A stretch of 64,000 nucleotides of DNA, from contig NC_026661.2 of the NCBI RefSeq assembly GCF_000004075.3, positions 20,798,307 through 20,862,306 of the forward strand, read 5' to 3'. Positions 1 through 64,000 of the stretch are shown piece by piece. The first letter of the stretch is position 1; each line of letters begins with the position of its first letter. Source of the stretch: Cucumis sativus (Eukaryota > Streptophyta > Magnoliopsida > Cucurbitales > Cucurbitaceae). A program made the translations under genes and the position numbers. The notes under the pieces were generated by a model. The model did not search any database. It was not told where the DNA came from and worked only from the letters and a program-made list of their open reading frames with translations.

Positions 1-184
1 GACAACTAGCTTTCTGTACCAATTTTCTAGAATGAGTTGTAATCCTTGGGTGAATTTGTTTGACGCTCACTCTTTCTTTTTGTCTCGGGGCGAAGGCAAC
101 TAGTTTTGTACTATAACATTGTAGGTCGCCTGATGTGTATGTCTATACAATATCATTAATTCGTCCCAAACACTAATATCAAAC

Positions 185-346
185 TTTTATAAATTAGAAA
201 CATTACAAATATAGCAATCATAGTCAAACTGTATAATGTACAGTAATAACCTTTAGCAAAATCTGTCGAGTCTATCAGTGATTGTCAATGATAGATAACA
301 TTACAAATATTGGTACACTAAATTACTAACCATTATAATTACCCTA
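185..346. repeat. Partial MITE-like copy
   Basis: The stretch carries the same recurring phrases (acaaatatagcaa, tctatcagtgat, aacattacaaatattggta, ccattataattaccc) as the better-defined copies at 38900, 42213 and 58790. It ends like the 58790 copy (ccattacaattaccc). It looks like a 5'-truncated or diverged member of that family lying downstream of the receptor kinase gene. No target duplication could be seen. Confidence 0.45.
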
Positions 347-931
347 TCTTATTTCTTCAGGTTGAACACCCTCTTACATTCTCTTACATTGCATAAGATT
401 GAAGTGAACTATTGAAATTTGGTTAATATATTTGGTTTAAAGCTGTCAAATGTTAGATATAATTTATTCTATTGGGACCTTTTGTATTGTAGTATGCTGT
501 ACTAATCGATCTCCATCCTATTTAGATTTTTAAGCTAACCATTCTAAAACAAAATGATAGTAATTTGACTAAGTTTTGTGAATTCCTAAACTATTTATTG
601 ATTGGGGATTGCTCAAAACTTTATTGAAACTTGATAGTAGATATTCAAATTAATTTTGTTTTAAAAGTGGAAGGGCCATCTAAAACATTCTCTGAATTCA
701 TCTTCTAAGATTGAAAAATACTAAAGTATTACAAAATCAAGTTGTAGCTTATAAATGGAGTATATATGGGATTAGCTCTACTGCATGTTTTACATTTCTT
801 GAACATCAGCACAGAAAATCACAACATATTTACCAAACTTTTTTTTTTTTTCTTTCTTTTTGTTGTTGCCTTTCTGACTCAAGCAATCAGACACTCCCAC
901 GTAAATAAATAAAAAAAGAAAAAAGGAAGAG

Positions 932-932
<1 letters not shown>

Positions 933-969
<37 letters not shown>
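933..969. repeat. GA microsatellite
   Basis: An uninterrupted run of GA dinucleotides (about 18 units) sits about 110 bp downstream of the receptor kinase stop codon. On the gene's strand it reads CT and may fall in the 3' UTR. The rest of 1-1075 shows no gene. Confidence 0.95.
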
Positions 970-973
<4 letters not shown>

Positions 974-1075
974 AAGGAACACACATTGAATGCAGATTAA
1001 CCTATCCAAACTCAGCCAAGTAGCCAATTTGAATCTTCATATGACGTATGCTATAAGGCCCTTCAAATTTTGAAA

Positions 1076-3706
1076 TCATCTACCATTGAGATTAGAAAAA
1101 TGAGCAAACATTGCACTTCCTGAATGATCATCAATGGCTTGAACCTCTGCTGGTTGCCTATTCTGTTCTGGCTGCACGACAGAGCGGTTGTCGGAGTTCG
1201 ATGCATTTGTCGAAGCTTCGACAGCGGGAGGTGTGGCCGGGGTGACAGTTGCCGTCGTACTTGCAGCTTTGTTTTCGTCTTCAGTTTTGCCTTGTGAGAA
1301 AGCTTCTTGTAGTTGTAATGCATACTCCAAATTCCACAATACATCCCCCATGCTTGGCCTGTCTACACCATGTTCAGCTAGACATTTCTCTGATGCTTCT
1401 GCAAACTTTTTCATGGACTCAGGATTTATAGCTCCAACTAGAAGTGGATCCATTATCTTTTCCAAACACCCTTTTTTCTTACACTGCATTGCCCAATCAG
1501 CTAAGTTCACTTGTTCTCTTGTCAAAGATGGGTTGATTGCTGGCCTTGCACACAAAGCCTCAAGCAGAACAACTCCAAAGGAATAAACATCTGATTTTTC
1601 TGTTAACTGTTGTCTCCTAAAGTACTCTGGATCCAAATATCCAAAACTTCCTTTCACTGCTGTACTGACATGTCCTTGCCCCATTGGAGCATCCTTCGAC
1701 AATCCGAAATCGGCAACTTTCGCGGTGAAGTTTTCGTCGAGTAAAATGTTGGTTGTTTTGACGTCACGGTGAATGATTCCTTGTGCTGTTCCTGTGTGCA
1801 GGTAATGGAGACCTCGAGCTGCCCCGATACAAATCTCCAGCCTTTGCTTCCATGACAATGGAGATATGTCCTTTCCATATAAGTGATCTCTGAATGGACC
1901 ATTTGACATGAACTCATATACCAAGATCATTTCAGCATTTTCATCACAGTACCCAATCAAAGAAACCAAATGCCTATGTCTAAGTTTTGAAAGCATTTGA
2001 ATTTCTGTTTGGAATTCTGTTATGCCTTGTTCAGATTGTGGATTTCCTCTCTTAACTGCTACTTTAGTCCCTTCATCAATCACTCCAAGGTACACATTTC
2101 CAAACCCACCAACACCAATTATTGAATTGGGATCAAAGTTCTTGGTGGCTTCTTGAAGTTCTGCCAAAGTAAAGAACCTACCAAGGCCTAAAGTAGAGGA
2201 ATAAATGTTGGTCTTATGTGATCCATATGAAGTCTTGCTTGTCATAAAGCTTGAATCACCAGCATGTACAGGAAGCAACCAAGAAGAGAAACTGTTCCTC
2301 TTCTGCCAATCCTGAGGCCTTTTATGCCATTTCATCACCATCGCGCCGAGCCCAACAAACGCTCCAAACATCATTGCAAACCCAACGGCAGCAACTGTCC
2401 CACGGTTAGATCCATTTGCAGACTTACCATCCACTCCAAACTCTCCATCCAAACTATTAACAGAGTTGCTTATTTTCAATACCTCTATACCATTTAGAAT
2501 GGCATTCGAATCACCGGTATCGACATTAGCCGGACTAATTTGAACTGTCAGTCCATCTACAATCAAGGAAGCATTAACCACAACATCCTTGTAATATGCA
2601 GTTGCCAAACTTCCTAGCTTGTGTGACAAATCCAAGTTGGTTATAGCAGCTTTCCCATTTACATAAACATTGAAATAGATATCATTGAGTACTTTGCTGA
2701 CAATATCACAAAAATGGAAGCGAACTAGATACCCAAATGAGGGATCTGCTTCAAATTTCCACGTGATATTGAAATTTGGTACACTAACTTGAGCATCTCC
2801 CATTTGAACTGCACTTGCATACACACTTGGAGGAGCAATTAACATGCCTGTTTCTTTCAATCCTCCTTGGTATTTGATGCTATTAGTCTGAACAACCACA
2901 CTACTACCAGCAGCTTTCGGTGTCCTATAAACTTCATCTGTCTCCCATGTTCTCCCAAGAGTGTCATTTCTTGGAGTAATTATAGGACCTCCCATGTTTA
3001 ACCTATACAGTGTCTGAAATGCATATTTTGACAGGCCCTCAATAGTTCCAACTGGAGACAACTCCACGTTGGAATCGGCAATCAAGTCCACAGGAGCCGA
3101 GACGACCTCGATGGCGTTGATGAAAGCAGCTGAATTCCTCATAGGCAAGAACTTGATTGAGAGTTTTGGTTCAGTGATATTGAGGAGAAACTCCTTGAGA
3201 ACAAATGTGGATTCATTGTTGATGTTAAAGCTATGAAGCAACACATAATTTTCAGTAGCTACTGAAAATTTGGCTTGCAAGAGATCAAAGTCATTGCTTT
3301 TAACAGGAAGGAAATGTAGGCGTAGCCAATGCCATCCAGGCTCTGCCATTTGAAAAATGTAAGTAGCTTCTTGGAGGAAGACTCTGGCTGTCAAATCGAC
3401 TGGCGACGGTGCCTTCATCTCCGGCGTAGCGGTTGCTATAATGTCATCCTTGGCATCTAAGTATTGCTTGGATTGCTCATCAGTTTTGAAAACTCTCCCA
3501 TCAGGGAGTGCACCAACTTCCTTGTTGGCACCACAGTCAATGAGAAAATTATCTTTGGGAATGAAGGAAGCGCCGGGGCCGGTAGCAAATGCGATGTTTG
3601 GACAGTTAAAAATGAAACAGAGAAAAACCAGGAGGATAGCCATCGAAGAAGATGACATTAATGGAGAGGAGATAGTCGAAGTTCTCTTCTTTTCTTTAAT
3701 CTCCAT
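1076..3706 (-). CDS. CrRLK1L receptor-like kinase, ERULUS/At5g61350 type
   Basis: This 876-residue protein is a plasma-membrane receptor kinase of the Catharanthus roseus RLK1-like family, whose members sense cell-wall state and RALF peptides during cell growth. The order is signal peptide (hydrophobic about 22-41), malectin-like ectodomain (about 48-412, with N-glycosylation sequons at N164, N176, N247, N313 and N378), transmembrane helix (about 436-458) and kinase (about 525-800). Kinase landmarks are intact: glycine loop GVGGFG at 531-536, catalytic K552, helix-C E568, HRD 646-648, DFG 666-668 and a DPEYF activation segment. The Thr/Pro/Asn-rich tail ends in Gly-Arg, as in THESEUS1. The wording FMSNGPFRDHLYGK and the overall kinase sequence recall At5g61350 (ERULUS/CAP1, root-hair and pollen-tube growth) more than THESEUS1 or HERK1; this subgroup call is from memory. 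The gene has no intron, which is usual for the family. Methionine 17 is an alternative start that would shorten the basic leader before the signal peptide. Confidence 0.95.
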   Translation of the reverse strand: MEIKEKKRTSTISSPLMSSSSMAILLVFLCFIFNCPNIAFATGPGASFIPKDNFLIDCGANKEVGALPDGRVFKTDEQSKQYLDAKDDIIATATPEMKAPSPVDLTARVFLQEATYIFQMAEPGWHWLRLHFLPVKSNDFDLLQAKFSVATENYVLLHSFNINNESTFVLKEFLLNITEPKLSIKFLPMRNSAAFINAIEVVSAPVDLIADSNVELSPVGTIEGLSKYAFQTLYRLNMGGPIITPRNDTLGRTWETDEVYRTPKAAGSSVVVQTNSIKYQGGLKETGMLIAPPSVYASAVQMGDAQVSVPNFNITWKFEADPSFGYLVRFHFCDIVSKVLNDIYFNVYVNGKAAITNLDLSHKLGSLATAYYKDVVVNASLIVDGLTVQISPANVDTGDSNAILNGIEVLKISNSVNSLDGEFGVDGKSANGSNRGTVAAVGFAMMFGAFVGLGAMVMKWHKRPQDWQKRNSFSSWLLPVHAGDSSFMTSKTSYGSHKTNIYSSTLGLGRFFTLAELQEATKNFDPNSIIGVGGFGNVYLGVIDEGTKVAVKRGNPQSEQGITEFQTEIQMLSKLRHRHLVSLIGYCDENAEMILVYEFMSNGPFRDHLYGKDISPLSWKQRLEICIGAARGLHYLHTGTAQGIIHRDVKTTNILLDENFTAKVADFGLSKDAPMGQGHVSTAVKGSFGYLDPEYFRRQQLTEKSDVYSFGVVLLEALCARPAINPSLTREQVNLADWAMQCKKKGCLEKIMDPLLVGAINPESMKKFAEASEKCLAEHGVDRPSMGDVLWNLEYALQLQEAFSQGKTEDENKAASTTATVTPATPPAVEASTNASNSDNRSVVQPEQNRQPAEVQAIDDHSGSAMFAHFSNLNGR

Positions 3707-5968
3707 TCCCTCCTGGGTGAGGAGGTCTGAATCAAAAAAGAAAAGAAAAACAAAACAAAGCTAAGAATTTCTAAAAAGAGTTTGTGTATTATGCCTTTTT
3801 CCTAAACCAGTTGGTTATTTTTATCCATCTTTTTTAAATGGATGAGATGTAGCTTTGAATCATTTCTCAACAATATTCAGCCAAGAATTGGTTGTCCCAA
3901 CAATTTTGGCCCACTGAAATTCTTGTTGGTTTTTGGCCAATTCCTTTTTTTAGCTTTCACTATCCAAATCACAAGTAGCTCACATTTGAAATAGTCAAAA
4001 TGCCATCACTTTTGTGGTTCGCCATTCACCTCTTCGTAGTTTTTTGCATTATAAATTCACTTTCATAAGTTATCTTTTTTCCAAATATTTTTAGTATAAG
4101 ACTGTCAATTGCATAGTATAAGACATACAGCATAATGAAGGTCCAATTTTGTGGGGGAATTAGTTTGTTGAAAGAGTACATATATATCAAACAACTAAAA
4201 TCTTTTTTTATTTTATTTAATCTATTGAATAATGAGATTTATATTTGGATGGACATATCAAACTCTAAACTAAATATTTCAAAACCAAACCAAAAGCCAC
4301 CAGCACTCATTACATGCAAAAATGGAAGTTTTTTACACTGTTAGAGTCAAATAGGGGTACGAAAGTCATATTTTGTTCAAAGGACTTTTCTTTTTTTAAC
4401 AAACTGAGGTACTGAGTTATACTCAGGACTTCATAAAAAAAAAAAAAGTTATTTGTATCTATAATGTATTGACATATTGATTAATTGAAATTCTTAGAGA
4501 AAACATAACATTCTTGAAAGTGCTCCCATTAAATTTCATAACCATATATTGTAATCCTTTGATTGAAGTATCATTCATCATGTTGTAGTGTCATCGGAAT
4601 ATAGTTGATTCTTTTGCCATTAAACCTTTTTAGATCTCATTTATTTCAAAAAAGAAAAAAAAAAAAGTTTTTTTAGTTCTATGTAAGGCGTTGAATAATC
4701 CTTAGTAAGTCGTATGGTAAAACATTAAATTTCTTTTTTATTACAAGTGCGTATTGGAGATCAAAAAAATTTCGAAAATTGAATAGATAAAAAGACGTAG
4801 GGGATGTTTGGTACGCAAAATTGAGTTGATAATAATAACGAAAGAGTGGTCTTTCTTTTTTCTCCGCTCCTCCAAACCCATTTTGGGGCCAAGCGCGCTC
4901 TAATGATGTATTTAAAGAGAGAAAAATATAAAAGGGTAGACCAAATTATGTACATGTACACAAGGGAAAGAAAAAGAGTATTACTTAAGACGACAACATT
5001 TATGTTGAGAAAACCGAACCTGATAGAATCATATTACAAAATTTCAACTCAACCTTTGCTTTTTAAAGCAAACTGAATGTTCAATAGGTAGATGAATCAA
5101 TATTTTCAAGTACATTAAATGTTTGAAATATATATATGCGCGTGTGTGTGTGTATCACAATACTTAATAAATAGAAAGTGAGATTGACATAGAACTCGTA
5201 ATGGTAAAGTAAAGCAAGACTGATTATTATACTGTCACGCAAATCGAATACTAATGGTCTCATTACTTGACAGCATCCTAAGTATTGAATCCCACATTAG
5301 AGAAAATACCATATCATACAAAGAAAAATACTCAAACCATAGTGGTAAGGTAACAAACAAATAAACTTCTTAACCAAAGCACTATATATATTATATCATA
5401 TATTCATTCATATTATAGAATAGAGAATAATATCAAACTCCAATTAGCACATCATAGCTATAGCTTCTGCTAAAACAAATTTTCTTCACCATTTCTCTCA
5501 TTTTTCTCATATTTGGGGAAGCCCTTTTTTCTCACTTGCTTCATTCAAAAACCAAACCACAAGAAAAACCTGGCACCATGGAGTCAACAACACCCAAACA
5601 TAAAAGTTACTTCTTCTGTATATTATATAACTTCCTACCAAACAAACTAAACTGAAGCATGCATTTAAACAAACGCCGTACCGCAATTTAAACAAGGAAA
5701 AGCCCACACGTCAAGCTGAAAAATACTGTTCTCAGATTAACGGCAGGAGAGGAGTTCGTCGTATAGTCCTGTGAGATGAACAGACCAAAACGTATATATA
5801 TATATATATCTATGCTGCCTGTGACTGTCAGTCCATATTTATTTATATCTTCTTTAAGCCAAACTAAGAAGAAGGATCTAATTCATTTACCTAATACTTA
5901 TTGGAACCTATAGCAGCCCAAAGTGCTCCAGAATAAAGCTAGAGATCACGAAGGGCATAGAAGAAGGC
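3707..5968. other. Intergenic: kinase upstream region and MLN51 3' flank
   Basis: No gene is visible. It holds the 5' flank of the receptor kinase (reading leftwards) and the 3' UTR/flank of the MLN51 gene. The only structure I see is poly-A/T runs, a short TG repeat at about 5141-5153 and a TA repeat at 5793-5808. No clear TATA box could be fixed for the kinase. Confidence 0.6.
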
Positions 5969-6103
5969 CTGCAAAATATAAAATATCAACTGTTAGAAAC
6001 TGGATAGAGATGCATATAAACACATATAAAAGAAGTTTGGTTCATTTTTTCAGTTCCAAACCTTTGATTATTGAAATAGGCTCCGTCACATACGCTTGCT
6101 TAC
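5969..6103 (-). other. Putative 3' UTR intron of the MLN51 gene
   Basis: The base after the MLN51 stop codon is followed by GTAAGC (donor, G at 6103), and a TATATTTTGCAG acceptor lies at 5969-5980 on the minus strand. That would remove about 135 bases of 3' UTR, with the junction one base after the stop. It is inferred from splice-site consensus only. Confidence 0.5.
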
Positions 6104-6104
6104 T

Positions 6105-9100
6105 TCATTGGCCAAAGTTCATCTCTGAATATCTGAAACGAGAAAAGTAAAGGCAGAGTTTTACATCAAACCCAATCAAAATCTACACCATGATATCTAC
6201 AAGTGAGCCAAGGAAAATAAGTTTTTGAACCTTGTCTTCTACTCAGAAAAGAGTGAATAGACAATATATCCAAAATTACCTGCGTGGCTTATTTTGTCGT
6301 TGTCCAACATCATCACTTTCGAGTTCTGCAAAGGAGAAAGATCAGTTGTGCCATAACTATGTTTTTGCCATCTAAGAAATATACAAAATCAATCATGTTC
6401 TAGTAAAAATAAGACAATTTTACCATTTTGTGGAGGCTTTGACTCATTACTGGATTTGTTTGAGTTATTTTCTTTGCTGCAGAGAGTAGAAATAAATCAA
6501 GATCTAATGATCAATGGAAAAACATATGTCGAAGTGGATTCATAAAATATATCAAGAAAGAAGTACTAAGTAATCCCTCTGGTATATAGATACATATATA
6601 CATATATATAAAAGAGGCACCATCTTTCTAATCTATCCCCAAAATAATTCTAAACAAAGAGCATATTGATAGTAAAAACTCTACTAGCTTTCATACAACA
6701 TAGTGAGAGTGCAAGTGTGACAATCTCAAATCTGTATCTGAATAAAGCACAGCTCATGAAGTGTATTGAGGCAAACAACATGATGCACTGACAAGACAAC
6801 AGCATCCAGAATTATCAAAACCAGTACAATATATACTAACCTCAACATTCCTGCAGATGATGTCTGTCCTGAGGGTCGAGCATGATAAGCCCCATCCATA
6901 GCTATATAAGGCGAACAATATGTAGCTCCCAAAGCCCCAGCTGCACCAGCCAAAACTGGTAACCTGAAGAATATATAGCTCCTTAAATGAGAACCACCAA
7001 CAGGCGATAGGGTGGTAAAATGAATTTTTATCAGAAAAAGAGAAAAAAAAGGAAGATTCAGAGGAATTGCATGGAAGAATCAAAATCGAGACATTGAATT
7101 GGATCCTTTTTCTTAAGTTTTGTCAATCTAATCACATAAAACCAATTAGGCAATTCCATCCAGAGATTCCAGACAATAAAAAAATGGAAGAATCAAAATC
7201 AAGACAGACATCACAAATCATTAAATACAATGAATGTAGAACAGCATTTGCTTGGTGAATTAATACATTTCATCTCAATGTTTTTTATTGAACAAAATGA
7301 ACTTTGCTTTGCTTTGGGCTTGGGTCTTTTTATAATTTCATATATATGAAATTTACCTTATAGAAAAAAAGGAAAAGAAAAAAATAACACACACGTATAT
7401 ATACATTCGTCTGTGTTAAAAAAACTTCAGTTCATTGGTCACCAAAATATTGCAAGATCAACAACATCCACCAGAGCACAGCATATTTATGGCATGCAAT
7501 ATAACATCCTCATGAAAATGACTACTACCATGTCATTTCTGAATTTCCCATGCCAAGTTGGGACTGAGCAACATATCCTGGAAATGCCATGCCAACAGCA
7601 GGAACTCCAATGCCACCAGGATGCTGACCTCCAAATTGCATAACTTCGCAAGTATTCAACGATAAAAGATCAATAGCATAGACAATAAAGAGAAAAAGAA
7701 CTAAAAACATTATTTAAAATAACAAATTCTTCATTGATCAATAAAACTATAACAAACCAAAACAAAACACATACTTCATGAACTCAATTGCACATGGCAC
7801 CATATCAAACTCAGGTAATTTTATTTTAAATGATATAACAGGGATCCACAAGAACCCATGCATTTTATTATTCTCCATTTCCCATAAAGATAAAAATTAG
7901 GTATGCAATGTAAAGCTTTACCTGGCAAAAATGCTGGAGTATGAGGAAAGTTCTGGTCTCCATGAGTAATATTCATGTTCCCAGAAGTTCCCATCATCTG
8001 AGCACCACCATAAATGAAAGAACCGGCACCAATACCCTGGGCCACACCCTTCCCCTTTCCAACCAAAGCAGTTTTCAACTTACTTGATTCTGAAGAGGAA
8101 TCACCCTCGCCAGATTCAAGTGAGTTAACTGAAGTGGAAGTTTTTGGTGGAGATGAAGACTGAGATCCACTACCAGGTCGTTGACCCAACTGCTGGACAG
8201 GAACCTGAATGGCAGATTGAACCCTAGTTTGACCAGGAGTTCGTGCTACACCATGTGATTGAGCAGGTAAAGAGACCTTGTTAACTTGGCTATGGAGTGA
8301 TGCAGGAGGGTAGCCAGTTGGTCCTACAGCAGCACCCCTTCCATGAGGTCTAGATTGGGGAATTTGACCACTATTGACCATGGAAGAACCAGAAGATGGC
8401 TTGGATAAAGGATTTCCTAGAGATGGATTGGTTGAATCATTTATGTAAACCCTCTCCATGGCAACAGTATCAACTACATGCTTTCCATCTACCATTACAG
8501 TTGATTGTGGCAAAGAGCAAGTATCATCATACATATTCTTTTCAGGAAGTCCAGCTTGTACTTCACTTTTTTCCACTTTAGGGATGTTTTTACTAGACGT
8601 CCCTGAAGGGTAGAAAGGCGGAGAAGCATAATTCAGGCTTGATGCAAAGGCATGTTTCCTAACAGAGATTTGCTCACCTTCGATGTTTGGAGAGGGTGCA
8701 AGGGATCTCCCTGTATTATTATAAGATGCTTTCTCAATAGGCTTCACAGATCTGAGGTCATATGCAAAATGGACATATACTAAATGAGTAAGCGCCCATG
8801 AGCTGTAAAAAAATTCTAACAAGTAAAAGCTATTAAGATTCATTTATAAGAATTGATTACTTACTGTTTTTCTTGTGAAGGAGAGGATCTAGCATTGTTG
8901 TTCATAGTTGGTTCATACCGTCTAGGTCCTCTTCCTCTCACAACTTTAGGAGCAGCATTGCTTTGAATGTTATTTTTATTGTATGCTCGAGATCTGTTCC
9001 CTCGAGCATAACCATGATCCATGCCTCTGCTTTTACCCCGACCTCGTGGGTGACCCTTGGAAGTTCTCCTCTAATATGGTGTAAAGAAAACAACACATAT

Positions 9101-10375
9101 GAGAGAGATAGAGAGAGACTCATGTTTACATTTAGTGCAAATAACAAACAAATCATTACCTCATCACGATGCCTTTCTTGCAAAGTCATTTCTTCAAACT
9201 TGTCATGCCCCCATTTCATGTCATCCTTGGACTCCCACAACCTCCTTCCACCATGTGTTCTCCTACAGATGTTTTAAAAACAAGAAGGTAAAGGGAAGTA
9301 CAGTTTGACAGAAGTTGTAGCAATAGATAGGCTAAGAGCTTGAAGTATGAAGGAGGTATGCAAGTCCCCATAGTATTTCTTAGAAAATTGGAATCAGTAA
9401 AGTGCCTTTATCTTCAAAAACCTGTTCCAGAGCATAATTTCAGACCCCCCAATTCCTAAAAAATAACTAAATAGAATTTTTAGAGGTGGAGTTCTTCATT
9501 TAGAGGTCGACTTTAGGCTCTTAAAACACAAACCATGGAGGGATAAAACTTACCTAATATATAGACTACGGAAAAGTGGACAATTAAAGAAAATCTCGTT
9601 CTGATGGGTCAACCACGCAACTCCCAAGCATAAATTGCTCCCTAGGAATGATAACACTCAATTCTAAAAATTTACTTAAGAATGCCTTCAATTATGTTTG
9701 TTCACAATTTCAGCCAAATCACAATTTTTTGAAGGGAAAAAAGGTTTAAAACACGCGCATATAAGAGTGGCTTAACCTATAAAAAGAAAAACTGAACTGG
9801 TTCTTCACTAAATGAGAAAGAGAGTGAGAGCTATACCTGTGTCGACCACCTGCATTGTCTCTAAACCTATCATCATGCATATAGAAAGCCCCGGCAGTGG
9901 GAACAGCGAAGGGCTCATTCACCTTCTTCTCCTCATCAAATTCCCCCTCTAAATTTTCCTCGTGCAAATCAGTTTGTTCTTCAGGTAATGGTCTTCCATC
10001 ATCATCCAACTCCTTCGCTACATTGCCGGAGGCAGCATCCAGTTCAACATGATCGCCCAACTTCCTCTCCTCATTATCATCTTCCTCAACTTCCTCCCCC
10101 TCATCAACATCCTCAACTCCTTCACCAACCTCATCTTCATCTACATCTACATCTTCCCCCAATTCATCCTCATCGTCGTACTCCGCAGCTCCACCTTGAC
10201 CATCCGAATCATCCGAATGAATCCCCATCCTCCGTATCGTCCTCCTCCCTTCTCCCCCTTCTCCTTCACCCTCCTCATCATCACTCGCCTCCCGCCTCCG
10301 CATCGCCAGTGACCGCTTCGCTTCTTCCGGATCACTCTCATAATCAACCTCTTCTTCAGTCGCAGTAGCCATCAA
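6105..10375 (-). CDS. MLN51: MLN51/CASC3 (Barentsz) homologue, exon junction complex core
   Basis: The protein is the plant counterpart of MLN51, which clamps eIF4A3 and RNA in the exon junction complex and acts in mRNA localisation, translation and nonsense-mediated decay. I assign nine coding exons by GT-AG sites and frame continuity: 9837-10375, 9160-9262, 8865-9070, 7922-8751, 7529-7643, 6841-6963, 6424-6476, 6280-6325 and 6105-6132. They give 680 residues. An acidic N-terminus (about 1-150) is followed by the SELOR core (about 155-216, FAVPTAGAFYMHDDRFRD then RRLWESKDD and WGHDKFEE) spread over exons 1-3. Next come RG-rich segments, a long low-complexity Ser/Gly/Pro region (exon 4), a conserved WLPVLAGAAGALGATYC patch (exon 6) and the end RRYSEMNFGQ. 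The last two recall plant MLN51 proteins. The first two codons are both ATG; either could start translation. No broken exon was seen. Confidence 0.92.
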
Positions 10376-10760
10376 TCAACTCCCAAAAAAAAAAAAAAAA
10401 AGAAAAAAAGAAGAAGAAGAAGAAGAAGAAAAATAAAACAAAAAATTATATCCGAACCCTCACCCTTCCGATCAAACCAAAACACAAATCTTCGTGCAGA
10501 AATCAATCAACAACAAATCCAAAATCCTCAAGCACCAGAAACCAGATAGGAATTCGATAAACCCCTTGGAAGGAAGTTGAATTGAAAAGTGACAATCTAA
10601 GAGAGGGAAGTGAAAAGATATTCCTAAAATGAGTAATTAGACACTAAAATTGTTGTTGAAATCTAGGGTAATACCATCGGCCGGAACCCTAGAATTAAAG
10701 ACAGTTGAAAGATTATGGAGTTCTTTTCTCTCTTTTTAGGGCGGAGAAGACCGAGGCTGG
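10376..10760 (-). promoter_or_regulatory. MLN51 5' UTR and proximal promoter
   Basis: Immediately upstream of the MLN51 start is a pyrimidine-rich leader (on the plus strand poly-A, then AAG repeats at about 10411-10429), typical of plant 5' UTRs. A telo-box-like AACCCTA lies at 10685-10691. No TATA box is obvious. The assignment is by position and composition. Confidence 0.4.
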
Positions 10761-11604
10761 AAAAGTAATCCTTAATAGAGAAAAATTAGGGAGAAATTGT
10801 TGGGAATTATCTAATTTTAAAAGGGTAATTTGGTAAATGTGTCAGACTGAGGAAAGAGAGATATGAGATGTGAATCACCAACGACTTTGGGCTCCGGCTA
10901 AGTGAAAAACGTGAATCTATGTACCAAAACACTCACCAATTACACCTCCCCACCTCAGCTCTCGAATCACGAATGCCTTTCTAACTCAAGTGGGTTCCAC
11001 TCTTTTTTTGAATTTGTATTCACTATTCAAGTCATCTCCTTCACACACACACACACCGAACCCAAGTCACAACTCAAGCTCTCTATCACCCATAAATTAT
11101 AATATTTTCCTAATATTTTATTATTTAAAACAACTTTTTTATTTGATTAAATTCTTATTTTTTTAGATTTTATATAGATATCAAATAAGAAAACAAATAC
11201 TTCAGTATTAGATATATCAACTATTGCTTAAATATATAGACTATTGCGATTGAGAATGTAAAACTTTTTTACATTCATTAATGGAGTATCATTCATAGTA
11301 TGAGTTGTTTCCACTTCTACCAATAATCATTCTTATCATCTGTTACCATCCTATTCTCGTTTCACCACTATCATATATCTCACCTTAATTCATTTACTCT
11401 ACCATGATTTGGTCAACTCTTTCATCTCTCCATACTTTGTTGTTTCTACTCAATTATATTGTTATATTGTTTTATTATTTGATTTAGAGATTCATCTACG
11501 TTGTTCTTAATAAAGAAATCTAATCTATATTTTTTTTCAGATAGTCTAGGTTATTTTTTTAAATCAAATTGACGAGGATAACAACAAAACTCTCTGTATA
11601 TCTT
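10761..11604. other. Intergenic AT-rich DNA
   Basis: I see no gene, RNA or repeat boundary here beyond a short CA repeat near 11043-11055. The stretch separates the two conserved genes from the thionin-like cluster. Confidence 0.6.
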
Positions 11605-12382
11605 ATGTCATAACTTACATAGTACATAAACAAAACCCTTACAATTCTTTATCTTTAGAACCATTCAAAATGGCTCGTACAAGTCCAAATAATCTAATAA
11701 AGAAAGCAAAGAATTAAAATCCTTTAATCCATTTGTTTCACAAACTTTGCCATGAAATTTCAAATAAACGTTTTGTATTTGGTAATTTTCACAATATTTC
11801 CATTTTAAAAACTGATTTGTTATTGAGTTTTGTAATATGGTCCATGCATGCATGTGAGAGAATACTAAAAGTATATTATTGTTATTGAATAAGTTAGTAT
11901 GAATGAGTTAAAATTAATTATAAGATAATATAGTATAAATTAATATTTTATGTTATATAAAGTACGTCATCACTTAATCGTTTTCATCGTAAAATAACAT
12001 TACTCATCTTCAAAACATTTTGCCTCTAAAGTGTATAGTAAACTCGTAACGAACAATAATGTCCAATCCGTTTGATAATTAGTTTAATGGATGATAATGA
12101 TCGGATATAATTTTTGTTTTATGTAAGATTTAATGTTAGTTTAGATTTAAAAAATATTAATCTTCAATTTCAAACTGTCAGTTAATTAATTAATCAAAAG
12201 GGTAAATTACTATATCTATTTCTTATGCTTTTATTGATTGAATCTAAATAATAATAGGGGTTTTTATGGTCTATTATTATAGCTAAATTTTAGCACAAAA
12301 AACACAAAATTAGTTAAAACTAAATTTAAAAATAGAAATATTTAAATTTAGGCTGAAATGAATAGATCTAAAGTTGCACACC

Positions 12383-12389
12383 TATTTAA
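12383..12389 (+). promoter_or_regulatory. TATA-like box of the 12523 gene
   Basis: TATTTAA sits in the phrase GCACACCTATTTAAGTG, 134 bases before the start codon. The same phrase precedes the mirror gene (16858-16864) and, slightly changed, the broken locus at 19762 (19851-19857). That conservation supports a shared core promoter. Confidence 0.55.
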
Positions 12390-12522
12390 GTGTGTCCACA
12401 TGCAATAGAAGAGGATCAAGAGAGAACAAATATATTGTTAAAGAGAAAAGCTTTTGATTTAGAGAATATCCTCCGTCTTCATCAATTCATCCATAATTAA
12501 TAGAGATGGGAGCAGCAATGTT

Positions 12523-13167
12523 ATGGCAATCAAATGTGGTTTAATTGTTTGTCTATTCCTAAGCTCGCTCTCCATCGCCCATTCCTTCTTCGACGATAAA
12601 ACTCAGGTTGAAATATGCTTCAAATCTTGTTTAAACGTATGTCTCTACGATAAGAAAAGCATTCGTTTTTTGTGCCCGTTGAAATGCACCAAAATTTGCG
12701 TGGCCGACCCGTGGACCAAAAACTTCCAAGCCCTACTGACCAAAAAGGATTCGTCGTGTGAGCTCGACTGCGCAACTTCTAAGTGTACCAACTCAATTAG
12801 CACGAACGATATTATAGGTTTGAAATTTACACTCCTCCACTTTCTCACTTTCTTTTTGTTATACTTTATTTGCTAATAAATTTCTTATTTGAAGCACCTA
12901 TCATACAAAGACTATAATAACAAAACATATATACGGTACCGTGTTTATTAATAATTATTTTCACAAACTAAAATACCTTCTTATATTTTCACAAACTAAA
13001 ATACCTTCTTAGTGAACATTAAGTTGTTTTTGGAAGATTAAGTTTTGTGATTGATACACAATATTTGAAGTTAATTAGCTTTGTTTGTTTTTGTTGATGC
13101 AGATGAAAAAGAAATGGGGAAGTGTGTGGATTCTTGCACTCAAAAATGTTCCAACAATGAGAATTGA
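12523..13167 (+). CDS. Thionin-like cysteine-rich secreted protein (left palindrome copy)
   Basis: Two exons (12523-12817 and 13103-13167, donor GTTTGA, acceptor TTGATGCAG, intron phase 1) encode 119 residues. A signal peptide (about 1-21, hydrophobic, ending IAHS) precedes 12 cysteines in four triplets. These are C-x3-C-x3-C, ten residues, C-x3-C-x3-C, a 19-residue linker, C-x3-C-x4-C, then after the intron C-x3-C-x3-C. The pattern matches proteins annotated in plants as thionin-like protein 2. A defence or antimicrobial role is family-level guesswork and not shown by the sequence. I start at 12523 because the ATG at 12506, corresponding to the one the mirror copy can use, is out of frame here. 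The predicted protein is identical to the mirror gene's over its whole length. The two genes converge. Confidence 0.85.
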
Positions 13168-14572
13168 TGATGTGGATCTCCTAAATCAACCTTTACCTCT
13201 TTTTTTTCTTTCTTTTTCTCCACAAAAAATATAAGTCAGTTTTGTATGAAACAAATTTATTGTTGTATTGTTTCATCATATTATAAATGAAACTCCATTA
13301 TTTCTGTTGGAAGAAAGTTTATGTTTTTTAAATCGATTCACACCTTTTATAAATTTAATTGATAGAATAAATTCATATTTAAATTGATACAAAAATCTTT
13401 TTTTTTTTAAATAAAAATTCTATAACATATATGCTATATAAAATTCAAATTTTAAAATATATATCAATCATTTTTTTTCTTGGATTTTGGTCGCTTACTT
13501 CCTTCTTTCGTTCGAAACCCTAAAGAAAGTTTGAAAACCATTTGAAACCACCAATTCATCAAAGAATTCAAAACGAGAGCATTGTTGATATTATAATAAA
13601 GATAAAATTTAAACATAAGTTTTATGAATTAAATAAATAAATATTTAAATTATAAAATTTAAATTCAAATTGTTATTAAAAATATTGTCATAAGTTTATT
13701 TAGGAGAAAAACGCCATTGAGGAAATATTTATTAAACATAAGTTTTATGAATTAAATAAATAAATATTAATTAATTTGATTTAAATACTAAAAAATCCAA
13801 AATTTAGTTTATTTAGTAGATATTGGGAAAATTTTACTAATCCAGAAAATAAGTGTGTAATCATAATTAGCACGATTGTATGGATGAAATATAATGACTC
13901 AGGAATGGTTGAAATTGTCATAACCATTTTTTATATTAACCATACTTACTATTTATTACCAAAATATAAATATAAATCATACGAAAAATACTGAATTAGT
14001 GATTGTCATTATTTTAGAGATTAGATTTCATAATATTTGAATTCAAAATATTATAAAATGTAATGAATAAGGACCGTTGAAAATCTAGCAATATTTTAGA
14101 AAAATCTTTATTAAACATCTTTTATGAATTAAATAATGTTATAACAAAAAATGTCTCATCATCCATGCTTTTATATACCGTAGAAAAGGAAATATATATT
14201 CATAGAAATTAAAGAGGTTAGCTTAACGGGAGTAACATACCCTATCATTTTTTATTTCCTATGTTACTTAAGTAAATAAGAAAAAAAAACCAAGTAATGA
14301 ATAATGTTGTATTCTTCTTGAGTATGCATAGCTAGCTAAAGTGAGTTAGGGCCTAGGATTGTCAAGAAATTAAATGCATCTTTGCCTCTTTACCCTCTCT
14401 TTATATGAATTTGATCTTCTTCAAATGAACTTCCATCTTCACATGCTGGATATTGAACTTTTGAAAAAAAAAATTGAGAATGAAAGAAAAACAAACTAAT
14501 GGAATAAAATATTCAATAATGTTTGTAGAAAAAAATCAAGAAAACTCTTTATATAGTAATGAAAGTTGAAGA

Positions 14573-14910
14573 AATGTAAATGAAAAACCATTAATCTTCT
14601 GTAACTAATTATATTACAAAAAATTAAAAATTAAAAGATATTTAATTTCTAAAATGTAGATGAAAAACCATTAGTCTTCCCTAACAAATTATATTCTAAA
14701 AAACAAAATTAAAAATGAAAATATATTTAAGTTTTAATTGATTTCTAAAATGTAAATGAAAAGCCATTAGTCTTCCATAACTAATTATGTTATAAAAACA
14801 AAATTAAAAATGAAAAGATATTTAATTTTTAATTAATTTCTAAAATGTAAATAAAAACCATTAATCTTCCCTAATTAATTATATTACAAAAAAACAAAAT
14901 AAAAAATGAA
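14573..14910. repeat. Tandem array, four units of about 80-95 bp
   Basis: Each unit starts AATGTA(A/G)ATGAAAA.CCATTA(A/G)TCTTC and ends with an AT-rich tail and TTTCTAAA. The four copies are diverged, with unit lengths between about 80 and 95 bp. Confidence 0.85.
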
Positions 14911-15219
14911 TTTACCACAAAACCAAAAAGTAAATTAAAAAATAAAATTAAACTTAAAGGTATAACGGAGAAGAAAAATTTTCTCCACATTCACGCTTTA
15001 TATATATATATATATACACCGTATTTTGTCATGCATTTTTTATTTATTTATTTATTATTATTATTATTATTTTAAAAGAATTCAATTTTAAATTTTAATT
15101 CTTAATTCCTAAAATTTAAATTTATGTTTTTCGTTCGTCTGGATATTAAAATTAAAAATAAAAGTTTTTTCTCCCTATTTTTTTTTCAACCATCTTCGTT
15201 TTCCTTTGTCATCACGCTC

Positions 15220-15356
15220 TTGCTCTTTTTCCCACTATCTCCGTTTTCGTTCGTCTTGCTCTTTTTCCCACTATCTCCGTTTTCGTTCGTCTTGCTCTTT
15301 TTCCCACTATCTCCGCTTTCGTTCTCTTTTTTCCACTATCTCCGTTTTCGTTCGTC
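15220..15356. repeat. Minisatellite with 36-bp unit
   Basis: TTGCTCTTTTTCCCACTATC followed by TCCGTTTTCGTTCGTC repeats at 15220, 15256 and 15292, with degenerate partial copies before and after. It reads as a repeated Ser/Phe/Leu-rich frame, which explains the long open frame over it. Confidence 0.92.
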
Positions 15357-16076
15357 ATCACGCTCTTTTTACCACTCCCACTACCATATTCACCTTATCC
15401 CACTATGCCATATTCTCCCATTTGTTTGCCTAGTCTGCACTTCACTTCACTATCTAAAAAATTTGTCTTATAAAAAGAGAAGAAGAAGAAAGGATTTTTT
15501 CAGGAGAGGATTTTTTCTGGAATTTTACGGTTATAAAATGAATCTCGAATGTATGAAGAACTTGAAGAAATCGCACCGATGCATATCTTGCTAAGATGTA
15601 TATAAGTTTTGAATTTTATGGTATAATTTTATGATTTTATCTTTATTATAATATCAACAATGCTCTCGTTTTGAATTCTTTGATGAATTGGTGGTTTCAA
15701 ATGGTTTTCAAACTTTCTTTAGGGTTTCGAACGAAAGAAGGAAGTAAGCGACCAAAATCCAAGAAAAAAAATGATTGATATATATTTTAAAATTTGAATT
15801 TTATATAGCATATATGTTATAGAATTTTTATTTAAAAAAAAAAAAGATTTTTGTATCAATTTAAATATGAATTTATTCTATCAATTAAATTTATAAAAGG
15901 GTGTGAATCGATTTAAAAAACATAAACTTTCTTCCAACAGAAATAATGGAGTTTCATTTATAATATGATGAAACAATACAACAATAAATTTGTTTCATAC
16001 AAAACTGACTTATATTTTTTGTGGAGAAAAAGAAAGAAAAAAAAGAGGTAAAGGTTCATTTAGGAGATCCACATCA

Positions 16077-16741
16077 TCAATTCTCATTGTTGGAACATTT
16101 TTGAGTGCAAGAATCCACACACTTCCCCATTTCTTTTTCATCTGCATCAACAAAAACAAACAAAGCTAATTAACTTCAAATATTGTGTATCAATCACAAA
16201 ACTTAATCTTCCAAAAACAACTTAATGTTCACTAAGAAGGTATTTTAGTTTGTGAAAATATAAGAAGGTATTTTAGTTTGTGAAAATAATTATTAATAAA
16301 CACGGTACCGTATATATGTTTTGTTATTATAGTCTTTGTATGATAGGTGCTTCAAATAAGAAATTTATTAGCAAATAAAGTATAACAAAAAAAGAAAGTG
16401 AGAAAGTGGAGGAGTGTAAATTTCAAACCTATAATATCGTTCGTGCTAATTGAGTTGGTACACTTAGAAGTTGCACAGTCGAGCTCACACGACGAATCCT
16501 TTTTGGTCAGTAGGGCTTGGAAGTTTTTGGTCCACGGGTCGGCCACGCAAATTTTGGTGCATTTCAACGGGCACAAAAAACGAATGCTTTTCTTATCGTA
16601 GAGACATACGTTTAAACAAGATTTGAAGCATATTTCAACCTGAGTTTTATCGTCGAAGAAGGAATGGGCGATGGAGAGCGAGCTTAGGAATAGACAAACA
16701 ATTAAACCACATTTGATTGCCATAACATTGCTGCTCTCCAT
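16077..16741 (-). CDS. Thionin-like cysteine-rich secreted protein (right palindrome copy)
   Basis: The exons are 16429-16741 and 16077-16141 (phase-1 intron). They give 125 residues from the first in-frame ATG (MESSNV leader), or 119 from methionine 7 at 16723. The signal peptide and twelve cysteines are the same as in the 12523 gene, and the predicted protein from methionine 7 onward is identical. The MESSN start also occurs at the broken locus at 19762, so it is probably the older start. The gene is transcribed towards its twin; the two 3' ends lie about 2.9 kb apart. Confidence 0.85.
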
Positions 16742-16857
16742 CTCTATTAATTATGGATGAATTGATGAAGACGGAGGATATTCTCTAAATCAAAAGCTTT
16801 TCTCTTTAACAATATATTTGTTCTCTCTTGATCCTCTTCTATTGCATGTGGACACAC

Positions 16858-16864
16858 TTAAATA
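16858..16864 (-). promoter_or_regulatory. TATA-like box of the 16741 gene
   Basis: TATTTAA on the minus strand in the same GCACACCTATTTAAGTG context as in the left arm. Confidence 0.55.
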
Positions 16865-17655
16865 GGTGTGCAACTTTAGATCTATTCATTTCAGCCTAAA
16901 TTTAAATATTTCTATTTTTAAATTTAGTTTTAACTAATTTTGTGTTTTTTGTGCTAAAATTTAGCTATAATAATAGACCATAAAAACCCCTATTATTATT
17001 TAGATTCAATCAATAAAAGCATAAGAAATAGATATAGTAATTTACCCTTTTGATTAATTAATTAACTGACAGTTTGAAATTGAAGATTAATATTTTTTAA
17101 ATCTAAACTAACATTAAATCTTACATAAAACAAAAATTATATCCGATCATTATCATCCATTAAACTAATTATCAAACGGATTGGACATTATTGTTCGTTA
17201 CGAGTTTACTATACACTTTAGAGGCAAAATCGTTTTGAAGATGAGTAATGTTATTTTACGATGAAAACGATTAAGTGATGACGTACTTTATATAACATAA
17301 AATATTAATTTATACTATATTATCTTATAATTAATGTTAACTCATTCATACTAACTTATTCAATAACAATAATATACTTTTAGTATTCTCTCACATGCAT
17401 GCATGGACCATATTACAAAACTCAATAACAAATCAATTTTTAAAATGGAAATATTGTGAAAATTACCAAATACAAAACGTTTATTTGAAATTTCATGGTA
17501 AAGTTTGTGAAACAAATGGATTAAAGGATTTTAATTCTTTGCTTTCTTTATTAGATTATTTAGACTTGTACGAGCCATTTTTTAATGGTTCTAAAGATAA
17601 AGAATTATAAGGGTTTACTTTATGTACTATGTAAGTTATGATATACTATAGTGAA

Positions 17656-17656
17656 G

Positions 17657-17701
<45 letters not shown>

Positions 17702-17702
17702 G
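17656..17702. repeat. AT microsatellite
   Basis: An AT dinucleotide run, interrupted once, lies just outside the outer end of the right palindrome arm. It may mark where the duplication broke. Confidence 0.9.
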
Positions 17703-17899
17703 TAAGTTCTAGAGTTTTGAATCTAATTGCTAAATTTGCAACTATCTATTTTCTTAATTCTAACAAAGCGGGAATGATGATGGCGTTAAGGGGATATCCA
17801 CTTAGGAGAGATGTGCAAGTGTATCGATTGAACCATGTATTTTTTTTTTAAAAGAATACATGTATTTTAGAGGGTGCTAACTCACAATGCACAAATTGT

Positions 17900-18059
17900 T
17901 GTAGAGGCATCGAGAACAATACATTATTTTAAGGAATATTTTCGCACCCTCCTCGGTAGTATTCGAAAATAAATATATCCATTAACGTTTGTAGAGGCAT
18001 TAAGAACACATTTAAGGATGCCTCCTTGCTGGTATTAAAGAATAAATACATTAATGTTT
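17900..18059. repeat. Tandem duplication of about 70-90 bp
   Basis: Two units each start TGTAGAGGCAT and end near AATAAATA..CATTAA(C/T)GTTT, with diverged middles. No coding content. The rest of 17704-18143 shows nothing recognisable. Confidence 0.7.
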
Positions 18060-18143
18060 AATGAGTCTTTTTCCGTATTTATATTTTAGCATTTATTTGG
18101 TTGCTTTCAGAAAATATTATATGGTAGATTTCAATTATATATG

Positions 18144-18912
18144 TGTTGAATAAGAAATTTTGAGACCAATCACAAGTTGCCACATCATTTATTATGTTAA
18201 TGATGAAAAGTACAAATAATTAAATTTGTAACTAATTAAAATTGACATATGCCCCAAATTAAAGAGTTAAAAATAAATAAATTGGTCTTTCTAATAATGC
18301 CACATGTTTTCATATTAATCGTTGGATTAAGTTAATCATTTTAGTTCAATTAAATATTATTTACTTGGACTAAGTTCAATTAAGCCCAAAAATAAGCTTA
18401 ATTGAGCTCAAAGACTAAATATAACCTAAGTCCATATGGTTGAGTCCATGAGTCTGGTCCATGGACCAACCAGGTTAAAACCCATAAAACCCACCAGTGA
18501 ACTCTATAAATAGAGGAATTCTCCTCATTTGTAGGGGTTGGAAAATTTTGACTGATCTAGAGAGAATTCTTCCCAGAGCTAGAAGACCCCCTAACTCCTG
18601 AAGTCGACCATGCTCGAAGATTGAAGCTTCTTTAAAGATACAAGCTTTCTTCCAAGGCTCCAACTTCAAGAACATCACGTGCTCCGCTTCATCCAAATCA
18701 AGCTGAAGCATCCAGTCGAGAGAGAATCAGAGGATCAAATTCTAGAGATTGAACCGCATCGCATCAAATCAACAAAAATACAACATCAACCCAAGTTCAA
18801 GTCCACGAATTAAATTTCTTCGGAAATCTCGTGTGAACAACATCCACAACTAATGAAAGGATTTCTAGGTCCTTAGAAAGGTAAATAATATTATTTTGCT
18901 AAATTTTCAACG
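18144..18912 (+). mobile_element. Solo LTR, probably Ty1/copia-like
   Basis: The stretch starts TGTTGAA and ends TTCAAC(G), giving short inverted ends as LTRs have. A TATA box (TATAAATA at 18505-18512) sits in its middle, followed by leader-like sequence. No coding region or second LTR is nearby, so it looks like a solo LTR. No clear target duplication was found. The family is assigned from a remembered resemblance to cucurbit copia LTRs. Confidence 0.5.
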
Positions 18913-19121
18913 AGGAAGTCAACCAAGGGTACTTCAACCAAGGATATGTGTTTTAGATGCACAATTGAAAGAGACGTTTGGTGTTTGATAAAAGAGATGA
19001 AAAATTGTTTGGCAAAGGTATAGTTTTCCATTATCCAACAAAAACAAGTAAAAATTATCGTTGCTTAGCTTTAACAAAACTCTAGAACTTTATAAGAGTT
19101 CATTAAAAAAACATGCCTTAT

Positions 19122-19762
19122 GGACGAGAGCAAGAATACACACACCTCCCCACTTCTTCTGCAGCTGCATCAACAAAAACAAATCAACTAATTACCTTCA
19201 AATATTGTGTATCAACCAAAAAAAACTTAATGATCTTCAAATATTGTGCATTGCTAGCACTTCTCTGCTGCATCAATCAGAATATATAGTATAAAAGGCT
19301 CCATCCTGTTCAATTACAATTGCCGTGGTCCATTTGGGTCGAGAGAAATAACAGAATTTTCAAGGACAAGACTAGAACTCAGTTATTATTTTTAACACAA
19401 TCCCTCTTCGACTTTGTCTCCCACGTTTGATTAGCAGATAAAAAAGAGCAAAGTAGTGTAAATTTCGAACCTGGATCTTCCTTTGTGCTAAACTTGGTAC
19501 ACGAGGGAAATGCGCAGTTGTGCACGCAAGAGAATTGATTTCCCTGCTGTGACCCGCGGATGAGATTGGCGCTCTTAGATCAGCAAGTTTTGAAGCATCT
19601 CTTGAGGCATTCGGAGACAGGAATGCCGGGTGTGACGGCGCAGGTGACGACGCAGGTGCCGTAACAGTCTTGGAAAGAGGTATAAGAATTGGCCATGGAG
19701 AGCAAGCTCAGGAATAGCCAAGCAGTTAAAGCACATTTCATTCCCATATTGCTGCTCTCCAT
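19122..19762 (-). pseudogene. Broken thionin-like locus
   Basis: This is a relic of the same two-exon family as 12523 and 21872. It has an MESSN start, a signal-peptide region, matching cysteine-triplet segments in exon 1 (down to about 19471) and an exon-2 counterpart at about 19122-19164 after a TTGATGCAG acceptor. The frame is broken in at least two places, so I treat it as a fossil. Its promoter block, with a TATA-like TATTTAA at 19851-19857, resembles that of the palindrome genes. The neighbouring 18913-19121 and 19858-19974 show nothing else. Confidence 0.8.
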
Positions 19763-19974
19763 GATATTGATGTTTATTGATGATTGATGATGGGGATCTA
19801 AATGAAAAGGCCTGAACTTTATTGCTGTGTTCTTCTTCTATTGTGGACATTTAAATAGGTGTGTGGAACTTTAGACTTTTTATTTGAGCCTAAATTTAAA
19901 TATTTCTATTTCAAAGAATACTTAACTAACTCTTTGTAATTACTTTTTTTTTTTTAAAATTATCTATAGTAGGC

Positions 19975-20710
19975 ATTCTTTTTAAAAAATATAACAAAAT
20001 ATTTACGTATAGAACAATTTCGAAAACGGCCGCATACCCATAATAAAAAATACAAAAAATGTTCATGATTAATTGACATCATCCCGTGCGTAATATATTT
20101 GGGAAACGATCGTTTAGATTTGTCTATTCTTTTCCATACGATCGTTCATATTTTTTGGTACGCGATCATTTAGATTTGACACACCATCGTTTAATTCAAT
20201 CGTTTAAATTTGCGTGACAAAATCTAAACGATTTTTTTAAAATTTTTTTGGTATATGATGGTTTAGATTTGACACTAAATTTGATCATTTAAATTGCTAG
20301 CCAAATCTCAACAATTTTTTTTACACGATCGATTTGGCTATTTTTGTACACGATCGGTTCCATTTGTCAATCCAACACAGGATCTTAAAAAAATCAAACA
20401 AAAGTTTGAAAAAATATAAAAAAATTAGCAAAGAAAGAAAAAGACATGAAAAGAATTACAAAAAAGAGAAAGAAAGAAAAGAAAAATGGCAGAACATGAA
20501 AAGGAAGGGCATGCAAATGGAAATATTTAAAAAAATTGTAGAAGAAAAAAAACGATGAATTTTTTTTTTTCGCAGAAGCGAAAAAGAAAAAAGATCGTAT
20601 AAGAGAGAAGAAAGACGATGATAGGAAGGATAAACTTTAAAATTTTAAAAAAACAGTAAATTTAATGTACTTTTTCAATTTGTCACACATATTGTAAATA
20701 TTTGTCCGTT
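19975..20710. mobile_element. Non-autonomous DNA transposon (Mutator-like?), copy 1
   Basis: The sequence is shared with 26715-27510: acaatttcgaaaa, then aataaaaaatacaaaaaatg, then repeats of the phrase CGATCGTTTAGATTTG, then a purine-rich tail. The left end (aacaaaatatttacg) and the right end (gtaaatatttgtcc) are roughly inverted, which suggests a TIR element. It has no transposase. A lysine-rich open frame at 20334-20558 is low-complexity sequence inside it. Confidence 0.55.
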
Positions 20711-21690
20711 CATTCTATTTAGAAAAGTTAACCTTAAACAAATAAAAAGACGAAAAAAAAATGCATAGGTGAGATGCTTTCATCTTCTAAATCTCAAGAG
20801 CGGCATCAGTTCAAATATTGTCAAGTGATATTTTGATTTTTTCTAAAAAATTATTATTCTTTAAATCTTTTATTTGTGTCATAAACAGGAAGGAGTGTTG
20901 TAATTCGAACTGCACTTAATCATTGTTCAATATAAAATAATAAGAAAATACATATAATTAATTACTTTTAACATCCATCTCGCTCTTAGCTAAAAATATA
21001 TTAATTAGAAAATCTTGAACAAAACTAGAGTTTGGTCTGTGATTCATAAATTATTTTACGAAGAAATACACATTTTCGATTCTAATTTAAAATTTTGAAA
21101 ATTAAATTAAAAAAATACAATTTATGGTTGATGATGAATTTGAAATCGCAAGTGTTTCATATACATGAATTTTCTAAAAACAAAATTTAAATACAAAGAA
21201 AAGACTTATTGTTTTTTTAAAATAGGTAATTTGAAAGTTTGTTTTGGAAAAACCATTTATCAAAATAAGTATACCAAATACGTTTTAATTGTTTTCATTG
21301 TGTTTTTTGTTTTGAAAACATAAAAACAAAAACAAATCTAAAAGTCCCGATTTTCAACCGATTTCAATATACAACATAGAAGTTAATTGGTAGTAGGGAA
21401 GTGTCCACCTAGTGTGTGTGTTTTTTTTATAAAGTTAATTTGATAGTTGGAAAATATTAATATTTTTTTTTTCTAAACTAAAATAAATTTGTCGTGAGAA
21501 TCTAGACTAATATAAAAGATAAATTATCCTAATGGAAAGTTAACTGGATTTGAAAGATTAATTAGGCATATCATCAAGAGTTATCAATGATATATACTAA
21601 TATCTATGGTGGTAGAAAGTTCTATTAACGATAAAACTCTAAACATTTTTCTATATATTTACAATTTTTTTATAAATGTTGTTAGCTTGA

Positions 21691-21694
21691 TATA

Positions 21695-21741
<47 letters not shown>
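21691..21741. repeat. AT microsatellite
   Basis: A nearly pure AT run, interrupted once by TTA, lies about 130 bases before the 21872 start codon and about 60 bases before that gene's likely TATA box. The preceding 20711-21690 shows no gene or repeat I recognise. Confidence 0.92.
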
Positions 21742-21802
21742 GTATTTATTTAATATTAGCTATTTGTTGGCCTCTCAAATCAAGTTTAAAAGAAATTCCA
21801 CC

Positions 21803-21812
21803 AATATATAAG
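21803..21812 (+). promoter_or_regulatory. TATA box of the 21872 gene
   Basis: AATATATAAG lies 60-69 bases upstream of the start codon and is followed by a short A/G-rich leader. It is assigned by position. Confidence 0.5.
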
Positions 21813-21871
21813 TCTTCAACCCTAGAAGAGGAAGGGGAAAACAAAGGCTTTATTTTTACATATCCTCATCA

Positions 21872-22617
21872 ATGGAGAACGTTTTGGCAAAGAAATGGGC
21901 TTTAATGGCTTGGCTGTTGCTGACCTCGCTCTCCACCGCTAATTCCACCTCTTTTCAAGAATGCTACGCCACCTGCTTCGTCATATGCGCCATCACACCC
22001 GGCGTTGCCTTCTCCGACTGCCCATTGAGATGCCTGCAAGCTTGCATCGTCCCGTCTTTTCCTATTGACGATGCCGATGTCGTCCATCGGCAACAACAGC
22101 AAAATCATTTCTTCTGCAAGCTTGGCTGTGCAGCTTCCTCCTGTACTAAGTTTAGCACAAAACAAAATCCAGGTTTGAAATCTACCATTCATTTTTAACA
22201 ATATATCGTTTGTAAAATACACTTCAAAATAAATGTTAAAAGTTATATAATTTTCTTTCAAATAATTAAACACTTGAAAATGTATATCAAACACGTTACT
22301 CGTATCCAATAACTAACTCATTACCTTACTTACGGCAAAGATGAACATTTTCATATTTTTTAACCTGAAATTCTGATAGAAAGCGACTTAATACATAAAA
22401 TTTATCTCTAATTTGGTTGGTAAGCATTTTTATTTGGAAGATTAGGAGTATATAACAAAGTTGTGACGAAAAGTAATTTTTTTTAATGAAATTTATTTGC
22501 TTGGTTCACATGTGAAGTTTTATTTATTAATATTATTATAAATTTTTGTGTGATGCAGGTGAAAGAAAAGTGGGGAGGTGTGTGGATTCTTGCTCTCAAA
22601 CATGTTCCATGAATTGA
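21872..22617 (+). CDS. Thionin-like cysteine-rich secreted protein
   Basis: Exons 21872-22172 and 22559-22617 (donor GTTTGA, acceptor TGTGATGCAG, phase 1) encode 119 residues. A signal peptide (about 1-25, ending TANS) is followed by four cysteine triplets: CYATCFVIC, ten residues, CPLRCLQAC, a linker with a run of four glutamines, CKLGCAASSC, and CVDSCSQTC from exon 2. Spacing matches the 12523 and 57554 proteins, so it is a full-length family member. It stands alone, without an obvious sister copy of its flanks in this window. A secreted defence peptide is the family-level expectation; function is unproven. Confidence 0.87.
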
Positions 22618-23854
22618 TGAAAATTGCATCTACTAAATGAAGCCAATGTACTATTTTTTTTTTCTTTTGGAAAAATAAGTGCATAGTATAAGTAATATAT
22701 ATATTATTGTGTTTTATTAGAAATTAAACTATTATTATTGTTGTTGCAATTTCTTTCTATACTAAATTAGAAAGAATATTGGGTTGAAGTGTGTTAAAAA
22801 AGGAAAATCAAGTTAGCTTTATATTTTAATTGTTATGGTTACATTTTAGGCCCTTTGACATTTTCTTTCTTTTGAAAATAATGGAGGCTATAAAACAATT
22901 AATTACTTCACTTTTAAATTTATTTATTTGTTATCTGCTTTTTTTTTTTTTTTTACGGACCTTTTAGAAATGGAAGCCAAGGTTGGAAAAGTAGAAAAAA
23001 TGTTTGTTTTTAACTAAGATAATATATATTATTAACTTTTTTTCACTCCATCTACTTAAGTCTTTTTTTTTCTTTAGTCAATTAGTGATTTAGAATGGCG
23101 TATGATGATCATAATAGGTGGTCTATATTAAATTTACCCTCGCTCCAATCAATTCAAACTTTTGAATCAATTGATAATTTAATTAAAATGATGAAGTTAA
23201 TAAAAAATATAAAGAAATAAACTTAATTAAAAAGAACCAAATTATTTGTTATTTAAAAAATTAATCAAAATAAGCTATAAATATATTTAGCTGAAAAGAT
23301 GAAAGAAAAGCTATGGAAAAAAGTTGTAAGAAAACAATCACAACTAAAAAAGCAAACAAAATATAGGTTTTTCTTTTTTTCTTTTAAGATAAGATTTGAA
23401 TATTTTCTAACCATGTTATTTTGGGGTAGTGAATACTAAAACCACCTCAAAACATACTTATACATAAAATGTGTATAATGAAGGGACGTAAACCTTTAAT
23501 ATTAGAGGTGTGAGAATTTTAGTGGTGTAAAAATATTTAAATGGGTTTTGTGTTTTGGAGAAAGTTTATTGAAATTATTATATCATATGGTAAAGTAGAG
23601 AGGGTTCACGTGTGGGTATGTATTATTGATATTACATTGGAAAGGCCAATTTTTCTTTGGATCTTTGGCAGTATATAAGCCCGTGAACTTTCCTTGACCA
23701 ATGGGGATACCAATGACAACTCACCATTTTTAAACTTTTAAGAAAAGGATTAAAATATTAATATGAATTTGATATATTTGAAGAATTGTTTTTTTTATTT
23801 GATTTTAATTTAGTCTATAGATTTAAAAATATATTAAAATTTTAACTTTTGAGA
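22618..23854. other. Intergenic AT-rich DNA
   Basis: No gene or defined repeat is visible here. It contains the 3' flank of the 21872 gene, with several poly-T and poly-A runs. Confidence 0.5.
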
Positions 23855-23927
23855 TTGATGAACATGGATGGAACATATGACCTTTAGATATTTAGTCTAA
23901 TGCTCTCTCAACTAAGCTATCTCCACC
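23855..23927 (-). pseudogene. tRNA-Phe-derived relic
   Basis: The minus strand reads GGTGGAGATAGCTTAGTTGA, then GAGAGCATTAGA, then TCTAAAGGTC. This follows plant nuclear tRNA-Phe closely through the D arm, anticodon arm and variable loop. The T arm still pairs (ATATG with CATGT) but its loop has lost TTCGA, and the acceptor stem no longer pairs. The anticodon position reads AAA where GAA is expected. It is a tRNA pseudogene or the head of a tRNA-derived SINE; no SINE body was recognised. Confidence 0.7.
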
Positions 23928-23992
23928 ATTGATGTAATAATTCTTCATCATTATATATATACAGTGTTTAATATATGAAAGTGGTATATATA

Positions 23993-25821
23993 TGTCACGC
24001 CCCGCCCTGGCCTACATGTGTCCAAAAACTTGCAATGTGATAATATGCAACATAACTTGAGCAATCTTGACACCTCTAAAGTGAAAAGATAGAACGCTCA
24101 GCTTAGGTCTATTTTTTTATTTAAAAAAAGATACGATGGGTCAGCAGGTGCACCTAGACATCTCAATTAGGTGGACACCTCTTTAGGACCCTCATCATCC
24201 CCACTTTCATTAATATGAAGAATTAGTATAGTTACAGCAGGGGACAAAAGCCCCACAATAGCGCATAACCTAAAGGGCTAGAGTTAAGCCCATAACAAAA
24301 AATTTTTAGAAAGCATTTAAATTGATAGCGATAGAAGAAGCCCTATAATTTGCAAACATAGAGGATTTGCTAGCACACAATCTCGAGAGTGAAAGAATGT
24401 CTTCCCAAAGATCAATGATAGATTTTTCCTTGTCCTTGGAAATGCAATTATTTCTCTCCAACCATAAGTTCCACAACACCGATGCAATGATATTAAAAAT
24501 GATGATACCCCTTTTGTTGCGTTGATTCATTGAGCAAAGGTTAGAACACAAGGATACAACATTCTATTGTTGGTTTTTCCATCCAAGAAGACCTTCAAGA
24601 TTGTTCCAGAGAACTTTAGCAGTACGACAATATATGAAGATATGATTAATCTCCTCTAAGTGTCTTTTACATAAAGAAGACCAATTTGGACTCAGATTGA
24701 AAGTTGGAATTTTCTCTTGAGAATGTGAGCAGTGTTAATGCAACAGTGTAAGAGAGTGACCATAAGAAGAAACAATATTTTGCTTTATCGCTTAGCACCT
24801 TAAATACATAAGCTTAAATGCAAACTTTTAGGCGATAAGAAACTACAACATTACATCATTTAAAACGGACCAAACAAATATTCAACTACTTTTCATTAAC
24901 TTCCAGTAATGCAGTCTACAATACAATTTGTATACTTCTCTTAGAATACAAAATATACAACTTAATGCAAATCGCCTTGCAGGCTAGGCTTCCTCAGCTT
25001 TAGCCTGCTGATCACCTGGAGAGTGAAAACTTAAAACGTAAGTCAAAAGACTTAGCGAGTAAAACTTTAAGAAAACATTTGAGAACACATTTCACAATTA
25101 GTCATTTCAATTACATAATAAACCTTAGTCTTGCATCCTTTTTGCCTTTAACCTTATGTGCAAATAATAGTTAACTCTTTAATAGGAGTAAGATAAGACT
25201 AATGCTTTTAAATCAACACTTTCACATTCATTGAAACACATAACATTGCTTTTAAAAACATAAACTTTCATTTAAATCTCTTTATAAACATTCATTACAA
25301 AACATAAATTTCAAAGAAAAAGCCTTAAGTATACAAACACTTGGAAATATCACTCACAAAAACTCAGTTCTTTCTAAGCTAAGAACGCTTAATTTCACTT
25401 CTTCTTCTCACCTAAGAGCAGCTCAACACTTAGTTATTCTTACAAATTCTTAGAGCAAAACTTCTAAGCACTTGTCTTCTTCCCTCTTTTAGTTATATCC
25501 TTGAGTTTCTCTTAACTTGCCAGCACCAATTTATAACTGTATACGTGCAAGCTTAATATTTCACTTAACTATGTTTAGCTCTTAATCTTACATTTAAACC
25601 TTTGTCAAATCAAGATTAGACATCTTTTCGCTTGGCTTCATCTTGCAAAGTTCTGATCGCCCAATTGTCCTTTAATCGCCAAAATCCTCCTCGCATCGCC
25701 TTCCTTCATCTCGGACTTAAACATCTAAACGCCAATCTTCAAAATGCAAGCTTCTTCTCAAAACACCTATTCAACACTTGGTTAAAATTTTGACCCTTCT
25801 ATTCCAAACACGAGTCTCACA
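23993..25821. mobile_element. Solo LTR (probably Ty3/gypsy) with a LINE fragment inside
   Basis: The ends are TGTCACGCCC and GAGTCTCACA, and both are flanked by ATATA (23988-23992 and 25822-25826), consistent with a 5-bp target duplication, although the site is AT-rich. The middle is interrupted by a minus-strand LINE fragment (about 24110-24725). The remaining sequence has no coding region, so it looks like a solo LTR that received a later insertion. A related LTR with similar ends lies at 55188-55868. Confidence 0.55.
24110..24725 (-). mobile_element. LINE 3' fragment (zf-RVT region and 3' UTR)
   Basis: The minus strand encodes the zinc-binding domain of plant LINE reverse transcriptases: CKRHLEEINHIF, then CRTAKVLWNNL, and an open frame at 24306-24551 with NLWLERNNCI and IIDLWEDILSL. 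A 3' UTR with GTCCACCTAATTGAGATGTC follows and ends in an A-rich tail near 24115. It is 5'-truncated, as most LINE insertions are. Confidence 0.75.
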
Positions 25822-26458
25822 ATATAAAGGGTATTAGTATCTCATTTCTAGTAGAAATTATTACACGATCTTCATAAAACCTAACCATATCTCTTTAGTC
25901 AACAAAATACATATAGGTTTTTCTAAAAAATAGAAAAAAATTGACAAAATATTTACGCTCCATAATGCAAAACCACTAAAAGACAAAGTTTACTACACTT
26001 GATTTTTCTACGAAGTTTATATATTTAATCAAATATTATATTTTTGACAATTTTCGAACCCTAAAAAAAAGTAAGCAATAAAATGTGGAAATAGATAACA
26101 TTTAAATTGATATAGTTATTAGTTGATACAATTTTAAAATTTTAAAAGAATAATACGATAGTTTTTAGGGTTTGGAAACCAATGCATTAGTGCTGATATG
26201 ATCGCACCTAAAAATATATTCAAAATTTAATCATGTCAAAGGAACTTAAAATATGTGCTCTATCGACTAAAAATGTTAAAAGGCTGGAATCTTCGTGAAC
26301 ATTAACATTGTTAACTTAAAAGAAAAGGGTACCAATGAAATAATTTCAAAGAAGGCACCAATTTCATAAATCCTTAAAATCAAGAAAATCACGTAATGAA
26401 CCATTATTGTAGTAAAGTAGGTATCTATATATAAATTCATATATATTGAACACAAATA
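25822..26458. other. Intergenic AT-rich DNA
   Basis: No gene is seen. A phrase tgacaaaatatttacg near 25943 resembles the ends of the 19975 and 26715 elements and may be a transposon end remnant. Confidence 0.45.
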
Positions 26459-26707
26459 ATTACCACCATTCTAATCCACTATCTTTGTGGAAAAGGATGT
26501 AAATGAAATCCTTGATTATGTTTTTTTGCCAGCATATTAATTAGTGGAAGTAATTTAAGATAATACCAATCAGGTTTGATAATTACCACCATTTTAATCC
26601 ACTCTATCTTAGTGGAAAAAGATGTACTAAATCCTTGATGATGTTATTATCCAACAAATTAACTAGTGGAAGTAATTTAAGATAATTAATACCAAGCAAG
26701 TTTGATA
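26459..26707. repeat. Tandem duplication of about 122 bp
   Basis: Two units (26459-26579 and 26582-26707) share ATTACCACCATT.TAATCCACT, CTTGATGATGTT and AGTGGAAGTAATTTAAGATAAT. They are moderately diverged. It lies just left of the second transposon copy. Confidence 0.85.
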
Positions 26708-26714
26708 ATGGAAT

Positions 26715-27510
26715 TTTTTAAAAAATATAAAAAACTGGTAAAACATTTACGCGGTAGAGAACAATTTCGAAAATAGAAAAAACCCGCAGATCTACAATAA
26801 AAAATACAAAAAATGTCACGTAGTTAATTGACATTCAACGCGTAATATATTTGAAAAACGATCATTTAGATTTTGCTATTCTTCCCTGTACGCCGTTTTA
26901 TTTTGGGTAGAAAAAAAGATTTTTTTTTGGTACGCTAGATTTGACACACGATCGTTTAAATTTGAGTAGCCAAATCTAAAATGATTTTTTTGGTACACAA
27001 TCATTAGATTTGATCGTTTATAAATTAAGGTAGCCAAATGTCAACAATTTTTTGAAGACTTTTTGGTGTAACGATCATTTAGATTTGGTACATGATCGTT
27101 TATATTTGAAACACGATCGTTTAGATTTGACTATTTTTTTGTACATGATTTTTTACCTTTGCCAATCCAATATCCCAATGATTTTTTTTAACGATCTTAA
27201 AAAATCAAATAACAATTTGAAAAAAAATAGCACGATCTTGAACGAAATAAAAATTTGATAAAAAATAAAAAAAGTTATGGAAGAAGGAAAAAAGACTATG
27301 ACTGGAATAGAAAAAAATTACAAAAGAAAAGAAAACTATGAAAGGAAAAACAAAATTGCATAAGAAAGAAAATGAAAAAGGAAGAACAAAATATCACAAA
27401 AGAGAAAAAAAATGATTGCAGAAGAGAAGGAAAGAAAGACAATCTGGAATTTTCTTTTCAAAAGATAAATTTGATGGAATTTTTCATTTTCTTACATATC
27501 CAGTAAATAT
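26715..27510. mobile_element. Non-autonomous DNA transposon (Mutator-like?), copy 2
   Basis: Same family as 19975-20710: gtaaaacatttacg, acaatttcgaaaa, aataaaaaatacaaaaaatg, repeated ACGATCGTTTA-GATTTG phrases and a purine-rich end leading to ccagtaaatattt. Both copies are diverged, suggesting old insertions. Confidence 0.55.
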
Positions 27511-28229
27511 TTAATTTTAGAACAAAACTCGTGACAGTTCATAATTTGAAATTTGTTAATTTTGCAATTTTGAAAATATAAATCACATGGACTCTATTAT
27601 CATAAACTTTTTGCTATTTTTACAAACTTCCTCTTTTCTTTTATAAGAAGTTCTCATTTTTTCAACTATATTTCTTACTATATATATATTCATATAAAGA
27701 AAATTGCATCAAATGACCAAAACGTTAAAAAAGAACATCTCAAGGTACTAATTTTTTGCATATTGCAAATATGATAAAATTAGTGATATTAGACGACTGT
27801 CAGACGATAATAATAAGTTATCAGAGGGGTGCCAAACACTAATCATAAGGTTATCAGATGTTTATCACTTAATATTTTATTATTTTATATATTTTTATTT
27901 TAATATTAATTTAAATAAAAAGAAAAGGAAAAGAAAATTTCTTTATGTGGACAGGACGAAAATTGTAGATTGTGTTTGTATGAGATGCAGATGCAGATGT
28001 GAACTTGTGATTTTCGTTTAGATTGGGTGTACGTTACGCTAAAGTATGACTGTGTGCTGGTGAACTGAGGGGTGTATTGACTGTATAGTTTGATTGATTG
28101 ACGTATTAGTATATTATTGACAGACATATGACTAAAGTGAAATAAGTTGACTGTTAGGACGTTGAGAGAAAGAACTTTATGTTTTTGAAGTAACTGAAAG
28201 ATGGATTGAATGGAATGAGGGGAAAATTG
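27511..28229. other. Unrecognised sequence left of an LTR end
   Basis: No gene is visible. Part of this may belong to the LTR that ends at 28809, but I could not find its start. Confidence 0.35.
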
Positions 28230-28809
28230 TTAGCTTTTATTGGGATGTGTGCCTTGTAGGTGTCCCACGGGATCACCAATTTATTTTGCACCTTCGGGAG
28301 CATTAGACTGATATGTGTTTCTGCAGAACACTAGACTGATATGTACGTCCCTCGGGGCGTTAGACTGAGATGTGCATCCTACGGGATCACAAGACTGCGA
28401 CTGTACAGGGTGTCCCAATAGAACGTTAACAATTTATTTTTCCTTGACGAGACCAGTAGAGGGTCTCTTACTGAGTATTTTTAATACTCACCCTTCTTAT
28501 GTTTAATTTTCAGACAAAGGTAATAAAGGCGGCAAACCGGCGAGGGGCAGGAAGGAAACGTGATTGCCATAGGAAACGTGTTATTTGCTTCCGCTTATGG
28601 TTTCTTGTGAGGTTTAAGATGTATTGAAACTTAGTTTACAAACGTTTATTGTAAATAGTATTATTTTTATGTTTTCTTGAATATTTGAAAATCAGGTCTG
28701 ACTTAAAGTTGTTTTTAAATTGGCTTACGTTTCATTTTGTATTAATCAAAGTCTTTTATTTGTTAAAAATTATTGACATCGACTTACCTAGAAAAGTTGG
28801 GTCGTTACA
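28230..28809 (+). mobile_element. 3' part of a Ty3/gypsy-like LTR
   Basis: A GC-richer stretch with repeated phrases (TTAGACTGATATGTG, CGGGATCAC) precedes TTACTGAGTATTTTTAATAC-type sequence and an end GGGTCGTTACA at 28809. This matches the general look of gypsy LTR 3' halves in cucurbits (from memory). It abuts a LINE fragment directly. The start is undefined and no internal region is seen. Confidence 0.45.
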
Positions 28810-28814
28810 GCGCT

Positions 28815-29433
28815 CTTATGTAAATGACTTTGGCATTATTTGACGGAACCAAACGCGCTTTGGAGGAAAACTATTAGTGCCAAATACTCATCTAATTCAT
28901 TCACTGGAGATATCCCTTCAACTCGAAAGCACTGCCGTTTAAAAGACTCTTGGATGTCTATAATTAAAAGCAGGTTACGGTTTGAAAGCAACTTCAAATG
29001 GAAAATTAACAGCGGAGAAAACATTTTTTTCTCGCATGGGAGATGGAATGAAAAAAGTCTCTAGCCATTACTTACCCAAGACTTTATGCGTTATGCAATT
29101 CAAAGAATGAAGCGGTTAATGAACTGTGGAACCGTAGCTCCAATGCTTGGAATATTAAGCCTAGAAGACCTTTCAATGATAGAGAGATCGCTTTATGGGA
29201 CAGCATAAAGCCCCTGCTACCAGCCCCAACCCTTTGAGAGGTATTATAATTAGCACACCAACTTGGATATTAAATGGAAACAAAGTGTACACCATGAGAA
29301 AATTAATACGATGGATGTCATTCAAAAAAAGTGTCCGTCTCCATGTCTGAATCCAAACATGCGTACTTTATGCTATGCAAACAATGAAGAACAAGATCAT
29401 CTCCTTCTAGATTGCATAGTCACAAAATTGTTG
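28815..29433 (+). mobile_element. LINE fragment (reverse-transcriptase C-terminal/zf-RVT)
   Basis: An open frame (28836-29064) reads EPNALWRKTISAKYSS and FKWKINSGENIFFSHGRWNE, continuing as LYALCNSKNEAVNELWN and RRPFNDREIALWDSIKPLLP. This is the region before the zinc-binding domain in plant LINEs. NMRTLCYANNEEQDHLLLDC follows near 29360-29420. From 29056 onward the sequence is duplicated at 45679; this copy lacks about 115 bp that the other copy keeps. Confidence 0.75.
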
Positions 29434-30787
29434 TCGTAGCCACCTATTTTTATCCTACATATATATCTTTTTTAAAATACTAATATTAGTAATAATGACT
29501 AAATTTTTTTATTTATTTTAAGAAAGGTAAAAAATTACTGATAACGGAACATCTCATTTTTATCATTTTAGAAAATAAAAACAAATCAGTTTATTTTAAA
29601 TAAAATCTCTTAATATAAAAAAATTATTTAGTTTTAAATAAAATATTTTTAAAAACTTATTTCTACTCATTTTAAAAAAAAATAAATTAATAAAATCTTT
29701 GACTTATTTGTATCATTTTAGGAAAAAAAAAGGAAAATCAAATTTAAACAAAAATATTTTAATATCCATTTAATTTATTAATTAATTTTTCATAAAATCT
29801 GAAAATATCTCATTTAATTTAATTTATTTATTTTAGGAAAATAAAATTTTATTTTGTTAACATAATATCCAATTTTGATTTTATTCTTATTCTATTTTCC
29901 TAATTTATGGTATACCCGAAGTCTATAAATAGATGTATTTGTCATTTGGAGAGGGGAGAAAGTTTCTTAGAGAGAAAAAAATTCTTTAGAGAGAGTGCTT
30001 AGAAATTCTTTTATTATTTAAAGCGAATCTCTGCGAACCTTATTGTCTCTGTTTTTTTTTTTTAAACATTATCTTAAGGAAATCAAATCTCGTGTAAAAA
30101 TAAACTTAGTTGGAGGTTGCATTTGGTAGAGATTTAATCCCAAGAATCTGCACCTCATACAACAAGTAATTTCTTCGAATCAGATAAAGAGAAAGAAAAG
30201 AAAATGTAGGAAAATTTTAGAATTTTTTTTACTTTTTTATCTTTTATCATCATTTTAAAAAAATTCTTTAGTTTTTTTCTTCTCTCTTAAAAAAAACAGG
30301 GAGAAAGGAAACGACATAAGAAAAATGTTTGTTTTCTTATTTATCTGTATTTCACTACTTTTTTTTAACACAAGTCCTAACCTTTATTTTCTTTTCTTTA
30401 AAACATAGAGAGAAATAATGAGAATAGAGAAACTTTTATCATTATTATCGTTATTACCATTATTATTATTAATAAAAAAATTATTATATTTTATTTATTA
30501 CTATTACTATTACAATTACGGATCTTTTTTCTTTTTACTTGTTGTTCTTATTATTATTATCATTATTACTATTTTTATTATGATTATTTTTTTTTATTTT
30601 TTTTATGGGGTCGCCAACCCTCTACCATTTTTCTTTATTCATTCCTTTATTTTTTCTGTTTCTTTCCTTAACTTTATTTATTGTTATTATGTTTCCTTTC
30701 TTTTTACTTATTCACATTACTATCAACATGCACTTAAAAGTAACTTTTTGTATTACAATTGTTTAATGCTTTAAAATCCTTCTAATT
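29434..30787 (+). mobile_element. LTR fragment, Ty3/gypsy-like (copy in block A)
   Basis: It begins TGTCGTAGCC inside the LINE fragment, has a TATA box (CTATAAATAG near 29921) and a leader-like continuation, then long low-complexity TTA/TTATTA repeats. It stops abruptly at the block A junction. The longer copy is at 46194-48238. An open frame at 30418-30774 is low-complexity sequence only. Confidence 0.5.
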
Positions 30788-31889
30788 GAGATGCCTTGAA
30801 TTTGTTACGCGGTGCTACAAACAACCAAGTATCAATGCCCCGTTTGTATTCAGAAACCATTCTCTCTTACAACAATTTTTCTCTCTATCTCGTAAATTTA
30901 GCTAACACACTATTCGTAAACCACGTATATCTTTGTGTCGATTTTTCCATACGTTTTTTGTAATTTTGTAGTTCGTCTTTGATTTCTTTAACAAAAATTG
31001 TGACATCTCTCCTTATCTTTTCAATGTGGGTGATTCTCAACTTACTCCAAAATATGTAGCCTATTAGAGTTCACGAGTCCTTGATCGAATATAAATATCT
31101 TTTTGTACTAATTGTTACATCAACTTTCTCTATTTATACTAGTCGATCTAATATTGAATTAGTAATAATTTTGGAGAAATATGATGTGGGTGCAGTGATT
31201 CAAATCATAAACCCCATGATCGCTTACACACGTCAAATGTCAGTTGAGCTATTTATTTTATACTAATAAAATTCTTTATGTCGAATGATAACTCGGCTAA
31301 TTAGGTGAAGGATCATGTTCTACTGAAAAATAAATAAATAAATAACTGCAACATAGTTTATATCTAGGTTTAATAATTTATGCATATGGTAATATTTTGA
31401 AAAAAAAATACAAATATAACAAAGTATACTAATCCTATTAATTGAAGTGGTCTAGGTATATGTGTGTTTATTTGTTATATATACAACTAAAAAAATCAGT
31501 TGAAAATGTCAAAGATAATTTGAGGGTATGTTTAATTAAGTAAATTTGTGTAATGGCAACTTTGTAAACTACAAATGGATCTTCCACATTCGTAGGGCTT
31601 TAACGCGTATTAAGCCATTAGAGGAAATTAAAATTTGTCAAAAACCATGAGGGGATCAAGGAAATCGTGGCAGTGTGTCATCGCAAGTCGTTCGTTTTCC
31701 GATAATATCGTAATGAATACCGTTTCATCCTCAATCCGATTTGTAGGGCCGTGGTTTAAATTAAGAGTGCTTATTTTTTGCAATATATATACAGTGTGTG
31801 TGTGTGAGTTTTACTCAAACTTATTTTCTATAAAACAAGTGTTGAACTATATATAAATTTGAACAAAAAAAATTGAAATTGAGAATAAA

Positions 31890-32720
31890 ATGAAATCAAT
31901 TGTAATTTGTTTGATTGTTCTTAGCTTATTTGGTGGAGGATCCACAGCCACATTGAAAGATTCCCCTATGGATACCAACCATGTGGTTGATGCTCGTAAA
32001 TTTTGCAGACTTGGTTGTTCCCTTTCTCTCTGCACCAATCTTTCCACACCAGAAAACTTGAGTGAGCTAATTTCTAGTACTCTTGTAGTATGTCTATTTT
32101 AATCTTGTAACTCTTTTGGGCTTCTGACATCTCAATCTAAATGCTAGTATGAGTGACATCCTTTGGTGTGGTTCTTTTCTTCTATGGGCTTCTATAATAT
32201 TGTTCCTTTCACATGGCTTTTTTGATTATATTTATGAATGTCACATTCTAATTGAGTTATTCGGATCCACCTATTGAGTCACATTTTCTTTTCTTTTTAA
32301 CAAAAAAACAATGAAGTTTTAGGTCGATTGGTGATTCAATGTTTCTTTTTATATTTTAAGCACTAGTACTAATGTTGGCAAACATTTTCGCAATGAAAAT
32401 AATTTCGTTGAGGAAGACATTGTTTGCTGGCATGCATGGAGCAGAAAATGTCATTAGAGGTTATATATCTTACTCATGACTAACATTCAATTAGAGTAGT
32501 ATTCATATACAAAATTTTCATCTCGAACTCACAATCAATGAGAGATTAGTAGCAATGTTAGTATATACGAAAATCTGGTCCCTTTCTTTAATCATTTTCT
32601 CTAGTTTTGATGGATGATTATCTTTTTTAAATTGTTTTATTTTCCTTTACTAAATTGGCAGATATTGAGAAAGTAGACAGTTGTTTTAAGGGATGTGATC
32701 AAACGTGCATGAAGTACTGA
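31890..32720 (+). CDS. Half-length thionin-like secreted protein (block A)
   Basis: Exons 31890-32061 and 32662-32720 (donor GTGAGC, acceptor AATTGGCAG, phase 1) encode 76 residues. The signal peptide (about 1-20, ending GGGSTA) matches the 57554 protein's. The mature part then goes directly to the segment SPMDTNHV and keeps only the third and fourth cysteine triplets, CRLGCSLSLC and CFKGCDQTC, so it has six cysteines where its relatives have twelve. The frame is open and the splice sites are intact, so it may be a real short form. AATAAA at 32802-32807 sits in a 3' UTR conserved with 39371 and 57554. The predicted protein is identical to that of 43136. Confidence 0.75.
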
Positions 32721-33185
32721 TGCTAAAGAACAAAAGATGAAGTGTCCTGAGAGGAGAAAAGGAACAAGGATTGGCTTTTCAAGATATACCTATCATATAT
32801 GAATAAACAAAATTCAATGGTGAAAATTAAAACCATTGGCTTAAAAGCATATTATTTCATATTTAAGCATATGTTTTGTTTCGATATAAATGTAGTTTCA
32901 AGTTTTTGCATGTAGTTGATTATGAGCAATATGTCAAAAACATCAATGTTTCTCCTTTTAAGCAATACGAGAATGAAGAGTTATGTCACAATTTTTGCCT
33001 TAGTATAGATTATGTGTGTGCATTTGTGGTGGAATGGGTGATTAAGGGTTGAATAATCTCACAAACAAATTTTATTTCAAATATTTCTAAGGCACCAAAT
33101 TATCTTTTCGATGGTTTTGTTGAACTTATCTCGGTCCACATGCACCTTATAATTATTGAACTAAAATTTATCAATACAATCATAA

Positions 33186-33533
33186 TCATTATATATATAT
33201 ATATATATATTTTTTTTTTTGGACAACTAAGGTTACACCTAATCTTATGCCTCCCATATTTTAACCTAATATTATTATATTTGACTTTTTATAACAGATT
33301 TATATAATAAAATATTTTTACTTGCATTTTCTATAATGTCGCAAAAGCACTGGTTTTTTTATAAAAAAGGAATTGTATTATTTTTAGTGACGCAATGCAA
33401 TTTGTCGCAAAAGATATTTGTAACGGTTTAAAATTAAATTTTAGCAACAACATTATTTATCATTGAAACATCATCTTTAGTAGCGAGTGGAATAGTCACT
33501 ATAAACGATCAATAATCACATAACATATAATCA

Positions 33534-33565
<32 letters not shown>

Positions 33566-35894
33566 TTATTTATTGGGACTATTAAGGTTGCACACCTTAC
33601 CTTAATCTTATGCCTCCCATTTTTTATAACTTTGAATATTTAGTGATGTGTCCTATCTAATCTTATAACCTAAAACAAAGCAGAAGCTGCAAGAAGCTGC
33701 AAGATGTAATGTGTTATCGGTAACTGCCGTAAGGTGGCTGCTGAGGGGCATAACTACCAGCACCCATCATCGGGTTGTATACGTCGGGCAGGGGTTGCTG
33801 CATATAGAATCCTTGTTGCCCCCATATCCACATTCGTTCCAATGCCACCCGTACCTTCATAGCCTCTCATCCCCATCCCCATCCCCATGCCCATGCCAGA
33901 ATTGGGGTTCATGCCCATTCCCATGCCCGAACCGGATCCTGACATTGCATTTGGAGGTGGCCTTAGCGCACTCCCTATTCCAGAAACCAGATCCCATAGC
34001 TTTAACCATGTTAATGATAGACACGATTGGAGCTGTACTAGGCTTCTCCATCCTCTTCTCCTTCCTATTGAGGGCTTCATTAATCAACACCAATGTATGC
34101 CAATGGGTTTGGTTTAGGTCCAGATATGTTTAAATTAGAAAAAATAGAATAAAACTTATGCCTCCCATTTTTTATACCTAATAAACAAAAATATATTTCA
34201 TAATCAATTTTTTAACGATGAATTGTTTGAATGTAACACCCAAGTTTTATTCAAAAAAAAAAAATTCCATTAAAAGACTTGTTTATAGAAAAGTTTTGAA
34301 ATTCTAAAAATAGTTATGGGGAAAACATCCACTTCCTACCCAAAATAAATAAGAAGAAAATATTATTTTTTAATAGAAAAAAGAAAAGATCATTTAGGGA
34401 CACATGCTATATATACATATGTGCCAGTTGCTATGGAGGCTTGTGCTACCACACCCTTCATTCCCATTAATGTGTGTGGTGCTTAATTAGGTGAGAATGT
34501 GTCTTTCAGTTCATCATATAATTCTCCTTATATATGGATTATTCCAACCATTTTTGTAAATATTATTCCTATAAATTATATTTATTTTTTTTTAGTTTGT
34601 GCCGTTTGGTACAATTTTTCATATTCTTAATCGCGTCCAAACGCATCCGTCCACTTCTATGTTTCACCTGTTTTTTTAATTGCTTTATACAATTGTCCCT
34701 TTTTCCTTTTAATCACCCAACAATTTTCTCTTTTTTCTTTTCATCACCCAACCATCTATAGTTGGATAACGATTTAGGGATGAATTCATGTAGCATTATT
34801 TTTTAATTTGTTGATTTGTTGATGGCAGTGAATTTCACAACAATTTTTTAAACCACTTTTATTGGTGTATCAATTGCTTGCACTAAAGGTGGGAGATTGG
34901 TTTGTTTCCAAATCAAATTCTTTTTTACTTTCTCAATGATAGATAATAGAAATGTGTGTGATTTAAGAAACACTTCTATTTTTTTTTTAAAGGTAAGCGT
35001 GTTTAGACGTTTATCGTAATCTCTAACTTGTTTGATTATTTATAAAAGAAAAGGAAAATTTAATCAAAATAGTTAAAACTTTAGGTATTAGTGATAGGTA
35101 GAGCTTGCAACCTTCAAACTTTAAGATTTTTTTTTCAGTAGAACCTATTTTAATGTAAAGAACTATTTTCGAAAGGAAACTTGCAACAATTATTTTTAAA
35201 AATATATAGAAAAAAAAGTTATTAAAGTCAAAATTCTAAACATATTTATTTTATAAAAAGATTAAAAACAACTATAAATTCAACCACTTGCCATGTGTGA
35301 TGTTTTTAATTTTTAGCTAATTATATAGATTGAACGATCATGCATTCTTGAAAACAAATACGCTGTTTTACTTTTTTGTTTTAAAGCTAAACTATAATTT
35401 AAAGGGAGAAGAGAAAATATTTTATTTATTTATTTAGTTATATGAAAATTTCAATTAATTTGTTTGGTAGAAGAAGAAATAGGAACAAATTATTTGGTAT
35501 ATATAAAAAATCATGACATATATTCTCTTGGTACAATATTTTTTATATTTTTCCACAATATATCTAAAAGTTTTAACGCTATATTTGCAAAAAAAAAACA
35601 AAGGTACGTACTTAAGGTATGTTTGAATTGAATTAAGAAAAAAATATTTTTCCAATAATACATTTTCTTTTAAACTTTTTTTAAAAAAATGAATTTAAAA
35701 TTTAAACACTTAATGTTTGGTTAGTGTTTATATGTGAATTTTGGTTTTAAATATTTCTCCAAAATAGATTATTTTATAAATATTTTTTAAAAAAATCCTT
35801 TATTTTAATTTGTCAAACACTACCATTTTCTTCAAAATAGTTTTTTCTTTTTTTTTTTTACAAAACTAAACACTTTATAATCTAAACCAAACAC
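33186..35894. other. Repeat-rich intergenic region
   Basis: AT microsatellites occur at about 33191-33210 and 33535-33560, each followed by the phrase GGAC.A.TAAGGTT.CAC and CTTATGCCTCCCAT. The phrase recurs at 34157, 44735 and 51567, so it is a dispersed repeat. A stretch at about 33330-33480 has GTCGCAAAAG-type phrases like those of CACTA elements. TGTAACACCC near 34233 could be the start of a gypsy LTR whose end I cannot place. A host-gene fragment (33708-34115) is listed separately. Nothing is seen at 34800-35890. Confidence 0.5.
33708..34115 (-). pseudogene. 3' fragment of an unidentified Gly/Met-rich host gene
   Basis: Reading the minus strand, NEALNRKEKRMEKPSTAPIV leads to a Gly-Met repeat (GMGMGMNPNSGMGMGMGMGM) and a C-terminus YNPMMGAGSYAPQQPPYGSY followed by an arginine and a stop. 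The pieces lie in different frames, so at least two frameshifts have occurred. The codon-like quality and GC content are far above the surroundings, which points to a captured or retroposed copy of a real gene's last exon(s). I do not recognise the parent protein. Confidence 0.6.
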
Positions 35895-36960
35895 CACACT
35901 CTTAGTCTACCAACTTTTTTTTCGTAAAAACTCAAAAGTGATTTTCAAAAGTTTTTTTTTCTTCTTTTCACTGATTTAACTTTTCCATGCAAATATCTTC
36001 GAGAGAAAAAATATATTTATATTTTAAACGTTTCATTTTACAAATATGTTGGAGAAAAGTTATTTTTCTAATAAAGTGAAAAATACTCTAAAGTGCTTCG
36101 GTGAGAAAGTAGTAATTATAATATAGAGTGAATTTGAGTTGATTGTTTAATTTAAATACTTTTAAAGGTGTAAAATCAAATCGATTGATTTTAAGCATTT
36201 GAATTAAGTTCTTTTCTCTCTATATACAATAATTAATGGAAAATAGTTCTTATATGGATTTCATGTTTACAACTCTTTAAGGCTATGGTACCTAAAATTG
36301 GAGTGGATAATAATTTTGTTTTTTATTAAAAGGTTTAAAAATAAAGATAATGCTTATAAACATTACTTCTTCCTTGACTCGTAAATTCTATATTTTGTTA
36401 TTAACTTTTTACTAATGTTTAAAATATTTAAAAAACGAGTATAAAAATAGTAGTTTGTTTTTAATAATATTTTTGGATTTTATAGTTTGACTAGAAATTT
36501 TGAATTGTTTTTTTTTTTTTTCAAAAACGATGAAACCTATAATTAAAAGTTGGTATGAAACCACCATTAATTTCAAAAACATAAGATGGAAACCATTATA
36601 AAGTGAAGTAATTAAGTATATAGTGAGTTGTTAGATGAAAAAAAGGTAACTATAATTTAAAAGGAAAACTAAAGAAAGAAAAAGGAAAAGTAAATGGTAA
36701 AGGATATGTTTAATTATGCCATTCTCCATACTAAACCTTAAGAAAAGAAAAGAAAAACGAGAATCATCTCACATGTAATAATATAACTAAGCATCATGAT
36801 ATACTTATAGTTTCCATGGAACAAATATAGCGAAGAAGATGGAAAATTAGAAAAAATCTAAATTAAAAAGAAAAAAAGTAATTATTCAACGAGATCGTCA
36901 TAATATATAACAATTCTTTTAACTATAAATGAATAAAGATTAAAAAAATTTGTTCCCATA
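35895..36960. repeat. Duplicated non-coding segment, copy 1
   Basis: It matches 40810-41945 over about 1.1 kb (CTTAGTCTACC.AC, AACTTTTCCATGCA, GAGAAAGTAGTAATTATAAT, TAAAGATAATGCTTATAAAC, AACTAAGCATCATGATATAC) with clear divergence and small indels. No coding potential. It is part of the ancestral thionin-like repeat unit, since both copies lie upstream of family genes. Confidence 0.85.
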
Positions 36961-38899
36961 ATTTTCTAATAATCAATAGATACAAATTCGAGATACTTTT
37001 GTTGTTTCTCCCTCGAACAATTTAACGGATGAAAAGAACTAGAAAATATAAAAGAAGAAAGTTGGGTGGTAGGTTTAGTTTTGATTTTGGAGTGATAGAG
37101 ATATTGTCGAGGGGTGAAATCTAAATAATATTTATGGTATAATTGTCTAAATGAAATGGATTTGTGAGAAAAACTAAAATTAGACATTGGTGACCTTACG
37201 ATATGGGTCGGGAGACAACCCGGGATATGAATTTCCTCTCTTCTTTGTTTCACTCTTCTAATTCTATTGTCCAACTCCAAGGAATCACATGCTTGGTTCC
37301 TAACAAACATCTCTCTCTTTCTCTCTTCTCCCTTCTTTTTGCTTAATATAACCATATACTTGATCGTTAATGGCACAGTTAGCCTTTGGTGTTCCAAAAT
37401 TAACGATCGGATAAAGCAACAAAGAGTAAACTCAAGAGAAATCGATATAGAGATTTATTTACTTCACTAATAGTGTGTTTAACTACGTCCTTTTGCAAAT
37501 AGAAAAATCATATTTTATTAAGTTTAACATTGTGTTAACAATGGGTTAGTTGGTCATCTTTCTAAACCCTAAAGTAAAAAACACAAATAACATAAATATG
37601 AAATAAAACTACGTTTAAGGCACTGACGTACAAATGCTTAGTGGTTTGAAGCACTAGATAACAAATTTAAGACCACCTCAAAATTAATTTAGAATAATTT
37701 TTAATTTTATTTTATGTTTGAGTTGTTTATTTATTTATTTATTTATTGTGTTATTTTATTTGAAATTAGTTAAATGTATGTATGTAATATGTATATTTAT
37801 TTAAGATTATGGTTTTTGGTGGAAATAGTATCGGTTATGTATATATATTTGATGGTGAAAAGAAAAGATTATCGTTGGAAGATAATTAATGGGGGAAGGG
37901 TTGATGTGATGGGTGGTGATGAGATAACAAAAGTCGAACCTCTCGTTTGGATGGTGAAAGTATAACCACTATGTTAATTGAGTTATGTTCGTGTTGACAT
38001 GTTGACATTTTATCACTAAGTTATGTTCATGTTGGCATTTTTATTAAAAAAATAAATTTAAAAGCTAAAGAGTTCAAATAGATATGGTTTTTTAACTTTC
38101 AATATATTAGTGTCGTCTCTTTTTTACTTTCTTTAATCTAAATTCAGTATTGCGTAATTTATTAGACACAACATTTGAAAGTTTAATAAAATAATAAAAT
38201 ATATAATTATATCGGCTTCATCAACATAAAATACGTTATAAACACTAACACAACCGTTTAAAAAGAAAAAGTATGTAAAACTACTGTTAACAAAAAGCAA
38301 AATTTGCAAAATTTTCTAGTACTCATTTGATTAAAACTATATTATAGCTAGGATATAATCTTAGATTTCAAATTTCAACAAAGAAGTGAAACTAAGATAC
38401 AAGTAATTTTTTGGACAATATATACTTAACAACATTTTGTCAAAATTCATTGTTAAGCTAAGGTAAAGCTTACTCAACGATAAAGATGCACTCTAGCTAA
38501 CCCAAAATAAGTTAATTTAAAATTAAAAAGTGTATATATGTGCAAGGTACAGGGTAATACACTAGGTGAGATTAAATAGGAGTTGTAATACACTAGGTGA
38601 GATTAAATAGGAGTACTCCTCTTCTTGATTTTTCATCAAATAACATGTTTTATTCACTATTTTATGAAAACTATTTATGTGAATCACATAATATGTCAAT
38701 TTCTCGACATAAAAAAGAGAGGTTAAATTACTATATCTTATTAATTTGTACTATCCAATTTTCCGCATCATTTTTTTAATTAATTAAAGGTCTATCTCGA
38801 ACCGTAAAAATAATAAGTATATGATAGTTAAATCAAGTGATTATCTTCTTTAAAAAGTGATTGTGATACTTAGATAGAAGGGTGTTTTATATTTTAATA
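36961..38899. other. Intergenic region with one long open frame
   Basis: A 143-codon minus-strand frame (36966-37397) starts MEHQRLTVPL and has no recognisable domain, signal peptide or splice support. I do not call it a gene, though it is long for such AT-rich DNA. A 40-base direct duplication (AATACACTAGGTGAGATTAA) occurs at about 38552-38608. From about 38695 the sequence is duplicated at 41950. Confidence 0.45.
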
Positions 38900-39141
38900 T
38901 AAGGTTAGTTGCAAAATATAACAATTAGATTTAAAATAATTAAACATATAACATTTATAAAAAAATTGCAAATATAGCAAAATCTGTCATTATAAGTTAT
39001 GTTACAAATATTGGTATATGATTGATAAACCATAAGAATGTATCAGTAATAATCTATCACAGATGAACTTTTCTATATTTGCAATTTTTAAAAAATGTTG
39101 TTGTATGCCTAATTATTATTATTCCTAAAATTACTATCCCT
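38900..39141. mobile_element. MITE copy upstream of the 39371 gene
   Basis: It has the family's hallmarks: GCAAAATATAACAATTAGAT near the left end, AATCTGTCA, TTACAAATATTGGTATATGA, and CTAATTATTATTATTCCTAA near the right end, with imperfect inverted ends. It lies about 230 bp before the start codon, next to the promoter. Confidence 0.6.
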
Positions 39142-39370
39142 TATAATTTCGATTACATTAACTTATAAATTGGTTTCTAACTCCACACAGAAAATGTGGG
39201 CTGTTAAAGTTCTTACAGGAAAAATGGGACCTACTGTTAGAAAAAATAATACTAATTATACAAACCATAACTAACGAACACCTTTATTGAATTTTGCTTG
39301 CTTATATAATAACTTCCTACCCACGACCCAAAACCACACAAGGATAACTCACATCCAAATTTGAGCAAAA

Positions 39371-39960
39371 ATGAGGTCAGTTGTTCTCATTTGCTTCATT
39401 TTGAGCTTAGTTGCCGGAAAATCCACAGCTGTAATAGAGGTGTCGAAGTGCTATCTCAACTGCATGGCAGTGTGTGCTGTCCCATCAAGCCTTCTCACGG
39501 TAGGCCTTTGTGCTTTAAAATGCACAGCTGATTGCATTGCCATTGCTTCTTCCCCTATGAATTTGAACCGTGTGGACACTCGTTACTTTTGTAAACTTGG
39601 TTGTGCCACCTCTTGTTGCACCAAATCCAGCACCAAGAAAGACTTTGGTCAGTAACTTTCTAATACTTCCGTTACTACTTATTTTAATTATTATATATAT
39701 ATATATTCTGTCATTTAGATTTTCTGTCGATTGATTCTGTGACATAACACATTATTTTTCTCAAATTTCTAGAGTTAACCCTTGTCATGAGTGACAGTCA
39801 ATAAGACTGGTAGTATTTATATATTAAATTTTTATCTCATTATTTCTAGAGTTTTGATGGATGTTTCAATCATGTTGGATTATTTTTTATGAACTTGGCA
39901 GCCGAGAAGAAAGTAGAAAGCTGTGTGAACACGTGTGATCAAATATGCATGAAAGCTTAA
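39371..39960 (+). CDS. Thionin-like cysteine-rich secreted protein
   Basis: Exons 39371-39647 and 39902-39960 (donor GTCAGT, acceptor CTTGGCAG, phase 1) encode 111 residues. The signal peptide (about 1-20, ending GKSTA) is followed by CYLNCMAVC, eleven residues, CALKCTADC, a linker with SPMNLNRV, CKLGCATSCC and, from exon 2, CVNTCDQIC. Its third triplet carries an extra adjacent cysteine, giving 13 in the mature protein; an odd count would leave one free or allow dimerisation (inference). The leader phrase CTCACATCCAAATTTGAG is shared with 57554. A TATA-like TATATAATA lies near 39303 and AATAAA at 40007-40012. Confidence 0.85.
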
Positions 39961-40667
39961 GAAGCCAAAAAGATGAAAGGAGAAAGAGCTGGGATTGGCT
40001 TCAATGAATAAACAAAAATCAGTGGTTAAAAAAAAACCATTGGTTTAAAAGCCATATTCCAAATTTAAGCGCATATATATATATATAGTCTCAAGGTTGT
40101 TCACGTTATGCTTTACTCAATATGAAAAAAAATACGGTTGTAGTGCTTTTTCTATGATTATATGAGAAAATGAAGTGTTATGCTTTACTTTTACCAATGT
40201 CTATTCATTAATTACATATTTAAGTGTGTGTGTTTGAAGTGGTGTTGTAATTAAGAGATATATAATTAATAATCTCACAATCATATACTTTATTTATTCT
40301 ATTAAAATCCTACCAGAATTAATCTAACACAATATTAGAAAACCTAAAGAGAGGTCATCTTTGATCACATAGACTAAAAAAATATAGTCATTAGTTCCTA
40401 GAAAGACGGTGTTAATTTTTCTTCTATTGAAGTATTATACGAAACCTATTTGGGTTTGTCGTCAAGTAGTTGATATGTGCCTTTGTACCCCTACTTATCT
40501 ATATCTTCCCATTCATATATACATTTCTTCAAAAATTTAATAACTCATCCAAAAATTATTTATCCTAATTAATTTCATACTATTTTTTTGGTGTGAGAAT
40601 TTCCTCGTAATAATATATAATCCCTAAACCGTCAAAGTTATGATTAACAAACAAATATTAGGGTTTA

Positions 40668-40808
40668 GGATTTAACTTCTGCAACACTTCCACTATTTTC
40701 AGTCGGAGGTACCAAGCGAATTCCAGCAAAAGGATTTGAAGATGGGGCAGAAGCAGTAGAACCACGACGTACTTTGACAATTCTTCTTATGGCTAGCACC
40801 TCTTCACT
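40668..40808 (-). pseudogene. NUP50 (nuclear pore) gene fragment
   Basis: The minus strand encodes [20 protein letters not shown] and then [19 protein letters not shown] in one open frame of about 48 codons. This recalls the N-terminal region of plant NUP50 nucleoporins (ATRRIVKV..., [12 protein letters not shown]). There is no start codon and nothing of the Ran-binding domain nearby, so it is an isolated captured exon-sized piece. It sits precisely between the 3' flank of the 39371 unit and the duplicated segment starting at 40810. Confidence 0.7.
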
Positions 40809-40809
40809 A

Positions 40810-41945
40810 GTACTTAGTCTACCGACACTTTTTCACAAAAGCCCAAAAGTGATTTTTAATTTTTTTTTTCTGTTCAATTAATTAACTTTTCCATGCACAT
40901 ATCTTCAAGAAAATAAATATATTTATATTTTGAACGTTTCATTTTAGAAATATTTTGAGAGAGGTTTTTTTCTAATAAATAATGAAAAATACTCTAAAGC
41001 GCTTGGGTGAGAAAGTAGTAATTATAATATAAAGCAATATGTTTGAGAAAGTTTATTTTTCTAATAAATCAAAAATACTCCAAAGTGCTTCGGTGAGAAA
41101 GTGATAATTATAATATAAAGTGAATTTGAGTTGGTTGTTTAAATATTTTAAGGGTGTAAAATCAAAGTGGTCGATTTTAAGCATTTGGACTAAGTTATTT
41201 TCTTCTCTATATACAATAATCTGTGGAAGGTAGTTCTTATGAATTTCATGTTTGCAACTCTTTAAGGTTATGTTACCTAAAATTGGAGCTGATAATAATT
41301 TTATTTTTTTATTAAAAATTTTAAAAATAAAGATAATGCTTATAAACATTACTTATTACTTATTACTTCTTCCTTGAATTCCAAGTTCTATATTTTGTTA
41401 TTAACTTTGTACTGACGTTCAAAATATTTTTAAAAACGAGTATAAAAATAGTAGTTTGTTTTTAAAAATATTTGTTGGTTTTAATAATTTGACTAGAAAT
41501 TTTGAATTACTTTTTTCAAAAAAGATGAAACCTATAATTAAGAGTTAGTGCCAAACAACCATTGCTTTCAACAACATAAGATTGAAACAATTATAAAAAG
41601 ATCTAAGTGTATAATGAGTTGTTTGGTGAAAAAAAAGGTAACTATAATTTGAAAGGCAAAGTAAAGAAAGAAAAAGGAACGTAAATGGTAAAGGAGATAT
41701 TTAATTATAACGCCGTTCTCCATACTAAACCTTAAGAAAAGAAAAAAGAAAAACGACGTGTAATAATATAACTAAGCATCATGATATACTTATACTTTCG
41801 ATAGAACAAGTATAGAGAAGAAAATGGAAATCAGAAGAAACCTAAATTAAAAAGAAGAAAGGTAATTATTAAATGAAACTGTCCTAATATAACCATTCTT
41901 TTAAACGATAAATGAGTAAAGATTAAGAAGTTCGTATGCATACTT
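40810..41945. repeat. Duplicated non-coding segment, copy 2
   Basis: Counterpart of 35895-36960. It contains a local extra duplication near 41035-41110 (a second AAAATACTC.AAAG.GCTT.GGTGAGAAAGT). It is followed at 41950-42212 by a counterpart of 38695-38899, so the two halves of the ancestral unit are adjacent here but 1.7 kb apart in the first copy. Confidence 0.85.
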
Positions 41946-42212
41946 TTCTATGGAATAGTTTCTTGACGTGAAAAAGAGAGGTTAAATTAATATATCTTAT
42001 TAATTTGTACTATTCAATTTTTTGCATCATTTTGTTTTAATTAAAAGTCTATTTTGAACCGTAAAAATAATAAATATATGATGGTTAAATTAAGTTTTTT
42101 AAGATTTAAATATATTTAATGTTAAATCTATCTATTTTGGATGTGTGAAACAAGTGATTATCTTTTTTAAAAAGTGATTGATATACTTAAATAGAAGAAT
42201 GTCTTGTATTGT

Positions 42213-42482
42213 TGCAAAATATAGCAATTAGATCCAAAATAATTAAGTATATGACAACATTTTAACAAAATTGTAAATATAGTAAAATCTGTCAAAGTCT
42301 ATCAATGATAATAGTCTATCACTTATAAACTATGTTACAAATATTGGCCTATTACTGATAAACTCTAAAAGTCCATCAACAATAGAAATCTATCATAGAT
42401 AAATTTTGCTATATTTGTATTTTTTTAAAGAATGTTCCTATATACTGTACTTAATTATTATTCCTAAAATTTCTACTAATAA
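42213..42482. mobile_element. MITE copy at the left edge of block B
   Basis: Contains GCAAAATATAGCAATTAGAT, AATCTGTCAAAGTCTATCAA, TTACAAATATTGGCCTAT and CTTAATTATTATTCCTAAAA, with imperfect inverted ends. Its right end coincides with the start of block B homology at about 42484, so the duplication breakpoint lies at or in the MITE end. Confidence 0.65.
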
Positions 42483-43135
42483 AATGTCAGTTCATCTATT
42501 TATTTTATACTAATAAAATTCTTTATGTCGAATGATAACTCGGCTAATTAAGTGAAGGATCATGTTCTACTGAAAAATAAATAAATAAATAACTGCAACA
42601 TAGTTTATATCTAGGTTTAATAATTTATGCATATGGTAATATTTTGAAAAAAAAATACAAATATAACAAAGTATACTAATCCTCTTAATTGAAGTGGTCT
42701 AGGTATATGTGTGTTTATTTGTTATATATACAACTAAAAAAATCAGTTGAAAATGTCAAAGATAATTTGAGGGTATGTTTAATTAAGTAAATTTGTGTAA
42801 TGGCAACTTTGTAAACTACAAATGGATCTTCCACATTCGTAGGGCTTTAACGACTATTAAGCCATTAGAGGAAATTAAAATTTGTCAAAAACCATGAGGG
42901 GATCGAGGAAATCGTGGCAGTATGTCATCGTAAGTCGTTCGTTTTCCGATAATATCGTAATGAATACCGTTTCATCCTCAATCCGATTTGTAGGGCCGTG
43001 GTTTAAATTAAGAGTGCTTATTTTTTGCAATATATATACAGTGTGTGTGTGAGTTTTACTCAAACTTATTTTCTATAAAACAAGTGTTGAACTATATATA
43101 AATTTGAACAAAAAAAAATTGAAATTGAGAATAAA

Positions 43136-43900
43136 ATGAAATCAATTGTAATTTGTTTGATTGTTCTTAGCTTATTTGGTGGAGGATCCACAGCAACATT
43201 GAAAGATTCCCCTATGGATACCAACCATGTGGTTGATGCTCGTAAATTTTGCAGACTTGGTTGTTCCCTTTCTCTCTGCACCAATCTTTCCACACCAGAA
43301 AACTTGAGTGAGCTAATTTCTAGTACTCTTGTAGTATGTCTATTTTAATCTTGTAACTCTTTTGGGCTTCTATAATATTGTTCCTTTCACATGGCTTTTT
43401 TGATTATATTCATGAATGTCACATTCTAATTGAGTTATTCGGATCCACCTATTGAGTCACATTTTCTTTTCTTTTCAACAAAAAAACAATGAAGTTTTAG
43501 GTCGATTGGTGATTCGATGTTTCTTTTTATATTTTAAGCACTAGTACTAGTGTTGGCAAACATTTTCGCAATGAAAATAATTTCATTGAGGAAGACATTG
43601 TTTGCTGGCATGCATGGAGCAGAAAATGTCATTAGAGGTTATATATCTTACTCATGACTAACATTCAATTAGAGTAGTATTCATATACAAAATTTTCATC
43701 TCGAACTCACAATCAATGAGAGAATAGTAACATTATTAGTATATACTAAAATCTGGTCCCTTTCTTTAATCATTTTCTCTAGTTTTGATGGATGATTATC
43801 TTTTTTTTTAATTATTTTATTTTTCTTTATTAAATTGGCAGATATTGAGAAAGTAGACAGTTGTTTTAAGGGATGTGATCAAACGTGCATGAAGTACTGA
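43136..43900 (+). CDS. Half-length thionin-like secreted protein (block B)
   Basis: Exons 43136-43307 and 43842-43900 encode a 76-residue protein identical to the 31890 product. It has the signal peptide, then only cysteine triplets three and four. Splice sites, intron phase and 3' UTR are conserved. Two copies with the same predicted protein despite scattered non-coding differences are compatible with constraint, with gene conversion or simply with recency. The upstream region joins a different flank at 42484, about 650 bp before the start codon. Confidence 0.75.
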
Positions 43901-44366
43901 TGCTAAAGAATAGAAGATGAAGTGTCCTGAGAGGAGAAAAGGAACAAGGATTGGCTTTTCAAGATATACCTATCATATATGAATAAACAAAATTCAATGG
44001 TGAAAATTAAAACCATTGGCTTAAAAGCATATTATTTCATATTTAAGCATATGTTTTGTTTCGATATAAATGTAGTTTCAAGTTTTTGCATGTAGTTGAT
44101 TATGAGCAATATGTCAAAAACATCAATGTTTCTCCTTTTAAGCAATACGAGAATGAAGAGTTATGTCACAATTTTTGCCTTAGTATAGATTATGTGTGTG
44201 CATTTGTGGTGGAATGGGTGACTAAGGGTTGAATAATCTCACAAACAAATTTTATTTCAAATATTTCTAAGGCACCAAATTATCTTTTCGATGGTTTTGC
44301 TGAACTTATCTCGGTCCACATGCACCTTATAATTATTGAACTAAAAATTATCAATACAATCATAAT

Positions 44367-44698
44367 TGTTAATTTTGATAGTATGGGGTTTCATCTCAAA
44401 ACCAATTGGCTATCTGAGGAGTGACCAATCGACCTTATATGGAGTATGAGTCCCCTTGGTTTTTCCAACGTCTGACTCTCAACTTCTCAAACATGCTCCC
44501 TCAAGATGGTACCTCTTTGTGTTCACCTATCTTGGACAGAATATCGTTTGAGTTTACTGGCGCTAATACCATGTTAATTTTGATACTATGGGATTCCATC
44601 TCAAAACCAATTGGCTATGTGAGGAGTGACCCATCTACCTTATATGGAATATGAGTCCCCTTGGTTTTTCAAATGTAGAACTCTTAACTTCTCCAACA
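44367..44698 (-). mobile_element. TRIM retrotransposon (block B copy)
   Basis: Two direct repeats of 127 bp (44367-44493 and 44572-44698) both start TGTTAATTTTGATA and end CTTCTC.AACA. The 78-bp interior ends, on the plus strand, with GCGCTAATACCA next to the right repeat. On the minus strand this reads TGGTATTAGCGC, a near match to the initiator-Met tRNA primer site TGGTATCAGAGC. ATAAT flanks both sides (44362-44366 and 44699-44703). The terminal repeats differ at about 14 of 127 positions, suggesting an old insertion. The element is non-coding by nature. Confidence 0.88.
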
Positions 44699-44710
44699 AT
44701 AATCATTGTA

Positions 44711-44731
44711 TATTATATATATATATATATA
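44711..44731. repeat. AT microsatellite
   Basis: Short AT run following the TRIM. The homologous run in block C (51503-51564) is about three times longer. Confidence 0.9.
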
Positions 44732-44938
44732 TTTGGACAACTAAGGTTGCACGTAATCTTATATATGCCTCCCATTTTTTTAACATAATAAAAGAAGGAT
44801 ATTATAATTTATTTCGAAAAAATAAATTATCACAATATAAACTTTTTATCTCTGAATTGTGTTGTGTGTGTCAACTAGGTGGTTGCTTTATCCTATTGTG
44901 ATCCATATCCATGCATGCATTTTATGTTGGATTTTTTA

Positions 44939-45678
44939 TATATATTCATTCACTAATTTCTCTTTAAAAAATTAAAACCTAAAGGAAATTCTAGAAACCT
45001 ACACGCCTACGTATGAATCAAAAGTAAACCTCTATCGTTAGTCTCGCGGCCACCTGATTCCATAGTGTGTTTGTGTGTATTGTCAGTTTGAAATTTTGAG
45101 TTTTGATTCCCCCACCCCATTTATTGCTAAAAAATATATGAAACTATTTTCATTTCATTTTTTTAAAAGAAAATATTATAGAGAAAGAAGGAAAGTGTGA
45201 AAATAATTAATTTGAATTATCAGAGAACAAGGGAAGGATAGAAATAATTTCATTTTATCCAACAACAATCATGGTTATTTCGTTAAGACGACTTTTTATG
45301 TTTCTCCCATGGCCTCAAGGTGTAATGAATCGTTTGTCTTCCAAAATAAGAAATGTTATTTAACATCTCGTGAATGCGACATGTTTCAACCTGAAGACTT
45401 AACAAATACTATAGTGTGCAACTAATTTGTAGATAAAATGACAAAAATGAAGAGAAAAGAATTAAGGGAGCTGTTTTTTTTTTCTATTTCTTTTAAATCG
45501 ATAAGAAAACCATATATTTATAAATTATTTGTATCCATTCAAATCTTCACACATTTGAAAGAAAAACATATCCTTCAATTAATTATAAGCTTTTGGGGTG
45601 TCCTTTGAAAAAAAATTTAGATATTCTTTCTAAAATGAAATATTAAAATTGATGAGCAAATGACATAAGAAAACAAAA
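44939..45678. other. Unique DNA between blocks B and C
   Basis: AT-rich sequence without a recognisable gene or repeat. A short GC-richer piece (45030-45060) has no clear identity. Confidence 0.5.
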
Positions 45679-45689
45679 AAAGTCCTCTA

Positions 45690-46193
45690 GCCATTACTTA
45701 CCCAAGACTTTATGCGTTATGCAATTCAAAGAATGAAGCGGTTAATGAACTGTGGAACCATAGCTCCAATGATTGGAATATTAAGCCTAGAAGACCTTTC
45801 AATGATAGAGAGATCGCTTTATGGGACAGCATAAAGCCCCTGCTACCGGCCCCCAACCCTTTGAGAGGTATTATAATTAGCACACCAACTTGGATATTAA
45901 ATGGAAACAAAGGGTACACCATGAATTGGACCGAAAAGGCACTGCAAGATACTCATCAACAACATTACGCTCTTAGGAAAACCTCCAAATATTCCAAATT
46001 ATTTGGTCCTCGGTTGTGCCGAAAAAATGCAAAATTTTCCTGTTTACTGTATTCCATAGGAAAATTAATACGATGGATGTCATTCAAAAAAAGTGTCCGT
46101 CTCCATGTCTGAATCCAAACATGCGTACTTTATGCTATGCAAACAATGAAGAACAAGATCATCTCCTTCTAGATTGCAGAGTCACAAAATCCT
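45690..46193 (+). mobile_element. LINE fragment, left part
   Basis: It encodes, in shifting frames, RRPFNDREIALWDSIKPLLP, TPTWILNGNKGYTMNWTEKA, then INTMDVIQKKCPSPCLNPNM and CYANNEEQDHLLLDCRVTKS. This is the zinc-binding region of a plant LINE reverse transcriptase. The LTR at 46194 interrupts it; the continuation is at 48239. It is 5'-truncated and carries frameshifts. Confidence 0.75.
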
Positions 46194-48238
46194 TGTCGTA
46201 GCCACCTATTTTTATCCTACACATATATATCTTTTTTAAAACACTAATATTAGTAATAATGGCTAAACTTTTTATTTATTTTAAAAAAGGTAAAAAATTA
46301 CTGATAACATAACATCTCATTTTTATCGTTTTAGAAAATAAAAACAAATCCGTTTATTTTAAATAAAATCTCTTAATATCAAAATATTATTTAGTTTTAA
46401 ATAAAATATTTTTAAAAACTTATTTCTACTCATTTTAGTAAAAAAATAAGTTAATAAAATCTTTGATTTATTTGTATCATATTATGAAAAAAAGGAAAAT
46501 CAAATTTAGACAAAAATCTTTTAATATCCATTTAATTTGTTAATTACTTTTTCATAAAATCTAAAAAATATCTCATTTAATTTAATTTATTTATTTTAGG
46601 AAAATGAAAATTTATTTTATTAACATAATATCCAATTTTGATTTTATTCTTATTCATTTTCCTAATTTATGGTACACCCCGAGTCTATAAATAGATGTAT
46701 TTGTCATTTGGAGAGGGGAGAAAGTTTCTAAGAGAGAAAAAAAATTCTTCAGAGATTTATAGCGAATCCTGCGAAAAAAAATTCTGCAAAAGGTAATTTT
46801 TTCTTATTTTTTCATTACCTTATTGGCTATGTTTATTTTTTTTACTTTATCTTAAGCAAATCAAATCTCGTGTAAAAATAAACTTAGTTGGAGGTTGCAT
46901 TTGGTAGGGATTTAATCTCAAGAATATGCACCTCGTACAACAAGTAATTTATTCGAATCAGATAAAGAGAAAGAAAAGAAAATGTAGGAAAATTTTAGAA
47001 TTTTTTTTTTTACTTTTTTTTTTATCATCATTCAAAAAAAGTTCTTTAGTTTTTTCTTCTCTCTTAAAAAAACAGGGAGAAATAAAACAATTCATTTTCT
47101 TATTTATCTGTATTTGAGTACTTTTTTTAATCCCAACTCCTAACCTTTGTTTTCTTTTCTCTAAAATATAGAGAGAAAGAATGAGAATAGAGAAATTTTT
47201 ATCATTATTATCGTTATTACCATTATTATTATTAATAAAAAATTATTATATTTTATTATATTTTTCTTTTTACTTGTTGTTGTTCTTATTATTGTTATTA
47301 TCATTATTACTATTTTTATTATGATTATTATTATTATTTCTTTTATGGGGTCGCCACCCCTCTACCATTTTTCTTAATTCATTCCTTTTTTTTATTATTA
47401 TTTCTTTACCTACTTTATTTATTGTTATTATGTTTCCTTTCTTTTACTTATTCACATTACTATCAATATGCACTTAAATGTAACTCTTTGTATTATAATT
47501 GTTTAATGCTTTAAAATCCTTCTAATTTAAAATTCCTTGTTTCTAATGTTATGAATGTTTTATGTTTTTTAAAAACTTTCAAAATTTGACCTATGATTTC
47601 ATAAGGTTTTCTAAATCATTCATTTCTAAAAACTTATATCGTTTTCCTTAAACAAAACCCTACGACAGAATCTAGGAAATTTGGAAGTCCGATTTTCTAG
47701 ACTTCTTGAGGTGCGGGATTAATATCTTTGGGTGTTCGAGATTTTTTCTCAAGAAGAAATGAATTTAATCAATGTTTTAAAAAAATCTTTATTCAAAGAC
47801 TAACCTATGATAAATTTTGAGAAATTGTAATAATTTCTCATTTTCTTAAGGTGTGAAACTTTCCTTCAATATATAGTCTAATTAATATGGAATATTATTT
47901 CACTTATTTAATGAGATCATTGTTTCAAATATTGGAGTAATGAGGGGTAAAATAAGACATTAGTTTTAAAATAAATTAAAAAATATTTTCAATTCAAGAT
48001 TTGAATTTTGGCGACTGTTTTTCTAAATGGGTGTTGTGGGGTGCTAATACCTTTCCCACACACAAATGGCTCCCAAACTCAACTCTATTTTTCGTAGACC
48101 ATTTTTCAAAAAAATGTTTACTTTATTTCAGTGTCCAATCACACCGTAAAAATGATTGGTAGCGACTCCTAATTTTCTTTTAAAACTAACTCTTTTGAGG
48201 AGGTCTGTTGCTCAGCGTCGTCTCGGACACGTGGCGAC
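46194..48238 (+). mobile_element. LTR or solo LTR, Ty3/gypsy-like (possibly Tat/Ogre)
   Basis: It starts TGTCG and ends CGACA, with extended partial symmetry (GCCAC / GTGGC). A CTATAAATAG box lies near 46684, followed by leader-like sequence, long TTA/TTATTA low-complexity runs and late phrases GGTGCTAATACC and TGGTAGCGACTCC. The last recalls tRNA-Arg-type primer regions of Ogre elements, though here it lies inside the interval. It sits inside a LINE fragment. No coding region is present, and I could not fix a target duplication. Confidence 0.5.
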
Positions 48239-48675
48239 AGTTGTGGAACAAAATGGCGAGAGCACTTGGAAATTTCTCAAACTTTGAAAACTTTATTACC
48301 ATATGTAGAACGATATCCAAGCTAAAGCAATTAAGTAGAAGAAATGTCATTAGAATCAACGTGATAGCTGACTTACTTTGGACTGTCTTTATAGAAAGAA
48401 ACAATAGCATTTTTAAGAAAAAATCAAAATCTATTGTTAACTTATGGGAAGATATATGTAACTTGATAAGAGTTTGGTCTAGGCGTCATTCATCTTGTAA
48501 CCAATATGATTCTACTACCATTTCTCTTAAGTTTAGAGCTTTGTTAGAATAGGTTGTTGCAGACTTTCCTCTAGCCTTTCAACCTTGTAACTTAACTGTT
48601 TGTTAATAGATAATGCTTCTGATTCTAGGATTATCCTAGTTTGGAGGGTACGGTTTCTTCCCTTAAAAAAAGTCA
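48239..48675 (+). mobile_element. LINE fragment, right part with 3' UTR
   Basis: An open frame (48208-48552) reads LWNKMARALGNFSNFENF, then VIADLLWTVFIERNNSIF and SIVNLWEDICNLIRVW. This is the same domain tail as the minus-strand LINE at 24306. A 3' UTR ending CTTCCCTTAAAAAAAG follows. It continues the LINE interrupted by the LTR at 46194. Confidence 0.75.
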
Positions 48676-49868
48676 TAATATTAGATCATAACTACATGAG
48701 CTAGCTTTTCATTTCATACATCAATTGAATAGTGAAAGAAAAGTAATTGTATAACATATAAAAATAGTTGAGATGCCTTGAATTTGTTACGCGGTGCTAC
48801 AAACAACCAAGTATCAATGCCCCGTTTGTATTCAGAAACCATTCTCTCTTACAACAATTTTTCTCTCTATCTCGTAAATTTAGCTAACACACTATTCGTA
48901 AACCACGTATATCTTTGTGTCGATTTTCCATACGTTTTTTGTAATTTTGTAGTTCGTCTTTGATTTCTTTAACAAAAATTGTGACATCTCTCCTTATCTT
49001 TTCAATGTGGGTGATTCTCAACTTACTCCAAAATATGTAGCCTATTAGAGTTCACGAGTCCTTGATCGAATATAAATATCTTTTTGTACTAATTGTTACA
49101 TCAACTTTCTCTATTTATACTAGTCGATCTAATATTGAATTAGTAATAATTTTGGAGAAATATGATGTGGGTGCAGTGATTCAAATCATAAACCCCATGA
49201 TCGCTTACACACGTCAAATGTCAGTTGAGCTATTTATTTTATACTAATAAAATTCTTTATGTCGAATGATAACTCGGCTAATTAGGTGAAGGATCATGTT
49301 CTACTGAAAAATAAATAAATAAATAACTGCAACATAGTTTATATCTAGGTTTAATAATTTATGCATATGGTAATATTTTGAAAAAAAAATACAAATATAA
49401 CAAAGTATACTAATCCTCTTAATTGAAGTGGTCTAGGTATATGTGTGTTTATTTGTTATATATACAACTAAAAAAATCAGTTGAAAATGTCAAAGATAAT
49501 TTGAGGGTATGTTTAATTAAGTAAATTTGTGTAATGGCAACTTTGTAAACTACAAATGGATCTTCCACATTCGTAGGGCTTTAACGCTATTAAGCCATTA
49601 GAGGAAATTAAAATTTGTCAAAAACCATGAGGGGATCAAGGAAATCGTGGCAGTGTGTCATCGCAAGTCGTTCGTTTTCCGATAATATCGTAATGAATAC
49701 CGTTTCATCCTCAATCCGATTTGTAGGGCCGTGGTTTAAATTAAGAGTGCTTATTTTTTGCAATATATATACAGTGTGTGTTGTGAGTTTTACTCAAACT
49801 TATTTTCTATAAAACAAGTGTTGAACTATATATAAATTTGAACAAAAAAAATTGAAATTGAGAATAAA

Positions 49869-50690
49869 ATGAAATCAATTGTAATTTGTTTGATTGTTCT
49901 TAGCTTATTTGGTGGAGGATCCACAGCACATTGAAAGATTCCCCTATGGATACCAACCATGTGGTTGATGCTCGTAAATTTTGCAGACTTGGTTGTTCCC
50001 TTTCTCTCTGCACCAATCTTTCCACACCAGAAAACTTGAGTGAGCTAATTTCTAGTACTCTTGTAGTATGTCTATTTTAATCTTGTAACTCTTTTGGGCT
50101 TCTGACATCTCAATCTAAATGCTAGTATGAGTGACATCCTTTGGTGTGTTCTTTTCTTCTATGGGCTTCTATAATATTGTTCCTTTCACATGGCTTTTTT
50201 GATTATATTATGAATGTCACATTCTAATTGAGTTATTCGGATCCACCTATTGAGTCACATTTTCTTTTCTTTTAACAAAAAAACAATGAAGTTTTAGGTC
50301 GATTGGTGATTCAATGTTTCTTTTTATATTTTAAGCACTAGTACTATGTTGGCAAACATTTTCGCAATGAAAATAATTTCGTTGAGGAAGACATTGTTTG
50401 CTGGCATGCATGGAGCAGAAATGTCATTAGAGGTTATATATCTTACTCATGACTAACATTCAATTAGAGTAGTATTCATATACAAAATTTTCATCTCGAA
50501 CTCACAATCAATGAGAGATAGTAACATTATTAGTATATACTAAAATCTGGTCCCTTTCTTTAATCATTTTCTCTAGTTTTGATGGATGATTATCTTTTTT
50601 AATTGTTTTATTTTCTTTATTAAATTGGCAGATATTGAGAAAGTAGACAGTTGTTTTAAGGGATGTGATCAAACGTGCATGAAGTACTGA
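49869..50690 (+). pseudogene. Broken half-length thionin-like locus (block C)
   Basis: The locus matches the two intact short genes at 31890 and 43136 in both exon regions, splice sites and 3' UTR, but its reading frame is broken (about one coding break). I treat it as a fossil as the sequence stands. Its non-coding parts carry many one-base gaps relative to the other two copies, so part of its condition could be an assembly effect. Confidence 0.8.
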
Positions 50691-51155
50691 TGCTAAAAAT
50701 AGAAGATGAAGTGTCCTGAGAGGAGAAAAGGAACAAGGATTGGCTTTTCAAGATATACCTATCATATATGAATAAACAAAATTCAATGGTGAAAATTAAA
50801 ACCATTGGCTTAAAAGCATATTATTTCATATTTAAGCATATGTTTTGTTTCGATATAAATGTAGTTTCAAGTTTTTGCATGTAGTTGATTATGAGCAATA
50901 TGTCAAAAACATCAATGTTTCTCCTTTTAAGCAATACGAGAATGAAGAGTTATGTCACAATTTTTGCCTTAGTATAGATTATGTGTGTGCATTTGTGGTG
51001 GAATGGGTGATTAAGGGTTGAATAATCTCACAAACAAATTTTATTTCAAATATTTCTAAGGCACCAAATTATCTTTTCGATGGTTTTGCTGAACTTAACT
51101 CGGTCCACATGCACCTTATAATTATTGAACTAAAATTTATCAATACAATCATAAT

Positions 51156-51488
51156 TGTTAATTTTGATAGTATGGGGTTTCATCTCAAAACCAATTGGCT
51201 ATCTGAGGAGTGACCAATCGACCTTATATGGAGTATGAGTCCCCTTGGTTTTTCTAACGTCTGACTCTCAACTTCTCTAACATGCTCCCTCAAGATGGTA
51301 CCTCTTTGGGTTCACCTATCTTGGACAGAATATCGTTTGAGTTTACTGGCCGCTAATACCATGTTAATTTTGATACTATGGGATTCCATCTCAAAACCAA
51401 TTGGCTATGTGAGGAGTGACCCATCTACCTTATATGGAATATGAGTCCCCTTGGTTTTTCAAATGTAGAACTCTTAACTTCTCCAACA
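51156..51488 (-). mobile_element. TRIM retrotransposon (block C copy)
   Basis: Second copy of the 44367 element at the homologous position, with the same ATAAT flanks (51151-51155 and 51489-51493). It arrived by block duplication and not by a separate insertion. The two copies are nearly identical. Confidence 0.88.
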
Positions 51489-51498
51489 ATAATCATTG

Positions 51499-51502
<4 letters not shown>

Positions 51503-51564
<62 letters not shown>
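51503..51564. repeat. Expanded AT microsatellite
   Basis: About 30 AT units in a nearly pure run; the homologous tract in block B has about ten. Confidence 0.95.
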
Positions 51565-51567
<3 letters not shown>

Positions 51568-51708
51568 GACAACTAAGGTTGCACGTAATCTTATATATGC
51601 CTCCCATTTTTTTAACATAATAAAAGAAGGATATTATAATTTATTTCAAAAAAAATAAATGATCACAATATAAACTTTTTATCTCTGAATTGTGTTGTGT
51701 GTGTCAAC

Positions 51709-51785
51709 TAGGTGGTTGAGATACCTTGGTGCGCCTAGTGGATCATACATTGTTGTATCTTCTTTCAAAAGAAAAAAAAAAAAAA
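51709..51785 (+). mobile_element. LINE 3' tail
   Basis: GTGTCAACTAGGTGGTTGAG, then TGGTGCGCCTAGTGG and a poly-A stretch ending near 51785 match the 3' UTR style of the LINEs in this window (compare the reverse complement of 24130-24190). A second, more diverged GTGTCAACTAAGT phrase lies at 51913. Block B keeps only the first 20-odd bases. Confidence 0.6.
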
Positions 51786-52138
51786 CTTACTTTTAATCTT
51801 CTCAAAATTTGATCAGAATTTTTATTTTTGGAAATTAGAAGATATATTTTTGGTCTCTTAGTTTTGGTTTAGTTTTAATTGGAACAAGGTCATAAACAAG
51901 GCGTTAGGGGTGTGTCAACTAAGTAGAAATATACGGGAGCACCTTCTTATCCCACGATTTCTAATACTTAATTAAAGAAAATTGGAAGTATAGTCTCTAT
52001 TTGGTTCCTAGGCTTCAAAATTGAGCTTGATTTCACTTTTAGGTCTTTCAATATTCATTGATTTTGTTGAATAATATACTAGAGTTTGCTTTATCCTATT
52101 GTGATCCATATCCATGCATGCATTTTATGTTGGATTTT

Positions 52139-54690
52139 TCTTCCACATAACCCAAATATCTCTCGACTCCCTCTTCTTCATCCTAAAGAAGTGGGAAGCT
52201 GGAGTACGATGGTGGAGATCGATTTTCGTGATTGTGTGTACTCTGCAAATCTCTCACAGAAGATAAATTCTTTATAACAAATTTCCTTCCAATTTTGGGT
52301 TCCACAAACCAAATCTCTCTCTCGGATGATAGAAAGGTCTCTAAAGTGGTGGTGCTCCAATAATTTGGTGTTTGACAGATCTAGAGTCATCAACGACGTA
52401 AGTGTTCTTTCCTCTTCTCTTCTTTAGATTTTTTAAGAAGCATGCTTAGCTTTCAGGTTATAAAAATTGATTTCAATAATTTGTCAATGTATTTGATATT
52501 TTTAAGATTTGAATTAAATTGCATAATTGTCTCTATTATATTGTCTGCTAGGTAGGGCTCTTATCCCCTTCAGGACTGACCCTAGCCCACCCAATGATGA
52601 GGCTAAACTAGAGATCCCTATTGTTTCGACATGTCATGACAAGTCAAATTGTGAGGAACACAATTTAACACAGGACTAAAAGAGACGCCTTGTAAGCCCT
52701 CATTCCACTCTCCTTTTATTTAATTTAATATTTTTTAAGTTGTAAAAAATAAGTCAAACCCGAGTTTTAAGTCCTCTAAAGGTTAAGCCATCGTGATAAG
52801 GAAATTGCAACAAAATTAGTTTAGAATAAGATTTGGAAATTTTATTAAAAGGATTTGAAAAGCATGAAAATAAGGGCAAAAGGTAAGTTAAATTTGAAGT
52901 GAGGGGTAGTTTGGTCATTTTCAATATTATTATTAGTTACTAAAAAAGGAAGGAAATGGAGTCTTCTTCTTCGTGAAAAACCGACAACCCCCCTTTTGGA
53001 AAATTTCCATATGCTGACTTCCTCCTCTTTTTGTCATCTCTCCCTATTCTCTCTATCGCTCTCTTCCACTCACCTCTCTCTCTTTCGTTGTCTACACGCC
53101 ACAATCGATAGGCTATGCACCTCTGTTGTTGATACCCATGAACACCACCACCCAGCCACTCTCGTTGTGTTGCTCGATTTGTCAAATGAGAAACGCCACC
53201 ACCCTGCCACACCACATGTCATCCATGCCAGATTTAGAAACGCAGCACCACCTTTGTTTGGTTTTGTCTAAGTCGCGTCGTCCTCAGTTGCTTCAATAAC
53301 AACTCACACTACTAGTGTGTGGGTTTTGAATAAATCTCAATTGCAACAATATATATTTCCTCTCACTCGAAGCTTGTTGTTTGTAGTTGGATCTTGAAGT
53401 TTTGGGTGAGAGTGACAAAATTGTCGACTTAATATGATTATCATTTTGGAGACAATACCAATTGGGGAGCTGAGAACATAATCACACAAGATGAAATTTA
53501 CTCATTCTCGACTTTAGGGTAAGTAGAGGAGCGATCCCTTAAATGGTATCTCTAGAGCTTGAACAAAGGGCCTTACTCTCTCTATGACACGAGAGGAATT
53601 TTTGTTTATTGGTTGGATCATAAACATGTTGTTCATTAGAGGAGCACCGATATTTAAGGACTAGAGGAAACCTAGGAGTAAAATGATCATTTGACCCAGC
53701 CGGTGTTACGAGCACTCGTGAAGGACTAACTTACTGTTATTGGTCTATATCCATGGACACAGAAATATATCTACAGTGAGAAGAGTTCAGCTGTGAGTCT
53801 ATAGTGGAGTGTACACAAAGTTGACAAATATTGATTAATTTGGTTAATGACTTTAGCCAATTAATCTCATATCGTTGTAGCTTCTGATCTGTAGGTCCAT
53901 TGGGTCCTATTCCTAGCTTGTAAAAAGCAATGAGATTTATTTATATTGGTTGTACGTAATTTGAAATGTTCAAGTTTACTTTGGGAATTAGTATAATGTA
54001 TGGTGATACATTATAATATAAAGTCTATATTTTAATCAAACTTTATTATATAAATTTAATTTTTGATATGATTCAAAATTAATTTCTAAGAGATAAAATA
54101 TTAGGATGAGTCCAAATAGTAATTTAATATGAATTGGATTCTTATTAAAATTATTGGCTATGAAAGAATTTATATTTGAATATGATTCAAATTTAATTTA
54201 ACTTCAATATAATATATTTAATTTAGTATTAATTAATCCGGGAATTAATTAATAGTTTTATTTTATTTTATTTTATTTAGTTAAATCAATTTAAGAGTAT
54301 AAGATATTTGAGAGATATTCATTAAATATGATTTAAATGAAATATTGATTAGCTATAATTTAATTAATTAGTTTATTTGAAATTTCTATTAATTTAATCT
54401 TTTTTAAATTAATTTAAAAAAGTTTAAATTAATAGAATCTTATGATTTTCTCGTATTCTCTTTAAGGAGAGGGAGTTATAAATATGCAGAAAAAAAAACA
54501 GTTTTTCTTAATTAAGCCAATATTTTTGTTTTTTGCAAAAATAGTTTGTCTCTAAACTTTTTTTTATCTCAATTGGTTCCCACAAACCAATTTCATCCCA
54601 TAGGATAGGAAGGTCTCCGATGGGTGGTGTCCTTTTAGAATTTTTGCAAATTCAGAGGCGTCAAACTACGTAAGTTTACATTCTCTGAAA
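52139..54690 (+). mobile_element. LTR retrotransposon remnants (mixed)
   Basis: This stretch holds no intact gene. The phrase CACAAACCAA.TTC/ATC..GGAT, GGAAGGTCTC and GT.CGTAAGT occurs twice (about 52305-52400 and 54578-54672), like paired leader regions of copia-type elements in cucurbits. A GTTATAAATATGC box lies near 54475. 52540-53350 looks like a different, gypsy-type LTR leader. Open frames at 52940-53271 are low-complexity Ser/His-rich and not accepted. Boundaries are uncertain. Confidence 0.4.
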
Positions 54691-54960
54691 GGGTCAGTGG
54701 TTATCACCAAACATTATTTTCATGACGATTGGAGTCGAATTATGGCTACACTGAAGAGACAAACTAAGATTGAGTTCTCCTACAAACTATTCCACGCAGA
54801 CAAAGCTCTCTTGACAATGGCTCCTGAACATGCTAAACTACTATATAGCAAACGGTATACAAATGGATGGACCACAGTAGGAAAACATTATGTTATATTT
54901 GATAGATGGAACTTTGATGTCCACGACTCACAAACCTTGATTTCAAGCTATGAAGGATAG
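54691..54960 (+). mobile_element. DUF4283-type fragment of a retroelement ORF
   Basis: An 87-codon open frame from 54697 reads HYFHDDWSRIMATLKRQTK, FHADKALLTMAPEHAKLLYS, GWTTVGKHYVIFDRWNFDVH and TLISSYEG. This follows the DUF4283 domain found in plant LINE ORF1-type proteins. It stops at the point where the WVRF/NLPLHLWNL motif would normally follow, so it is a fragment. Confidence 0.65.
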
Positions 54961-55061
54961 CGAGAGTGGTGCTAAGGACTTGTGTTTTGAGATATCCCTC
55001 ATTAATTATTTTGTAAGTGATATCTAGTTTGGTCATAAACTCTAATTGAAACTTTGGAATA

Positions 55062-55187
55062 GTCTGGATGAGTGTGTAGTGAGACACACTTGCTGTGATG
55101 TGGAGTTTAAAGATTGTATATGTATATATAGAAGTGAAATTTTCTTTCTTTTCAGGTTTCGCGCCCAATCCATATTTTAAGGGAGAT
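55062..55187. repeat. Direct repeat, copy 1
   Basis: GGAATAGTCTG.ATGAGTGTGT, GTGATGTGGAGT and GTATATATAGAAGTGAAA recur at 56011-56145. Here the LTR at 55188 begins straight after GGGAGAT, while the second copy runs on unbroken, so the LTR inserted into or beside this repeat. Confidence 0.8.
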
Positions 55188-55868
55188 TGTCACACCCAAA
55201 CCGTATTGTCACTAAAACACTGAAGTAGGGGGAATAGGATCTGAGTTGGTTACAACCTTGAAATTTTCTCATCGCAACTCTTATCCTCAACTCCTTTTAA
55301 ACTATCAACACTCAAAACGCAACAGAAATCGCATCGAACACCAAACACATTCAAAGACATTCCTAATGCGAAAAACTAACGCGATCAAGTCGGCCAAAAC
55401 TTACACTTTATTAATAACAGACGTTTAATTCAATACTATAGAGAAACAACTCTTAACCAAAAGTTACATTAAATAAACTCTTTAAACGCTTAGTAGCTTC
55501 CTCATCTTGCCGCAAATCTTTCAGCTTTCTTCATCCACTTAATATTCCTCACGATCTAACAAACTTTTATTTGCATAGAACTCTGATCGCAAATATAAAC
55601 TCCAAGGCTTCCTCGCAGACTTCTTCTCCACGAAACACTTGGTACTTCCCGCGAAGACCACCCAAAATGCCTAGTCCAACACTTTCAAAACTTTCACTTC
55701 TTAACTTACCCAAAGATTCTCTTTTTATCACATAACTTCTTTCACGATTATACTTAACCATAAAAGATTTTATCGCTTAGTCCTTTCCACGGATTTATTC
55801 AAACACCAACTTCTTAATACTTTGTCAAATTTACTTCTTATATCCAAATTAGAAATGGGTCTCACACA
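55188..55868. mobile_element. Solo LTR, Ty3/gypsy-like
   Basis: It starts TGTCACACCC and ends GGGTCTCACA, with inverted termini, and resembles the outline of the 23993-25821 LTR. No coding region. A 5-bp target duplication could not be confirmed. Confidence 0.5.
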
Positions 55869-57553
55869 AAACATGTTGAAAGGACTTGTGTTGGTTTGTG
55901 GGGAGAACTTTCACTCTAATAAACCTTTAAGAAAGTAAGAATGATGTCGTCATGTCGCAGGGGAATATCGGTGATCTGAATTCTGAATCCTGGGCCTGGG
56001 ACGTTACACTGGAATAGTCTGCATGAGTGTGTGTGGTGAGTCACACTTGTTGTGATGTGGAGTCTGAAGATTGAATATGTATATATAGAAGTGAAAATTT
56101 CTCCCTTTTCTAGTTTGACACCAAACCCATATTTTATGGGAGATGCTACCAAAATTTTTGTAGGATTTATAATACATATCATATTATCGTTAGTTGAAGT
56201 TGAAAATGATTGCTTTCAAAAAGTGTTTTCATGCTACGATCTAATCAAAATATGCTTTAACTCCACCATAATCAAAGTGACCTTTCTTTAAAGGTTAGAT
56301 GTTCGAGCCTAGTATGTATACTAATCTCTCTCATTGAAAAAGTCATGCAGTATGCTCTAGTTCACTTTAAGGTTGGGAAAAATAATAAGATTTAATTTTA
56401 TTTGTAGAAATTTTAAAATTGAAAGTTAAAAGAAGAAGCTTTGAATTGTTACACTTTTTTAAAATGGTGCAATCCGAAAATTTTCCAAATAATCACCCAA
56501 ACTTATTACCACTCTCATCTAAACACGCTTAAATGTGAAGTTTGGATGCATTAATGTTTGTACAACTGCAACCTTTGAATTGTTATACTTTTACAAATAT
56601 GAAAGCATAAAATTTCACTACACCTCCCTATCCCACTAAAAGAAAGGACCACCAGTTTCTAGAACTTTTATTATTATTCAATAGTTTTTAGGATTTTATT
56701 TATTATTATTCAATAAAAGTATGAGGTAGTTATAATTTTGGACAAATGATGCTAAAAATGTTTACATATTTTTTATTAATTTCGTTCGTGAAAATATCCA
56801 TGCACTATCAGAAGGTTATCTATGTTTAAATTGACTATCTTTACAATTTAGAAAAGAAATATAGTTACGTAAGTCCTATTACCATTAAAAAAAGAATACT
56901 ATTTTTGCAATGTTCCTTCCTAATATACTTTTATAAGCAATAAATAAATAAAATTGTAAACAGAAAACAACCAAAAACTTTCTTTCTTTCTTCTTTTTAT
57001 ATAAAATTTGGAAACATTATTCCATAATAAAATTTGTCACTGACTTTGAAATTAAGGAAGTCTACCTTAAACTGTTTTGGCAATTATGGAAGACCCATCT
57101 ATACAAATCTTCCAAATGTTATATTAAAAATGGTGGGTTTCTATCTGATGCATTGCCTAATGGGAGAGTTACAATTTTATATTCTCTCCCAATATTATAA
57201 ATTAAATATTAAATTATTTGGTGGATATATCAAGCTCCATTTTCTCTGATTTTATTCAACACTCTAAGCATGGCAATTGGAATTTTAAAATTGAAATTTA
57301 AGTGAAAATATGTCAAAGCTTAGTGGGAAGAACTATGAGATGACCATGCAATAACATTGTGACATGTGGATTTCCAATATAGCAAATAAGTGGTAGTAAA
57401 GAGGGTTGGTGATGTATTCACTAAAACCAAAAATAATCATTCTATTAAATTTTATATTAAAAATTATGCTTATTTAAGAAGCATTCTTCCCCACAACCTC
57501 AAAACCACACCAATTAAATTAAGTCTTAACTCACATCCAAATTTGAGAAAAAT
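55869..57553. other. Intergenic region with repeat remnants
   Basis: It contains the second direct-repeat copy (56011-56145). A faint tRNA-like B-box (GGTTAGATGTTCGAGCC near 56292) may come from a SINE. The rest to 57450 is AT-rich without a gene. The last 100 bases hold the 57554 promoter, with a TATTTAAG at 57473-57480. Confidence 0.45.
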
Positions 57554-58295
57554 ATGAAGTCAGTTGTTCTAATTTGTTTCATTTTGAGCTTAGTTGCAGG
57601 AAGATCCACAGCCTCATTTGGGAAGTGCTACGCCAAGTGCTTTATAGTGTGTGCTATCACACCAGGCATTCCCGTTGGCACTTGTGGGGCAAAATGCTTG
57701 GCTGATTGCCTTTTCATTGCTTCTTCCCCTATGGATTTGAATTATATGGACACTCATTACTTTTGTAAACTTGGTTGTGCCACTTCTCGTTGCACCAAAT
57801 TCAGCACCAAGAAAGACCCTGGTAAGAAACTTTCTAATACTTCCGTTACCACGTATTCTAGTTATACAAATGTTTATAGAGAGACATTTAGATTTTTCAT
57901 CGTTTGATTTTAAATGTTGTTGACCGTAAAAGTCACATTAATGTATGTAAATAATTTTCTATACTATTATATTCTATTAGGGAATTAATGTTTTCAACCC
58001 AAATCCTTATAATTTATGCTTTAAGCATTATGATGGTTGGCAAAAGGTCTCTCCCGATAAAAATTCATTAGAAGACCATTTTGCTGATCTCGAGCAAAAC
58101 GTCATAAAAGGTTATCTTGTTGTGAGTGACAGTCAATAAGATTGGTAGTATTTATATTAAATTTTTATCTCATTATTTTTAGAGTTTTGATGGATGTTTT
58201 TAATCATGTTGGATTTTCTTTTAATGAACTTGACAGCCGAAAAGAAAGTAGAAAGCTGTGTGAACACATGTGATCAAACATGCACAAAAGCTTAA
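57554..58295 (+). CDS. Thionin-like cysteine-rich secreted protein
   Basis: Exons 57554-57821 and 58237-58295 (donor GTAAGA, acceptor CTTGACAG, phase 1) encode 108 residues. The signal peptide (about 1-20, ending GRSTA) precedes CYAKCFIVC, ten residues, CGAKCLADC, a linker with SPMDLNYMDTHYF, CKLGCATSRC and, from exon 2, CVNTCDQTC. All twelve canonical cysteines are present. It is the closest full-length relative of the short genes at 31890 and 43136 and a sister of 39371, with which it shares leader and 3' UTR phrases (CTCACATCCAAATTTGAG; AATAAA at 58342-58347). Confidence 0.88.
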
Positions 58296-58789
58296 GAAGC
58301 AAAAAAGATGAAAGGAGAAGGAGCTGGGATTGGCTTCAATGAATAAACAAAAATCAGTGGTTAAAAAAAACATTGGTTTAAAAGTCATATTCCAGATTTA
58401 AGCATATATATATATATTTATAGTCCCAAGTTTGTGCATGTAGTTAATTATGGTCAATATGAAAAAAAAAAAAAAGGTGTGGCTTTTTCTATAATTATAT
58501 GAGAAAATGGTGTGTTATGTCAAAGACTTTTACCTATGCCTATTCATATGATTAATTACATATTTAAGTGTGTGTTTGAGGTGGTGGTGTGAGTAAGAGA
58601 TATATAATTAATAATCTCAATATCATATACATTATTTATTCGGTTAAAATCCTAAAAGAATTAATCTATGTAACCTTAATAAACTTAAAAAGTAGTAATC
58701 TTTGATCACCTACACCAACAATAAGATTACCTACACCAACAAAATATAGTCATTACTTCCTAAAAAAAGACGGAGTTAATTTTTTTTAT

Positions 58790-59072
58790 ATGATAGTTAC
58801 AAATTTAGCAATTAGATTCAAAATAATTAAGTATATAACAAAATCTTAAAAATTTACATAAATAACAAAATTTGTCAAATTCAATCAATGATAGAAGTCT
58901 ATCACCGATAGACTATATTGTAAATATTGGTATATCATTGATAGACCATAACAAGTCTATCAGCGATACAAGTCTATCAATGATACAAGTCTATCAACAA
59001 TAGTTTTGCTATATTTGTAATTTTTTTTTAAATGTTGTTATATCCTTAAATGGTTAACCATTACAATTACCC
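58790..59072. mobile_element. Mutator-like MITE with 9-bp target duplication
   Basis: The 283-bp element is flanked on both sides by TTTTTTTAT (58781-58789 and 59073-59081). The homologous site downstream of 39371 (near 40420) is empty. The ends show long imperfect inverted repeats (TTAAGTATATAACAAAAT... against TTAAGGATATAACAACAT...). The interior repeats CTATCA.TGATAGA phrases. A 9-bp duplication is typical of Mutator-type transposition. It has no coding capacity. Confidence 0.75.
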
Positions 59073-59214
59073 TTTTTTTATTAAAATATTATACAAAATC
59101 TATTTTGGTCGTTTGTCAAGGAAGTAGTTGAAATGTGCATGCATACTTGATCTATATATCTCCCTCTCATATATACATTTCTTCAAATCTATTTGGGTTT
59201 GTCAATAGAGTATA

Positions 59215-59572
59215 TTGGTACAAATCGTGAACCTCATGAATACTAACACATATTACATATTATATATCAGTTGAGTTATGTCCGTTTTATTGTGTTTTAT
59301 ATTAATAAAAAAAAATTGTCGAAAGATAACTCAACTAATTAGGTGAAGGATTATGTTTTCCTCTCAAATAAATAATTGCAATAAATATCACTTTTAAGTT
59401 TAATAATTTAGGTGGGTAGTAATATTTTAAACAAATATAGCAAAATATACTTCTTTTAATTGATGTGGTCTAGGTTATCATTAATGTGAACTGTATATGT
59501 GTCTCTATTTGTTATATTTACTACTAAAAAAAATCAGTTGAAAATGTAAAGATAACTTAAGGGTATGTTTAA
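59215..59572 (+). repeat. Truncated thionin-unit fragment (block D)
   Basis: This matches the upstream region of the short genes (block A about 31190-31535): GATAACTC..CTAATTAGGTGAAGGAT, TTGA.GTGGTCTAGGT and AAAATCAGTTGAAAATGT. It stops at GGGTATGTTTA, where the tandem repeat begins. The gene that should follow about 350 bp later is absent. Confidence 0.75.
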
Positions 59573-60284
59573 GGCCGAAAAAAATATGTCCGGGAGTCGA
59601 TTTTTATTTTCGTCCCAAAACGTTGAAAAAATGGCCAATGTTATAGCCTATGAAGAAATGACCCAATTTAGAACGACGTTAAAGGTCTCGAAAATTCACA
59701 TCTAACTACTGGGTGCCCTCATCTTGAGTGATATTAAAGTTTTTTGCCCATAAAGGATGAAAAAAATATACCTGGGAGTTAGTTTTTATTTTCATCCCAA
59801 AACGTTGGAAAAATGGTCAATGTTATAGCCTACGAAAAAAGGACCCAATTTAGAACGATATCAAAGGTCTCGAAAATTCACATCTAACTACTAGGTAGCC
59901 TCATTTTGAGTGGTATTAAAGTTTTTTTGCCCATAAAGGCCAAAAAATATGTCTAGGAGTCAATTTTTATTTTCGTCCTAAAACGTTGGAAAAATGACCA
60001 ATCTTATAGCCTACGGAGAAAGGACCCAATTTAGAACGATGTCAAAGGTCTCGAAAATTCACATCTAACTACAGGGTAACCTCATTTTGAGTGGTATTAA
60101 AGTTTTTTGCCCATTAATGCCGAAAAAAATATGTCTGGGAGTCTATTTTTATTTTCGTCCCAAAACATTTGAAAATGGGCCAATCCTATAGCCTACGAAG
60201 AAAGGACCCAATTTAGAACAACGTTCAAAGTCTCAAAAATTCACATCTAACTATTGGGTGGCCTCATTTTGAGTGGTATTAAAA
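59573..60284. repeat. Tandem repeat, four units of about 182 bp
   Basis: Units start at 59573, 59755, 59938 and 60118. Each has ATATGTC.GGGAGTC.ATTT, TTTTCGTCC.AAAACGTT, AAGGACCCAATTTAGAAC, GGTCTCGAAAATTCACATCT and TTGAGTGGTATTAAA. Divergence between units is moderate. A short inverted pair (ACTGACATTG / CAATGTCGGT) follows at about 60284-60314, as often seen near ends of CACTA-type DNA transposons. Confidence 0.93.
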
Positions 60285-60499
60285 CTGACATTGAAGAGCC
60301 CAACAATGTCGGTTTAAGTTTTGTTTCAAGGTCCATTTTTACAAATTTATTTTTATTAAATTATTGTATTATTGTCCATTTTTTTATTTCGCCAAATAGT
60401 TAAAAACCGACATCATGGATCGATAAATAATTTTTCTTATGCCAACAAATAAATAAAATAATATTATTTTATAAACTATAATATTTCTCTTTTACATAT

Positions 60500-63400
60500 G
60501 TATATACATAATGAAATCTTAATATTGTGTTTATATACACATTCTACAACAATTACATGAAACAAGATCTTAATACAAGACTTAAATAAGGAAATCCTAA
60601 ACGCATTCTCAATCTTCAACCTTCAACAATTGTTTGGCTATCTACACAATCGCTTAGCTTTCAACCCAATATGACTTCAATCATTCTACAAACAATATTT
60701 AATCAATCGTTTAGGTATACAAACTTCAACAACAGAAGTACATCATAAATTCATGTAATTTGGCACAGAAATACAGCAGAATGAAAGTAATAAACGTCCA
60801 AAACTGCTAGTTCCAATTTAAAAGTGGCAAGAAGAGAGAGAACTAACAAAAGTACATTATACTAAAAAAAGTGGAACCTTCTCCAAAGCAAAAATAACAT
60901 GCCCTGTAAGTAAAGTTAATCAGGAGCTTAAGAAAGAGTGGAAAATTAGCACTCTTGTGGAAACTTAACAGTGAAACCAAACTTCAATTTTAAGCTAGTA
61001 AACAAGAATATCAAGAACAAGAAACTAAAGAGCTCGATCTTCATCATGTAGCAAAGAAAAAGGAAAATGCATGAAATTTTTAGTTGTTTGAAGAGCTCAA
61101 ACTGAAAAGTATATGACTGTTTCAAACTTACAAGAAATAATATACAAGAAATAAATTTACCTGAAGCTCTTTAGCAACAACCACCACTTCATCGAAGTTT
61201 GCATTAGTTTCCTATGAAAATCATACAAACAATAGAAGCTTAGTTTGCGAAATTAATGTGATCACAATCTTTTCTCTAAAAGACAATTAATATACGCTTT
61301 GAATTCCAAACACTATAGTGAATAAAGAAACAAAACCTTCATTTTCTTCCCAAGAATTTCCTCAGCCTAGCTAGTTATAAAGTAATAAATTTCAGCCTGG
61401 TTATAAAGTAATAAATGACCAAATGAAAAACTAATTCATTGAAAAAAACAACATAAATATCTTATGATCTAGAACTCTGATGAACTCTAAGGAAACAAGA
61501 AGACTTCTTTGGCTTCCCATCGGTGTGAATTACCCGTAGCTTGTGCATAACTATAAAAAATCATTTAAAGGGTTAGTAAGATGGACATTCCTAATGTATT
61601 TTCAAATATAAAGTCAATTAAATTCTAGTACATCAAACCAAGTTTTAGTTCATAACTAAAAGATAGTAGATCACAAAAAAAATCAAACCTAGCAAACGAA
61701 AAGATGATCAAGAACAAAGCAATCAAGGAACACTACAGAACTGAATAGCTTCCAATAAACACTCCATAACTCAATCAAGAAACACTACAAAACTCTTATG
61801 ACCGATATGGTCTATTACTAATAGATTCCAGAAGCTAGATCTAATTCTTATCAATATAACATGATTTGTTTTTGTTGAAATAGTGTGTGATCTATATTCA
61901 AAGAGTCTAAAAATTAAACCCACAATTATTATTAGTTTTGAGTAAATAGTTGATAATTGAATAGTTGTTAAATAAATCCTCCAAACAAATAATGTGGATT
62001 CAGTTTGCCACATCCTTAACCTTAATTCCTACAAATCATCCTTAACCTTAATGATTGCAGGAAATATAATCCATCTAGTAAAAAAAGGCATTCCAAAACA
62101 ATACCCATATAAAATGTCACATTCCAAGCCATATGTGTGAAATGAAAAGTTAGGGGAATGGAGGTGAGGGGTGGAGAAATGAGACCTGAAGCGAGGCATC
62201 AGGAGCACAACCAAGGTCCAAGATGGAGGAGCCTAAAGTAATCAATTTGAAGTTAGTAAGTAATTCCCTAATGTCTTGTGCACCAAATTTTGACCTGTTA
62301 AAAGGAAAAGAGCGATGCACCTGAGAATATATAGTATTAGAAAAAACATAATGGAAAGAACCTAGTATTATTATAACTTGAGTAATACACCGTTTTATTG
62401 GACAATTTATACAAATCATGTGGTAGTAACAGTTTCAGCATGGATCCAAAATTATATTGTCGAATTTTCAGATACGACTCAACAAAGGATATCATTTTTC
62501 AAGTGCCACAGTTGACAAGTCAAGTATCCTCTGCTACAAATTTAACCATTGAAAAAGATGAAAAAAATTGCAATGCAGAAATTAGGGAATTATAATGTTG
62601 ATTGAGTCATGTGGTTCACGTGTTTCTTTCGCATGTTAGTAATATGTATTATTTTGAAAGAAGATTAATTTATAACATGACCTTCAGCACCGTTAAAAAA
62701 AAAAAAAGAATCTCTTAAAAGAACAGTGTGAATTGTAGGTAGCCCGTTTGATAATGCCCAGAAACGCTTGTGAGATTCCAAGACTACTAATTATCACATA
62801 TGAAGGCATAGTCGCAATCAAATTTTGAAGGTAAAGATCCCCAAGCCTGGTAACCAAAAAAGTGGCAAATTGCATTGAATTTCTTCTCCTTATAAGTCCC
62901 TTCTTTCCGTTAAAAATGCAATGAACAAAACAATCAAAGAAGTTTAAGGAACATGGCACAGACCAAAAGGCAAATCTTGTAAATATCTCCACAAGGATGC
63001 CCATAGAATAAAGTTAAAAGAGTAAATACACACGATTACACCAAAAGATAAACCAAACATAACATTATCAGATGCTTCCTAATTTCAGCCTCCACAAGAT
63101 GAAATATCTAAAGATGTCCAAAAGGACTTATTCAACAGCAATACAGAAGATGCTTTCCATTAGCTACATAATTCAAAAGTTGAAAGAAGAGAGGTCCTAT
63201 TTATTGTCCACAGTCAGAAGAAGGGTAAAGTTCAAAAGATGTTTCCTCTTGATACTTGAACAAGGTAAAAATTTGTATCTTCACATTAAAGATAGAATTA
63301 TCATTTATGGAGGGAGGACAGAAAGCCAAGGAGACTACGTAAACAACTTCAGGGTTCAGAGAAGAGCCTGAAGAAAATGAAGAGTTATAGAGTTCTCTTA

Positions 63401-63900
63401 GAAAACACACCATAAAGAGGCCAAGTATTTCACTAATTTTCAAAACCCCAGTCCTTTACCATTTTTTATAGGATGAGCACATAGGAGTTGATCAATAATT
63501 TTCTATATTCGCAATATGTACAACTTAACTGATGAGAGATATCTGTAACTAAAGGAAACTAAACAAAATTGTGTGGAAGGATACTACAATTTTGTAATGA
63601 TTTAGTGGCTTCGAATTGTCCTGCACGTCATACATTTTGACGATAAATAAATAATTTGATGGCAAGTGGGGTAAGTGGATTCGAACCATGGTTCTCACGT
63701 TTTATTAGGAGATTTTTTTTAAAAAAAATTGTGCATTTTACCTCATAAGAGTAACACATATTTAATATTTTTTCCAACCTCAAACCACAAAAAAAAAAAG
63801 TAAAAACAAAAACTTACGGACGAGGGACGAACGGAGACAATCGTGAAAGGGCAGGAGTGGAGAACGACAATAAGGAGAAAAACACACAAAAGAAGGCTTT
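60500..63900 (-). other. Possible minus-strand spliced gene or relic, incompletely resolved
   Basis: Several exon-like islands with GT-AG borders occur on the minus strand. 61161-61211 reads ETNANFDEVVVVAKELQ. 61337-61366 reads AEEILGKKMK; both have phase-0 borders. 62186-62294 is listed separately. A GC-richer leader at about 63830-63890 ends in a perfect donor GTAAGT. Between 60500 and 61100 the sequence looks like 3' UTR. I cannot connect these into one trusted gene or name it; it may be a decayed copy. A tRNA-like B-box (GGTTCGAATCC near 63680, minus strand) hints at a SINE. Confidence 0.3.
62186..62294 (-). pseudogene. Exon-like fragment resembling FtsJ-type methyltransferase motif I
   Basis: Bounded by CTTTTAACAG and GTCTCATT, the exon encodes SKFGAQDIRELLTNFKLI and then TLGSSILDLGCAPDASLQ. 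This recalls plant FtsJ/RrmJ-like RNA methyltransferases (PGSSVLDLGCAPGAWLQV), whose motif binds S-adenosylmethionine. Here the glycine of CAPG is Asp and the Trp is Ser, which would be expected to harm binding. The usual SAFKL motif is not seen upstream. A decayed copy is more likely than a working enzyme. Confidence 0.45.
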
Positions 63901-64000
63901 GATAATAAAATAAAAAACATATGTATATATATATATAAACAAAAATTATATTTCAACTTTTCTTAAGAAAAAATTATCACATAATATATATTTTAACGAG

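Follow-up and report, generated by a model that had tools for sequence, protein, structure and literature searches.

What remains of a cysteine-rich precursor when one of its two modules is lost, and is the remainder kept for a function of its own? The question is raised by a gene cluster of Cucumis sativus in a stretch of 64,000 nt (GCF_000004075.3, NC_026661.2, 20,798,307-20,862,306, forward strand), referred to below as the window, whose positions are used for the genes in Table 1. The window lies on contig C7; C1, C2, C4, C5, C6 and C78 are other contigs of the same genome. T1 to T4 denote the four cysteine triplets of the full-length proteins, arranged as a sequence-only reading of this DNA had described them: C-x3-C-x3-C (T1), 10-11 residues, C-x3-C-x3-C (T2), then C-x3-C-x4-C (T3) and C-x3-C-x3-C (T4). 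The arrangement is seen in 57554, 39371, 21872 and the pair 12523/16723, with a thirteenth cysteine in 39371 and a T3-T4 spacing of 17 in 12523 (16 in the window module). All 7 window genes that were spliced (57554, 39371, 21872, 12523, 16723, 31890 and 43136) consist of two exons, the phase-1 intron falling between T3 and T4. The spliced protein of 57554 has 108 aa, and those of 31890 and 43136, the two intact short copies said to have identical predicted proteins, are indeed identical at 76 aa each. Five other window open reading frames gave no match in a Pfam scan at E up to 0.01.

Table 1. Positions of the short genes, the full-length genes and one relic in the window
Feature	Positions	Strand	Content
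Short gene A (31890), exon 1	31890..32061	+	Signal peptide of codons 1-20, joined to linker and triplet 3; donor A/GTGAGC
Short gene A (31890), exon 2	32662..32720	+	Triplet 4, stop
Full-length gene 39371, exon 1	39371..39647	+	Triplets 1, 2 and 3; extra cysteine beside triplet 3
Full-length gene 39371, exon 2	39902..39960	+	Triplet 4
Short gene B (43136), exon 1	43136..43307	+	Protein identical to that of gene A
Short gene B (43136), exon 2	43842..43900	+	Triplet 4
Short gene C (49869), exon 1	49869..50039	+	Broken; 1-nt deletion at signal-peptide end
Short gene C (49869), exon 2	50632..50690	+	Triplet 4 still readable
Full-length gene 57554, exon 1	57554..57821	+	Signal peptide, triplets 1+2 (predicted helical hairpin), linker, triplet 3
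Full-length gene 57554, exon 2	58237..58295	+	Triplet 4
Full-length paralogue 21872, exon 1	21872..22172	+	First matched codon 21893
Full-length paralogue 21872, exon 2	22559..22617	+	
Full-length paralogue 12523 (alias 12529), exon 1	12523..12817	+	One arm of inverted duplication
Full-length paralogue 12523, exon 2	13103..13167	+	
Full-length paralogue 16723 (alias 16717), exon 1	16429..16723	-	Other arm of inverted duplication
Full-length paralogue 16723, exon 2	16077..16141	-	
Relic	19472..19741	-	Signal peptide and triplets 1+2 only; in-frame TGA right after last triplet-2 cysteine

The short genes appear to derive from a full-length one by a single event. Spliced models and DNA alignment bear out the earlier description of 31890 and 43136 as 57554 minus everything from the signal peptide to SPMD, with T3 and T4 kept. 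In the alignment of short with full-length genes a single in-frame gap separates the signal-peptide codons from TTCCCCTATG, and the distance from codon 21 to TTCCCCTATG is 110 nt in 57554 versus 11 nt in 31890, a net loss of 33 codons. The same gap is present in 5 of 5 short loci aligned at the DNA level, and in a midpoint-rooted tree of 10 DNA rows the short rows cluster apart from the two full-length rows with support of 100/100. The window also holds the mirror case, the relic at 19472..19741, whose frame covers the signal peptide and triplets 1+2 only.

Several lines of evidence bear on the nature of the retained module. Its cysteine spacing (3,4,16,3,3) resembles that of the acidic domains of the thionin precursors Thi2.1 (3,4,21,3,3) and wheat thionin (3,4,19,3,3), taken here as the letters printed in a published table. 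A profile of the window T3+T4 modules scores the Thi2.1 domain at 29.2 bits and the wheat domain at 21.0 bits. With residues free to move, none of 5000 shuffles reached the real score for either domain; with cysteines fixed, 0 of 5000 did so for Thi2.1 and 8 of 5000 for wheat, and from these latter shuffles a chance likeness between six-cysteine sequences is judged unlikely. (The 12523 sequence used in the profile, pI and Pfam work was one isoleucine short at the splice junction.) On this sequence comparison T3+T4 is very probably a homologue of the acidic prodomain of thionin precursors. Acidic domains are described as having "typical three and three cysteines" (PMC8279376). The charge speaks to some extent against this reading: the pI of T3+T4 is 8.2 (57554), 8.8, 8.3 and 4.8 in four full-length genes, and the mature short proteins, at 6.4, 7.5 and 5.9 for three forms, are not clearly acidic. 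By the match of its retained half to such a prodomain, the short form would have lost its peptide and kept the prodomain; read from the sequence, the short genes are prodomain-only genes, with a predicted signal peptide, the C-terminal domain and no peptide module. The proposal that the precursor consists of two equivalent halves thus does not hold, as the retained half has this match and the lost half sits at the place of the mature peptide.

The lost module is also the one that changes faster. Between 57554 and 39371, nonsynonymous change affects 18 of 58 sites in T1+T2 (loop excluded) versus 12 of 128 in T3+T4 (rounded counts, p = 0.0004), and thionin precursors are described as having the same pattern, the peptide module being more variable than the C-terminal one (PMC4695807). 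Fold predictions model T1+T2 as a helical hairpin, in line with this part of the earlier claim of hairpin modules. Foldseek with both models returned no matches at E up to 0.001; VBP-8 and Nigellin-1.1, both of which we take to be alpha-hairpinins, and Luffin P1 are among the nearest small solved structures, with weak fold scores. In a PDB sequence search the T1+T2 module of 21872 was the sole query to align to the olive pollen allergen Ole e 6 (1SS3, E = 0.0083), and the 57554 protein, a four-sequence T1+T2 profile, the 12523 module and the mature 31890 protein gave no convincing PDB match. Because Ole e 6 already has two C-x3-C-x3-C triplets and aligns to the 21872 module, the triplet hairpin is no new extension.

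Genome searches located 17 short loci, three on C7, one each on C6 and C1, seven on C5 and five on C78, and triplets 1+2 are missing in all 17. Both exons are open in nine. Full-length members were found only in the window cluster, in searches that can miss divergent members: a search with 57554 did not return the divergent 12523/16723 pair, so equally divergent genes on other contigs may have escaped it. Full-length queries gave weak matches outside the cluster at C2:9873962 (E 0.998), C2:23656378 (E 0.53) and C4:16069091 (E 0.78); the first was rejected as a family member, the three frames of its strand showing no visible family motif.

The dispersal of the short genes can be read in more than one way. 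Alignments of 1004 and 892 bases put the identity of the short blocks within the window at 97.9-98.5%, and the three copies have 0 substitutions in 230 coding versus 24 in 1630 noncoding columns (p = 0.063). With duplication so recent, the protein identity of 31890 and 43136 is weak evidence of selection. A longer divergence separates the C7 gene 31890 from C5 7926154 and from C5 9359134, with 28 and 30 of 75 residues differing and 6 of 6 cysteines kept. The short genes may be passengers, one deletion allele carried in segmental duplications and decaying neutrally with some copies open by chance, and Ka/Ks between the lineages (0.72-0.95 for the whole protein, 0.81-1.16 for the mature part, no value differing from 1) is what such decay would give. 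Coding divergence is likewise no lower than that of intron and flanks (20.9% of sites versus 15.7% and 17.8% noncoding; p = 0.053 for the first pair), homology reaches about 1 kb on either side of the gene, 8 of the 17 loci are broken or without exon 2, and the C6 and C1 copies lose their homology before or at exon 2. Against neutral decay stands the state of the coding frame: 0 gap events are observed where 3.9 and 3.6 are expected (P 0.02, 0.028), and frame and six cysteines both survive in just 0.33% and 0.47% of 20,000 neutral simulations, which compare copies intact today, a choice that favours retention. Splice sites are intact in both lineages (C7 and C5), and the last 100 nt upstream of the ATG are the best conserved stretch (88.8%, 89.9% and 86.5% of 89 aligned bases, 11 gapped). 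We regard the passenger explanation as possible but not probable, and retention of the short proteins for some function as modestly favored.

A more radical doubt, that the short form arose in assembly or annotation or by alternative splicing of a full-length gene, is very improbable. Duplication in the assembly could account for some copies: C5 7926154 and 8679524, for instance, match at 99.98% across 5.7 kb, and the copies on C78, a contig of 260 kb, repeat types present on C5. But diverged copies on C7, C6, C1 and C5 all carry the deletion in their genomic DNA, which largely excludes an artefact, and exon skipping is rejected because the gap borders in 57554 and 39371 lack GT...AG. The initial interpretation, in which the second of two equal hairpin modules became an independent six-cysteine defence peptide, draws on the survival of both triplets' cysteines through the 28-30 changes, on the predicted T1+T2 hairpin, and on nonsynonymous change in the mature part that exceeds noncoding divergence (30 of 129 versus 231 of 1473 sites, p = 0.034, one pair), as in diversifying defence peptides. 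We consider it unlikely, given the match of the retained module to the acidic prodomain and the near-neutral charge of the mature short form. According to the passages cited, moreover, no acidic-domain peptide has ever been isolated from a plant (PMC8279376, PMC3677976), and a barley processing protease cleaves the domain at several places (PMC8279376). Taken jointly, prodomain identity and retention of the short genes form the reading that we hold to be on balance the probable one.

The observations comprise the anatomy, the prodomain similarity, the common junction, the genomic spread, and a frame and six cysteines that two diverged lineages have both kept; to these we would add the following model. 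Full-length genes would encode thionin-like preproproteins composed of a signal peptide, a fast-changing six-cysteine helical-hairpin peptide (T1+T2) and a six-cysteine prodomain (T3+T4). A point against this precursor model is that Arabidopsis Thi2.4 is recorded as uncut at its C-terminal region (PMC3749967). An ancestral gene would have lost its peptide module through a single in-frame deletion that joined the signal peptide to the prodomain, and the prodomain-only gene would then have been copied with about 1 kb of flanking DNA per side to several chromosomes. The short products would presumably leave the cell as small proteins in which disulfides link triplet 3 to triplet 4, and such free prodomains could act in trans, perhaps by binding full-length relatives or their processing protease, or by escorting or masking them. 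Action in trans, including the specific proposal that these dispersed prodomains work as escorts, decoys or processing-protease inhibitors for precursors of the same cluster, is speculative, and we think it rather unlikely. The acidic domain of thionin precursors has conserved cysteines but is described as having an unclear function (PMC8279376, PMC3677976), and genes that would yield it on its own provide a direct test. Should the short proteins accumulate, one could isolate the domain, map its disulfides and find its partners; should the short genes be decaying copies and nothing more, they would represent a deletion allele of the ordinary kind that duplication has spread. Among the matches listed in a search of open-licence full text, no report of prodomain-only thionin genes was found.

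The thionin-like proteins (the THNL family) are among the closest known systems. Tomato SlThi1-3 and Arabidopsis At1g12660/At1g12663 probably belong to the same family as the full-length window genes. The tomato proteins are described as thionin-like precursors, one of which has a deletion within its conserved C-terminal domain of six cysteines, and the passages cited mention no prodomain-only member (PMC8198727). Thionin precursors proper (PR-13; PF00321 plus acidic domain) likewise combine a signal peptide, a cysteine-rich peptide and a six-cysteine C-terminal domain with 3,4 and 3,3 spacing. The window modules, however, begin with C-x3-C-x3-C and lack the double cysteine at mature-peptide positions 3/4 given as the thionin criterion (PMC8279376). 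At E up to 10 none of five spliced proteins matched PF00321, the families listed being at chance level (best E 0.038, below cut-offs), and no family in Pfam (five spliced proteins) or NCBIfam (two) exceeded its cut-off. A six-frame search of the whole genome for PF00321 gave 0 matches, which is no proof of absence because 14 control genomes likewise gave 0. The seven spliced window genes have one phase-1 intron, whereas the acidic domain of thionin genes is described as containing two introns (PMC8279376). The C-terminal module of the window genes is not always acidic, and one basic "acidic domain" is also on record (PMC8279376); the short genes differ further in having no peptide module at all.

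The helical hairpin has its own relatives. Ole e 6 folds as two antiparallel helices (PMC8198727, section 2.3.9) and shares two C-x3-C-x3-C triplets with T1+T2 of all five open full-length genes, but has 9 residues between triplets versus 10-11 in the window genes. Alpha-hairpinins, of which Luffin P1 is a member, have two C-x3-C pairs and two disulfides (PMC4695807); the modelled T1+T2 may share their helix-turn-helix, yet carries three cysteines per helix and not two. Modular loss inside the thionin family has a counterpart in citrus, where thionin homologues without the acidic domain are described (PMC4956653): there the peptide was kept and the acidic domain lost, and the cucumber short genes represent the opposite loss.

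The 76-residue proteins of the window had been read from sequence as half-length members that keep one of two predicted helical-hairpin modules. The coordinates, lengths and cysteine spacing of that reading were correct, and the short genes differ from the full-length ones by a net in-frame loss of 33 codons that removes triplets 1 and 2. The idea of modules is partly supported, but a family of prodomain-only thionin-like genes is the better description of the short form, whose triplets 3 and 4 match the thionin acidic domain. Whole precursors of Arabidopsis Thi2.1 and one wheat thionin are printed in a table of PMC10967526; in both, the cysteines of the acidic C-terminal domain follow C-x3-C-x4-C and then C-x3-C-x3-C, spaced 3,4 and 3,3 just as in triplets 3 and 4. 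A profile of these triplets, built from seven window and C5 sequences, scored 29.2 bits against the Thi2.1 domain and 21.0 bits against the wheat domain. Free shuffles reached the real score in 0/5000 cases for either protein, and cysteine-fixed shuffles in 0/5000 for Thi2.1 and 8/5000 for wheat.

The window holds nine family loci, five full-length and open, one with an early TGA and three short, and in each of the seven genes that were spliced a phase-1 intron separates triplet 3 from triplet 4. The relic mirrors the short genes, since its open frame holds only the signal peptide and triplets 1 and 2; an exon-2 remnant lacks the last cysteine of triplet 4. With an additional cysteine next to triplet 3, the mature 39371 protein has 13 in all, so one may be left free or form a dimer.

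Family loci, broken short copies and neighboring features (C, contigs of the same genome, in which the window is C7:20798307-20862306; window positions unless a contig is named)
Position	Strand	Feature	State
12523		full-length	open
16723	-	full-length	open
21872		full-length	open
39371-39960		full-length	open
57554		full-length	open
19741-19472	-	relic	in-frame TGA right after last triplet 2 cysteine
31890		short	
43136		short	
49869		short	frameshift (1-nt deletion)
C5 7931035		short	stop in exon 2
C5 8684405		short	stop in exon 2
C5 9387956		short	1-nt deletion, end of exon 1
C78 99230		short	frame of exon 1 changed
C78 235639		short	frame of exon 1 changed
11667-17581		large inverted duplication	arms 98-100% complementary; carries 12523 and 16723, duplicates of a divergent full-length member whose predicted proteins are identical
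48253-48552		ORF fragment	about 1.4-1.6 kb upstream of 49869
59295-59572		similarity to 31890 upstream DNA	1.7-2.0 kb downstream of 57554 start codon
59579-60241		in-register repeats	spacing 181-182 nt

Six-frame genome searches with three full-length exon-1 proteins placed full-length members only in the window cluster, although divergent members elsewhere may be missed because one search missed the 12523/16723 pair. Three outside hits, on C2 and C4, were unconvincing (E 0.5-1). Searches with two short exon-1 proteins located at least 17 short loci (C7 three, C6 one, C1 one, C5 seven, C78 five), counts that are lower bounds because only the best candidates were scored. Independent copies are fewer, as identity between C5 7926154 and C5 8679524 reaches 99.98% across 5.7 kb and the C78 copies repeat C5 types. 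Both exons are open in nine of the 17, five of them spliced and translated. Besides the six broken copies tabulated, the C6 and C1 copies had no exon 2 within 3.5 kb, and the C1 copy has also lost two cysteines.

Judged from the sequences, the short form is of one origin. Triplets 1 and 2 are absent from 17/17 loci, the junction is the same in five sequences aligned as DNA (one each from C7, C6, C1, C5 and C78), and in a midpoint-rooted tree the short sequences form a group of their own (support 100/100), separate from both full-length sequences included. TCATT lies at both deletion borders in 57554, so a slip between short repeats possibly caused the loss, an inference tempered by 39371, which lacks such a left border; no GT...AG was found at the borders. 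The 31890 and C5 7926154 copies are homologous from about -1100 to +1380 relative to the start codon; the gene therefore moved together with its surroundings.

The 59295-59572 segment shares 72% identity with DNA that precedes the 31890 start codon by 355-634 nt, a match that may be left over from an earlier tandem layout. The 48253-48552 fragment, for which Pfam gave no match, resembles the last part of a LINE reverse transcriptase; DNA that matches it is also present upstream of the short copies on C6 and C1, at a distance of about 1-1.4 kb. Two neighboring cysteine-triplet stretches follow the start of the C6 short exon 1 at about 2.2 kb downstream; they could be a chance occurrence or a further cysteine-rich remnant.

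Evidence that selection keeps the short genes is mixed, and to regard them as passengers has about one chance in three. Ka/Ks of 31890 against three C5/C78 sequences (0.72, 0.95, 0.77; none different from 1) favors passengers, as does the greater divergence of coding than surrounding DNA (47/225 vs 231/1473, p 0.053). Against this, residues changed at 28/75 and 30/75 positions between short lineages while all six cysteines were kept, and the same two comparisons had no coding indels where 3.9 and 3.6 gap events were expected. Under neutrality, frame and cysteines were both kept in just 0.33% and 0.47% of 20,000 simulations, a retention signal weakened because the copies compared are those intact today. 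The pattern fits a cysteine scaffold retained while the surface changes.

Most likely, the short genes would make small secreted prodomains. Their mechanism calls for caution, because the mature short proteins, with pI 5.9-7.5, show no clear acidic character and in barley the processing protease cleaves the acidic domain (PMC8279376). The roles proposed for that domain in the same source, guiding and neutralising its peptide, lead us to guess that the short prodomains might act in trans.
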